In this document: piece after piece, positions 1 through 64,000 of the stretch | Layout of the letters: each line of letters begins with the position of its first letter | Position numbering within the stretch: the stretch's first letter is position 1 | DNA from: Cephalotus follicularis | Taxonomy: Eukaryota > Streptophyta > Magnoliopsida > Oxalidales > Cephalotaceae | Length of the DNA: 64,000 nucleotides | NCBI GenBank assembly: GCA_001972305.1 | Contig: BDDD01001389.1 | Span: 108,017 to 172,016, forward strand | Direction: 5' to 3' | Position numbers and translations under genes: made by a program | The notes under the pieces: generated by a model | Seen by the model: only the letters and a program-made list of their open reading frames with translations | The model's database searches: none | Told to the model about the DNA's origin: nothing

Positions 1-466
1 GCTCACAGCTCCACCATTAAGTACAAAAACATACCCAGAGACAGATTTGTGATCATCCGGATCACTATCAAAATTGGAGTATGTAAAGCCCTCTAATTTT
101 AGATCACTATCTTTTCCATATATCAAGAACATATCCTGAGTCCTCCTAAGGTACTTCAGGATTCCCTTGACCACTTCCAGTGCTTCTCACTGGGATCAGA
201 CTGAAAATGACTTGTCATACCCAGGGCAAGTGCGACATCAGGCCTAGTACATAACATGGCATACATGATCGACCCTACTGCCGAAGCATAAAGTATCCGA
301 CTCATGCGTGCTCTCTCTTCAGATGTCTGAGGAGACATCTTTCTAGAAAGATGAATTCCTTCACCTATTGGCAATAGGTCTCTCTTGGAATTCTCCATGC
401 CAAACCTCTTCAGCACCTTGCTGATGTACTGGCTTTGGGAAAGCCCAAGCAACCTATTGGATCTAT
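1..466 (-). pseudogene. Copia C1 pol, end of RT and start of RNase H
   Basis: The minus strand encodes the end of a copia reverse transcriptase (LGLSQSQYISKVLKRFGM, then a region ending MYAMLCTRPDVALALG) followed by the RNase H entry (KGILKYLRRTQD, then DDHKSVSGYVFVLNGGAVS). A one-base frameshift lies near 150-165, where HWK should continue into VVKGILKYL. The reading continues directly from the RT fragment right of solo LTR B1 once the 2.8-kb insertion is ignored. The RNase H is cut by the window edge. It is a pseudogene of a reverse-transcription enzyme that would act in the retrotransposon particle. Confidence 0.85.
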
Positions 467-644
467 CCCTGTGTAACGCCCGGTATTTTTGTTTTTCTAA
501 TATTTCATTTTAAGATGTAATCTTAAACTTGGATTAATGAAAAGATTGAGATTTCAAACTCAAAAGATGTGTCCAAACCCTAAATATTGCTTGGGGAAAG
601 AATTGTGTGTGTTAAACTAGGAAACGGTGTTGTTTTGAGGTAAA

Positions 645-797
645 CGCATCGATGTCTTTGGAAAGACGTCGACGCCTATGGAACCGAGATACACGTGAAT
701 GCATGGGCATGCACGTCGACGTAGGGTGAAGACATCGACACCTTCTGGTGAAAGAGTAAAAGACATCGACGTCTAAGGAAAGACGTCGACGCCGTTG
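645..797 (+). repeat. Class 2 TCGA palindrome array, B1 array I
   Basis: Repeated GACRTCGACGYC-type palindromes. Two adjacent pairs have TCGA cores exactly 20 bp apart (near 650/670 and 765/785), with further copies near 715 and 745. It lies about 170-330 bp from the LTR start, where B2, B3 and B4 carry class 1 arrays. Confidence 0.85.
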
Positions 798-1550
798 TAA
801 AGAACATATGTCACGTTATACACTGACAGAGTAACATTCAATGGGTGATGTTTGAGGCATCATCTAGACGCCTTGAGGCACGGGTAGGAGACGTGTTGAT
901 CATGCACAATGGCCTCCTGACCTGCATGACTGAAGAAAGGTGAAGTAGGTAACAAGTGTTACCATGCATGGAACCTGCAAAAGAAAAGAGGAGAAGAAAA
1001 CAAAAGGGAAGGCAGAGTTCTGGGAAAGAGGGAGAGAACACGAGAGTGTTCATTGAATGCAAGGAGAAAGAGGATGGGGGAGCCATCTGCATAAGAACAA
1101 CCCCCTCCCCACCTCTCTCTCTCATTTAAAACACCAAAGGAAAGGAAGAGGAGAAAACCAGTGAGTGTGAGGAAGAGAGAGCCACCATTGTTGAGCTTGA
1201 TTGGAGCTAGAACTTAGAGCTCGTGGGTAGCAGTTGCTGAAAGGATCTTGGAGCTGCTGTGGCCAGAACCTGGGAACTCAAAGAGGTGGACTTACAAGGT
1301 TTCTAACTTGAAACCAGAGGTAGGGGAAAGTGATAATCTTATACATGCATTTTGGGTTTTAGGTTAATGAATACCATTGATGATTTGCATGTTAATGGGT
1401 GAATTGTGATTCTGGACTTGTTGTGATGACTAATGTAATGTACGGAGTGAACATACATGTGCAAATTACATGGATATGTGAATTGGTTTATGTATGGATG
1501 ATTTTGATGATGGCTTGCTGTGTTATAACTATGGAGAAAACGTTCTGGGT

Positions 1551-1650
1551 TGGATAAACGTCGACGTCTACCTGAAGACGTCGATGTCTTCGTGTTCGTA
1601 TGAAAAAGATATCGATGTTTGAGTAAAAGCATCGACGCCTTTTCTGGGTA
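1551..1650 (+). repeat. Class 2 TCGA palindrome array, B1 array II, first part
   Basis: Contains ACGTCGACGTC and GACGTCGATGTC with cores 20 bp apart, then two more spaced copies. It is bracketed by TTCTGGG at about 1543 and again at about 1642, a flank also seen beside arrays in other families. Confidence 0.82.
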
Positions 1651-1857
1651 ATCATAGAACTGTAATGTTTACGGCAGATGGCAATTTAGTCACTTGGGAT
1701 TACATGTTTGATTACGAATTAACGTTCTGGTTACATACTTTGATAACCAGTAGCTTTTCTTACGCCTTGAGAGGTTAAGTTTCGCTTATAGGAGGATTTA
1801 GGGGCTAGATTCTTCCCTCCAGAATCCAGACTCGTGAACTGATACCTCCTGGTATCA

Positions 1858-1985
1858 TAAAGACATCGATGTCGTTGGAAAGACATCGACGTCTTTGGTC
1901 CAAAAACACCTGGGAATAACTGTACATGGGATCGACGCCTTAGGGAAAAGACGTCGACGTCCTGGGGATAGACATCGACGCCTAT
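1858..1985 (+). repeat. Class 2 TCGA palindrome array, B1 array II, second part
   Basis: Five GACRTCGAYG-type palindromes. Core-to-core distances read by eye are 20 bp for the first pair and 22 and 21 bp for the last three. Confidence 0.82.
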
Positions 1986-2164
1986 CCTCCTGATCAATGG
2001 AATTTCACTCGAATGGGACCCGCTAGACCCGAAATGACTCTAGAAACGATCTTAGATCCATTCTGAGCATATGTTTGCATTATTATTGTAAATTGCAATA
2101 TGGTTGATTTCTAAAAGTGTTAACCATTTTGAAAAGCTTGCATGATTTTTATAATCATTATTGT

Positions 2165-2396
2165 GCGAAAATGTATATTTGTCAACATATGAATATATAT
2201 ATTTTCGAAATGATTGGGGGAGTATTTTCCAATGAAGGAGAAATGTTTTAAAGGATAGATTATGCAATCAAATGTATTGTGCGAAAATGTATATTTGTCA
2301 ACATATGAATTTATATATTTTCGAAATGATTGGGGGAGTATTTCCAAAGACGGAGAAATGTTTTAAAAGATTGATTATACAATCAAATGTATTGTT
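2165..2396 (+). repeat. 116-bp tandem duplication in LTR B1
   Basis: Two adjacent copies (2165-2280 and 2281-2396), each beginning GCGAAAATGTATATTTGTC and differing at a handful of positions. The duplication lies in the U5-side part of the LTR. The short open frames here arise from the repeated AT-rich sequence and are not genes. Confidence 0.9.
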
Positions 2397-3117
2397 TTAA
2401 GTTTTATAACTTATCACAACTTGTGAACGGAGTAATATATTTTAAACAAATATATGTGATCAAGTAATCATATTTTATTTCTTGACTTGTACTGTGCAAT
2501 GCTTGTGCCCGTTGATTACTCAGCCGCTGTGCTAGTAACTTGATGTTGGTTTAGCCGCCGTGCTAAGCAACATACGGAGGACTTGCTCCAAAACCGTTCG
2601 CAAACGGGGATGGGGTAAGAGTGCATGACGTTGGGGCCAGGAGGTGGCGACGGTTATGACGACTTGTTTGTCTGGTTCCTTTTGGGACATACTTGTTGCT
2701 TGTGTTGATATAACTTATGAGGTTATACTTGTACTGTGAATGCACATATTTTTATATGTATATACGGAGATATAATTATTGTGAAAAATCACATGTCATA
2801 CTGCATCATAATGCATTCATTCATGATACTCATTATCATATACCTCGAACTGTATTTATAAGTTTATTCACTTAGCCGAGTGAGGACAAAGGCTAACCCC
2901 TACTGTAACAGATTGATGCAGTGGGTTTTGATATGGAGCATGCAAGGAGACTTAAGGAGAAGACTAAGCTATTTCTCTTATTTCTTGTACTGAATAATGA
3001 ACAATGACTATGTAATCGGATTATTGTAACATGGGTTATTTGTTATCTCGTACTGTATTTTCGCGCTCCGTTTTTGGGCGATCGACAATGATGTTGGGTT
3101 TTATATAAACTTGTTGG

Positions 3118-3145
3118 GCATCACGTAGTATGGGATGCGTGATGC
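3118..3145 (+). other. Conserved LTR hairpin, B1 copy
   Basis: A perfect 8-bp stem (GCATCACG/CGTGATGC) around the 12-nt loop TAGTATGGGATG, about 140 bp before the LTR end. The loop is nearly invariant in all five Gypsy-B LTRs while the stem sequence varies. Confidence 0.75.
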
Positions 3146-3292
3146 AATATTTAAATTCAGCTTTTATATGAATGCTTCCGCTAACGAGAAATTTATTTAT
3201 TGGTAAATTTGCATGAGCTGGATTATTTTATGTTGATTGCCTTACCACTTTATATGTTGTCTTAATATGGAAAAACGGGGTGTGACACCCTG

Positions 3293-5846
3293 AAGATCCT
3301 AATACCCAGTATATAGGTGGCTTCTCCCAAATCTTTCATGGAAAAATTCTTAGTTAGCCATATCTTTGCAGACTGTAACATCCCAACATCATTCCCAATG
3401 AGTAGAATGTCATCTACATATAGCACTAAGAAAATGATACTAGGACCCTCTTACTTTCGATAAACACAGGGCTCATCTACATTTTTAACGAAGTCAAAAG
3501 CTTTGACTGCTCCATCAAAACGTAGATTCCAGCTACGAGATGCTTGCTATAGTCCATAAATGGACCGTTCGAGCTTGCACACCATGTGCGGGTGCTCGGA
3601 AGATGTAAACCCCTCGGGTTGGGACATATAAATATCCTCTTCAAGACGCCCATTGAAGAATGCCGTCTTGATATCCATTTGCCATATCTCATAATCATAA
3701 TGAGCAGCAATAGCAAGCAAAATCCTAATAGATTTAAGCATGGCGACATGTGAGAAAGTCTCAGTATAGTCGACTCCATGTTGTTGCCTATACCCTTTCG
3801 CCACTAATCGAGCTTTATAAGTCTCGATTTTTCCATCTGTATTCATCTTCTTCTTGAAGATCCATTTGCAGCCCATAGGCACTATGCCTTCGGGTGCTTC
3901 AACCAAATTCCATACTTGGTTGGAGTATAGGGAATCCATCTCGGATTTCATGGCTCCTAGCCATGCTTCAGATTCAGTTCCTTGCACTGCCTCTAAGTAG
4001 CTAGTAGGCTCTTCATCTTCAATGATGTTTATCTCATCAGTACCATCAATGAGGAAACCATACCTCTCAGGTGCTAATGGGATTCTGCCTGATCTCCTCA
4101 AAAGAGTTTTGCCTAACTGAGAACCATTCTCAGCCTGAGATCCAATCTCAGCTGTGTCTATTGAAGGTCTAACCTCCAACTCCTCCATCTCCTGTGTGGT
4201 GTCTACCTGTGGCAACTCCTTGAGTTCCACCTTACTCCCACTGTTTCCTTCAAGAAGGTATTCCTTCTCTAGGAACACAGCATTTTGCGAAACAAATATC
4301 TTTTGTTCGCTAGGGTGGTAGAAGTAGTATCATTTTGTTTCTTTAGGATACCCCACAAACCTGCAACGGTCCGACCGCGTTTCCAGCTTAGCTGCGTCAA
4401 GCCTCTTGACATAAGCAGGACAGCCCCAAACCTTCAAATGGCTTAGGCTGAGTTTCCTCCCTGACCATACCTGGTATGGAGTAGAAGGCACAGAGTTGGA
4501 TAGGACTCTATGTCCTGGATATCAAGGAGATCATCCTTAACCAACTGTGATAGTCTAGCATCACTAAGATGACCAAGTCTACAGTGCCAGGTATAGGTTT
4601 TATTTAACTCAGTTTCTCTTTGTCTTTTCTTATTACTTTGCTCTATGGATAGGACTTTGGATTGTGCAATATTTAAGACAAATAATCCATTGTCGATAAA
4701 ACCTTTACCGACACAAACATTGTCAGAATAAACAAAACATTGAATGTCTTGGAATCTGAGCTCCAAGCCCAAATTACATAAGTGTGAAATACTTATAATA
4801 TTCCTTACAATGTTTGAGATGAAATAACAAGGATCAAGTGTCAATACATGACCATTACATAAAGTAATATCATAAATCCCTACAGCTTCAGCGATGATCC
4901 TAGATCCATCCCCAAGCCGTAAGTCCAAGTCTCCAGTTCTAAGCTTTCTAACTTTCCTTAGTCCCTCCAATGAATATCAAAGGTTAGTTCCACATTCAGT
5001 ATCCAATACCCATGAAGAACTACTATTCAAAGCTAGATTTAGTTCAATCATGAACATACCTGATGTACTTGCACCATAAAAAACATCAGAAGAGACTCCA
5101 GCACCAGTAAGTCGACAATCCTTTTTCCAGTGTCCGGTCTTACCACACTGGAAACAAGTACCCTCAGCCGCCAGCTGCTTCATTCGATTCTTGGCATCGC
5201 TCCCACTAGCTCCAAGCTTGCCTTCCTGGGTTGGGATCTTTGACTTCTTAGAGTCAAGATTGTCCTCTGTCATTCTCAACATAGAAACTAACTCAGTAAG
5301 AGTTACTTCTATCTCGATCAAGTGAAAATATTCCACAAACGTTGAGAAATTTCCAGGGAAGGATGTAAGGATAAGATCTATCTGTAGATCGTGATCCATG
5401 ACAAACCCTAATTGAGTAAGCTGCTCAATAATGTTTATCATCTCCAGTCCATGATCATGGTCCGAAGCTCCCTCTGGCATCTGCCCCTTGAAGAGTTTGC
5501 ATGAGAGATTAAGCCTCCGAGTCCTAGACCCGGCCCCATACATCTCCTCGAGATCAATTAGTATAGCGGTTAAGGTCTCAATCTTCTCATACTTACGTTG
5601 TAGCTCCGGTGTCATCCCCAAAAGGGAGATACACCGAGCATGCTCGTCGTCCTCCAACCATATGGCCAGACGATCGCACTCATCAGGCGTAGGATCATCA
5701 CCTAGTGATGGAGGCCCTCATTTCATCACATACGCCAATTTATTGGCCGTTAGGATGAATTTGAGGTTACGTTCCCAATTGATGAAGTTTGGGCCCATCA
5801 ATTTATTTGTCTCTAGCATGTGGGACATAGCAGATTGTAAAGCCAT
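3293..5846 (-). pseudogene. Copia C1 gag-protease-integrase remnant-RT
   Basis: Minus strand. Gag starts at 5846 (MALQSAMSHMLE); a UBN2-type gag follows, with an intact zinc knuckle CFQCGKTGHWKKDC near 5130. The protease site reads DTE instead of DTG (4995-5003). The pre-integrase zinc region (WHCRLGHL) joins at about 4490 straight to the integrase C-terminal part (TPYQVW...KVWGCPAYVKRL), so the DDE catalytic core is missing. RT follows, with KARLVAKGYRQ, WQMDIKTAFFNG and YVDD at 3409-3420. Stops include TGA at 5718-5720 inside gag and one after YRK near 3470; frameshifts split the rest. The RT is interrupted after ILGIRI by solo LTR B1. The product would have been a copia polyprotein; it is now nonfunctional. 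Confidence 0.9.
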
Positions 5847-6201
5847 ATTATAGCAACCTAGATAAGGAAATATTAAGTTGAGTCAGCATCTATTCCAATT
5901 TTAATATATGACAACCATAACACTTGGTCTTTATTGCTTATGGTTTCTCCCACTATTGTAATCGTATCCCATACCCCCATATGGAATTCGAGAAGTCCAA
6001 CTTCCTAGTGGGGATTGGAATCCATCGCAATCATATTATAGCCTCATATAGGGCATGACAAACTATAACATATCCAATGGGTAGGCTCTCTTGCCAATTT
6101 GTATCCAATACAAGATCCGATCATAGTATTCGGCCTTAGATTCAATATGGCCTCAGCTAGGGCATGACAAACCATCAGAATCTTGATAAGTCAGGTACCC
6201 A

Positions 6202-6273
6202 CAATTTTCATTGGAATGCACTAGTTTTAACACCCACCAATTTTCATTGGAATGCACTAGTTTTAACACCCAC
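6202..6273. repeat. 36-bp tandem duplication in the C1 leader
   Basis: Two adjacent identical units (6202-6237 and 6238-6273) beginning CAATTTTCATTGGAATGCAC. C2 carries a single copy near 23273, so the duplication is specific to C1. Confidence 0.92.
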
Positions 6274-7163
6274 ACGTAGGCGTGTCCAAGTGCTAAAACA
6301 TAGCCACCCTTTGCGGTGCCCAACACCGACGTTGACATAATATTCCCAAGTCATCAGCCTCAGCTAGGGCATGACAAACCAACAACCCAGAAACACTACT
6401 CAACAAAAATTGTGGAAGGCCACGGGGAACCACTCCACGGGTTCCTACGTTAGGACTTATTATTGAAGTGAGGGAATTTGTGGTCCTAAGTTTTAAATAC
6501 CATGCCATTAATTAATTCATTGGTTGTATTAGCCAATTCCAATTAATTACGGCTTATCATGCAAGACGTTTATCTTATGCACCTTGGATATATTTCTAAA
6601 ATATGTCAATGGATTGGCAAGGACAATATTAGTATTAACTTGAGCCCAAAGTCACTACTAGGTCTTCCTAGGTGTAAAGATTTAAATCTATTTATTACAA
6701 CAATAACCATGCATACATGGCCTTCAAAAGTCTTGTACTCCATTTCTCCTTTCTGCCATCTCTCCTTGAAAGGTCTTCTTTTACATAAAAGTAGTTTACA
6801 TTTTTCAAAGAAAAATTACATTTAAAAATTACAAGGAGAAATAACAAAAGTAAGAAAAAATAAATGGTGCACGCAGGCACCTTATTACAGACCTTTAAAA
6901 ATAATAAATAAATCCATCCACACAAAGAAAACCATAAACTAGGTCTATGTCCTTTTCCGGGCCATCCATTGTGCATAAGACTTATATAATATCCAATATT
7001 ATAAAACACAAATAAAACAAATACCATAAATAATAACCAATCAAACAATTTAATTTAAGGATTGTTAACTGATCAAACACCCATTAAATCAAGCAATGAT
7101 TTTTGATTTTCTAAGTGTCAAAATGTATAAAATCCAATTTTATTAAAAACAGTTTTTTTAAGA

Positions 7164-7411
7164 CATCGACGCCTTTCAAAAAGCGTCGATGGATTTCATG
7201 AAAACTGTTGAAAAAAAAAGGCATCGATGCATAACACAAGCATCGATGCATTTCACAAGAACTATTGAAAAAGGCATCGACGTGTATCAACAACATCGAC
7301 GCGTTTCACGAAAACATGAACAAGACATCGACGTCTATCAAGAACGTCGACGTGTTTCCTGGGAACATGAACAAGACATCGACGTCTATCAAGAACATCG
7401 ATGTCTTTAAC
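7164..7411. repeat. Class 2 TCGA array as a ~52-bp higher-order repeat, C1 leader
   Basis: Ten RTCGAY palindromes arranged in five pairs. Within a pair the cores are about 19-21 bp apart; pairs repeat every 50-59 bp with a shared spacer resembling GAACATGAACAAGACATCGA. The last two units are nearly identical. The array lies directly inside the primer-binding-site end of the leader. Confidence 0.85.
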
Positions 7412-7688
7412 CCCCTGGGCAGTTTTTGCATTTCAAAAATGCAGAAAATAATGGTTTAGACTTTGGCATTCCAATCTGGCAATCCAAACTGCACTATGCA
7501 TGTTCGAAACATAATTCTAAACACATTATATCAAATTCACCAGGTCAAAAACACAATGAAATCCAATTTCATGCAATTTTCACTAAGGCACTTTGAAAAT
7601 CTAGTTTGATCATAAAACACATCCATTAATTAAACCATTAATCAGTTCATTATATAAGGCATAAATTCAATCAAGGATGATGAGGGAC

Positions 7689-7700
7689 TCTCTAATACCA
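7689..7700 (-). other. Primer-binding site of copia C1
   Basis: On the minus strand reads TGGTATTAGAGA, one base inside the LTR. It matches the initiator Met tRNA 3' end (canonical TGGTATCAGAG) except for one C-to-T change. It fixes the orientation of the element. Confidence 0.85.
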
Positions 7701-7701
7701 C

Positions 7702-8999
7702 TGCTGGAAACGGATAAACCGAATCTGGAGCCTAAGATGGACAAAGGCATATAGGGTGTAGAACAAAACAAAACATACAATCATGGCAGCGGAATAACAC
7801 CCAATTAAAATAAAAAATAGTCCATAAGGCATGTCCACAGACCACATGGATCACCACATCATCAACAGAATTGAATTAGTGTCACCATATCAAACAATGG
7901 TAACACACAAGCATGGCAAGAAGAGAAGGACCAAGATATATATCAGTGGGTGAAGGCTCCTTCTTTCTTTGCCGCTACACGCTTGAGTAGATTCCCTCTT
8001 TAATCTTCTCCAAGTCTCTGGAACAACAAGCAATCCAACCAGCAATAACCAAGAACAAAGTGTATGAACTCTCTCTCTCTCACTAAGCTTAGAAAAGGTA
8101 AATTGATATTGACCAATGAAGTCAATAATCAAACCACCCTAGATAAGCTCTTGCTTGGTGTATCACAGATGAAAGGAACACACTATGCAGAGAGTAAATC
8201 GAAGTCATTTGCCCAGCAAAAACTCTAACTTTTTTCTTCGCCCCATTTTCTGCAGAAAATGCTTATTACTAGCCCTCATATTCTCTCTCCCACTCTCCCA
8301 TTCACTTAAGATCATGGTCCTCACACCAACAGAGTCTGTGGCCATGATCCCCACGTTCCCATAACATGCAAGAACAGGAGATGGATGCTGGATATGAGAG
8401 AAAACATGCCCACGAAGTGAGCTCGTGCACAGGTTGCACGTTCTGCTCAAAGACGTCGACGTCTTCCAAAGGACATCGACGCCCATGCAATGTGGCACTA
8501 AAACATCGACGCTTTCTAAAAGACATCGACCTCTTTAAAAATGTTAAGCATCGACGTCGTTCTAAAAGACATCGATGTCTTTGTCTGGCCAGTGAAGCAT
8601 TAAGCGTCTAACTCTTTTAGTGATCTCATGTACCCTTCGAATATTGGTTAAGTAAGATCAAACATATGTGTTTCCACAAAATGCAAAATACACATAACCG
8701 ATATTTGACACCAAGACTTAATATGTCCAACATATTAAAGATCTAATCATTATAAGGCAGGGACCCTTTAAAAAGGTAACCAGTCTCACAGCCTCCATGC
8801 CAGGCATCCAACCTTATGTCAGAGCATCACTAGTATAAGTAGGTAATTAATAAACTACTTCAATTATGTGATAAAATACAAGTGATATGTCCATAACATA
8901 TTTAGCACGCATCATATATAAGGAATAAGATTGTTTCATACAATAACAGATATAAAATGAAAGTTCATCCAATGGCTTGTCGGGTCACTATATCTAACA
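7702..8999 (-). mobile_element. 5' LTR of copia C1, internally deleted
   Basis: 1298 bp. On the minus strand it starts TGTTAGATATAG and ends CCAGCA just before the primer-binding site. Compared with C3 it lacks about 870 bp: after GGGACCCTTTAAAA near 8770 it jumps to the block beginning AGGTAACCAGTCTCAC, which in C3 lies about 880 bp further on. It carries a class 2 TCGA array. Confidence 0.85.
8450..8583. repeat. Class 2 TCGA palindrome array in the C1 LTR
   Basis: Six ACRTCGACG/ATG palindromes in three pairs; core spacings are 20, 20 and 21 bp within pairs. It is the copia counterpart of the arrays in Gypsy-B LTRs. Confidence 0.85.
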
Positions 9000-11900
9000 C
9001 TTGATAGGACTTGGGATAGATTTCAGTCTGAGTTCCTTGCAACTTATGTACCACAGATAGAACGTGACCGAAGGGAGACCGAGCTGATGGAGTTACGTCA
9101 AGGGGATATGACGGTAGCTCAGTACCAGACTAGATTTGTGGAGCTGGAAAGACATACACCTTATCTTGTGGAGGGTGAATCGCGAATGATCCGAAGGTTT
9201 CTAAAAGGCCTTCAACCTGACATCAGATCTATACTGTTAATGTTGTAGCTAACTCCTTTTGTAGATATTACTGAAAGGGCAATGATTCTGGAAGCCGATA
9301 CAAATGAGATGAGGGCAGAACGGACTCGTACTAATCAATCGAGGGTCGCACAGTCATAGGGGCAGGGAAGTAATAATCCTGCTAAATCATCAATGTCTGG
9401 CAACAAAGGTCAAGGAGGTTCTCGACGCAGAAATTCACGATCAAGGAATCCTAACAGAAGCGGTCAACAGAATTCGGGTGGATGTACTTTTTGTGGTAGC
9501 CAGAACCATAATGAGACTGAATGCTAGAAAAAGATGGGGAAATGCTTGAGGTGTGGTTCACAAGAACATATGCTGAACGGTTGTCCAATGATAAGGGATC
9601 AAGCACGCAGCCAACAGGTAAGTGCTGGTGCTCGTGGTAGTGCTGCGGCTGCTCAACCGCGGAAGGATACCGGAAAAGGGATTGTGAAAGGTAGGGTCTA
9701 CACCTTATCTAGAGATGATGTGCCAGAATCTACTACTGTTGTGGGAGGTACAATTTTTATATCTGGCATACTAGCTCATGTATTGATTGATCCTGGTGCA
9801 ACACATTCATTCATTGCATCTGAAGTTGCTCACAATTTGCATGGTATTACTTCTACATTACCATATGTATTGGAGGTGAGTACTCCAGCTGGTACTTGTC
9901 TTGTATCTGACACTATAATGAAAGATTGTGGAATCATGGTAGCTGGGATTCAGTTATCTGCTGACTTGATAGTATTACCTATCCGGGATTTTGATGTAAT
10001 CTTGGGGATGGACTGGCTGTATGCTCATCATGCTTGTGTTAACTACTATAACAAGATGATGACCTTTTACCTTCAAGATGGGACTGAGTGCAAGTTTATC
10101 GGAGAGAAGAATGTTTCTGCTCTGATCATTTCGTATACTCGAGCACAAAAGTATCTCAAGCAAGGATGTGAAGGCTATTTGGCATATGTGATTGATCATA
10201 CGAAAGGCACGCCTAGTATTGAACAAGTTCCTGTTGTATGTGAATTTCCTGATGTATTTCTGGTTGATCTCACTTCATTGCCACCAGAGAGAGATATAGA
10301 GTTCAACATTGAACTATTGCCTGGGACTGCTCCTATATCCAAAGCACCGTATCGAATGGCTCCTGCTGAACTGAAGGTGTTGAAGACTCAATTGTAGGAT
10401 TATCTTGATAAGGGCTTCATCAGGCTGAGTGTATCACCGTGGGGAGCACCGATTATGTTTGTGAAAAAGAAGGATGGATCGATACGGCTATGCATCGATT
10501 ACAGGCTGCTAAATCAGGTAACTGTGAAGAACAAGTACCCTCTGCCACATATTGAGGAATTGTTTGACCAGTTGCAAGGCTCTACTGTATTCTCCCAACT
10601 TGACCTGAGAACAGGTTATCATCAGTTGAGGATCCAAGAAGGTGATGTGGAGAAGACCGCATTTTGAACTAGATATGGGCATTACGAATATCTGATACTG
10701 TCGTTTAGTTTGACAAATACTCCTGCAGCCTTTATGTGTTTGAAGAATAAAGTATTCCAACCCTTTCTTGACCAGTTTGTCGTGATATTCTTGGATGATA
10801 TCCTGATTTATTCAAGGAGCATTGAGGAACACATGCAGCATTTAAGGATTGTATTGCAGACACTACGGAAGGAACACCTATTCGCCAAATTCAGCAAGTG
10901 CGAGTTTTGGCTGGATCATGTGACTTTCCTAGGTCACATTGTGTCGAGTGAAGGATTGTCGGTGGATCCTTCGAAGATAGAGAGTATTGTTTATTGGCCC
11001 CAACCGAGGATCATTACTGAGGTTCGTAGCTTCTTGGGATTGGCTGGCTACTACCGAAGGTTCATCAAAGGGTTTTTGAAGCTTGCTACACCATTGATAT
11101 AGTTGACTCAGAAGAAGTCAAGTTTTTTATGGGATGATTCTTGTGAGGCAAGTTTTCAAGAGTTGAAGAGTCGGTTGAAATCGGCTCCAGTGCTGCCATT
11201 ACCGGATGGTAATGAGGGTTTTACTGTCTATATTGATGCTTCTGGGAAAGGATTGGGATGCGTTCTTATGCAACATGGTAGGGTGATTGCATACGCATCA
11301 AGGAAATTAAAGCCGTATGAAGAAAATTATCCCATACACGATCTTGAATTGGCGGCCATAGTATTCGCTTTGCAGAAATGGAGGCACTACCTCTATGGTG
11401 CTCAATTTGAGATCTTCACTGACCATAAAAGTTTAAAGTATTTGTTTTCCCAGAAGGAGCTCAACATGAGACAGAGACGATGGGTAGAATTCTTTAATGA
11501 TTACAACTGCAACATTCAATACCACCCAGGAAAAGCGAATGTAGTGGCGGATGCGATGAGTCGCAAGGCAATGATTGCTGGAGCAATGGTTTCACAGTGG
11601 AAGCTATTGGAGGAATTTCAGCAATGGAATCCGTTCATGGTGTCCCGTGGAGTTATTGTGGAAAATCTGAGGGCACAACCGAAACTTCTGGAGCGTATTT
11701 TGACTGCTCAGTACAGTGACACTGAGTTATGGAGTATTAGTGAGAACCTAGACACTTATTCTGAATTCTCCATCCATACTGATGGCATATTGAGGTTCCG
11801 AGGAAGGATATGCGTTTCGGATGACGAGGGCATCAAGGAGGAACTACTGCAACAAGCTCACAAGTCAAAATACAGTGTTCACCCAAGAAGTTCAAAGATG

Positions 11901-13107
11901 TGGCATGACCTGAAAAAGAACTACTGGTGGAGTGGTATGAAAAGAGAAATTGCCGAATATGTAGCAAGATGCTTGACCTGTCAGAGAGTGAAGGCTGAAC
12001 ATCAGAAACCTGTGGGACTGCTACAATCGTTACCAGTGGTTGAGTGGAAATGGGAGCATGTGACCATTGACTTTGTGTCGGGGTTGCCGAGGTCACGGAA
12101 TCAGCATGAAGCAGTGTGGGTTGTAGTGGATAGACTCACTAAGTAGACTCACTTTCTTCCAATGAACATGAAGTATTCTATCGAGAAGCTTGCTCGATTG
12201 TATATCTGGGAGATAGTGAGATTACATGGGGTGCCGGTCAGTATTGTTTGTGACCGAGATGCTATATTTACTTCAAGGTTCTGGAAAAAGTTCCAAGCGA
12301 CTATGGGAACAACCTTGAACTTCAGCGCTGCATACCACCCACAGACCGATGGACAGTCCGAGCGTACCATTCAAACTCTGGAGGATATGCTACGGGCTTA
12401 CATGATTGATTTTGCTGGGGTTGGGAGGATCATCTGGCACTGATTGAGTTCTCCTACAACAAAAGCTTTCACACCAGCATTGGAATGGCTCCCTATGAAG
12501 CCTTGTATGGGAGAAAGTGCAGATAGCCTATCTGCTGGATGAGGTAGGTGAGAGACAAGTACTGGGACCAGACTTGGTACAAGAGACGACCGATAAAGTG
12601 GATATAATCAAGAAGAGACTGCTAGCTGTACAAAGTCGGCAGAAAACTTATGCCGATATCAAGAGGAGAAAGCTAGAATTCGAGAAGGGGGATCATGTTT
12701 TCCTAAAGATCTCGCCTTCAAAAGGGATACACCGTTTTGGACTCAAGGGGAAGTTGGCTCCGAGGTATGTTGAACCTTATGAGATACTGGAGAGAGTGGG
12801 GGATGCGGCGTATCAGATTGCACTACCACCCAGTTTGTCGGGAGTGCATAACGTATTTCATGTTTCCATGTTACGAAAATAAGTACCCGACCCATCTCAC
12901 ATATTGAGCTACGACCCTGGATTCATTAGTAATAAATTGTCTTATGAAGAGAGGTCGACGAGGATCGTGGATCAAATGGAGAAGGTGGTGAGGAATAAGA
13001 CTATTCCTATGGTAAAAGTACTGTGGCATTTTCACGGGGAAGAGGAAGCGACGTGGGAGCGTGAAGACGAAATGATGGAGACATTTCCCCACTTTTTTGG
13101 AATGTAA
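9000..13107 (+). pseudogene. Gypsy B2 gag-pol polyprotein
   Basis: One frame runs from 9015 to about 12440, broken only by in-frame stops at 9246, 9357, 9525, 10395, 10665, 11100, 12144 and 12441. A frameshift near 12440-12516 shifts the remainder, with another stop at 12880. Domains in order: gag capsid end (MELRQGDMTVAQYQTRFVEL); two knuckles (CTFCGSQNHNETEC, CLRCGSQEHMLNGC); protease with active site DPG in place of DSG/DTG (about 9788); RT with FLDD at 10788-10799; RNase H ([24 protein letters not shown]); integrase with HPRSSKMW...CLTCQ, TIDF, CDRDAIF and SERT; then a chromodomain-like tail (VKVLWHFHGEEEATWERED). Family function is known: particle, reverse transcription and integration, with the tail guiding heterochromatic insertion. 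This copy is dead. Confidence 0.92.
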
Positions 13108-13135
13108 AGGCTAAATTCGGGGACGAATTTGCTTT

Positions 13136-13148
13136 AAGGAGGGGGGAA
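13136..13148 (+). other. Polypurine tract of gypsy B2
   Basis: AAGGAGGGGGGAA directly before the TG of the 3' LTR, where plus-strand DNA synthesis is primed in this class of element. Its position confirms the LTR boundary and the plus orientation. Confidence 0.88.
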
Positions 13149-13294
13149 TGTAATAACCACAAATTCAATTCATGTATTTTGTAACCAATGATGAATAAAA
13201 TATGAAATTACTTGAATTTTTAATGTCCAACTGTTATATGAAGTGTCATTATGGTTTTAAGTGTGGGAATAAGTTTATGTAGCTAAAACCAGCC

Positions 13295-13428
13295 TCAAAC
13301 AGCTGACTGTCACAGGGTAACAGTCGACTGTCTAGTTTATGGAGGGACAACCAACTGTCTCAGGGGAACAGTCGACTGGTTAATGTGCGAGGTGGACAGT
13401 CGACTGCCAAGTATATACAGTCGACTGG
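13295..13428 (+). repeat. Class 1 TCGA palindrome array, B2 array I
   Basis: Six sites: four intact CAGTCGACTG-type palindromes and two decayed ones (AGCTGACTG, CAACTGTC). It lies about 150-280 bp from the LTR start, matching array I of B1, B3 and B4. Confidence 0.87.
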
Positions 13429-14283
13429 TATGGCACAGGACAAGTGTTTATGCATGCGTGAAACAGAGCAGAGACAATGATGACAAGTGTTCTAATCGTG
13501 GCATACATGAGGGATACGTGTCACCAACTACCTTAACATGCAAGGGTGGTGTCTTGCGTGTGCTCTATTCCTCCCGCAACCTGCAAACAGAAGATTGGAA
13601 GGAGGGAAAGTGGATGGAAGTAAGGAACATGTGTGAGAGAGAAAAGATATGGCTGAGTTAATGTAATCTAACAAGTTCTAAGGCCCCTAAGCCTCTATAT
13701 CAGCTGTTAGAATAGAGTGTGAGCGTTAGAAAACACTAAGGATAGAGGAGATCTTGCTGGAATTCTTGAAGATTGCATGTTGAAAGTTGGAGTTGCAAAG
13801 GGGGTTGAAGCTTCAATCTTCCTGGTAAGTCACCAATCCGAGTCTGCTGATGTTGATGATGTAACTAGGGGAATGTTAGCTATATATATCTTCTGTTAAC
13901 ATGATTAAGGTTAATAAGTTTGGAATTGAAATAGAATTGGTAAAGGGTTCAAAGAAGAAGTTGAACTAGGAACTAATAATGATAAGCTACTATTGGAACT
14001 AGTTTTGACTAGGTAATTAGTTAAATGTACTGGTTAAATATCTGAACCTTCGAACATGCAATGGTATAGATCAATTCTGCTGAGATTGGAAGATTGAATT
14101 GGTGGAAGAGCTTTGGACATTAAAGAGAGAAATCAATCCAAATTGATTTCGGGATAGCGATTAAGGTAGGGGTATTGACATGTTTTCGAAGATATAATGT
14201 GCATATCATGTGTGGATAATTTCCTGCTTGATTGCATGAGTTGCTAAGTTAGTATTTTGGACATTGAACATGCATAACTGTCA

Positions 14284-14425
14284 CTGCCTATCGATTTTCT
14301 GGGCAAAGTAGTTGACTGTTCTCCATGACAGTCGACTACTCAATCAAACCAGTCGACTGTTAAGAACAAACAGTCGACTACAAAATCAAAACGCCGACTG
14401 TTCTTGGAAACAGTCGACTGTCCTG
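14284..14425 (+). repeat. Class 1 TCGA palindrome array, B2 array II
   Basis: Six copies of the (C)AGTCGACT motif, two of them decayed. Consecutive distances counted over the last five are 21, 21, 20 and 20 bp. TTTTCTGGGCAAAG lies just before the array. Confidence 0.88.
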
Positions 14426-15567
14426 AGATAAATTTCTGATAGAGGTACTGTTTAGGCCTTAAATGAATGTAAATACCCTGGCCTCCACATGGGATGATTG
14501 TCACAGTCAATCCTGGCCTTATATAATTACATTTGAGGAATTAAACAACGTATGCACTCCATGTGAGAGTTGCGCAAGAACGACTATGGTATGCTAATGA
14601 CCTTATGAATCCTTTATTGCTACTGTCCTTTACTATTTTGCTGCTTATGCTACTGTTACAATTAGTATATACTAGTTTGGGTTTTCATAAACACTATTCT
14701 TCCCTACCTTTCAAAGGATTGAACCAACTAGTGCTATAATCACAAATATCAATTTTTCTTCTTATTGTTTCAAAACGAAAATTGGTTATCAAATGAAGTA
14801 CTGATTTTCCTCCAATGAGAGGTACTGTTACTGTACTGAATACCGTTTCCTCCAACGAGAGGTACGGCCACTGAACTGTAAAATTGTTTCTAAAGAGAAC
14901 AACTTTTATATTTCATACTATTGATATATGTAATATTTCTATTGAATTGATTTAATTGATGGTCTATGTTATTGCCATTAGTCAAGTGATAGAAGACATC
15001 ACTGGCTACGGGGGGGTCCTATGTGCCACGAGTTGGCTAGAGCTTCCACCACACTTATCTGCAATGCAGATTCTGATTGTTACCTGCCCGCTAATTGCCG
15101 GCAGAATTGACCTGATCTATCATCTTCGGAGTGTAGGGTGATAGTTAGGTGGTGCACAGTTGGTGCTAGGAGTTAGTAACATGTGACATCCAAACCACTG
15201 TATTGATTGATTTTGCCCTTGTGCGGTATTCCTGAATTGTACAGTCTATGGTCACTTGACATGAGTGCTTATATATTGGAATACTTAAATATGTTATTTT
15301 TTTATAATATAAAATATCATACATGTTGCATTTATATATTCCTTATCATGCATTATTCCTACTTAGCCAAGTGAGAACAACGGCTAACCCCCTACAATTT
15401 CAGATTAAGTGAAGGCGTTCGGAGAAGTGCGGCTGAAGCTTATTGGAGAGCTTCTATTTTGTTAAGGTTGTTATTCGTTATGTTTTGTATTGAAATGAAT
15501 GTTCGCACTCCGTTGTTTTTGTTTACTTTCCTTATGTAAAAGAATAATTTTAATTGGTTTTCTATGA

Positions 15568-15589
15568 GCACGTAGTATGGGCTGCGTGC
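15568..15589 (+). other. Conserved LTR hairpin, B2 copy
   Basis: A 5-bp stem GCACG/CGTGC around the loop TAGTATGGGCTG (one change from the B1 loop), about 131 bp before the LTR end. Confidence 0.7.
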
Positions 15590-16200
15590 GGGTAACCTTA
15601 TAATCCGGCAATTGGAATGCTTCCGCTTATTTATGAATGTTGTTTAACAATTGAATGCTGGATTATTATTTATGTCTGATATCACCACATATGATTGTCT
15701 TAATGGAATAACGGGGTGTGGCATATATCTGGTGATGTGGTCTTTTCTTTCTTTAGTTTCAGTAGATTGAGAGAGTTTTAGAGTGTGAGAGAGAGAGTTC
15801 TAGTTCTTCTTCTTCTTCTTCATCGACGAGCGGGAGGAGAACAGTAGTTTGAAGCTTTCCAAGCGTAGCGGAGAAGCAGCCAGGCGCAGTAGCTGACGAG
15901 GAGATAGAGGAGAAGTTCTCGTCAGAGCAAGTCAGTAAGAACGTAGCCAAGAACTGTGAGTGGGACATCCTTTCTATGTTTCTAGTTGTTCATGATGTTC
16001 TTGATTGATGTTTCTTGATAACTCTTTCAGTTTTCATTTCAGTACAGTGAGAGCTTTCTAACGGGAAGTTGTTTCCCTAGCTTCCTTGTAGGTTTCCCTT
16101 GACAGAAGAGAGAAAAAGAGAGTTCTCTAGTACTAGAGCTCAAGTTCTTCAAGTGAACTAGTCACTTTCCAGTAATGTAACGCGTACATGCTCAAACCAA

Positions 16201-16440
16201 CTCCTCGACCAACTATTGTCTATCATGGGAAGTCGAGCGAGTCTGCGCTCAGGTTCCATACCTGGATCTCCTTTACGCTATTGCCTATGATGGTGTTTAG
16301 GGTGAGTGCAGCTGAGCACTATGTACATAGCTCCGACCTCCTCGGTCTACTATTGTCTATGATAGGAAGTCGGGCGAGACTGTCCCCATGTCCTACTTGG
16401 ATCTCCTTTACACTATTGTCTATGATGGTGTTTAGGGTTT
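16201..16440. repeat. Imperfect ~137-bp tandem duplication
   Basis: Two units starting at 16201 and 16338 share CTATTGTCTAT, GGAAGTCG, CTGGATCTCCTTTAC and CTATGATGGTGTTTAGGG blocks with scattered differences. A short open frame spanning it is a by-product. Confidence 0.8.
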
Positions 16441-17979
16441 GAGTACAATAGATCTAAGTTGCCAAAGTAGAGATTAAAGCCTTTCAGTAAGTCTTCTAGA
16501 GGAGGACTTAGTCCTCGACAGCAATGCCATCAACCCAGTTAAGTAAGAAAAGCAAAGAATAGCAAGCACAGAAGGGAACCATGGGTTCTCGGCAGATACT
16601 GCCAAGCAGGCTTAGGCCTAGATCAGCTCAGCACCACTATAAGTTGGCAAGTATATATTATGTAAACAGCAGGCTTCGGCCTAGATCAGCATAGAAAAAT
16701 CCAGTTCCTAGCTTAGTTGTTCTCCTCGGGTGTTTAGCCGGGAAGGACCCCAATTCTTTATCAGTTATCTTTCTTTTAATGAGTTGTATCTTAAGTTCTT
16801 TTCAGCTTGGTGAACGTTCTAGAACCAGCTAAGCAGAGAAATAGCAAGCTTTTCTTTCAAGTACTTTGAGAATTTCTTTATTGTGTGCCATGACATATGT
16901 TTGTTTATAGTCTTTTTCCCCAGTTGGGATAGATATTTATGTTCATGATAAGCTTTCTTTCAGCACATTCATTTTTAAGAAGGTGCCAGAGGATGTTTTA
17001 TTCTCATTTCACTTAGTCAGTTGGACTAATCCCTTCACAGACTGTTTTGCAGACCAGCCAACCGGAGGAGACCCTCCAGCTCAGCAGTAGATAGCTTTGC
17101 AAGGTAGTTTTTGAGTTCAGTGCCAGGGAACGTCAGCTCGGGCGTTAGCATTTCATAGCATGGGGCATTCCATGGGTTTTGTTACCCTTCTTTTGTAGTA
17201 GAATAACTTTTCTTTGTAAAGATATGATGTTCTTTTGCTTTCCAGAGGAGGCATGTATGTATGTCAGGGATGATATATGTAATGATCTGATGCTTTAGAG
17301 TTATGATATGAATGTTTTGAGTTTTATGTTCCCAGGCCTGGCGGGGGAGCTAGAGAGTCCCCGGGCTTGTGTTGTGGAGATGAGCTTAGCGGGGGAGTAT
17401 GGTTAAGGTTAAGGTGGTTGCCTTAAGTTTTTTTTTGAGTGTTACCCATGGAGGTAGGTTGTCCCCTAGTAAGGTTGCTTTTGATGTATGACCCCGAGAA
17501 GGAGTCCTCGGGTAGATGCCAGGGAAGGCTGGTTAGAAGAAGGCTCGGGACGGGCATAAGTTGATGTTAGTGTTGTTAAGTTAAGCAGGGTTGTACGCCG
17601 GGGGACAAGTTTTGTATGCGTGGTGTCCAGGGGACTTTAAGTGAGCACGTGAGGCATGTGTGGGTTTCTCCCCAGGGTGTTAGTTATGTGCAGCGTAGGG
17701 GAGCTAGGGCTAAGGATGTTTTAGCCAGGGAAGGAGAAACACCCGAGGAAAAGGAGTGTCCCCAGCCATGTTGGTTTGTATGCTCGTGAGTTGCACGTGT
17801 GTGCTATCTCCGGGCATGCTTTGCGCGTTATGTTAAGTCCATGTGAGGAGCACGTGGGGCTTAAATTTAAGTTGGTAAAATTTTCATGAGCGAATTGCAA
17901 ATTCTTAAGCTACTTAGTACTTTGGATGTTTAGTGTTTGCTCCATCCATGACAATCCAAATGGAAAAAGAAGCAAAAAG

Positions 17980-18020
<41 letters not shown>
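17980..18020. repeat. (TA)n(TG)n microsatellite
   Basis: A compound dinucleotide run, about 14 bp of TA followed by about 26 bp of TG, in the unassigned stretch upstream of LTR T. Confidence 0.95.
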
Positions 18021-18021
<1 letters not shown>

Positions 18022-18462
18022 TAAAAGTTCTTTTGTCTAACTCCAAAGTAGGATTTTATATTGCTACGAAGGCATATCTTGATTGGTCATTAATGGTGAA
18101 ATAATAGAAAAATTTGCTAAAATCTCCTTAATTGAGATGTGTTTTGATTCTTGAACTTGGAACGAGATAATAAAATTCAAGTATGGGGGTGCCTTTGAAT
18201 TTGTAAGTATAGATACATTTTGCCTATTTTCAAAGTTTTAATGAATTGAATTTTGTGTGTTTATTCGCTTGGAAAACACTCACGAGACAAAACGTTTCCA
18301 CTAGGGCCACTTAGGGTTTTAAAGGCTCGTTGCATAGGCTAAATGCAATCGTGATTCCTACGAAAGTGAGTTAGGTTTTTGTTTTTGTTTTTGTTTTCTG
18401 TTTATTGTTTTAGATTTAGCTTTTGTGTTTTTGTTTTAGCTTTCTATTTTGTTTGCTTGAGG

Positions 18463-18490
18463 ACAAGCAAAGTCTAAGTATGAGGGTATT
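18463..18490 (+). other. Tat/Athila-like polypurine tract region
   Basis: TTGAGGACAAGCAAAG followed by AGTATGAGGGTATT immediately before a TG-starting repeat. This arrangement is familiar from the 3' noncoding end of plant Tat/Athila gypsy elements, where a similar phrase precedes the 3' LTR. Assigned from memory of the family, not by a search. Confidence 0.5.
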
Positions 18491-19079
18491 TGTTTAGCAT
18501 AAAAATGTGTTATTTTTAATGATCTATTTGTTATATTTTTATGCTTGGAATATACTACTGTGGTTATATTTATTTGATTTTTAGGTATTATGTTTACTAT
18601 CGCAGAATAAGAGAAACTGGAGGATAAACGCTACTTTTCGAGTTAAAGTGGTTTTAAGTTAAAAATCGGTTAAAGAGTGCACCCACTTAAGCGAGAGAAG
18701 TCAAAATTTAAGGATAAAAAAATATTGAATATTGGACTCATTTTGTTCATAAAATTATTTGGAGCATTTTTCGTTCTTGGGCTAGTTCATTCTGAAGCTC
18801 CGATGAGGAGATATTACAAGAAAACAAATGTTGGAACACATGGTGCCCACTGCTTACATCATCATGATGTCACTCCATTATACCCAATTTGTATGCCGGC
18901 AATTGCAAAAAATTGAAAGCAGGTAGCGCTCTACGTGTCGATTATCTGCAGCAACTTAGCTTCTATGACGTCAGCACCTGCATGAAACCATACATCAACC
19001 CATGAATCGCCAATAGCATAGTGCACTTCATGCCAAAAGCATTGCCACGAGTCCATGCAGCAATCCCTACGCCATAACA
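18491..19079 (+). mobile_element. Probable Tat/Athila-like 3' LTR (T)
   Basis: A 589-bp unit beginning TGTTTAGCAT and ending CCATAACA, preceded by a polypurine-like tract and ending exactly where copia C3 sequence begins. TG...CA ends fit an LTR. No matching 5' LTR, pol or target duplication is visible, so this is a truncated element. The 79-residue open frame inside has no recognisable domain. Confidence 0.5.
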
Positions 19080-19202
19080 TTGAAAGTGTTTCTCACTTAT
19101 GATTATTGGGCTTGGAGCTTAGATTCTGAAACATTGGATGTTTTATATATTGAAACAATGTTTGGGTTGGTAACGGAGTTAGCGACAATGGATTATATGT
19201 CC
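19080..19202 (+). mobile_element. Inverted copia-C fragment (micro-inversion in C3)
   Basis: This segment matches the reverse complement of the C2 interval at about 21628-21755 (shared landmarks ATTGGGCTTGGAGCTTAGA and GGATTATATGTC). The adjoining C3 sequence from 19203 matches C2 in the normal orientation from about 21797. About 40 bp of the C2 equivalent is missing at the junction. It is therefore an in-place inversion with a small deletion in the protease-integrase linker. Confidence 0.85.
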
Positions 19203-19545
19203 TAATATAATTATTACACAAACAAATATCATAAATTCGAACACCTTGAGCAATGATCCTAGATCCATCGCCAAGCCTCAAGTCCAGATCTCCTGCTCCA
19301 AGCTTTCTAACTTTTCTTAGTCCCTACAATGAATTGCAAAGGTTAGTTCCACATCCAGTATCCAATACCCATGAAGAACTACTATTTAAAGCTAGATTAA
19401 GTTCAATCATGAACATACCTGACGTACTCGCACCTTGCGGGTTATTAGCAGAGACTCCAGCAACAGTAACACGACAATCCTCTTTCTAGTGCCCGGTCTT
19501 ACCACACTAAAAAAAAGCTCCTTCAGCTACTAACTACTTCATATA
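19203..19545 (-). pseudogene. Copia C3 zinc knuckle-protease fragment
   Basis: Minus strand. Contains the linker LRLGDGSRIIAQ, the protease entry (LDTGCGTNL-type region near 19345-19365) and a decayed zinc knuckle: a stop lies in the knuckle region near 19487, and the first Cys codons have dissolved into an A run near 19508. The sequence breaks off at about 19545 and runs into LTR sequence through a short AT-rich filler. It is a fragment of the same family as C1 and C2. Confidence 0.82.
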
Positions 19546-19589
19546 TGACACATAAAATACAAAACATTATCAGAAAATATGCCAAGCAT

Positions 19590-21150
19590 TCTCAATATGC
19601 CCAGCATTCTCCCTTAAAAAACTGACCCGTTTTTTGTAGATAAATCTTTTCACCAGTCTCATTTCCCATGCTCCCACTATCCCATACACTTAGGATCATG
19701 ATGCTAACTCCAAGGAAGGATGAAGCCATGATCCCCACGTGTACACATCATGCATGGACGGGAGAAAATGGCTGGAGAAGAGAGAGAAAACGTGCCCATG
19801 ATGTGTGTGTTCATGCACAGTTTGCATGTCGCACAGAAAGCGTCGACGCCTTCGAAGAAAGCGTTGACACTTATACAATAATGTACTAAACGTCGACGTC
19901 TTTCTAAAAGACATTGACGCCTATCCATACGTTAAGCGTTGTCGCTTCCCAGAAGGTGTCGACGCTTTGACTGGCAGGTTGAGCAAAATGAATATAAGTC
20001 CAACTTATTTTATTCCTTCTAATATTGATTAAGTAAGATCAAGCAAACGTGTTCCCACAGGATGAAAAATCCACATAACCGATATTTGATTTTATAAATC
20101 TCACCAAGACTTAATATGTCAAACATATTAAGGAACTAATCATTATTGGCCAGGGACCCTATAAAATCTTGGTTAAACTCGAAGGTGTTCATAAATTACC
20201 GAAATACCTGTAGGGTCTGGTTTAGCCATTCTAAATAGTCCTAGAAAAATTTAAATGCTCTTGGAATAATATCTAATATTATCCAGATGGAAAAATTAAT
20301 CTAATTAATTTTCCCATAATTTATTACACACCACTTTAACCCTAGATTTTCTAAGTCGTCGGTTCACGTATACTCTAATCCCTTGTCATAGTTGGCCCCG
20401 ATTGAGGCCTATGGTAAGGATACGTGTCAACCCTAGATAAAACCTCAATATCTAAAATTTCTAATTATTACTAGGACCTTTGGCAGATTCTCCAAAAATC
20501 TAATTTCCAATCTACTTCAACCTTGGCCGAGGATTTCATAAGTCCAAAGTATAATCAGACCATAATGTGGTCGATCACCTTTGCTCAGGCGTGACAGACC
20601 CTTCTTGTGCACTCATTTATATTCGTATAGATTCGATCATACCGAAAGATCACTAGATTGCCAGTCCTGCACAAGAATTGGGTAAGGTGGAGATCAAAGC
20701 ATAACCGTCTCCATACAATATAGAGCAGTCGCTCAGGTCTAAGGATCAGATGAGTTCAAGAACTCACTAAGTGACTAATACTTATACACAACCGCCACAA
20801 GTAGGAGTCACTACTGACACGAGAATAGCGACTATCCAAACAGTGTCTCCTACGCAGGTCCAGTTCAGTGTACACGCTCCCAATGCGCTCCTTGTATTTG
20901 GCCTAGTGTCCAACACAGATGGTAGTGAGAGAATCCATCCCCCAATTCCATTAGCAGGCAACATACGCGCAAGTCTATCCCGTTCACTAATGCCCACAAA
21001 GTGAACCTACGACTTCGAACTAATTCGACATAAGGAATAAGGTAACCAATCTCACAACCTCCATGCTAGGCATCCAATCTTATGTCAGGACATCACAAGC
21101 ATAAGTAGGCAAATAATAAACTACTTCAATTAAGTGATAAAACACAAGTA
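19590..21150 (-). mobile_element. Copia C3 LTR, both ends truncated
   Basis: Aligns with the C1 and C2 LTRs (blocks AATATGCCCAGCATT, TAAGTAAGATCAAGCAAA, AACCGATATTTGATTTTA, CAAGACTTAATATGTC). It keeps about 870 bp (20160-21040) that C1 lacks, so it is the fuller representative. The LTR end near the primer-binding site (about 500 bp) and the first 100 or more bp at the other end are missing. At 21150/21151 it fuses directly to C2 integrase. Short open frames here are not genes. Confidence 0.82.
19845..19970. repeat. Class 2 TCGA palindrome array in the C3 LTR
   Basis: Six GCGTCGACGC/ACGTCGACGT-like sites, three decayed to TTGAC or TTGTC. Counted spacings within the first two pairs are both 21 bp. 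Orthologous to the arrays in C1 (8450) and C2 (35299). Confidence 0.82.
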
Positions 21151-22918
21151 TTCTCCACCTCGGTCTGACCGAAGTATTTTAATCGATTTACCTATCTGTT
21201 TTTCTACTTCAAGTCTGAGCTCCTTAAATTTATCAAAGGATTCTGACTTGTGTTTCATCACATACACATAACCAAACCTAGATAAATCATCGGTAAAGTT
21301 ATGAAGTAGATATAACCTCCTCGAGCACTGACTAACATAGGACCACATACATCAGTATGGACTAAGTTCAGTAAGTTCATTGCCTTTTCTCCTTGACCAG
21401 AGAAGGGAGATTTGGTCATCTTTCCAAATAAGCATGATTCACAAGTTGGATAGGACTCTAAATCCTGGATATCAAGAAGATCATCCTTAACCAACTGTGA
21501 TAGTCTAGCATCACTAAGATGACCAAGTCTACAATGCCAACTAAAGGTTTTATTTAGCTAAGTTTCTCTTTGTCTTTTCCGATTATTAATTTTCTCAATG
21601 TTCAATATATTTGATTGTGAAGTATTTAAGACATATAATCCATTGTTGATAACTCCATTACCAACACAAACATTGTTTGAATATATAAAATATCCAATGT
21701 CTCAGAATCTAAGCTCCAAGCCCAATAAACATAAGTAAGAAACACTTACAATGTTCCGAACAATATTCATAACATAATAAAAAGGATCCAATGTCAAAAT
21801 ATAATTATTACACAAACAAATATCATAAATTCTAACAGCTTGAGCAATGATCCTAGATCCATCACCAAGCCTTAAGTCCAGATCTCCTGCTCCAAGCTTT
21901 CTACCTTTTCTTAATCCCTGAAATGAATTGCAAAGGTTAGTTCCACATCCAGTATCCAATACCCATGAAGAGCTACTATTTAAAGCTAGATTAAGTTCAA
22001 TCATGAACATACCTGATGTACTCTCAGCATGCGGGTTATCAGCAAAGACTCCAGCAACAGTAACACGACAATTCTTTTTCCAGTGCCCGGTCTTACCACA
22101 CTGAAAACAAGCACCTTCAGCTGCTAACTGCTTCATACGATCTTTGGCAACACTCCCACTAGCTCCAAGCTTACCCTTCTTCTTCTTTGGCCTCTTCCTA
22201 CCCCTGCCTTTTGTTGTGACAGGCATGAGCACGCCCTTCCCTTTATAGGAAGACGAGGCACTGCCCTTTCCTTGGGCAGACCTAGAAGAAGGAAGACGTA
22301 AGGAGTGGGTCTTTGACTTCCCAGAGTCAAAATCAGCCTCAGCCGTCCTCAGCATAGCTATAAGCTCAGATAGAGTCACCTCTATCTTGTTCATGTGAAA
22401 GTTCACCAAAAACTGTGAGAACGACTTAGGAAGGGACGTCAAAATAAGATCCACATACAGATCATGGTCCATGGCAAACCCTAATTGAGCCAGCTGCTCA
22501 ATCATGTCTATCATCTTCAATCCATGCTCATGGACTGAAGTTCCCTCTTGAATCTGTGCCTTGAAGAGTTTGCATGAGAGATTTAACCTCTGAGTCCTAG
22601 ACTCAACCCCATACATCTCCTCAAGATGGAGTAGTATAGCAGATAAAGTCTCAATCTTCTCATTTTGATGCTGAAGCTCTGGTGTCATCCCAGGAAGGGC
22701 AAGACATCGAGCTTGCTCATCATCCTCTAGCCACTTGGCTAATGCCCACTCTCTTAAGGCGTAGGATCTTCACCCAGTGAAGGAGGCCCCCCAGCCATCA
22801 CATACGCCATTTTATTGGCTGTAAGGACGATTTTGAGGTTTCGATGCCAATCTTTGAAGTTAGGGCCTTCAAGTTTGTTTGTCTCAAGAATATAGGACAT
22901 AGCAGATGTTAAAGCCAT
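21151..22918 (-). pseudogene. Copia C2 gag-protease-partial integrase
   Basis: Minus strand. Gag starts at 22918 (MALTSAMSYILE); a stop in PTP* and a one-base shift near 22755 precede the long open segment (22688-21702). That segment has the UBN2-type gag, an intact zinc knuckle CFQCGKTGHWKKNC and an intact protease site LDTGCGTNL. After a further break come the pre-integrase HHCC zinc region (WHCRLGHL...CESC), the first integrase Asp in VHTDVCGPM, a frameshift, and the second in RSDRGGEY. The reading is lost just after that at 21151, so the catalytic Glu, RT and RNase H are gone. C2 preserves the integrase start that C1 lost, and C1 preserves the RT that C2 lost. Confidence 0.9.
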
Positions 22919-23876
22919 TCTAGCAACCTAGATAAGGAAATATAAACATGAGTTAGCTTTTATTCCAATTTTAATATATAACAACCATAACACTTGGTCT
23001 TTAGTGCTTATGGTTCCTCCCACTATTCTAATCGTATCCCATACCCCCGTATGGAACTCGAGAAGTCCAACTTCCTAGTGGGGATTGGAATCCATCGCAA
23101 TAACATTATGGCCTCAGCTAGGGCATGACAAAACATAATATATCCAATGGGTAGGCTATCTTGCCAATTTGCATCCAATACAAGATCCAATCATAAAATT
23201 TGCCCTTAGATTCAATATGGCCTCAGCTAGGGCATGACAAACCATTAGAATCACGATAAATCAATCACCCATAATTTTCATCAGAATGCACTAGTTTTAA
23301 CACCCACATGTAGGCGTGTCCAAGTGCTAAAACATAGCCACCCTTTGTGGTGCCCAACACCGACGTTGTCATAATATCCGAAAGTTATCAGCCTCAACTA
23401 GGGCTTGACAAACCAACAACCCATGAACACTATTCAACAAAAATTGTGGAAGGCCACGGGGAACCACTCCACAGGTTCCTACATTCAGACTTATTACTGA
23501 TTTGAGGGAATTTGAGGTCTCACATTTTAATTACCGAGCCATTAATTAATTCATTGGTTTCATTACCCAATTGCAATTAATTACGGCTTTGCATGCATGA
23601 CGTGTATCTTGTGCACCCTGGACTTATTTCTAAAATAAATCAATGGATTGGCAAGGATATTACTATAAGTAGTGACTCGAGCCCAAAGTCACTACTAGGT
23701 CTTCCTAGGTAAAAATATTAAATATATCTATTTCAACAATCACCATGCATACATGGCCCTCAATGGTCTTGTACTCCATTCCTCCTCTCCCCCATCTTTC
23801 CTTGCAAGATCTTCCGTTTACAAAAGAGTACTTTACATTTTGAAAATAAAAATACATTTAAAACTACAAGGAGAAA
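22919..23876 (-). other. Copia C2 leader, gag-proximal part
   Basis: Noncoding. Closely similar to the C1 leader (5847-6835), including three spaced GGGCATGACAAAC-type blocks near 23121, 23231 and 23400. It is interrupted at 23876 by solo LTR B3 and resumes at 26621. Confidence 0.78.
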
Positions 23877-24052
23877 TGTAACGCCCGAAAATTTCATGTA
23901 TTGTAATTTCACAATGTAAGTGTACCTTATTTGTGGAATTAATAAAATAATAGATTTTCCGAATTTGATGATGTTTTCTCAAACTCCGATGATGTTGCTT
24001 CTAAATCAGTTAATGTACTTAGAAGTGTGTTTACCTTGTGGGTACATCAAGT

Positions 24053-24206
24053 GCAGTCGACTGGTACGTTTGACTAGCCGGCTGGGTGTTTGTGTCTTGG
24101 AACAGTCGACTAGTGGGATGAACCAGTCGACTGGCCAACTGTCGACCCACGTGGTAACGAACTGCCAGACGAGCAGCCGGCTGTTGGGTGTGGACAGCCG
24201 ACTGGA
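24053..24206 (+). repeat. Class 1 TCGA palindrome array, B3 array I
   Basis: CAGTCGACTG palindromes mixed with CCGGCTG and GCCGACTG derivatives, about 176-330 bp from the LTR start. Confidence 0.84.
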
Positions 24207-25019
24207 TTGTGCTCTGTTTTATTGCATATGACGAGATCACATGCAGCCACTGATAAGAGCACCTTGCAGGCGCCATCTGATGATAGATGAAATGTGTATG
24301 TCATGCACATGACTGCTACAACCTGCAGAAACTGAAAGGAAGGGTGGATTGACATGTGTGTGTGCATGCAAGTGATAGAAAGGAAAATGGCATTTAGTGC
24401 CATGTGAGAGGAGCTAGGGAAGAGAGGGAGAGAAACCCCCCTGCATAAAACGTCTTCCCTCATCTCCTTCTTCCTGGTACTGAAGAGCTTAAGAACCAAA
24501 GTGGATAGTAGAGAAAAACGCAGAGAAAAGAGGGAAGGGAGTGTTGTCCATTGTTGAAGCTTGGAGCTCGGGTTGGAGCTTTTGGGCTATTCTTGGAGAT
24601 GCTGGGCTTGGAGTTGGAACTTCTGGGGAGCCCAAACGTTACTTTTGGAACACAAGGAGGTGGACTTATAGATTCCTAACTAGGGATCAAAAGGTAGGGG
24701 AAGTTGTGATGGTATTTTGGGCTTAATGTTACTGCATGTTATATGATTTGAACGCACTGGTTGCATGAGTTGTAGTTACTGATATTAAGACGTGGTTGCT
24801 ACTGTTTTCCATCCGCTATGCTTGCTACTGAGAATCAAATGAGTTTATGTGCATGCATGTTGAACCTTATGATGGTGTTGACTTGCATGATGAAATGTAT
24901 GTTGGATGTGGTATTATATGGACGATATGATAACCTGTAGTTGTGTTTCTGTCCTTGAGCTTGAATTCTCTGTTTACAACGATCCGTTGGAGTAGATAGA
25001 TCGATTTGCATGCAACTGG

Positions 25020-25325
25020 TTCGCGGGGCAGCCGACTATCGAAGGAAGACATCCGACTGTCGAAGGAAGACATCCGACTACTCAATGGAACCAGTCGACT
25101 ATCAATGGAAAGCAGTTGACTGTTCATACTTCATCCTGCCCAGAAAGTGGCGGGAAGCGTGATCTGGGTAATACTTTTGAATGGGTGTGCAGTAACAGTC
25201 GACTGTTGAAGGATAACAGCTGACTGCCTAATGGACAGTCGACTGGTAGAAGGAACCATCCGACTATCCAGTACTGCTCGACCCAAAACAGCCGACTGGT
25301 AAGGATTCCAGCCGACTGGTTGGAC
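25020..25325 (+). repeat. Class 1 TCGA palindrome array, B3 array II
   Basis: Two sub-clusters (25028-25115 and 25196-25322) of AGTCGACT and CCGACTG variants. Several have decayed to CATCCGACT. Distances are mostly close to 20-22 bp. A CCTGCCCAGAAAG block, the reverse complement of the TTCTGGGCAG flank, separates the two. Confidence 0.82.
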
Positions 25326-26447
25326 TGCTGTTGGACCCTTCTTGCATAAAACAATACGAAACGACCCCGATTCCTGCTAGGGTACATTTGAGCATTTGTA
25401 TGCATTGCATATACACTGTTTACTGCTTGTTCTGGACTGTTGTAATCGGATTATGATTTCTAAGTATTGCTACTTTAGAAATGCATATATAAATTGAAAC
25501 TACTATGTTAAGTACAAAATGAATATTGTTTTCGTATTTTCAAACGTCTTTGGAAAGCGATTTCCACTACTGAAACTGTTTAAAAGTATTTTCTACTGAA
25601 ATTGCATATTTCAATGATTGTCACTTTTGGAAACATTTTGGAAACGAACTACCTATTGCGGATCTAAACGATCACTAATGTATTGTTTACCGTACTGTTA
25701 CTGCTTGGATTCACTGTTTGCTCTGTGAATTGTACTGTGTTTGTGCTTGAGCCACTGGTTGCATGGCGGAGACTGCCAGCGCCGGCTAGTGGTAGGGTTG
25801 ACCTAGGGGTCAGGAGTTGGCTGGGTGACTCACTGTACTGTACTGTTGCCTCGCTGGGTTGCCTGAAGTAGGGACCGGAGTGGGAGTGTAGCATGGGGCC
25901 AGGAGTTGGCGACATTACATATACTGCCTGCCTGTTGTGGTCCTTTTGGACATCCTGTACTGCCTGTTGGTCCTCCTCGGACATTACTGTGCCTGTTGAT
26001 GTATCCCTGGTTGGGCTACTACTATACTGTTGTTGCATACATATATTATCATATATATATGCCCCCACTGATATTTAACTGTACTGTTAAACATATATAT
26101 TTTCATATATATATAAACTGGGATTTCTACTGCACTGCATCATCAATGCATTCATATCATGACATGCTTTTAATGTTAATCCCGAACTACTTTTATGACT
26201 TAGCAGAGTGAGGACAAAGGCTCCTACTTTACAGATTGATGCAGTGGACTGGTTGGACTGGCATGGGCAAGGGACAAGATGTTATGATGTTTTGTACTTG
26301 CTTTTACTTTTCTCATGTTTTGTAATAAACCGAGTTTTATTTAAGGACCAATGTGTTGTACTTACGGGTTTGTTTATTGATGGGACTTAATATTGTATCG
26401 TGATCACGCTTCGTTTGTGGGAGATTAACAATGATAGACTTGTTTGG

Positions 26448-26475
26448 GTAGCATGTAGTATGGGATACACGCTAC
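26448..26475 (+). other. Conserved LTR hairpin, B3 copy
   Basis: Stem GTAGCATG/CACGCTAC (seven of eight pairs) around the loop TAGTATGGGATA, about 145 bp before the LTR end. Confidence 0.72.
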
Positions 26476-26620
26476 GAGTTTACAGCTTATGAATTTTTTA
26501 TGCTTCCGCAGCAGATATCTTGCTTAAAAGTTCAAATTTATGGTTTCTACATGAGCTGTATTTATGTGTTAATTGCCTTTACCGCTTTATTGTTGTCTTC
26601 TCGTCAAACGGGGTATGACA

Positions 26621-27396
26621 AGAAATTACATAAGAAAGGAAAAATAAATGGTACACGCAGACACCTAATTACAGACAATTAAAGATAATAAATAAATAAA
26701 TCTATCCACACAAGAAAAACCATAAGCTAGGTCAATGTCCTTTTAGGCCATCCATTGTGCATAAGACTTAAAATTATATCAAATATAATTTAACACAAAA
26801 TAATAAATGTCATAAATAATAACCAATTACAAAATTTAATTTAAGGAATGTTAATTGGTCAAACTCCCACTAAATCAAGCAATGATTTTTAATTTTCTAA
26901 GTGCCATAATGGAAAATTTTCAAATTTTAATATAAACAGAATTTTTTTTAATAATTTGACTAAAGCGTCGATGCTTATGTCTAAGGCGCAAAATCATAAA
27001 ACTCCAATAAGTGTCGACGCTCTGCCAAGGCGTCGACGAAACATGAACACAGTGAGACAAGCGTCGAAGCTTATACCATAACCGTCAACGCTTAAGTGCC
27101 CTGGACAGTTTCTGTAGTTCGAAAATTGCAAAAACAAAGGTTTGAACATAAGGCATTTACCATATTTTCCATAATCAGACATTTAACAGCCTTAATCTAC
27201 ACTATATAGGTTTCCAAAACATGTTCAAAACCGATAGTAACATAATCTCTAAGATAATATAACAAAGAAATCAAATTTCATACAAAGTTTCGTTAAGGCA
27301 CTTTGAAAATTTTAGTTTAACCATAAAACGCATCCTTTAATTAAACTTTATATTAGTTCATCATTCAAGAATTCAGCTAAGGATGTTGTGAGAGTC
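26621..27396 (-). other. Copia C2 leader, primer-site-proximal part
   Basis: Noncoding continuation of the C2 leader, matching C1 from about 6830 to 7690. It ends in GAGTC at 27392-27396, the target duplication of gypsy E. It contains a small class 2 TCGA array. Confidence 0.78.
26963..27092. repeat. Class 2 TCGA palindrome array in the C2 leader
   Basis: Six scattered, partly decayed GCGTCGACGC-type sites. They occupy the same place as the C1 leader array (7164-7411) but have far fewer intact units, so the array has contracted here or expanded in C1. Confidence 0.7.
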
Positions 27397-28660
27397 TGTG
27401 ACACCCCCGATTCGGAACCGGGATCACTCCCGATTCAGGATCGGTGTGTCACACAAAACTGAACTAAAACATATCAAAGATCTTAATCTTAATCTTAATC
27501 TTAATATTAATCATCATCAATAGGTGGTGGTTCTAAAAATATGAAAACATGTATAATCATGGAACATAAACTGAATCTGAAACATAATCTGAAAACTTTG
27601 TCATAACCCAAAAAGTCATAATCCAAAAATCACAATACTGTTTGGATAACTGGCCTATACACGACCATAGCACTATTAAGAACATAACCGGACCAATCTC
27701 CTAGATGATCCTTAAACATAGGTGGCATCTCGCTCATCACACATTGCCCGGATGTTGTCCCAGAATACCTGCCGCATGGAAAATAAAACGCGACTGAGCA
27801 AACCTCAGTACGGATATAGAATCATAAAACATAAAACGATAATTTAAAAGATAGAAAATACCTGAATCTTTAAATATCACATACTTTATGCATAAAATAA
27901 TTTAACATTATTTTCAAAAGCGAAGGTAAGTAGTCATACAATCAATTTCAAAACGAATATCAAATTTTCAAAGAGTTATTCAATTTCAAAACATAATCCA
28001 AGTTCAAAATCCCAAAACATATTCAAAACGAAAAACAAACAGAGACTTATACGATTCCATAATCTCATCTTAGAGATCCAAAGCGCATACACATATACGT
28101 AATTGCAAGGGGTTTGCAAGGCCCACATGCCAAACGGAAGGACGTGCACGGCACTACACAATTAATCCCCAAAATTCATATCATATCACATATCATATAA
28201 TAGAGTCGACCCATACGCCTCTATCACACATATCGGATACATAAGTCCAGCTCATGGGACTTATTCATAACATAGAGAGACGCCGTAGTCAAATCACACT
28301 GCTACGGAAGTGTCATGTTCCCGTGCCAGGCCTAGGACATGCCTATGGTACCTCCATAGGTAGGAAATATCTCTGTGTATATCCTTTTTTCAAAAACATT
28401 GCTTTATTTCTAAAAACAATTTAAAAACGTAAACACATTTTCTAAACATTTTCTGGACATAGCAAAATCATTACATAGCATCAACTCATTTATTTTCCAC
28501 TGTAAAGAGATGATCGTATCATATTTCTTAACATGTCATAGCATAAAGTCAAGAACATTAAATTCGCAAAATGTCAACTGACTTTTATTTTCAAAATCAT
28601 ATCGAATCATAAAACATAGCCAAGTTCATAAAACATAAGGAATCACATTTGAATTCATTT
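27397..28660 (-). mobile_element. 3' LTR of E, cut by the assembly gap
   Basis: Closely similar to 29542-30021 plus 32753 onwards, with only a few differences per 100 bp by eye, and it includes the uninterrupted site where A1 inserted into the other LTR (TACTTTATGCATAAAA). A (CTTAAT)n run lies near 27481-27510. There is no TCGA array in the visible part. Confidence 0.87.
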
Positions 28661-28912
28661 NNNNNNNNNNNNNNNNNNNNNNNNNNNNNNNNNNNNNNNN
28701 NNNNNNNNNNNNNNNNNNNNNNNNNNNNNNNNNNNNNNNNNNNNNNNNNNNNNNNNNNNNNNNNNNNNNNNNNNNNNNNNNNNNNNNNNNNNNNNNNNNN
28801 NNNNNNNNNNNNNNNNNNNNNNNNNNNNNNNNNNNNNNNNNNNNNNNNNNNNNNNNNNNNNNNNNNNNNNNNNNNNNNNNNNNNNNNNNNNNNNNNNNNN
28901 NNNNNNNNNNNN
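28661..28912. other. Assembly gap (252 N)
   Basis: A run of N between the E 3' LTR and the E internal region. Its true size is unknown. It hides the start of the 3' LTR and most of the internal region, so open frames crossing it are meaningless. Confidence 0.99.
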
Positions 28913-29366
28913 ATTCACAAACTATTTCGAGCATCCATGCAATGCCCATCCATTCAATAACAGTCCATCCGATCACTAACCGTTCAATAACGACCCTTAC
29001 GATCACTGTCTGATCAATAACGATCCATTTGATCACTATCTAATCAATAACGGGTCACACGATCACTATTCGTTCAATAACGGTCCTTAACGATACGATG
29101 CAATCGATAACGATACACCAGCCATCCATACACTATCCATTCACAATGACCATTCATATTCTATCTCGATTAATAACTATTTGATACGGAAGCTATTCAG
29201 ACAACACTTATGCCTTTCAGCCCATTCGATCGATCGCTTAGCATTACGGCTCATTCGGTCGGTCTTTTAATCGCTATACAGTTGGCTCATACCGTCCATC
29301 GTCTTGTGAAACAGCTGACTCAGCTTCTGGATTAACATTCCTTAGTCGTCCGACTCTTCGTGTCAT
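28913..29366 (-). pseudogene. E gag N-terminal remnant
   Basis: A minus-strand start at 29366 opens a 30-codon frame (MTRRVGRLRNVNPEAES...) that stops at 29274-29276. The start lies about 160 bp past the primer-binding site, the same spacing as the A2 gag start, and the basic, polar N-terminus resembles a gypsy gag start. Beyond the stop the sequence decays into a 30-bp tandem repeat and the gap. I infer gag from position only; no capsid or zinc knuckle is visible. Confidence 0.5.
28951..29130. repeat. 30-bp minisatellite, six units
   Basis: Six consecutive 30-bp units in exact phase (starting 28951, 28981, 29011, 29041, 29071 and 29101), each built around TCAATAACG followed 10-12 bp later by CGATCACT in most units; the last two are more diverged. 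Since 30 is a multiple of three, the minus strand shows a 10-residue periodic frame (VIERLVIGWT-like), interrupted by stops in the middle units. Confidence 0.92.
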
Positions 29367-29525
29367 CAAAGAAACAAATCCAAGACGGGGTAAAATCAAG
29401 ATAGACATAAAACTGGAATAAAAAGGAACATACCGAAATGACTATCAAGAAATATCCCTAACCCAATTGTCTACCCATCTCACAGGTCAAACCTAGATAG
29501 GTCTTCCAAGGAAAGAAAAACCTAT

Positions 29526-29537
29526 TCTCTGATACCA
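29526..29537 (-). other. Primer-binding site of E
   Basis: On the minus strand reads TGGTATCAGAGA, four bases inside the 5' LTR, matching the initiator Met tRNA 3' end. It shows that the LTR at 29542-34530 is the 5' one. Confidence 0.88.
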
Positions 29538-30021
29538 TAACTGTAACACCCCCGATTCAGAACCGGGATCACTCCCTATTCGGGATCGGTGTGTCACACA
29601 AAACTGAACTAAAACATATCAAAGATCTTAATCTTAATCTTAATCTTAATATTAATCATCATCAATACGTGGTGGTTCTAAAAATCTGAAAACATGTATA
29701 ATCATGGAACATAAACTGAATCTGAAAACTTTGTCATAACCCAAAATGTCATAATCCAAAAATCACAATACTGTTTAGATAATTGGCCTATACACGACCA
29801 TAACACTATTAAGAACATAACCAGACCAATCTCCTAGATGATCCTTAAACATAGGTGACATCTCGCTCATCACACATTGCCCGGATGTTGTCCCAGAATA
29901 CGTGCCGCATGGAAAACAAAACGCGGCTGAGCAAACCTCAGTACGGATATAGAATCATAAAACATAAAATGATAATTTAAAAGATAGAAAATACCTGAAT
30001 CTTTAAATATCATATACTTTA

Positions 30022-32747
30022 TGTAACACCCCCGAACGGCGAGAGTCGTCACAGGGTCATATCATACATAACATTACTTATCAAATCATAAGTTTACTTT
30101 ATTAGCCAATAACAGCAAAAAACGTGGCAGTCTTATCAAAACATTAAAACTTAATCATTTAACATATTAAGCAGTTACGGAAACTTAAACATAATTCAGT
30201 TCCAATTTTAAAAAAATAAAACATAATAATCCATGTTTCTGACCACTAAACATAACATAAGGATCACTCTCCTAAGGATCCAACACATAGGGTGGTCATC
30301 ACTCAATCACACTGTCCCCCGCTGCTCCTGAAAACCTGCCGCATGGAAGCAAAAACGCGGCTGAGCAAACCTCAGTACGGATAAGGGAAATAAAACAGTA
30401 AACGATAATTTAAAAACATTAATATTTGAATATCAACGTAACAGAAATCTTTAACAGATAAAACAGTTTAATCATATTCAAATAACAATTGCATATCTTT
30501 CAAAACAATTACGGAACATTTTAAAACATCAAAAATCATAGTTCATAATTATACTGAGCCATATACATATCACATATCATAAATTTTGGCAAGGGAGGCG
30601 CTAATTCCACATGCCCACTAGAATTGAAGTGTACGACACTACACAAGTCAATTCTCACATACACATATCCGAATCACACCTCGGACCATATATCTGAATT
30701 CACCTCAGATCACATATCTGAATTCACCTCAGATCACATAAACTAGAATCGATTCATACGCCTCTATCATATATAGCGGATCCATAAATCCACCTCATGG
30801 GATTCGTTCATACACTCAGAGACGCCATAGTCTAATCACACCGCTACGGAAGTATCACGTCCCCGTGCCAGGCCTACTACGTGCCTATGGATACTCCCCA
30901 TAGGTGGGTACAATACTCAGTATTTATTTCAAAATTAATTGATTTATCGAAATCAATTCAAAATCACATGACATATGTTTTCACTCAACGTATCCGGAAA
31001 CCGCTCACAACGGTATCATAAAATATCGTATCATAACATATCGTATCATAACATATTGTATCATTTCATATTGTATGGATAAAGTCGGAATAATAAACCA
31101 ACTTTAAATTAGAAACATGTCAAAGTCATAAAACATTCTCAATTTCATAAACGAAGAAGTTTAGTAAAACTGTTTTCAGTTCGAATGTCAGATAGCCCAG
31201 GAACAGAAAATCCGTACCTTATGCGGTCACAGAGTACTTACGAATAGACAATTTAAACAGAATCCACTTGAAGCACAAAAATCTAAAAAGACATTCAAAA
31301 TCATACGTATAAGAGTCTAAAACACACCAGAAGTATTAAACATACTCTTAACAGTGTTTGGAAAAGATTCGGATCGATTCGGGGATCAAACGAATCAAAA
31401 CAGTTGAAAACAGTACATTACAGGGCAAAACAGTCGACTAAAACAGGGCTCCAATCGACTGGAGAAGCAAGACAGTCGACTATTCAAAAGGTCCAGTCGA
31501 CTACTCAATTAAAAGTGCAGGCAGTCGACTGTGTTCATCCCTCCAGTCGACTACTCAACCATTCCAGTCGACTCTCCACAGAGACAGCCGACTGTTCTGG
31601 GCGACAGAACAGTTGGAAATCGACAAATTCACCACTGAAAACGGTTCAAATGGTTTCTACATTAAACTAGAGACATATGGACATAAACATATGATTATAT
31701 ATAACTTGTAGGTGACATAAAAACACAGAAACGACAAGAAAACAACCTGACAGTGGGTTTACGTACAAAAGGAAGCAAGAAGACAATGGATTTATATGTC
31801 CAGATTATGTCTCTAATCGATTACAGATGTTGTAAAACAAGTTTATGACACATCTATGAGTATAAAACGTGTTGACAATCATATTAACACAATGACAACA
31901 TGTATAGGCAGGAATCAAGACCCAAAGGACATAAACAGCATATATCTCAATTTTCACAACATTGCAACAAAACTATAACAAAAGGGACGAATTGACTAAC
32001 CTATAATGATTCCCAGAACACAAAAACAGTAGAAGAAACACTAGTACACACTCACAATTCGGCTGTGAACAAAAACAGAGGAAGAAGAATACAAAACAAG
32101 AACATGTTTAAACATGCATGACAAACTAAGTGAATTTAACCCAAAAGAAACAACTAAGGATCAAGATTACCTCTTTGAACTTTGAAGAACGAATTACTCA
32201 ACAGCAATACAGATACCACAAGAAGGATTCGGCAGTGACATAACAAAGAAGAGGAGGTAACATATAAATGGCAGTGTCATTCTTCAAAGGGAAAAAGGAG
32301 ACAAAAATCGGCTATAAAAGGAAGAAAGGAGGATTTGTGGGAAACAAGAATGGAAGGAAGATATAGAAAACGTGTGATAGTAATGAGAGGAGGGAGAATT
32401 CGGGTGCAAGGAGGAAGAAGGAATAGGAAAGAAAGAAGAAAAAGAAAGAAAAGGAAAAAGGAAAATAAAATAAAAGGAAATAAGAAAATAATTAAAATAA
32501 ATAAGTTAAAATGGATTAAAAAGGATTTTTAAATTAAAAATGAATTGTTTTAATAAAATAAAATTTTGATAAAATAAATCCAAACCCAACATAACATTTC
32601 ATACCCATAATTGGACTGGTATCAGTCAGCCCAAATCACATAAGCCCAAATCATAGGGCAACCGGACTTTAAATTTAAACACAATTAAAAACCCGAAAAC
32701 ACACATAAAATCCGTAAAATATATTTACGAACGAGCAGGGTATTACA
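30022..32747 (-). mobile_element. Solo LTR A1 of Gypsy-A
   Basis: 2726 bp, flanked by the perfect duplication CTTTA (30017-30021 and 32748-32752). On the minus strand it starts TGTAATACCC and ends GGGGGTGTTACA, as in A2. It has no internal coding region, so it is a solo LTR. It carries a class 1 TCGA array and the conserved donor-like ATAG/GTTAGT (intron side ending at 32000 on the minus strand). Confidence 0.93.
31430..31600. repeat. Class 1 TCGA palindrome array in A1
   Basis: Eight RTCGACT/GCCGACTG sites. Consecutive distances counted by eye are 21, 21, 21, 28, 22, 21 and 20 bp. The final CCGACTG runs into TTCTGGGCG. The single 28-bp interval is also present in A2. Confidence 0.88.
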
Positions 32748-34533
32748 CTTTATGCATAAAATAATTTAACATTATTTTCAAAAGCGAAGCTAAGTAGTTA
32801 TACAATCAATTTCAAAACGAATATCAAATTCTCAAAGCGTTATTCAATTTCAAAACATAATCCAAGTTCAAAATCCCAAAACATATTCAAAATGAAAAAC
32901 AAACAGAGACTTATCCGATTCCATAATCTCATCTCAGAGATCCAAAGCGCATACACATATGCCTAATTGCAAGGGGTTTGCAAGGCCCACATGCCAAAAG
33001 GAAGGACGTGTACGGTACTACACAATTAATCCCCAGAATTCATATCATATCACATATCATATAATAGAGTCGACCCATACGCCTCTATCACACATATCAG
33101 ATCCATAAGTCCAGCTCATGGGACTTATTCATAACATAGAGAGACGACGTAGTCAAATCACACCGCTACGGAAGTGTCATGTTCCCGTGCCAGGCCTAGG
33201 ACATGCCTATGGTACCTCCATAGGTAGGAAATATCTCTGTGTATATCCTTTTTTCAAAAACATTGCTTTATTTCTAAAAACAATTTAAAAACGTAAACAC
33301 ATTTTCTAAACATTTTCTGGACATAGCAAAATCATTACATAGCATCAACTCATTTATTTTCCACTATAAAGAGATGATCGTATCATATTTATTAACATGT
33401 CATAGCATAAAGTTACGAACATTAAATTCGCAAAAAGTCAACTGACTTTTATTTTCAAAATCGTATCGAATCATAAAACATAGCCAAGTTCATAAAACAT
33501 AAGGAATCACATTAGAATTCATTTCATTAAAACCGTAGGAAGAGACCAAGAACGAAGAATCGGTACATTATCCATAAAGTAAAACTATCTTTTTACTATA
33601 GAAACAGTAGGAGGGTATCAAGGAACGTACTTTAATCATAAAAAGTGAAACGGGATAGTTCCAATAAAATCATATAGCCAAAGAGCAGAAAATCCATACC
33701 TCATGCAATCACCAAAATAACCTTAAGAATATAAATTGAGACTTCTCTAGACCGCTCATCGGTTGTTACAAACATCTAACAGAAATAAAATCGTTCTCAT
33801 AAGGACTTGAAATAAAATCAGACCTCAACTCATGGGTCATTGTACACTGATCATAACCATATAAGATAATCCACAATGCCGCCGCATTAGGCCGGAACGA
33901 AGACATTTGACCGCAGTTGACTTTGCGCCGATCTGCTTTTTTGGCATCGCCAAGGGTCAGGGCTGGTTGGGTTCTCTTCCTCTCTACGCCAGGATGCCGA
34001 ATATGTGATTGTCTTATCGTGACGATCACCGGAGATGGAACTATGGCGTTCGACGGTGGCGGGGAGAGAAGACGTCACGCACTCCGATTGGGCCGTCGGC
34101 CGATGCTGGGGTTGGGTCCGGTGGACTCAGGAGCTCGTGGGGGTTCGACCGGTGCCTTCGTCGGTGCCATATCGGTACCGACACCGACGGCAGAGGTAGA
34201 GAGGGGAGAGAGAACGGGAGAGAGAGGATGGCGGGGAGAGAGAGGGGGGGAGTGGGAGAGAAAACAATTTTTAATATAAAATTAGGGTTTTTAAATGTTT
34301 AAATGCTGAAATTGGGTTTTAACAAATAAATAAAATGCCAAAAAAAATGTTTTATTTATTCATGGACTTAATATCAAAACCCACTAGGCTAAGGCCAAAA
34401 CCCGCTTAGCCTAGCCAAAAGCAAAACAAACCGAAAAATGGGCAGTCCACAAACCGAAAAAAAAATTGACAGCCCATACGAAACAAATCGAAAAGCCCGA
34501 AAATTCTACACGGAAAATTGGGATATTACAGAG

Positions 34534-34545
34534 TCTCTGATACCA
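34534..34545 (-). other. Primer-binding site of copia C2
   Basis: Minus strand TGGTATCAGAGA, one base inside the LTR, a full match to the initiator Met tRNA type. Gypsy E inserted at its inner edge; the GAGTC duplication overlaps it. Confidence 0.86.
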
Positions 34546-34546
34546 C

Positions 34547-35790
34547 TGTTGGAAATAGTAAAACCATTTTCGGTGCAAAAATGGACAAGGGGTTAAAGGG
34601 TGTAGAACAAAACTTAAACATACATACAAGGCAGCGAAAAAACACCATTTACAAAGCAAAACCAGTCCATAATGGCCAGGACAGAAGCCACACGGATCAC
34701 CACATCAATAACAAGAGTTGAATTAATGTCACCATCGCATGCAATGGTGACACACAAGCATGGTAAAACATGACAGCCAAAAGAGTAGGACATGGAGGTT
34801 ATACCTTCCATTGATGGCTCCATCTTTCTTTGCCAATACTAGCTTTTGTAGACTCCCTCTTTGATGTTCTTCAACTCCCTGGTACTGCAAGTACTCCAGG
34901 CAGCAAGAACCAAAAAAAATTATCCTCACTTTCTCTCTGAATCCTTATAGAGAGAAGATTGAATTTGACAAGTATTGTCAAAAAACAATCCACCCTAGAT
35001 AAGACACTTTCTTGGTGTATAATCAGAGAAGGAATACTCAATCTGCAGAGAGGTCACATACTCAATATGCCCAGCATTTTCCTTTACAAAACTGACCCAT
35101 TTTCTGTAGTTAAAGCTTTTCACCAGTCTCATTTCCCACTCTCCCATGCACTTAGGATCATGGTGCTAACTCCAAGGAAGCATGAAGCCATGATTCCCAC
35201 GTGTACACATCATGTATGGATGGGAGAATATGGCTAGAGAAGAGAGAGAAAACGTGCCCATGATGTGTGTTCATGCACTAGTTGCATGTAGCACACAAAG
35301 CGTCAACGCCTTCGAATAAGGCGTCGACACTTATTCAATAATGCACTAAACGTCGACGTCTTTCTAATAGACATTGATGCCTATCCATGCGTTAATCGTC
35401 AATGCTTCCCAGAAGGCGTTGACGCTTTGTCCAATGTAATGCGTCGACGATTCCTAGAAGGCATTAATGCTTTGACTGGCAGGTTAAGCAAAATGAGTAT
35501 AAGTCCAACTTATTTTATTCCTTCTAACATTGATTAAGTAAGATTAAGCAAATGTGTTTCCACAAGATGCAAAATCCACATAACCGATATTTGATTTTAA
35601 AAATCTCACCAAGACTTAATATGTCCAACATATTAAAGAACTAATCATTATTGGGTAAGGACCCTATAAAATCTTTTTAAAACTCGGTGGTGTTCGTAAA
35701 TTACCGAAATACCCATAGGGTCTGGTTTAGCCATTCTAAATATTCCTAGACCAATTTAAATGCTCCTAGAATAATATCTAATATTGTCCA
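34547..35790 (-). mobile_element. 5' LTR of copia C2, interrupted by gypsy D
   Basis: Aligns with the C1 and C3 LTRs (start TGTTGGAAAT in plus reading; blocks CTCAATATGCCCAGCATT and AACCGATATTTGATTT). At 35790, after ATCTAATATTGTCCA, the LTR is interrupted by the D LTR; the same point in C3 (near 20284) is uninterrupted. The remainder must lie right of the window. Confidence 0.86.
35299..35475. repeat. Class 2 TCGA palindrome array in the C2 LTR
   Basis: About eight sites of the GCGTCGACGC/ACGTCGACGT type, including several TTGACG and TCAACG decay products. Orthologous to the arrays in C1 and C3. Confidence 0.82.
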
Positions 35791-37073
35791 TGTAACACCC
35801 CAATCTGAGTTCACTTTTTGCTCAAAGCGATTTACAAAGATTCGGTGCGTTACGTGGGGGTGAAGCCTTTGATCCTTTAACAATATTTGTAATTGCTAAT
35901 ATTCATCCAATTTCTCATAATCTCATATATAATTTATAGCTTTTAATACTAAACTTTAAAATGTCATACTCTCATTGAAATCAACATAAACCATAACGAC
36001 CATAGTCAACATCATCAAGATACATTTCATAGCGAAAAATATTAAGTTATTACATCAAAAGCAGTTTATACAAAACATTAATGTATAACATAATTCCTTT
36101 TCAAAAGCTTCATTTATGAGCTCCCTCTAAAGCTCGAAATCTCTTCGTTCATCCACTCCCTGGAAATTTTTATTTAAAAACAAAACATTGAAAGGAATGA
36201 GCTTAAATAACCCAGTAAGGGTTTCAAAATAAACATTTCATCACATTCATTCTTTTATGTTCATATCTCATGAAACAAAACATTTCTTTTCTTTTTCTGA
36301 TCATATCTCATGAATCAGAACATTTCATAAATAACTGAGGGGTTGTATAAACTTAAATAACCCAACTGAAACCTTTTGCTTCACCGGGATAGTGTGCACT
36401 CCCTGATTACTATCCTTACATCACATGCATGTCCGTGAGCACTCTCCGCTCATTTAATCCTTCTCGGATTAATCCCCCTTAGATCGCAATCCAGGAGTTG
36501 TTCATCTCAGTTTATTATCTTTTCATAAAATCATTTCTCAATACTTTGAGTGATCAGCTCAAGGTATTCATAAAAATAGATACGTACAACATTTGTAAAA
36601 CTGAATTTACATAGAGCAACACAAAAACAATAAAATTATATTAGATATTTCCATAATTTCATAATGCTAAATCATAATTTTCACTAAGAAATAACAACAT
36701 AATATGAGCAGTAATTTTAAACATATAATTTCATCAAAAATTGGCAGAAATTCGAAATACATAAAACACAATAATCAGCTGCGTAATTTCCAGAAATGAC
36801 ATAAAATACTTTAAAATGAATAAGCCTAAAATACTTTGGCAAAAAGGGTAGAATTTTCCTTACTAACATAAAATACTTTGGAAAAGTGAGTTAAAATCCT
36901 TACATTACTTTAATCTCCTTTTCTACACTAAAGTAATTTCTACACTGAAATCTCATCAGAATTCTCCTTCTTTTCTCTTCTCTCTTCTTCTCTCTCTTTC
37001 TTCCTCTCATTCTTTATCTCCTTCTCAGTAATTTCAACATGATTACTACTGCTCTTAGACGTTACATTTACCC

Positions 37074-37084
37074 GTATTTATAGG
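37074..37084 (-). promoter_or_regulatory. Candidate TATA box of the D LTR
   Basis: Minus strand CCTATAAATAC, about 630 bp into the LTR, followed downstream by a GA-rich leader (AAGAAAGAGAGAG near 36990). This is the clearest core-promoter-like site in the window. It is inferred from sequence alone. Confidence 0.5.
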
Positions 37085-37284
37085 GGAGTTAAAACAGGCT
37101 GCTTTACTCTCTGTGCGTCAGCATATAACGTCGTCCACGTTGTTAAATTCTCTTCCTCCAGATAAACAAAAATTGTCCTCTTTTATGTTAAAAAAATGAT
37201 AATCAGTTAAAATATCTTGATTCCTTCATCCGGTTGATGACAAGTGTCCATAATTATTATAATTAACTCACAAAATGACAAAAA

Positions 37285-37610
37285 AGACGAGATAAGCATC
37301 GGCGCTTTCAAGCTTTGTTCTTTAAAGAGCGTCGACAGTTTAACCTCAAAGCGTTGCCGCTTTCCCACTAAGCGTCACCGGATGAGCGCTTTTAACAAAT
37401 GAAATAAGTCTTAAACCGTCGAAGAAAAAGGAAATAAGCGTCATTGGTTTAAACGGATAAGCGTCACCGCTTTCCTACCATGCTATAACAAACCGTCGAT
37501 GCTTAAGCTAATAAGTTTGGTGTCTTTTGGGGTACAAAATTAGTCGACACTTTGTGTACACTAAAGACTAACCACCGACGCTTTAGAATTAGATAGTCGA
37601 CACTTTCAAT
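37285..37610. repeat. Degenerate class 2 TCGA array in the D LTR
   Basis: Around a dozen sites resembling AAGCGTCGACGCTT, most with one or two changes (GCGTCACCGCTT, ACCGTCGATGC, TAGTCGACAC). Spacing is less regular than in the other arrays. Confidence 0.65.
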
Positions 37611-37708
37611 GCTACAAAATGTAAAACATACACACAGCACACCATACGACACTTAGAACAATCATATTTCCATAAACAATAACTTCAACAAAATTTCTGG
37701 TCATTACA

Positions 37709-37722
37709 TTATACCCTCCTTA
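37709..37722 (-). other. Polypurine tract of gypsy D
   Basis: Minus strand TAAGGAGGGTATAA directly before the LTR start, preceded by GAGGACAAAATTTTG, a usual arrangement at plant gypsy 3' ends. Confidence 0.75.
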
Positions 37723-40446
37723 CAAAATTTTGTCCTCAAAATTTGCTTATTCAACAACTCATCTTGTGCAGGCTCAACCTTCGGAACAATCATATTTCCA
37801 GGCTCAACCTTTGGAAATCCTTCAATAACTCGTCTTGTGCAGTAATCATCGTCGCCAAATTTCCCGTGCTCTTGTGACTTAAAGCATCTGCTCCAATGTT
37901 CACTTTTCTTGGATGATACTGTATTGTGCAGTCGTAATCTTTAAGGAGTTCAAGTCATCTCCTTTTCCTCATGTTTAACTCTTTTTGGGTGAAAATATAC
38001 TTTACACTATTATGATCTGTGAAAATTTCGCACTTTTCTCCATAAAGATAATGTCACTAAATCTTTAGTGCGAAAATAACCATAGCCAATTCAAGATCAT
38101 GAGTAGGATAATTCTGTTCGTGCACTTTAAGCAGCCTAGAAGCATAAGCGATCAACTTCCCTTGTTGCATCAACACACAACCTAGCCCTTTTGCGGGATG
38201 CATCGCTATATACCACAAAGCCTTCTGATCCAGATGGTAAGGCTAATATTGGTGCGTCCATCAATCTTTCTTTTAGCTCCAAGAACCTCTTCTCATATTG
38301 CTCAGACCATTTGAACTTGACAACGAACCTTCTATAGTAACCTGCTAATCCAAGAAAACTTCGTATCTCAACTACCGTTGTTGGTCTTTGCCACTTTCTT
38401 ATTGCTTATGTCTTAGCTAGGTCTACTGAGATACCTTCCCGTGTGATCACGTGACCCAAAAAGGATACTTCCTCCATCCAGAATTGATATTTACTGAACT
38501 TAGCATACAATTGTTCTCTCCTCAGCATTTGCAGCACATTTGTCAAATGTTCTTCATGCTCCTCTTTACTCTTTGAATACACCAGTATATCGTCAATGAA
38601 AACTATCACGAATTGATCCAAAAATTCGCTGAATATCCTATTCATCAAATCCATAAATACAGCTGGAGCGTTCGTTAATCCAAATGACATTACCAAAAAC
38701 TCGTAATGTCCATATCTTGTCCAGAAATCAGTTTTCGGTATATCATCTTTCTTAACCTTTACTTGATGATAGCCGGATCGAAGATCAATCTTTGAGAAGT
38801 ATTGAGCATTCTTGAGCCGATCAAATAAATCATCGATCCTTGGTAGCAGAGACTTATTCTTGATGGTGACTCAATTCAGTTCTCGATAATCTATGTAGAG
38901 TCTCATTGTCCCATCTTTCTTCTTTACAAACAACACCGGTGCACCCCATTGTGATACACTCGGTCGCATAAATCCTTTATCCAAAAGTTCTTGCAACTGA
39001 CTCTTCAATTCTTTCAACTCGGTTGGCCCCATATGATAGGGACTCTTCAAAATTGGAGTCGTTCTGGGTACCAAATAAATTGCAAACTCTATTTCTTGAT
39101 CAAGTGGTACGCTTGGTAAATCTTTAGGAAACACATCCATAAACTCCTTCAAAATATGAACGTCTTCTATCTTCATCTTCTCTTCATTGGTATCCACCAC
39201 ATATGCAAGATAACCTTCACAGCCGCTTCTCAATGATCGTTTAGCTTGAATTGTTGATTTGAAGTTTAAAGGTTTACTAACTCCCGTACTTCAGAAAACA
39301 AACTCGGGTTGGTCAGGTATAGCAAACCTAACCTCTTTCTTGAAACAGTCAACACTAGCATGATTCGCTAAAAGTCAATCCATGCATAGTATGACATCAA
39401 AATTTAGGATTGCTAGAGCTACTAGGTCTACTAGCATGTTCCTATCACAAAGCTTTAACTCACATGACCTATGCACCTTATCAACTATCAGGGTGCTACC
39501 ACTGGGTGTTTCAATAGCTAAACTTATATCAATATCTTGTGATGGGATATTTAAGTAATGTACAAAAGATAAGGACACAAATGAATACGCAGCTCCCGCA
39601 TCAAACAATATATGAGCAGTTTTAGAGCATACAAAAAAAGTACCTGTCACCACATCATTAGGATTCTCCACCTCATCCGCTGTCATAGCATATGTCCTAA
39701 CTGGTGCTCTTTGTTGTACTCTGACCTCTCCTTGTCCTCCTATTTTTGGACTAATGCATTGGTTTGACATATGACCTTCTTGAACGCAATTATAACATCT
39801 AATAGGTCGTTGATTCTGGGTTTGACTTTGTCCTTGCTTACATTCTCTTGCTTGATGTTCCGGTTTTATACACTTGTAACAAATTCCCTTTCCTAGCAGG
39901 CATTCCCCACGATGAGTCTTTCTGCACTGATGACATTTCTTGTTTTTATTATTAGAGGATTCACTAGCCTTCCTCTTTCCATGTCGTTGATCCCCTCGTT
40001 GTTGTTGATATTTCTGATTGTTGATTAGTGCGCACCTCAAAATTGCTTCGTAGATTCGCAGGTCTTGCGCTATCAATAATCTTCGGATATAAGGTTTAGA
40101 CCTTGGCAAAACCTATTTTCCCTTTCTTCCGTTGTCACCATGTGAGCCACGTATCGAGACAGCCTCACAAAATTTGCCTCGTATTGAGCTACTGTTTCTG
40201 ATTCACCTCGCTGCAATCAAGGAAAATCTTCTTCCATCTTATCCTTCATTGTTTGAGGAAAATATTTGTTCATAAATATTTCCTTAAACTCTTCCCAAGT
40301 CATTGTTTCTAACTCTCATCGTGTCTTTGTTCTCTCAATCATATTCCACCATTGGTTTGCTTCTCCTTCTAACTTATAGATTGAAAATTATACTTTCTTA
40401 CCATCGGTGCAATTTAATGCTCTGAAAATCTTCTCAAGTCCTTGGA
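37723..40446 (-). pseudogene. Gypsy D gag-pol without integrase
   Basis: Minus strand. Gag capsid remnant (40110-40446: KLEGEANQWWNMIERTKT, WEEFKEIFMNKYFP; stops present). Three zinc knuckles follow (CHQCRKTHRGEC, CYKCIKPEHQAREC, CYNCVQEGHMSNQC). The protease site is DAG in place of DSG/DTG. RT has [33 protein letters not shown] and [11 protein letters not shown]; RNase H has [15 protein letters not shown] and [11 protein letters not shown]. Soon after HPRKVNIGADALSHK the sequence passes through a small duplication (GGCTCAACCTT twice, 37768 and 37801) into the polypurine tract, so the whole integrase is deleted. Stops and frameshifts split the rest. A2 inserted in gag at 40447. Confidence 0.88.
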
Positions 40447-43115
40447 TGTAATACCCTGTTTGTCCGTGTGCATAATTTTGGACTTTTAATATGTTTTGCT
40501 TTGTAGCCTGTCTACTTTATGTTGGGTTCATGAGTTTGGGCTGACTGATACTAGCCTTGATTTTGGGTACGTTAAGATGTGTTTATGTACTAGTAAAGTT
40601 TATTTTATTTATCTACAAAAATAAATTAATTTTTAAAAAAATCAAAATCCATTTATTTTTATTTCCTTTTATCTCTCTCTCTCTCTATCTCTCCCGCATA
40701 TCCCTCCCATTTTCCTTCTTCTTCTCCTCAAAATCTTCCCATTTTCCTTATCTAATCTGATTGTGTTTCCTCTTTTCCTAATCCTACCCGAAATTCTTGC
40801 CCCTTTTTGTTTAAGTAAACTGTCAACCCACCCTTTATGCCATCGTTTCTCCTTCGTTTGGTTGCTGCCATTTCTGCAAGTTGAGAACTCATTGTGCTCT
40901 CCATGTATTTGCATCAAGTTAGGTTTGTTCTCCATGGTTAAGTGTAGGAATCGTTTCATTTTGATATGTATGGCGTTAACAATTTTTTTTGAATCCGTAT
41001 GTTTTCTCTCCCTTTTGGTTTCTGTGAACAGCCGTGTTTAAGCTTGATAATTCAGTGTTCTCCTACAGCTTGTGTCGCCATTACAGGTAAGTGTTATTGC
41101 TCTGCTCTGATGGTAATTGTTAGCATTGCCATGGATCCGTTTTGCATGCCTTCATAGGTGTTAGAATTCGGTTTTGGTCATTGTCAGTTATGCTCTATCA
41201 TTTAATTTCTGAGTCTGTTGGTAAGCCTTTAGACATCTAGTAAGGGTTGTGTAATCTGATTTGGATATATGACAATGTTAACTTGACAGAACTGGTTTAT
41301 GAATAAGTATACAATGGTTTGAATATACCACTTACCTTAAATTAATCACTGTCAACATATCTCTCTTAAATTTAGTGTTATGTTACTATTTTAAATACCA
41401 TATAGAGTCCTTTTAAGGGTTTGTGGCCTTCTGGTTTTGAGTTATCCAAGTTTTGGCAGCAAGATTGCTTAAAACTGTCATAGTTTGCTGTTCTGTCGCC
41501 TAGAACAGTTGGCTTTCTATGTGATCAGTCGGCTGTTTCTCTTTGAGTAGTCGGCTGTCTTGTGCAACAGTCGACTGTTTTCTGTTGAGTAGTCGACTGG
41601 ACCCCTGTCACAGTCAATTGTCTGTAGTTCAGTTTGTGTAGTCGACCGGCCCTGTTGTGTAGTCGACTACCACCCTTCGACAGTCGACTGGAGCCCTGTA
41701 TCAGTCGGCTGGATTGTCCTGTAAATTCCTATATTCATATTCTATTATCCGTTTGTTCGTCCGTTGAACCTGGGTCTGTTCTAAACACCATTATAATTCT
41801 GATTTATACCCACGATGATTTTCAGAATCTTATAAGAATGTTTTATATATTATATAGATTATTGTGCTACATGAGCCAGTTAGAATTAATCTGTCTATTC
41901 GTAAGATATTCTGTGATCACATAAGGTACGGATTTTCTGCTCATCGATACTCTCTTCGATTTTATCGAGATAAATCCTGTTTTATGAATATGACACTTTT
42001 GGTTTTATGAACTTTGTTATGCTCCGTATCTTGATATGTTTCGAACTGAAGTCAGTTTGATATTTTTTGAAAATGAATATTTCCTAACTTTTCAATTCAG
42101 CTGTGATATGTTTACGAAATGTTATGCCATCGTCTCTTTATTGTGAAAATAAATGAATTGAATTCTGATTATGAAAGTATATGTTATGAGAAATTATATC
42201 GTTTGAGAACGATTTATGAATATGTGTTGGAAAAACCTTTCTATGTGTTTAAATTGATAAAATCAATGTTTTGAAATGGTGAAATACTGAGCTTTTGTAC
42301 CCACCTATGGGACGTACCATAGGCATGTCGTAGGCCTGACACGAGGACATGACACTTTCCGTAACGGTTTGATTAGTTTATGGTGTCTCTCTGTGATATC
42401 CTTGGATAGGATTTGTGATATAGGCGTATGGATCGATCCTAGTTATATGATATGTGGTATGTTATGATATGGGAATTGTTTGTGCAGTGCCGTACACTTC
42501 AATTCTATTTAGCAATGTGGATGTCGTGAATCCCTTACTTCTATGTGTTTCTGCTATGTGATATGTTATGATGCTCAGTTATGGAACCTTATGTTTTCAA
42601 AAGGTATGCTTATGAAAGTTATGGATTTGGTTTATACGAAAATGCTGAGGCAATATATAAAGAATGTTTATCCTTATTACTACTTAGGATTTCTGTTTTG
42701 AAGGAACCTTTGAAATCTTACTACTTGAAATTTATCGTTTACTGTTTTTACATTCTATATTCGTACTAAGGTTTGCTCAGCCGCATTTTGTTTTTCATGC
42801 GACAGGTTATCAGGAGCATCGGGGCAATGTGTGATGAGATTGTTCACCTAAATTGAGGATCATCTAGGAGATTGATCCCACTATGCTATGATGTCTTATG
42901 GTCATATTGGGACTGGTCTTATGAACATTATGATAGTTTCAGTTATGTCTTTTGGTTTATGTTTAAGTTTTCAGACTATTTTTTAGTTTCATCTATGTTA
43001 TCAGTTTATGTTTCTGACCATCACGTTTTAATAAAGTTTAGCTTGATAAGCTATTATATTTTGTTAAGTTATGTTATGTGTCCTGTAAGGGCTCCCACCT
43101 TTTGGGGGTGTTACA
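40447..43115 (+). mobile_element. 5' LTR of gypsy A2
   Basis: 2669 bp, TGTAATACCC...GGGGGTGTTACA. A CT-rich zone lies near 40670-40700, a strong donor-like CAG/GTAAGT at 41087, a class 1 TCGA array at 41500-41712, and hairpins CGCAT...ATGCG (near 42783) and GGATCA...TGATCC (42858-42879) in the U5-side part. Short open frames inside it are not conserved as proteins. Confidence 0.92.
41500..41712 (+). repeat. Class 1 TCGA palindrome array in the A2 5' LTR
   Basis: Ten sites (GTCGACTG, GTCGGCTG and one GTCAATTG). Consecutive distances counted by eye: 20, 22, 20, 22, 21, 28, 21, 21 and 21 bp. It is the most regular array in the window. The single 28-bp interval is shared with A1. Confidence 0.92.
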
Positions 43116-43120
43116 GATTA

Positions 43121-43132
43121 TGGTATCAGAGA
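43121..43132 (+). other. Primer-binding site of gypsy A2
   Basis: TGGTATCAGAGA five bases after the LTR end; matches the initiator Met tRNA 3' end. The gag start follows at 43279. Confidence 0.9.
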
Positions 43133-43278
43133 ATAGGTTTTGTTCCTTAGAAGACCTAACTAGGTTTGACCTATGAGATTGGGTAGACTTGGGTTAGGGT
43201 TATTTTGGTCTTTTTGATATGTCTTATGTTTTGGTTTCTGTTTGTTTTTGATATTTTATGTTTCAGTATCTTTCATAG

Positions 43279-46200
43279 ATGGTACACACAAGGAACACTC
43301 CTCAGAGAACTGCACCAGCTGGGGCTCGGGAAGAGGTCAGAAATGAGCCTTCTGTCGAAGAGTTGGTACTTCAGGAAGTTGCTCAGGAAGTGAACCATGA
43401 CATGTTGTGGCAGAATCCGGGGCAAGACCGTACGGAACAGGTTGCCAAGGAAATTATTCTGGCAGATGTTCAGGTGGGTATGGGAGCTGGGGACAAGCCT
43501 GACACTCTTGTCTATGTCTGGCTTGAGCGGTTTCAGAAGAAGAGGCCGCAGTCTTTTAGTTCGGCTCTGACACCTGTGGAAGCTGAACACTGGATTGCGC
43601 ACATGGAAAACATTTTCAATATGCTGGGATGTGATGATCAGCAGAAGGTAAGGTTGGTAGCTTACAAACTGGACGTAGACGCTCAAAAGTGGTGGAAGTC
43701 GCTGAAATTGGCTAAGGGTGGAAATTATTTTGATGCTCTGATATGGTCCGAGTTCCGTGAAATCTTCTATCAATAGTATTTTCCCACTGCTGATAAGGAG
43801 GCCTATGTAAGGGAGTTTGTTAATACCAGGCAGAAAGATGGGGAATCAGTTACGGAGTTCTTGGCTCGTTTCACTAGACTGGCTGGGTTTGCTAGATCCG
43901 CGGTAAGGTCAGCATCGGAGCAAGCTGAGAGGTTCAAATGGAAGTTGCATTATCAGCTGAGGGGTAAGCTGATAAATTCCCGATTTGTAGATGTAGCCGA
44001 AGTTGCAAATGCTGCAAAGAACATCGAATTGGAATGATTGGACTTCCAGGTAGCACGCCAAGAAGGGGACCAGAAACAGAATAGAAGTGATCAAGATTCT
44101 GGACAGCAGAGTAAGGGTCAAGGCGGTTCATGGAATAGAGGCCGAAGTGGTAAACAACATAAGAAAGATCATAATCAGAATAAGGGTGGAGGACAACAGC
44201 GTCAGCAAGGCAATGATCAGGGGAATGCTCAAGGAGCTGGTGGTGGGGGTAACCCCAATGTTCAAATTGCTTGATGTGATACTTGTGGTAGGTATCATCC
44301 AGTGGGAACCTGTTATAAGGACAGTGGGGCTTGCTTTGTATATGGACAAATGGGTCACTTTGTGAAGGACTGTCCTGATCCTCGTGCAAAGGAAAGAAAC
44401 GGAAACGGTGTTGATGCTAGGAACAACAATATGGGAGCCAGAGTCTTTGCCATCACAACACATCAGGCTGCTAATGCACCAGGTACTGTTTCGGGTTTTA
44501 TTTTTGTTGGTAATTGTAGATCTTATGTTTTATATGATATTGGATCGACTCACTCGGTAGTAGCGAGATCTTTTGTTCAGCATCTTAGAATGCCTTCACA
44601 GTTACTTGATCCAACTCTGGTTCTTTCGACCCCTATGGGGACATCTGTTGTGATATCTGAGTGTTTTTGTGCTTGCCCTATTGCTTTCGATGATCGGATT
44701 CGTGATGCGGATCTTCTTCCGATTGATATGCATGATTTTGATATGATTCTTGGTATGGACTGGTTGGATCGTCATTGACCTACGATTGATTGTCACGCTA
44801 GGAGGATTTTTTTTTGGAGATGTGGATCGACCTGAGTTTATTTATCAAGGTTCAGGGCCAATGAAGGATGTTAAAATTTTTTCAGTTTTGAAAGCTAAGA
44901 AATTTGTAGCTAAGGGCGCTGAGGGATTCTTAGCTGTTGTGAAAGATGTCTCTAAGGATGTACCTCGCCTTGAGGACTATCCTGTGGTTAGAGAATTTTC
45001 AAATGTGTTTCTGGATGAGTTACCAGGATTGCCACCGCAATGAGAAGTGGAGTTTACCATCGAGCTCATTCCTGGGGCAGCACCTACATCTAAAACACCT
45101 TATAGGATGGCACCACTTGAGTTGCAAGAGCTGAAGGAGAAGTTACAAGAATTGTTAGATCGGGGTTTTATACGGCCGAGTGTTTCGCCGTGGGGAGCTC
45201 CGATTCTGTTTGTGAAAAAGAAGGATGGTTCTATGAGGCTGTGTATAGATTAAAGAGAGTTGAATCAGATTACCGTTCGAAACAGATACCCTTTGCCTAG
45301 GATTGATGACTTATTCGATCAACTCCAAGGTGCTCGGTATTTTTCTAAGATCGACTTGAGGTCTGGATATCATCAGTTGCGGGTGAAAGACGAAGATGTA
45401 CCCAAGACTGTTTTTCGCACACGGTATGAGCATTATGAGTTTCTGGTGATGCCGTTCGGACTTACGAATGCACCAGCAGTCTTCATGGATTTGATGAATT
45501 TGGTATTTCTTGAGTTTCTGGATCGGTTTGTGATTGTGTTTATCGATGATATCCTTGTATATTCTAAGTCGAGGGAAGAACATGAAGAGAAGCTTCGTAT
45601 AGTGCAGGGAATTCTATGGAAAAACCAGCTGTACGCAAAGTTTTTGAATTATGAGTTCTGGTTGGAACAGGTGGCATTCTTGGGCCATGTGGTTACAACG
45701 GAAGGTATTAGTGTGGATCCTGCTAAGGTTGGGGCTATTACCAAATGGCCGAGGCCTACTACAGTGACATAAGTGAGAAGTTTCCTAGGTGTGGCTGGAT
45801 ATTACATGCAGTTCGTGGAAGGCTTTTCCTCCATAGCCTTGCCACTGACTCAACTTATGAGGAAGGGAGCAAAGTTTGTATGGAATGAAGAATGGGAGGC
45901 AAGCTCTAAGAAGTTGAAGAATGGTCTTGTGTCTGCACCTATTCTTCGTTTGTCGTCTGGGTCAGGTGGGTACCAGATTTACAGTGATGCTTCCAAGAAG
46001 GGTTTGGGATGTGTTCTGATGCAACATGGTCGTGTGATAGCATATGCTTCTAGACAGTTGAAGCCTTATGAAGTGAATTACACTACACATGATCTTGAGT
46101 TAGCAGCAATGGTTTTTGCTTTAAACATCTGGTGGCACTATTTGTATGGAGAGACTTGTGACGTTTTCACCGATCATAAGAGTCTCAAGTACATATTCAC

Positions 46201-47669
46201 GGAAAAAGAGTTGAACATGCATCAGAGAAGGTGGTTGGAACTTTTAAAAGACTATGATCTGAATATTTAGTACCACCATGGTAAGGCAAACGTGGTAGCT
46301 GATGCTCTTAGTAGGAAGAGTTCTGGGAGTGTAGCGGCTTTGCTTACCTAGCCACAGTTGATAGCAGATATGGAGCGGTTGAATTTGAATTTATATGTTC
46401 AGGGTTCTGGAGGGTATATGGCTGGTATGAATATAGAACCTAATCTTGTTTCTTAGATTAAGGCGGCTCAAAGTGACGATGGAGAGTTATGGGCCTTAGT
46501 CCAAAATGTTGATGAGGGTAAGCAGTCAGAGTTTCATGTGGACAAGCATGGTGTTATATGGCTGGGTAGTCGGTTGTGTGTGCCGGCTGATCCTACTGTC
46601 AGAGAGGATGTCTTGTCTGAGGCACACAATTCTCCATTTTCTATACATCTGGGTTCTACAAAAATGTATAGAGACTTAAAGCAAAATTTCTGGTGGAATG
46701 GAATGAAGAGAGATATGGCTGAGTGTGTTGGGAAGTGTTTGGTCTGTCAGCAGGTCAAGATCGAACACCAGCGTGCTAGTGGATTGTTACAGCTATTGGA
46801 GGTTCCAGTATGGAAATGGGAGAGCATAGCGATGGATTTTATTACGGGTCAGACGATAACTTTCAAAAGAAATAATGCTATTTGGGTTGTAGTGGATCGA
46901 TTGACCAAATCGGTTCACTTTTTGGCTATCTGTGAGGATTTCTCTGCGGACCGTTTGGCGGAGGTTTTCTATTGGGAGATTGTGAGACTTCATGGGACTC
47001 CTGTATCTATTGTTTCGGATAGGGATCCTCGTTTCACTTCACGATTTTGGAAGGGATTTCAGAAAGTTTGGGGTACGAGGCTCAATTACAGTATAGCTTT
47101 CCATCCACAGACAGATGGGTAGTCCGAGAGGACCATCTAGACCTTAGAGGATATGTTGAGGTCTCGCCCTTTGGAGTGGACTGGAAACTGGGATGAGTAT
47201 CTAAGCTTGGTGGAGTTTGCCTACAACAACAGCTGGCATGCTAGTATTCGTATGGCTCCGTTTGAGGCTTTGTATGGGAAGAGGTGTCGGGCTCCGACAT
47301 GTTGGGATGAGGTCAGAGAACGAGCTATTGAGGGACCCAAGCTATCTTAGATCACTACTGATAAAGTGACTATAGCTACGGAGAGACTAAAGGCAGCTCA
47401 ATCTCGACAGAAGAGTTGTGCAGATAGGCATCAGATGGACTTGGAGTTCAAAGTAGGTGAACATGTGTTCTTGAAGGTTTCACCTTGGAAAGGAGTTCGG
47501 TGTTTTGGATTGAGTCCTCGGTATATAGGACCCTTTGAAGTTCTTGAAAAGGTGGGCGCAGTTGCATATCGGTTAGCTTTGCCTCCGCAGTTAGCCCATG
47601 TTCATAATGTGTTCCATGTGTCTCTATTGAGGGGTTATCAGTATAATCCCCTGCATGTGGTCCACTATC
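43279..47669 (+). pseudogene. Gypsy A2 gag-pol polyprotein, C-terminus cut by B4
   Basis: Gag starts at 43279 (MVHTRNTPQRTAPAG). The capsid (HWIAHMENIFNMLGCDDQQK, WWKSLKLAKGG) is followed by a Gln/Gly-rich linker and a knuckle with its second Cys lost (CFVYGQMGHFVKDC). The protease reads DIGS in place of DTGS. A frameshift at a T run near 44810 moves the remainder to another frame. RT has [29 protein letters not shown] and FIDD at 45539-45550; RNase H has [16 protein letters not shown] and [11 protein letters not shown]; integrase has LVCQQVKIEHQ, MDFITGQ, SDRDPRF and SERT. Stops include 43774, 44035, 44272, 44776, 45041, 45251, 45770, 46268, 47120 and 47348, mostly CAG-to-TAG or CGA-to-TGA. 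Reading ends after FHVSLLRGYQYNPLHVVHYL, where B4 inserted; A4 shows that a chromodomain-like tail should follow. Confidence 0.92.
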
Positions 47670-47841
47670 TGTAATAACCGCAACTTCAATTAATGTATAT
47701 TGACCCAAGATTGAAATAAAATATACATTTTAATTGAGTTATTTGTCCAATTATACTAATTTTTATGATTGGTAATTACTTGGGATGATTTGATATGCAA
47801 TTGGAGAAGTATCAAAGACTAGGAAACCCTAATCTAGCCAA

Positions 47842-47925
47842 ACAGCCGACTGTCACAGGGCAACAGTCGACTGTTTGCCACGTGAAGAAGGCAGTCGACT
47901 GCCCACTAATTCCAGTCGACTGGTT
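47842..47925 (+). repeat. Class 1 TCGA palindrome array, B4 array I
   Basis: Four sites (GCCGACTGT, CAGTCGACTG, CAGTCGACTG, CAGTCGACTGG) about 173-255 bp from the LTR start. Confidence 0.88.
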
Positions 47926-49085
47926 TGCTCCAGGACAGATTCCTGGCATGTGCAGGGACAAGAAGGACAGCTGGGATAATGGCACTTATGTCTCACCACC
48001 TGCCAGAACATGCAAAAGTGAATGTTTGCATGTTCTCTACAGACCACCAAACTGCAATTTGATTAATTAAGAGAGAAAGTGGAAGTGAGGGAGGCATGTG
48101 GTGGAAAGAATGAAAGAAAATGTGAGTGAATGTGAGTAGGTAACAAATCTGACGAATTCAGAGGTCCTTGAGAGTTATATCTACTGATGGACTGTTGTTT
48201 GAGTGTTAGAAACACTAAGTAAAGAGAGGAACCATTGAAAGCTTGCATTGGTAGGATTGGAGAAAACTCAAAGAAGGAACTTTGAAGTTTAGAATCTTGG
48301 TAAGTCCTTGATCCGAAATTCTTTGTTATTTTGATGATAAAATGACTAGGAAAAATATTGTACATCTTCTGTTAATGGATTGGGATAACAATATTTGGAA
48401 TTGAAATGGAAAGTAATAATGAAATCAAGTAGAATTGGTGATATAGTCACTAGAATGGATTATAATTGTTGTTAATATGCTTAATGACTCCTAAGTATGT
48501 ATATACATACTGTTGAAACATGCAAATCAGTAGATGGATTGAGTAAATTATTTGGAATATGGAGAGTGTTTTAAATGAAACTAGAGACTTAAGAGTTCTA
48601 GTAATTCTTGATGAAACTAGATAATGATTATAGTAATTGAATAGTACATATATACATACTGATTTCATGTATATATCTTCTGTCAAAACAAGTTAAGAAC
48701 AATGAATCGAAGATTAATGATACTTGGCATAGAGTTCAAAGAAGGGAAGTGATAGAATGGTAAAGGAAAGTTAAAGAATTAAGTGGATTAATGATTAAAC
48801 CACTGTATGAGTTATTGACACTTACTGATATTGATACATGTATCCATAAACATGCTTACATAGATTGATATTGCTGAATTGGAAGATTGATTGGTGAAAA
48901 GTGACTTGGGACACAAAGAGAAAGATCATATTCAATTGATCTTGGGATAGCAAATTAAGGTAGGGGTAATGATATGTCATGGAAGATATGAGTATGCATA
49001 TTATGTATGAATATTTTCTGCATGATTACATGTATTGAATTGATTAGGAGTTGAATTACCATTACATGACTTGCTATTTCTACAT

Positions 49086-49180
49086 TTTCTGGGCAGAGGC
49101 AGTCGACTGGCACCCAAAGCAGTCGACTACTCAACCCAACAGTCGACTAGTTCTTCATGGCAGCCGACTGTTCTGGGTAG
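49086..49180 (+). repeat. Class 1 TCGA palindrome array, B4 array II
   Basis: Three CAGTCGACT palindromes and a terminal GCCGACTG, bracketed on both sides by TTCTGGG (49087 and 49171). The bracketing is clearest here. Confidence 0.88.
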
Positions 49181-50327
49181 AAAATTCATACATTGATTGA
49201 ATTGTTAATGTTTGTTATTGTTATTGAATTGTATATGCTACCACCATTTAGTATATACTATTTGATGTTATTTAACATCACTACTACTTGTATTACAATG
49301 ATCGAACGAATTATGTACTATATGCACAATGCATGGTTTTAAACACCATTTTCAAGTAAGAACTCTTATTGCAAGAAATTATTGATTTATGAAAGTGTTA
49401 CCGAATGTGCTACTGTCACATTATTATAAACTGTTTTGGTGTCATTTATCACCACCACCACTGTATTTCAATGATTGAAACCAACTATGGACTATGTATC
49501 CAATTTATGAAATCAAACTATCATTTTCAAGTGAATGAATATTGCCAAATAAACTACTGATTTTACTCCTATATGAGAGGTACTTACTGTTTTGTTTCCC
49601 AAATTGGAAACAACTATTTAAGGGATGTCGTTTTCCTCCAAGAGAGAGGTACGATAAGTGAAGTGTTATAGTTTATAAAGAAAATTACTTTCTATTGCAT
49701 ATTGATGATATATGTAATATTATTCTTGAAATGATTGTATTGATTGTGTATGAGTGCCGTGGTTTGGTGACGGAGGTTGTCACTGACTACGGGTATGTGA
49801 TTCTGAGTGCCAGGAGTTGGCCAGAACATCACCTAAGTGTGTTTGCAGTGTTAAACTACCCGCCAACGCCGGTAGTAAGTGTTACCTTACCTATCAGCTT
49901 CGGAGCGTAGGGTGATAGATAGGTGGTGCACAGTTAGTGCTAGGAGTTAGCGACATGTGACACCCAAGTGAGTGTTGAATTGATTGTACCCTTGTGGGTA
50001 TCCTTGAATATGGATTGTTTATGGCCACTTGGCATGATTGCTTATATATTGGCTCATTCAAATATTAATTTGATATAAACTGTCATACATGTTGCATTCA
50101 TATACTCCTTATCATACATTATCATTCTATTTAGCCAAGTGAGGACTACGGCTAACCCCTACAATTTCATATTAAGCTAGGACATTTGGAGACTGCTGCT
50201 GAAGCTTGGAGAGCTTCTTATTTTGATTTAAGGTTGATTAATTATGATGTTGTACTGTAAATTGTATTTGAACGGTTCATACCTCGTAGTGTTGTATATT
50301 CTTCTTTAAGGATAATTGTGGTTTTAC

Positions 50328-50353
50328 CCGCACGTAGTATGGGATGCGTGCGG
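50328..50353 (+). other. Conserved LTR hairpin, B4 copy
   Basis: A perfect 7-bp stem CCGCACG/CGTGCGG around the loop TAGTATGGGATG, about 150 bp before the LTR end. The stem sequence differs from B1, B3 and B5, yet pairing is complete. Confidence 0.75.
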
Positions 50354-50508
50354 ATGGCTTATTTTTATATTCCGGCTTATCGAATGCTTCCGCAAATTTA
50401 ATTATGACTATTAATTGAAATGCTGGAATATTATTTTATGCTTATTTCTGATATCACCACATATGCTGGTCCATTGTACGTGAACCGAAAAACGGGGTGT
50501 GACAAGCA

Positions 50509-50520
50509 TGGTATCAGAGC
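50509..50520 (+). other. Primer-binding site of gypsy B4
   Basis: TGGTATCAGAGC four bases after the LTR; a full match to the initiator Met tRNA type. Confidence 0.92.
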
Positions 50521-50609
50521 ATATTCCATATATGCTAGCTGGGATAAGTTTCTCGGAAATTAAGTGACTTGTTTCCTGATGATCTTATCATCTCCTTATA
50601 GGAAACAGA

Positions 50610-51185
50610 ATGGAAGGGAGAGGAAGACGTACAAGGTCTCGAGCCAGGGATGGGAAGGTTCATAAGGAAGCAAATGATGGGGATAACCCGATGGATCGCA
50701 TAGCTGGTTTTATCCAGCAGCAGATGGCAACCAGTGCAGCTCAGATAGAAGAGATGCAACGATTGCACGATCAAGTACAGCAGGCTAGACGACCTTCAAG
50801 ACGGTCTCGACGAACTGCTATTCAGGAGAATGAAGCTCAACCTGAAACTTGTTCTCACTGTGACCGTAAAAGCCATCGACTGGAAGATTGCTGGTTGAAA
50901 AATGGGTTGTGCATGAAGTACGGAGCATCCGACCATCTCTTAATGGCTTGTCCGAAGAGGCGAATCCCTTCTCGTTCCCGAACTCCTAATCGACGCAGCC
51001 AACAGAGTTTTAGGAAGTGTGGTTTCTGTGGATGTTCGAAACATGATGAAAGCAAGTGTTGGAAGAAAGCTGGGAAGTGCCTGAGATGTGGTTCTTCCGA
51101 TCACCGCCTGAATGAGTGTCTCCGTATGAAAGCTCAAGCGGGTAATGACGGAGCTAGTGGAAGTGGCGCGACTGCACAACCGTGA
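50610..51185 (+). pseudogene. Gypsy B4 gag without capsid, with four zinc-knuckle positions
   Basis: A 191-residue open frame starting at 50610 (MEGRGRRTRSRARDG), eight bases after a CTCCTTATAG acceptor-like site. Residues 1-70 are basic and polar with a short helical-looking stretch (IQQQMATSAAQIEEMQRLHD). Then four CCHC positions follow: CSHCDRKSHRLEDC, CMKYGASDHLLMAC (second Cys lost), CGFCGCSKHDESKC and CLRCGSSDHRLNEC. The capsid domain seen in B2 (AQYQTRFVELE region) is absent. Knuckles package genomic RNA in this class; without capsid this could not form a particle. It is either a deletion product or a non-autonomous form. The frame ends at a TGA and the following protease is unreadable. 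Confidence 0.75.
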
Positions 51186-51945
51186 GGAGACACGGGCAAA
51201 AGAATCATGCAAGGTAAAGTTATACTTACCCAATAAGATATAACTGATATGAGATATATAATGCTAGTGTGTTAATTGACCTTGGGGTCACATATGCATT
51301 CATTGCATCATGTTTCTGAATGACTTGCATGGTATTACAGTTTGTTTGCATATGTAATGGGAGGCGAATGGCCCAACTAACGACTTCCTGCTGACCAATG
51401 CGAGAATAGGTGATGGTGCGATCCTGATAGTGAGAGTTCAGTATCAAAAGATGATCTAGGACTGCTCCTAGATCCAGAGCACCGTACCGAACGGCTTCTG
51501 CTGAACGGGAAGAGTTGAAGGTTCAAATTCAAGATTTTCTTGATAAAGGCTTTATCAGACCGAGTGCATCACCGTGGGGAGCACCGATTCTGTTCGTGAA
51601 GGAAAGATGGATCGATGCGGCTATGCATTGATTTCAGGATACTGAATCAAGTGACGGTAAAGAACAAGTATCCTCTACCACATATTGAGGAGTTGTATAC
51701 TCTAAACTTGACCTGAGGAACACGTGCAACACTTGAGAATTATACTGCAGACACTACGGAAGGAACAGTTATACGCCAAATTCAGCAAGTGTGAATTTTG
51801 GCTGGATCACGTGACTTTCCTAGGTCACATAGTGTCGAGTGAAGGATTGTCAGTGGACCCTGCGAAGATTGAAAGCATTGTTGATTGGCCCCAACCGAAG
51901 AACGTGACGGAGGTCCGTAGTTTCTTGGGATTGGCGGGCTACTAC
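51186..51945 (+). pseudogene. Gypsy B4 protease-RT remnant
   Basis: Fragments in changing frames: a short protease echo near 51265-51320, the RT entry ([22 protein letters not shown] near 51535-51600), then a jump near 51715 that removes the catalytic FLDD block, then [20 protein letters not shown] and [14 protein letters not shown] up to FLGLAGYY, where the sequence passes into LTR A3. It matches B2 pol closely where present. Confidence 0.85.
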
Positions 51946-52912
51946 TTTTAATCCGTTTTGCTTTGTAGCCTATCTACTTATGTTGGGTTTATGAGTTTGG
52001 GCTAACTGATACCAGCCTTGACTTTGGGTATGTTAAGATGTGTTTATGTATTAGTAAAGGTTATTTTATTTATCTACAAAAAAACATCAGTTTTATTAAA
52101 TCAATTTAAAAAAAAATCAAAATCCTTTTATTTTTATTTCCTTTTCTGTCTCTCTCTTATCTCACCCGTATCATTCTCTCCTATCTCTATCTCTCCCGCA
52201 TATCCCTCCATCTTTCCTTCTTCTTCTCCTCAAAATCTTCCCCTTTTCCTTGTCTAATCTGATTATGTTTCCTCTTTTCCTAATCCAACCCGAAATTCTT
52301 CCCCCTTTTTGTTTAAGTAAACTTTCAGCCCTCCCTTTATGCCATCGTTTCTCATTCGTTTGGTTGCTGCCGTTTCTGCAAGTTGAGAACTCATTGTGCT
52401 CTATATGTATTTGCATCAAGTCAGGTTTGTTCTCCATGGTTGAGTGTAGGAATCGTTTCATTTTGATATGTATGGCGTTAACAATTTTTTTTGAATCCTT
52501 ATGTTTTCTCTCCCTTTTGATTTTTGTGAACAGCCGTGTTTAAGCTTGATAATTTTGTGTTCTCCTACAGCTTGTGTCGCCATTGCAGGTAAGTATTATT
52601 GTTTTGCTGTGATGGTAATTGTTAGCAATGCATGGATCCGTTTTGCATGTCTTCATACGTGTTAGAATTCGGTTTTGGTCCTTGTCAGTTATGCTCTATC
52701 ATTTAATTTCTGAGTTTGTTAGTGAGCCTGTAGACATCTAGTAAGGGTTGTGCAATATGGTTTGGAAATATGTCACACCCCGTTTCACAACCGACATATA
52801 TAGTGGTGGCAATCAACATATAAATCCGGCTTATGCAATTTACCATAAACTTAATACTTTCCAATGCCATAAACAACTTGCGGAAGCATTTAAATATAAG
52901 GCGAATTAAAAC

Positions 52913-52940
52913 GTAACATGCATCCCATACTAGATGCTAC
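52913..52940 (-). other. Conserved LTR hairpin, B5 copy
   Basis: On the minus strand the stem GTAGCATC/CATGTTAC pairs at seven of eight positions including one G-U, around the loop TAGTATGGGATG, about 145 bp before the LTR end. Confidence 0.7.
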
Positions 52941-53527
52941 AACAATAAACATCATCAAAGTTAACTGCCCTCAAAGGGAGCATGAACAATATTCATCAAT
53001 ACATCGATTCATTTATTACAAATATCCATTAACGTTTCTCAAAAGTAGAAACAACATAAACTCCACTTTGCTCCACGGAGCTCAACGGTAACAATCCGCT
53101 GCATCAACCTGAAATCAATCTGAAATTGTAGGGGGTTAGCCTTTGTCCTCACTCGGCTAAGTTATAAACATTATTTGGGGTCAACGATAAAGAATGCTAT
53201 GTAATGAATGCAACATGATGCAATACATACTATATCCCGATGCATATATATATATATATATACACATATGCCCAACCACAATGTCACAGTTCACGATTCA
53301 CAATAACACGATATCACATTTCATAGTTCACAATCACGTCCCATAAAGGACTACACAAATCTCGATAGGTACGAAGAGCGTCGCCAACTCCTGGCCCCAA
53401 TGTCGTACATCCTGTCATCGGCCCCGTCTTCGGATGGCACGATGCAGGTCACGATGCAGTGAGTCACCCAGCCAACTCCTGGCCCCTGAGTCAACCCGAG
53501 CACTAGTCATCGCTGGCATCTCCGCCA

Positions 53528-53610
53528 CGCAACTAGTACGGTCACAATCACAATCACAATCACAATCAACAATCACAGTCAAGCTCAATCACAATCACAG
53601 TCATCTCGAT
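53528..53610. repeat. CACAAT-type short repeat in B5
   Basis: Runs of CACAAT and CACAGT units with small interruptions. Looser repeats of the same type continue near 53825-53950. Confidence 0.85.
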
Positions 53611-53999
53611 GCTCAAAACAGTTTTCCAAGTAATTTATAAAACAAAATACTTGAAAACAAACTCATTTTCACGATGTCACAGTTCTCGATTCGCGATGTT
53701 ACAAAACTCAATTCACGATGTTTGGAAGCCATTTTCATAGTCCTTTGAAAATATATATTTGCTTGAAACATACATTTTCGTGTAAAGTAATGATTTATAA
53801 TGATCATGAATGCACTTCCAAAACGATGATACAACAGTTCACAATCAGTTATCACGATGCACAATCAGTTCACCACAGTTCACAATCAACAATACTCAGT
53901 CACAATCACAGTTTACAATCAACAATACCCAGTCACAAATCACAGTTCACACAATACAAGATGCATACACATGCCCACAATGCAAGACAGAAACAACCA

Positions 54000-54245
54000 A
54001 TCGGCTGTTCCCCTTAAAACAGTCGGCTACCCACACTAAACAGTCGGCTGCTCACACTCGACAGTCGGCTGCTGACCTATCGCGGTCGGCTACTCAAGCC
54101 TCTACAGGCATTTCTCAGTAACATACATGGACAGTCTACTGGCTCCCAAGCACAGTCGGCTGGATCCATTGAGTAGTCGGCTGTTCATACTGAACAGTCG
54201 ACTGGCGCACTCGAGCAGTCGGCTGTCCTCTTGGACAGTCGGCTG
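54000..54245. repeat. Class 1 TCGA palindrome array in B5
   Basis: About ten sites, mostly in the CAGTCGGCTG form with one intact CAGTCGACTG; spacing is mostly about 20-22 bp with one longer break near 54090-54130. It lies about 80 bp from a class 2 array in the same LTR. Confidence 0.86.
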
Positions 54246-54324
54246 GATTATGCAGATAGTACAGGGAAACAGCAGCAAAACAAAGCCACAACTCACAACA
54301 ATCCATTCTAACACACAACGATTC

Positions 54325-54427
54325 ATAGCGTCGACATTTTCTCTAAGTGTCGACATTTATCGCGAATCAGGACTCATTCTCCATATGACAATCTATAGCG
54401 TCGACGCTTCTTTCCTAAGCGTCGACG
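54325..54427. repeat. Class 2 TCGA palindrome array in B5
   Basis: Two pairs (GCGTCGACATT/GTGTCGACATT and GCGTCGACGCTT/GCGTCGACGGTT) with cores 19 and 21 bp apart. Confidence 0.86.
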
Positions 54428-56091
54428 GTTAAGTGAACCAAAACATGGTTCCTTCAACACGTCTCAAAACCGATACAGTTCAAAGCATACAACATGTGCA
54501 ATCTGACTCACAATCATTGTAAAACACAATATGCATAACAGGTCAGCTATTCATAGCAACCCTAACACAATCACACAATTCATAATCCACAACTCACAAT
54601 CATTCCAAGACATGATATGCACGCATTTCATCAAGGAACATTTATTATAATTAAACTCAAACCACATTTATAAAATCCCCTACCTTTGATTCCAAGTTAG
54701 GAATCACAGCTGCAACAGCACAGTCGAGCCGTAGGTTCAATTGCCGAACCTTTCCAATTACCGTTAAACCAAACCCGATTCTCACCAATTGATCAATTCC
54801 TCAATGCCAAATCCAATTACCACTCGCACACTGCACATACAACACATTTCCGTTATGTTCAACACACAAAACATTTCCGTCGCCGAAACGCCGGCCGGAT
54901 TCCGACCGTACAACCAGGCGGTGAAACACCCATCAACGGGTTCCACATTGAACGGTCTACTATAAACTGGTCAAGACTCGCCGAGAATCGACGCCGAACG
55001 CCGCGCCACGGCAGGCAGCGAGTTGCGACTCACTGAGTCGACTCGCCAGACCTCAACAGGTCCGATCGCCACCCAAAAACGCCACACATTCACCAGTCCT
55101 ACGCGTCACTGCCCGTGACTCGCCGAGACTCGACGCCAAATGCGCGGTCTCAGGCAACAGTGATTCGACTCACTGAGTCGACTCAGTCAACTGATTCTGG
55201 CCGAATCACGCCTCACCGGTGGTCAAAATTGGAAGAACGGGCCTTCTAGATGAAAACCCCCTCCATCCGCGACGCTAACGGCACCGGGAAACGCCGGGAA
55301 GAGGCGCGACAGTGGCGGGGGAGAAGAAGAAAAAGAAGAGAAAAAAGAAGGAAGGGGAGGAGGTTACTGGTCGGTGGCGTGCCTGGGTTGATCGTCGTGC
55401 TCTCCCGGTCCGGTAGCTGGCTTCGGCGTCCTCTCTCGATCTCTCTGCCGCTCTCTCTCCCAATCTCTCTCTCTCTCTCTCTGGCGCGGGCGAACAGAGC
55501 GCCCGCTGCCTCTCTCTTGCACGGGCGCCTGATGCGCCCATGTCTCTCTCTCCCTCCCTTTATGCAAATTGCTTCCTCCTTAGTATTTTCTGGTAAAATA
55601 CTAAGGTACGGGTCCCGATTTTTCCGCGAAACGCAACATAAATTATCCAAACGACCACCAAAATAATCGTAATAAAAATGAGAACATTCGGGCTTTATTG
55701 TCGCGCATTAAAAATAGGTTTTATTAGTCGTCTTAGCTAACACGATTACGACTTAAATGCGTAATGCCTTTTTATTACTCCGGGTTCTATCGATTTTATC
55801 ACGACTATACACGCACCAATTTTATAATAATTATTTATGAAATTCGGGGCGTTACAATATATGACAATGTAACTTGACAGAATTTGTTTATGAATAAGTA
55901 TACAATAGTTTGAATATACCACTTACCTCAAATTAATCACTGTCAACGTATCTCTCTTAAATTCAGTGTTATGTTACTGTTTTAAATACCATATACAGTC
56001 CTTTTAAGGGTTTGTGGCCTTCTGGCTTTGAGTAATCAAAGTGTTGGCAGCAAGATTGCACAAAACTGTCATAGTTTGCAGTTCTGTCGCC

Positions 56092-56303
56092 CAGAATAGT
56101 GGGCTATCTATGTGATCAGTCGGCTATTTCTCTTTGAGTAGTCGGCTTTCTTGTGCAACAGTCGACTATTTTTTGTTGAGTAGTCGACTGGACCCCTGTC
56201 ACAGTCGACTGTCTGCAGTCCAGTTTGTGTAGTCGACCAGCCCTGTTGTGTAGTAGACTTCCACCCTTTGACAGTCGACTGGAGCCCTGTATCAGTCGGC
56301 TGG
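56092..56303 (+). repeat. Class 1 TCGA palindrome array in A3
   Basis: Ten sites corresponding one-to-one with the A2 array (41500-41712), with a few changes at the motifs (GTAGACTT, GTCGACTA). Confidence 0.9.
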
Positions 56304-57032
56304 ATTGCCCTATAAATTCCTATATTCATATTCTATTATCCATTTGTTCGTCCGTTGAACCTGGGTCTGATTTAAACACCGTTATAATTCTGATTTATAC
56401 CCACGATGATTTTCAGATTCTTATAAGAATGTTTTACATATTATATAGCTTATTGTGCTATGTGGGACAGTTAGAATTAATTGGTCTATTCGTAAGATAT
56501 TCTGTGATCGCATAAGGTATGGATTTTCTGCTCATTGATACTCTCTTCGATTTTATCGAGATAAATCCAGTTTTATGAATATGACACTTTTGGTTTTATG
56601 AACTATGTTATGCTCCGTATTTTGATATGTTTCGAAATGAACTCAGTTTGATATTTTTATGAAATTGAATATTTCTTGGCTTTTCAATTCAACTGCGATA
56701 TGTTTACGAAATTTTATGCCATCGTCTCTTTATTGTGAAAATAAATTAATTGAATTCCGATTATGAAAGTATATGTTATGAGAAATTATATCGTTTGAGG
56801 ACGATTTATGAATATGTGTTGGAAAAACCTTTCTATGTGTTTAAATTGATAAAATCAATGTTTTGAAATGGTGAAATACTGAGCTTTTTGTACCCACCTA
56901 TGGGGCGTACCGTAGGCATGTCGTAGGCCTGGCACAGGGACATGACACTTTCCGTAACTGTGTGATTCGTTTACGGTATCTCTCTGTGATATCCTTGGAT
57001 AGGATTTATGATAGAGGCGTATGGATCGATCC

Positions 57033-59747
57033 TGTAACACCCCCGAGATGTGGGAGCCCTTACAGGTCATAATACAGAAACTTAACATAAAATAACATAA
57101 TAGAAAGACTTAGCTTTATTAAAATTGTGATGGTTTAAAACATAACTAATAACATACTGAAACTAATCAAAATCTGGAAACTTATTCAAAAGCAAATGTC
57201 ATAAACTGAAACTAACATATTGTTCATAAAAACAGGCCCTACTACGACCATATGATAGTATAAACACAGTGGGATCAACTCCTCGATGATCCTCATACAT
57301 AACGGAGTCAAGTCTCATCACACATTGCCCCGTTGCTCCTGATAACCTGGCGCATGAAACAAAAATGCGACTGAGCAAACCTCAGTACGAATATAGAATG
57401 TAAAAACAATAAATGATACTTTAATGCAGTAAGATTTCAAAAGTACTTCAAACAGAAATCTTAGGCAATAAAACAGTTTAAATATTCGTTGCGAATGCCC
57501 TCGGCAAAAACATATAAACCAATTTCATAGCTTTGAAAACATAAAGCATACCTTTCCAAAACATAAGTTCCATAACTGAGCATCATAACATATCACATAT
57601 CAGAAACACATATAGCAAGGGATTCGCGACATCCACATTGCCAACAGAATTGAAGTGTACAGCACTACACAAACAATTCCCATATCATAACATATCACAT
57701 AACATATAACTAGGATCGATCAATATGCCTCTATCACAAATCCTATCCAAGGATATCACAGAGAGACGCCGTAAACTAATCACACCGTTACGGAAAGCGT
57801 CATGTCCCCGTGCAGGGCCTACAACAAGCCTATAGTACGCCCCATAGGTGGATACAAAAGCTCAGTATTTCACCATTTCAAAACATTGATTTTATCATAA
57901 TCAATTTAAACATATAGACAGGTTTTTTGAAACATATCTAAAAATCGTTATCAAACAATATAAACATATACCTTCAAAGTCGGAAAATCAACTCGTTTAA
58001 TTCACCATAAAAGAGATGATTGCATAGCATTTCATAAACAAATCATAACTGAGCATATATAAAGTCGGAACATTTAATTTCGTAAAAAATGTTAAAACTG
58101 ACTTTAGTTCCAGAACGTGTCAAAACCCAAAACATAACAAAGTTCATAAAATCCAAAGGGACATACTCATGAAACTGGGTTTATTTCAAATAAATCAGTT
58201 GTTCAGAAACGAGTGCCAAAGAGCAGAATATCCGTACCTTATGCGATCACATATTAGCGTACGAATAATCTGATAAATTCTAATTATCCCACGAAGCCCA
58301 ATAATCTATACAATATAACAACATTCATATAAGGGTCTAAAAATCATTTTAGGCATGAATCATAATCATAATGATGTTTAAAACTGACCCGGATTCATCA
58401 GAAGAACAAACGGATAAGAGAATATAAAAACATGAATTTACAAGACAATCCAGCCGACTGATACAAGACTCTAGTCGACTGTCCAAAGGGTGGCAGTCGA
58501 CTACACAACGAGGCCAGCCGATTGCACAAACCGAAATGCAGGCAGTCGATTGTGACAGGGGTCCAATCGACTGTGCAAAACAAAACAGTCGACAGTTGTG
58601 TAAGACAGCCGACTACCCAAACGAAACAACCGACTGTTCATGTAGGCAGTCGACTGTTCTGGGTGATAGAATAGCAGACTATGATAGTTTTGTGAAATCT
58701 TGCTGCCAAAAGTCGGATTACTCAATGCTAGAAGACTACCAACACTTAAAATGACACTGTATGGTATGTAAAATGATAACGTAACACTGAATTCGAAAGA
58801 GATACATTGACAATGTTTAACTTAAGGTGAGTGGTATATCCAAACCATTGTATACTTATTCACAAACTGATTATGTCAAGTTACCACTATCATATATCCA
58901 AACCAGATTGTACAACACCTTCTAGACATCTACAGGCTTACCAACAGATTCAGAATCTTAAATGACAAGGCATAACTGACAAGGACCAAAACCGAATTCT
59001 AACACCTATGTAAACATATAAAACGGATTCATGGCAATACCAACAATTTCCATCACAACAAAGCAACAAAACTAACCTGCAATGGCGACACAAGCTGTAG
59101 GAGAACACAGAATTATCAAGCCTAAACACGGGTGTTCACAGAAAACAAAAGAAGAGAAAACATACGGTTCAAGGATTGCCAAAGGTAAACATATTAACTT
59201 ACAACAATTCCTACTCTTAACCATGGAGAAACAAACCTGATTGATGAAGCAATTGATCGAAGAACACAGAGGATTCCCGAATTCACAAAGTGGGCTATCA
59301 CAACCAATGAAAACTGATGGTGTAGAAACGGTGACCCAAGCCTTCTTAAACTGAAGAAAAAGGCAAGAATTTGGGTGGGATAACGAAACAAGAGACATAA
59401 TCTGAATGGATAAGGAAAAGGAGAGAAAAATCAGGAGATGGAATTGGAAGGTGGAGTGATTTCGGATGAGGGAGTTAAGAGAGGGAGAAGTATATGGGAG
59501 AGATAAGAGGAAGAGATAAAAGGAAAGAAATAAAGCAGATAAAGGGATTTTATTTTAAAAACAAATTGTAAAAGCATATTAAATATAATTGATTTATATG
59601 TATATATAATAACATAAACTTTTCCAAAACCATACACATATTAACATACCCAAAATCAAGGGTGGTATCAGTCAGCCCAAATCATAAACCCAACATAAAG
59701 TAGGCAACTACTTATCAAAAAAGAGAAAAAGCCCAAAAATACGTACA
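57033..59747 (-). mobile_element. 3' LTR of gypsy A4
   Basis: About 2715 bp. On the minus strand it ends CCCGGGGGTG-like (CTCGGGGGTGTTACA), as in A2. At the other end it starts TGTACGTATT, which aligns about 22 bases inside the A2 LTR start; the first bases and the polypurine tract are missing. It has the donor-like GCAG/GTTAGT (59076 downward), a class 1 array, and the CGCAT...ATGCG and GGATCA...TGATCC hairpins. Confidence 0.85.
58451..58680. repeat. Class 1 TCGA palindrome array in A4
   Basis: About ten sites (CAGTCGACTG, CAGCCGACTG, CAGTCGATTG and others), mostly 20-22 bp apart, the last one running into TTCTGGGTG. Orthologous to the arrays in A1, A2 and A3. Confidence 0.88.
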
Positions 59748-59785
59748 AAAGTATTTCGTCCTGAAATCATAAACATATTCTTACC

Positions 59786-62700
59786 TTAAATAAACAAGTG
59801 AGGATATTTCTCCCAAGTAGCTTCACGTTCGGGATGGTTCCTCCACAAAACTTTCACAAAAGGAACGGTCTTGCTACGCGTAAGACGCTCCTGTCGATCT
59901 AGAATACTCTCAGCCTCCTCATCACAAGATAGATCTTCTCAAATGTTGTCCAAAGGATAGTCGACCACGTGCAGGGGATGATACTAATAACCTCTCAACA
60001 AGGAGACGTGGAACATATTATGGATGTGTGCTAACTGCGAGGCAAAGCTAACCGATAAGCAATTATGCCACCTTTTCCAGAACTTCGAATGGTCCTATAA
60101 ACCGAGGACTCAACTTCCCTTTCAAACTAAACCGTCGAACTCCTTTCCAAGGTGAAACTTTTAAGAACACATGTTCACCTACTTTGAACTCCAAGTCCCT
60201 CCGATGTCTTTTTGCATAAATTTTCTATCGGGATTGAGCTGCCTTTAATATCTCCCTTGCTATTTCCACTTTTTCAGTAGTGATTTGCACTAGCTCGGGT
60301 CCCTCGATAACTCTTTCCCCGACCTCATCCCAACACGTCAGAGCTCGACATTTCCTCCCATACAAAGATTCAAATGGAGCCATACGTTTCTAGCATGCCA
60401 ACTGTTATTGTAGGCAAACTCCACCAAGCTGAGATACTCGTCCCAGCTCCCAGTCCATTCCAAAGCACAAGACCTCAACATATCCTCTAAAGTCTGGATG
60501 GTCCTCTCAGATTGCCCATCTGTCTATGGATGGAAAGCTGTACTGTAGTTGAGCCTCATACCCCATGCTTTCTGAAATCCCTTCCAAAACCGTGAAGTGA
60601 AACAGGGATCCCTATCCGAAACGATAGATACAGGAGTCCCATGAAGTCTCACAATCTCCCGCTAGAAAACCTCCGCTAAACGATCAACAAAGATATCCTC
60701 TCTTATAGCCAAGAAGTGAGCTGATTTGGTCAACCGATCCAATATATCCTAAATAGCATCGTTTCTCCTGAAAGTTCTCGGCAAACCCGTAACAAAATCC
60801 ATTGCAATACTCTCCCATTTCCATACTGGAACCTCCAAGGGCTGTAAGAACCCACTAGCTCACTGGTGTTCAATCTTGACTTGCTGACAGATTAAACACT
60901 TTACAACAAACTCTTCTACATCCCTTTTCATTCCGTTCCACCAGAAATTTCTCTTTAAGTCTCTGTACATTTTTGTAGAACCCGTACGTATAGAAAATGG
61001 AGAACTGTGTGCCTCAGACAAAACAGCCTCTCTCAAAGTAGGATTAGTCGGAACACACAACCGACTACCCAACCATATCACACCATGCTCATCTACACGA
61101 AACTCTGGCTGTTTACCCTTTTCAACATTGTGAACTAAGGCCCAAAGCTCACTGTCATCAATCTGAGCTGCCTTAATTCGAGATATAAGAGTAGGCTCCA
61201 TACTCATACCAGCCATGTAACCATCCGAACCCCGAACGAACAGATTAAAATCCAACCACTCCATATCCGCTATCAAATGCGACTGAGTAACCAAAGCCGC
61301 CACACTCCCAGAACTCTTCCTAATAAGAGCATCAGCTACCACGTTTGCTTTACCCGGGTGGTACTGAATATTGAGATCGTAATCCTTCAAAAGCTCCAAC
61401 CACCGCCTCTGACGCATGTTCCACTGTTTCTGCGTGAAAATGTACTTGAGACTCTTATTGTCGGTAAAAACGTCACAAGTTTCTTTTTACAAGCAGTGTC
61501 TCCAGATCTTCAATGCAAACACAACTGCCACCAACTCGAGATCATGTGTAGGGTAATTCACTTCATACGACTTCAACTGTCTCGCAGCATATGCTATCAC
61601 ATGACCATGCTACATAAGAACACAACCCAATCAATTCTTAGAAGCATCACTGTAAATTCGGTACCCAAACGGCAAACGAAGAATCGGTGCAGACACAAGA
61701 CCATTCTTCAACTTCTCAAAGCTTGCCTCCCTTTCATCATTCCATACAAACTTAGCTCCCTTCCATATAAGCTGAGTAAGTGGCAAGGCTATAGAGAAAA
61801 AGCCTTCCACGAACCGCCTATCGTAACCAACAAAACCCAAAAAGCTCATTACCTCAATCACCGTAGTTGGTCTCGGCCATTTGGTAATAGCCTCAACGTT
61901 AGCAGCATCTACACTAATACCTTCAGCTGTAACCACATTACCAAAAAATGTCACATTTTCCAACCAGAACTCACATCTTGAAAACTTTGCGTATAACCGA
62001 TTCTTCCTCAGAATTCCCAGGACTATACGAAGTTGACCTTCATGTTCCTCCTTCGACTTCCAGTACACAAGGATATCATCGATGAACACAATCACAAACT
62101 GATCCAAAAACTCATGAAATACCCGATTCATTAGGTCCATGAAGACCACCGGTGCATTCGCAAGTCCAAACGGCATCACCAGAAATTCATAATGCCCATA
62201 CCGTGTGCGGAAAGCAGTCTTAGGCACATCTTCATCTTTTACACATAACTGATGATATCCCAACCTCAAATCAATGTTAGAAAAATACCGTGCACCTTGG
62301 AGTTGATCAAATAGGTCATCAATCCTAGGCAAAGGGTACTTATTCCGAACAGTGATCCGATTCAATTCTCCGTAGTCTATGCACAACCTCATAGATCTGT
62401 CTTTCTTCTTCACAAACAAAACCGGAGCTCCCCACGGCGAAACACTAGGCCGGATAAAACCCCAATCTAACAACTCTTGCAACTGTTCCTTCAGCTCTTG
62501 CAACTCGAGTGGTGCCATCCTATAAGGTGCTTTAGATATAGGTGTCACGCTAGGAATGAGCTCAATGGTAAACTCCACTTCCAGTTGCAGTGGCGACCCC
62601 GGTAACTCCTTCGGAAAAAAATCTGAAAACTCTCTAACCACTGGATAATCCTCAAGGCGACGTTCATCCTTAGAGATATCTTTCACAACAGCTAAGAATC

Positions 62701-64000
62701 CCTCAACACCCTTAGCTACTAACTTCTGAGATTTCATAATAGATATAATCTTAACATCTTTCATAGGCCATGAACCATGATAAATAAAATCAGGTCGATC
62801 CATATCTCCAAACAAAATCGTCCGAGCGTGACAATCAATCGTAGCCCGATGCCGATCCAACCAGTCCATACCCAGAATCATATCGAAATCATACATATCA
62901 ATAGGAAGAAGATCCGCATCACGAATCCGATCATCAAAAATGATAGGGAAAGCACAAAAACACTTAGATATCACAACAGATGTCCTCATAGGGGTAGAAA
63001 GAACCAAAGCTCGATCAAACAACTGCAAAGGCATTCCAAGATGCCAAACAAAAGATCTCGTAAAATCGAGTGAGTCGATCCTGTATCATAAAAGACATAA
63101 GCTCTACGGTTACTAACAGAAATAAAACCCGAAACCATACCTGGAGCATTAGCTGCCTGATGAGTCATTATGGCGAAGACTCTGCCACCTACATTGCGTT
63201 GCCCAGCATCAGCACCATTACCTTTCCTCTCCTTCACACGAGGATCCGGACAATCCTTCACAAAGTGACCCATCTGTCCACATACAAACCAGGCCCCACT
63301 GGCTTTATAACAGATTCTGACTGGATGATACCTACCACAAGTACCACATCGAGCAATTTGAACATTGGGGTTACCCCCATCACCAGCTCCCTGTGCATTC
63401 CTCTGATCATTTCCTTTCTAACGTTGTTGACCACCATCTTTATTCCGCTTATGGTCTTTCTTATGTTGTTTACCACTTCGTCCCCTATTCCATGAACCGC
63501 CTTGACCCTTATTCTGAGCATCTTGATCATTTCTATTCCATTTCTTGTCCCCCTCCTGGCGTGCTGCCTGGAAGGGCAATCTATCCAATTCAATGTTTTT
63601 CGCAGCATTTGCAACTTCAGCTACATCAGCAAACTTGGAGTTTATCAGCTTTCCTCTAAACTGGTAGTGCAGCTTCCATTTGAACCTCTCAGCTTGCTCC
63701 GATGTTGACCCCACCTCGGATCCAGCAAACCCAGCCAATCTAGTGAAATGGGCTAAGAACTCCAAAACTGTTTCTCCATCCTTCTGCCTAGTGTTAACGA
63801 ACTCCCTTACATAAGCCTCCTTATCAGCAGTGGGGAAATACTGCTGATAGAAGACTTCCCAGAACTCAGACCATAACAGAGCATCAACATAATTTCCACC
63901 CTTAGCCAACTTCAAGGTCTTCTACCACTTTTGAGCATCTCCTTCGAGTTTGTAAGTAGCCAACCTTACCTTCTTCTTATTGTCACATCCCAGCACCTCA
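59786..64000 (-). pseudogene. Gypsy A4 gag-pol polyprotein
   Basis: Minus strand. Gag capsid (SEFWEVFYQQYFPTADKEAY, ARQEGDKKWNRNDQD linker), a knuckle with its first Cys lost (WFVCGQMGHFVKDC near 63255-63295) and a protease with DTGS intact. A frameshift then leads into a long open frame (63034-61631, 467 residues) covering the protease end and all RT motifs, including FIDD (62074-62085). A stop and shift follow, then RNase H end/integrase zinc region (61417-60860) and the integrase core (MDFVTG, SDRDPCF, SERT). The C-terminal tail is chromodomain-like (SKTVPFVKVLWRNHPEREAT near 59815-59880), showing what A2 lost to the B4 insertion. The fragment is cut at the right edge within gag. Confidence 0.91.

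Follow-up and report, generated by a model that had tools for sequence, protein, structure and literature searches.

Palindrome arrays in Ty3-type and copia LTRs

The window, a 64,000-nucleotide stretch of the Cephalotus follicularis genome, contains Ty3-type and copia retrotransposon sequences carrying clusters of short palindromes centred on TCGA (Table 1). Elements A and X were assigned to Ty3 by their retropepsin, RT and integrase matches; a chromodomain match in element A is weak (E 0.002, below the curated cut-off). Approximately 40 bp separate the pol frame of element A from its 3' LTR, and the other elements are truncated. The solo LTR D is placed on the plus strand by 3'-end homology to LTR A and by an R/U5 marker word at 3122, and a minus orientation for the arrays at 400–2500 was rejected on these grounds. 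Judged by position, it seems to lie within a copia pol, and the one adjoining frame tested gave no Pfam match. An array matching that of the copia C1 leader, with identical first offsets, is present in L023. A pol search gave relatives in Tanacetum, other Asteraceae, Apium, Vitis, Cucumis and others, with 47–82% identity among the best 120 of 7975.

Table 1. LTRs, primer-binding sites and palindrome arrays in the window.
Feature	Position	Strand	Remarks
LTR D, Ty3-type solo LTR	472..3287	+	TGTAACG...GTGTGACA; 5-bp duplication CCCTG on both sides
LTR D array P1	646..797	+	class 2, 5 sites
LTR D array P2	1558..1640	+	class 2, 3 sites
LTR D array P3	1861..1983	+	class 2, 4 sites; marker offset equals that of array P2 in A and A2
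Copia C1 leader array	7163..7445	-	class 2, 10 sites; between primer-binding site and gag
Copia C1 primer-binding site	7689..7700	-	TGGTATTAGAGA
Copia C1 LTR array	8450..8582	-	class 2, 5 sites; upstream of primer-binding site
LTR A, Ty3 3' LTR	13149..15723	+	purine tract on the 5' side
LTR A array P1	13304..13430	+	class 1; distances 48, 28, 21
LTR A array P2	14306..14421	+	class 1; distances 21, 21, 40
Array in copia-LTR fragment	19840..19899		class 2; related to C1 and 35057–35790
Array	24054..24146		class 1
Array	25092..25245		class 1
Array in copia leader-like stretch	26965..27070	-	class 2; related to C1
Array in X-related LTR copy	31431..31574	-	class 1; pieces ~70% identical
Copia LTR array	35320..35450	-	class 2, partly decayed; primer-binding site at 34534 (-)
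Two sites	37416..37502		class 2
LTR X, second Ty3 LTR type	40447..43115	+	TGTAATACCC...GGTGTTACA; primer-binding site at 43121
LTR X array	41506..41711	+	class 1, ten sites (20, 22, 20, 22, 21, 28, 21, 21, 21), five with GTCGAC
LTR A2, A-type LTR	47670..50504	+	primer-binding site at 50509
LTR A2 array P1	47850..47925	+	class 1; distances 28, 21
LTR A2 array P2	49098..49170	+	class 1; distances 20, 20, then a decayed site
Sites in mixed-dialect LTR J54	54330..54426	-	class 2; marker word, 3 mismatches, at 52936 (-)
Array in second X-type LTR copy	56159..56282	+	class 1; LTR copy 93% identical to X
Array in LTR Y, X-type	58472..58656	-	class 1; LTR 78% identical to X

The initial annotation had proposed at least 20 such clusters, lying in LTRs and leaders, and our counts agree: 20 clusters in the window have two or more sites. 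TCGA-centred palindromes of at least 8 bp number 76 and those of at least 10 bp number 44, compared with 9–12 and 1–3 respectively in three random sequences with the window's dinucleotide make-up. The enrichment holds genome-wide as well, with 197,377 copies of CAGTCGACTG in the whole 1.58-Gb genome compared with 939 of the reversed control. Among 180 GTCGAC 10-mers the commonest are CAGTCGACTG (45), CAGTCGACTA (30), GCGTCGACGC (15), ACGTCGACGC (11) and ACGTCGACGT (10). The arrays were found in LTRs, and one copia family has a leader array too, 3' of the primer-binding site. GTCGAC occurs at 1.97/kb in LTRs and leaders (43 in 21,789 bp) and at 0.28/kb in coding sequence (3 in 10,893 bp, an incomplete list of ORFs being taken as coding).

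Spacing of the sites

Spacing is far from chance. Of 219,038 GTCGAC pairs separated by 8–38 bp in the whole genome, 105,145 are exactly 21 bp apart. Among 100 pairs listed, 82 lie 19–22 bp apart and 10 form a second peak at 27–28 bp, while four are at 30–33 bp and none at 14–17 or 24–26 bp; a longer-range set of 100 listed pairs (39–69 bp) has 47 at 40–43 bp and 33 at 48–50 bp. When the window is combined with 20 unselected 10-kb stretches, 40 of the 76 distances of up to 60 bp between neighbouring GTCGAC sites fall at 19–22 bp (5.5 expected if uniform), and the pitch of about 19–22 bp noticed initially is borne out. The series of distances first read at 41500–41712 is exactly right, provided that degenerate sites are included, GTCGAC itself being present in five of the ten.

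It was also suggested that successive sites face the same side of the helix. This holds for runs at 20–22 bp but not for whole arrays, which leave helical phase because of the peaks at 27–28, 40–43 and 48–50 bp and some distances of 30–33 bp. A Rayleigh test was dropped as evidence of phasing: it is significant for a period of 7 bp as well as for 10–11 and about 21 bp, as the distances are few and inherited.

Dialects and their distribution among elements

The sites fall into two main dialects, class 1 (CAGTCGACTG) and class 2 (GACRTCGAYGTC). Two Ty3 LTR types have class 1, in part with reversed orientation, and class 2 is common to Ty3 and copia. The classes are kept apart in 50 of 52 clusters, each of which has sites of one class and none of the other; five of these 50 also contain hybrid sites. 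Cluster pairs 250–1700 bp apart agree in dialect in 10 of 12 cases (6.05 expected, P 0.017), a test resting on just these 12 non-independent pairs. Related Ty3 LTRs can differ at matching array positions, LTR D and L013 having class 2 and LTRs A and A2 class 1. The extended word CAGTCGACTACTCAA accounts for 11 of 32 CAGTCGACTA sites: two are sense-oriented in A-type LTRs, and the other nine are antisense in X-type LTRs.

Comparison of copia and gypsy carriers by blastn revealed no similarity between their LTRs outside the arrays, in line with the proposal that arrays are common to both superfamilies in otherwise unrelated LTRs. Grouping by unmasked sequence joins 28 of the 39 clusters by way of the motif; with motifs masked there are 12 groups, which are not taken as a count of independent families since 500-bp flanks in nested DNA may still chain. 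A captured cis-element was among the explanations first offered, and a captured or exchanged module does fit best, both because an extended array word of one Ty3 LTR type reappears inverted in another and because related LTRs differ in dialect at matching positions.

Conservation of motif and spacer

Motif and phase had been said to persist while spacers vary; for the motif this is so between families but not among 20 copies of one family. Flank identity is below 0.70 in 11 of 28 family comparisons. In these, identity is 390/455 in motifs, 387/585 in spacers and 2557/4210 in flanks, and the motif-minus-spacer difference of 0.195 compares with no more than 0.045 across 40 neutral simulations; we note that the comparisons reuse sequences and that the aligner favours motif-on-motif placement, for which simulation controls only partly. 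The motif excess is small where flanks exceed 0.70, and it is reversed, with the motif less conserved, in three of the 28 comparisons. Selection among copies of a single family was tested on 20 copies and not found, the motif (0.845, or 0.863 without the central CG) not exceeding the spacer (0.885) over ten sites. Class 1 spacers hold 0.09–0.42 bits per inner position in 57 pairs at exactly 21 bp, from 84 of 100 listed pairs used. Most listed class 2 spacers are extensions of the palindrome (TCTTT...AAAGA).

These figures bear on one alternative, that the arrays are ordinary minisatellites, in which slippage within LTRs multiplies units of about 21 bp that are then inherited without function. 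The arrays are indeed tandem, with locally coherent site orientation; a 28-bp step recurs across related families, there is no motif excess within the family of 20 copies, and plain tandem duplication would also yield both one-dialect arrays and the shared strand of asymmetry seen in 16 of 23 cases of neighbouring sites. It accounts poorly, however, for class 1 spacers that are nearly unrelated at exactly 21 bp while the motif is kept, for a motif that outlasts its spacer between families despite containing CpG, and for the presence of both words in otherwise dissimilar LTRs, with different dialects at matching positions. We consider the minisatellite explanation unlikely.

RNA folding and genomic RNA

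A further alternative is that palindromes transcribed from LTRs and leaders form hairpins, which would supply small RNAs and silencing. Such a role has been proposed for the LTR palindromes of maize Sireviruses, where a small-RNA excess at palindrome clusters is recounted in passages of PMC10760457. For all 12 array strands tested, folding is more stable than the shuffle mean (z -2.3 to -8.6), and within five regions the mean MFE is -31 to -37 kcal/mol for array windows and -17 to -23 kcal/mol for other windows. Good folding is not independent evidence of hairpins, however, because self-complementary sites in a row are bound to fold well on either strand and the array windows are richer in G+C; moreover, the best single window of LTR D lies outside its arrays (-44.0 vs -38.6). 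Asymmetric neighbours point in the same direction in those 16 of 23 instances, whereas selection for hairpins should produce the opposite, and hairpins that attract silencing should be counter-selected. A hairpin function appears quite improbable.

That the palindromes act in genomic RNA, in dimerisation or packaging, is very hard to credit: the copia leader array does lie between primer-binding site and gag, and the asymmetric C1 sites are by eye mostly G-U-tolerant on the sense strand, but the sites far outnumber the needs of one dimer contact, and the wobble idea drawn from C1 was dropped because LTR D and LTR A array P2 show the opposite, mostly A-C type on the sense strand, leaving no consistent RNA constraint.

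Comparison with known systems

The initial statement that no named element of this sort is known was too strong. The closest known systems are the palindrome boxes of Sirevirus LTRs and the VANC-target arrays. Passages of Bousios et al. 2010 (PMC2829016) describe 8 to 32 palindromic repeated-motif (RM) boxes per Sirevirus element, located in the LTR upstream of the TATA and, in env-bearing elements, also in the linker before env, with a conserved motif, diverged flanks and an unproven function; RM is there termed Sirevirus-specific and missing from classic retrotransposons. The arrays here likewise place many palindrome copies in clusters in the LTR, their GTCGAC core recurs in the Vitis box CGGTCGACCG, and TCGA is the centre of the Tnd-1 box ACAATCGATTGT (PMC2829016). 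They differ in that carriers A and X are Ty3, although the copia carriers could be Sireviruses; in that Ty3 and copia share two dialects in one host; and in having a copia leader array 3' of the primer-binding site. The commonest GTCGAC 10-mers also lack the CGG-CCG signature reported in all 13 Sirevirus RM palindromes but Tnd-1, and their pitch is mostly 19–22 bp, while the passages of PMC2829016 drawn on here state no fixed pitch.

VANC-target arrays of VANDAL DNA transposons (Hosaka et al. 2017, PMC5735166; Sasaki et al. 2023, PMC10398659) are similar in being tandem short non-coding motifs that differ between related elements, as LTR D and L013 differ from A and A2. VANC, an anti-silencing factor whose binding to these arrays goes with loss of methylation, is encoded by the VANDAL element itself, and the string 'palindrom' occurs 0 times in PMC5735166. 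No VANC-like gene was noticed in the elements here.

Our literature search retrieved no paper joining gypsy LTR retrotransposons with GTCGAC palindromes, and a search for the word CAGTCGACTG gave no retrotransposon title among the 20 of 29 matches listed. The heat-responsive LTR of ONSEN/COPIA78 reportedly carries a motif other than GTCGAC arrays. ONSEN is moreover one family with a known inducing condition, whereas the arrays here lie in several families; the title of PMC3907296 presents it as a retrotransposon exploiting the plant heat-stress response.

A candidate cis-regulatory module

On sequence grounds, we favour with some confidence the interpretation that the arrays serve LTR retrotransposons as cis-regulatory modules, in which a dimeric factor would recognise the GTCGAC-centred palindrome specifically at each of a row of binding sites. 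A protein would bind the arrays, adjacent dimers being spaced by roughly two turns of the helix. The factor would probably be host-encoded, since the interval of about 40 bp between pol and the 3' LTR of element A leaves no room there for an extra gene. Binding would benefit the element, either through activation of its LTR or by holding the LTR open, and the module would be orientation-independent and selected on active elements. Gain or exchange of modules seems to occur in either orientation, and dialect appears to change as a set within an element. The interpretation offered at the outset is supported in its cross-superfamily sharing, non-chance spacing and module exchange, and not in strict helical phasing.

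More tentatively, and with considerable doubt, a single trans-acting system, encoded by the host or by an element, may have driven convergent gain and exchange of orientation-independent arrays of about 21-bp pitch across Ty1/copia and Ty3 in a single plant lineage, with dialects that switch throughout an element, like those of the VANC systems in VANDAL DNA transposons. If true, this would be an LTR-retrotransposon counterpart of sequence-specific anti-silencing.

Palindrome rows are known from one other plant retrotransposon group, and here arrays cross group boundaries. Palindromic LTR arrays, Sirevirus-specific in the 2010 description, are thereby extended to Ty3 elements, and a single genome has them in both superfamilies, with sites on the order of 10^5. 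Natural variants that differ in dialect at corresponding LTR positions make it directly testable what reads the arrays, be it an activator, an anti-silencer or the silencing machinery.

Abundance of TCGA-centred palindromes

The window consists of nested retrotransposons, with Ty3 or copia domains in 15 of 20 ORFs by Pfam scan. The clusters of TCGA palindromes reported in the initial annotation stand out from random expectation: the window holds 76 TCGA-centred palindromes of 8 bp or longer and 44 of 10 bp or longer, compared with 9–12 and 1–3 in three random sequences of equal dinucleotide make-up. The excess is also genome-wide. Twenty 10-kb stretches taken without selection (200 kb in all, including 19,839 N) contain GTCGAC 108 times with 14.5 expected, AGTCGACT 49 times (1.3), CGTCGACG 29 (0.25), CAGTCGACTG 24 (0.06) and GCGTCGACGC 13 (0.01), and the whole genome (1,577,397,061 bases, 9746 contigs) has 197,377 copies of CAGTCGACTG compared with 939 of its reversed word. 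The arrays are real and widespread.

Positions of features in the window and, where indicated, in a further sequence stretch (L016)
Feature	Position	Strand	Remarks
Solo LTR D	472–3287	+	Second LTR type; complete; 5-bp duplication CCCTG flanks both sides
Direct repeat, LTR D	2159–2395		94%, offset 116 bp; separate from TCGA arrays
Copia C1 arrays	7163–7445, 8450–8582	-	Class 2
Element A	12880–13107		In-frame stop between integrase piece and weak chromodomain piece
LTR A	13149–15723	+	Second LTR type
GTAAGT words	13825, 41087, 48300	+	Possible 5' splice donors in LTRs A, X and A2, by eye
N run	28661–28912		252 bases
LTR X	40447–43115	+	Ends in GGTGTTACA; primer-binding site at 43121
LTR A2	47670–50504	+	Second LTR type
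A-type pol fragment	51433–51945		Truncated A-like element; adjoins X-type LTR sequence from ~51944
J54 sites	54330–54426	-	Mixed-dialect LTR
Third dialect	L016:2347–2670		Row of GACGTCGACTTC-type sites, dyad-asymmetric, orientation mostly shared

Spacing of sites

Genome-wide, 219,038 GTCGAC pairs lie 8–38 bp apart and 105,145 exactly 21 bp apart, compared with 3939 and 1224 for the reversed control. Among 100 pairs listed at 8–38 bp, 82 are at 19–22, 10 at 27–28 and 4 at 30–33 bp, with none at 14–17 or 24–26 bp; among 100 listed at 39–69 bp, 47 are at 40–43 and 33 at 48–50 bp, roughly 21+21 and 21+28. Both sets come entirely from the beginning of one contig (contig C1). Neighbouring sites had been proposed to face the same side of the helix. 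A distance of two turns between neighbours is confirmed, yet steps of 28 bp (~2.7 turns) also belong to the array design, so that whole arrays do not lie on a single helix face.

Dialects and array positions

LTRs A and D share 3'-end pieces (blastn; 70% over 173 columns and 81% over 54 columns) and most pieces of A and A2 align, whereas neither A nor D gives a blastn match to LTR X outside the arrays. A marker word, CACGTAGTATGGGNTGCGTG, is common to A, A2 and D, with 21,098 copies genome-wide and, allowing up to 3 mismatches, 7 occurrences in the sequences examined. In LTRs A and A2, one class 1 array lies ~160–280 bp into the LTR and another precedes the marker by ~1.2 kb; at both places LTR D and a D-like LTR (on L013) carry class 2 arrays, plus a third array. 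Other marker-bearing sequences have two class 2 sites (L028), mixed dialects (J54) or, within 1.1 kb of sequence, no arrays (L037). Of 16 markers listed on contig C1, 11 are preceded within 3 kb by one of the listed 21-bp pairs, and for 4 of these 11 the distance is 1220–1245 bp. The LTR X array begins ~1.06 kb from the LTR start. In A, X and A2, GTAAGT words found by eye precede the second array by ~420–800 bp, and this array may fall within an intron of an LTR-driven transcript.

In copia element C1, class 2 arrays occur on both sides of the primer-binding site: one upstream of it and one in the leader, 309–541 bp beyond the start of the primer-site match; the first offsets of the leader array on L023 are identical. 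Class 1 occurs in A- and X-type LTRs and class 2 in D and copia, so dialect does not track LTR type. The earlier suggestion that otherwise unrelated copia and gypsy LTRs share these arrays is upheld.

The arrays appear to behave as modules. Class 1 or class 2 sites, never both, occur in 50 of 52 clusters (5 of the 50 also hold hybrid sites), and clusters 250–1700 bp apart agree in dialect in 10 of 12 pairs (6.05 by label shuffling, P 0.017). One word, CAGTCGACTACTCAA, accounting for 11 of 32 CAGTCGACTA sites, has two sense copies in A-type LTRs and nine antisense copies in X-type LTRs, and the array thus has no fixed direction relative to transcription. Such indifference to orientation is more in keeping with an array of sites in DNA than with a structure in RNA. 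RNA hairpins serving as an siRNA source are an unlikely alternative: twelve array strands fold well (z -2.3 to -8.6; MFE of array windows -31 to -37, -17 to -23 elsewhere), but this follows from self-complementarity of the sites, and neighbouring asymmetric sites share orientation in 16 cases and oppose in 7, contrary to hairpin selection.

Conservation of motif and spacer

Motifs were said to persist while spacers diverge. This is not seen among 20 X-family copies (83–100% identity to the query), where mean column identity is 0.845 in motifs (0.863 minus the central CG), 0.885 in spacers, and 0.785 and 0.814 in left and right flanks; with motif columns not above spacers, inserted copies decay without clear protection. 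CpG retention is 0.75 of cells in motifs (10 CpGs) and 0.62 outside (25 CpGs). Between LTRs the claim does hold. Pooling 28 comparisons gives 0.861 for motif, 0.751 for spacer and 0.747 for flank, with motif below spacer in 3; when the pool is restricted to the 11 whose flanks are less than 0.70 identical, a cut-off chosen after viewing the 28 and with sequences reused among the 11, the values are 390/455, 387/585 and 2557/4210. Their motif-minus-spacer difference, 0.195, compares with a maximum of 0.045 in 40 neutral simulations. Our reading is that selection or homogenisation would act on active lineages, with neutral decay thereafter.

Among pairs listed, 57 distinct class 1 pairs at exactly 21 bp have inner spacers of 0.09–0.42 bits per position, mostly differing between pairs at 7–10 of 11 positions. 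For class 2, 11,497 GACRTCGAYGTC pairs lie 6–12 bp apart (45 in the control), and spacers among those listed are mostly TCTTT...AAAGA, so that the spacer is partly motif. The arrays are probably functional, and a factor binding them may activate, protect or silence.

Relation to known arrays

The arrays resemble Sirevirus RM boxes, maize palindromic arrays and VANC-target arrays. The Sirevirus study (PMC2829016) describes 8–32 palindromes per element upstream of the TATA, in some elements also before env, with diverged flanks; the boxes of Vitis, CGGTCGACCG, and Tnd-1, ACAATCGATTGT, resemble the palindromes found here. That study terms RM boxes Sirevirus-specific, its authors being unable to name a binding factor. 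The Ty3 LTR arrays differ in element type and signature and, by these features, are not Sirevirus RM boxes. In maize, according to PMC10760457, a Copia palindrome recurs in Helitrons, most Ty3 elements lacked a clear structure peak, and a cis-regulatory role is considered for palindromic arrays. VANC targets are described in PMC5735166 as co-evolving tandem motif arrays, with VANC6 motifs present in an unrelated element too. No VANC-like gene was noticed in the present material. LTR arrays of this sort are known; what is unusual in Cephalotus is that they cross superfamilies and that dialects differ at matching positions.
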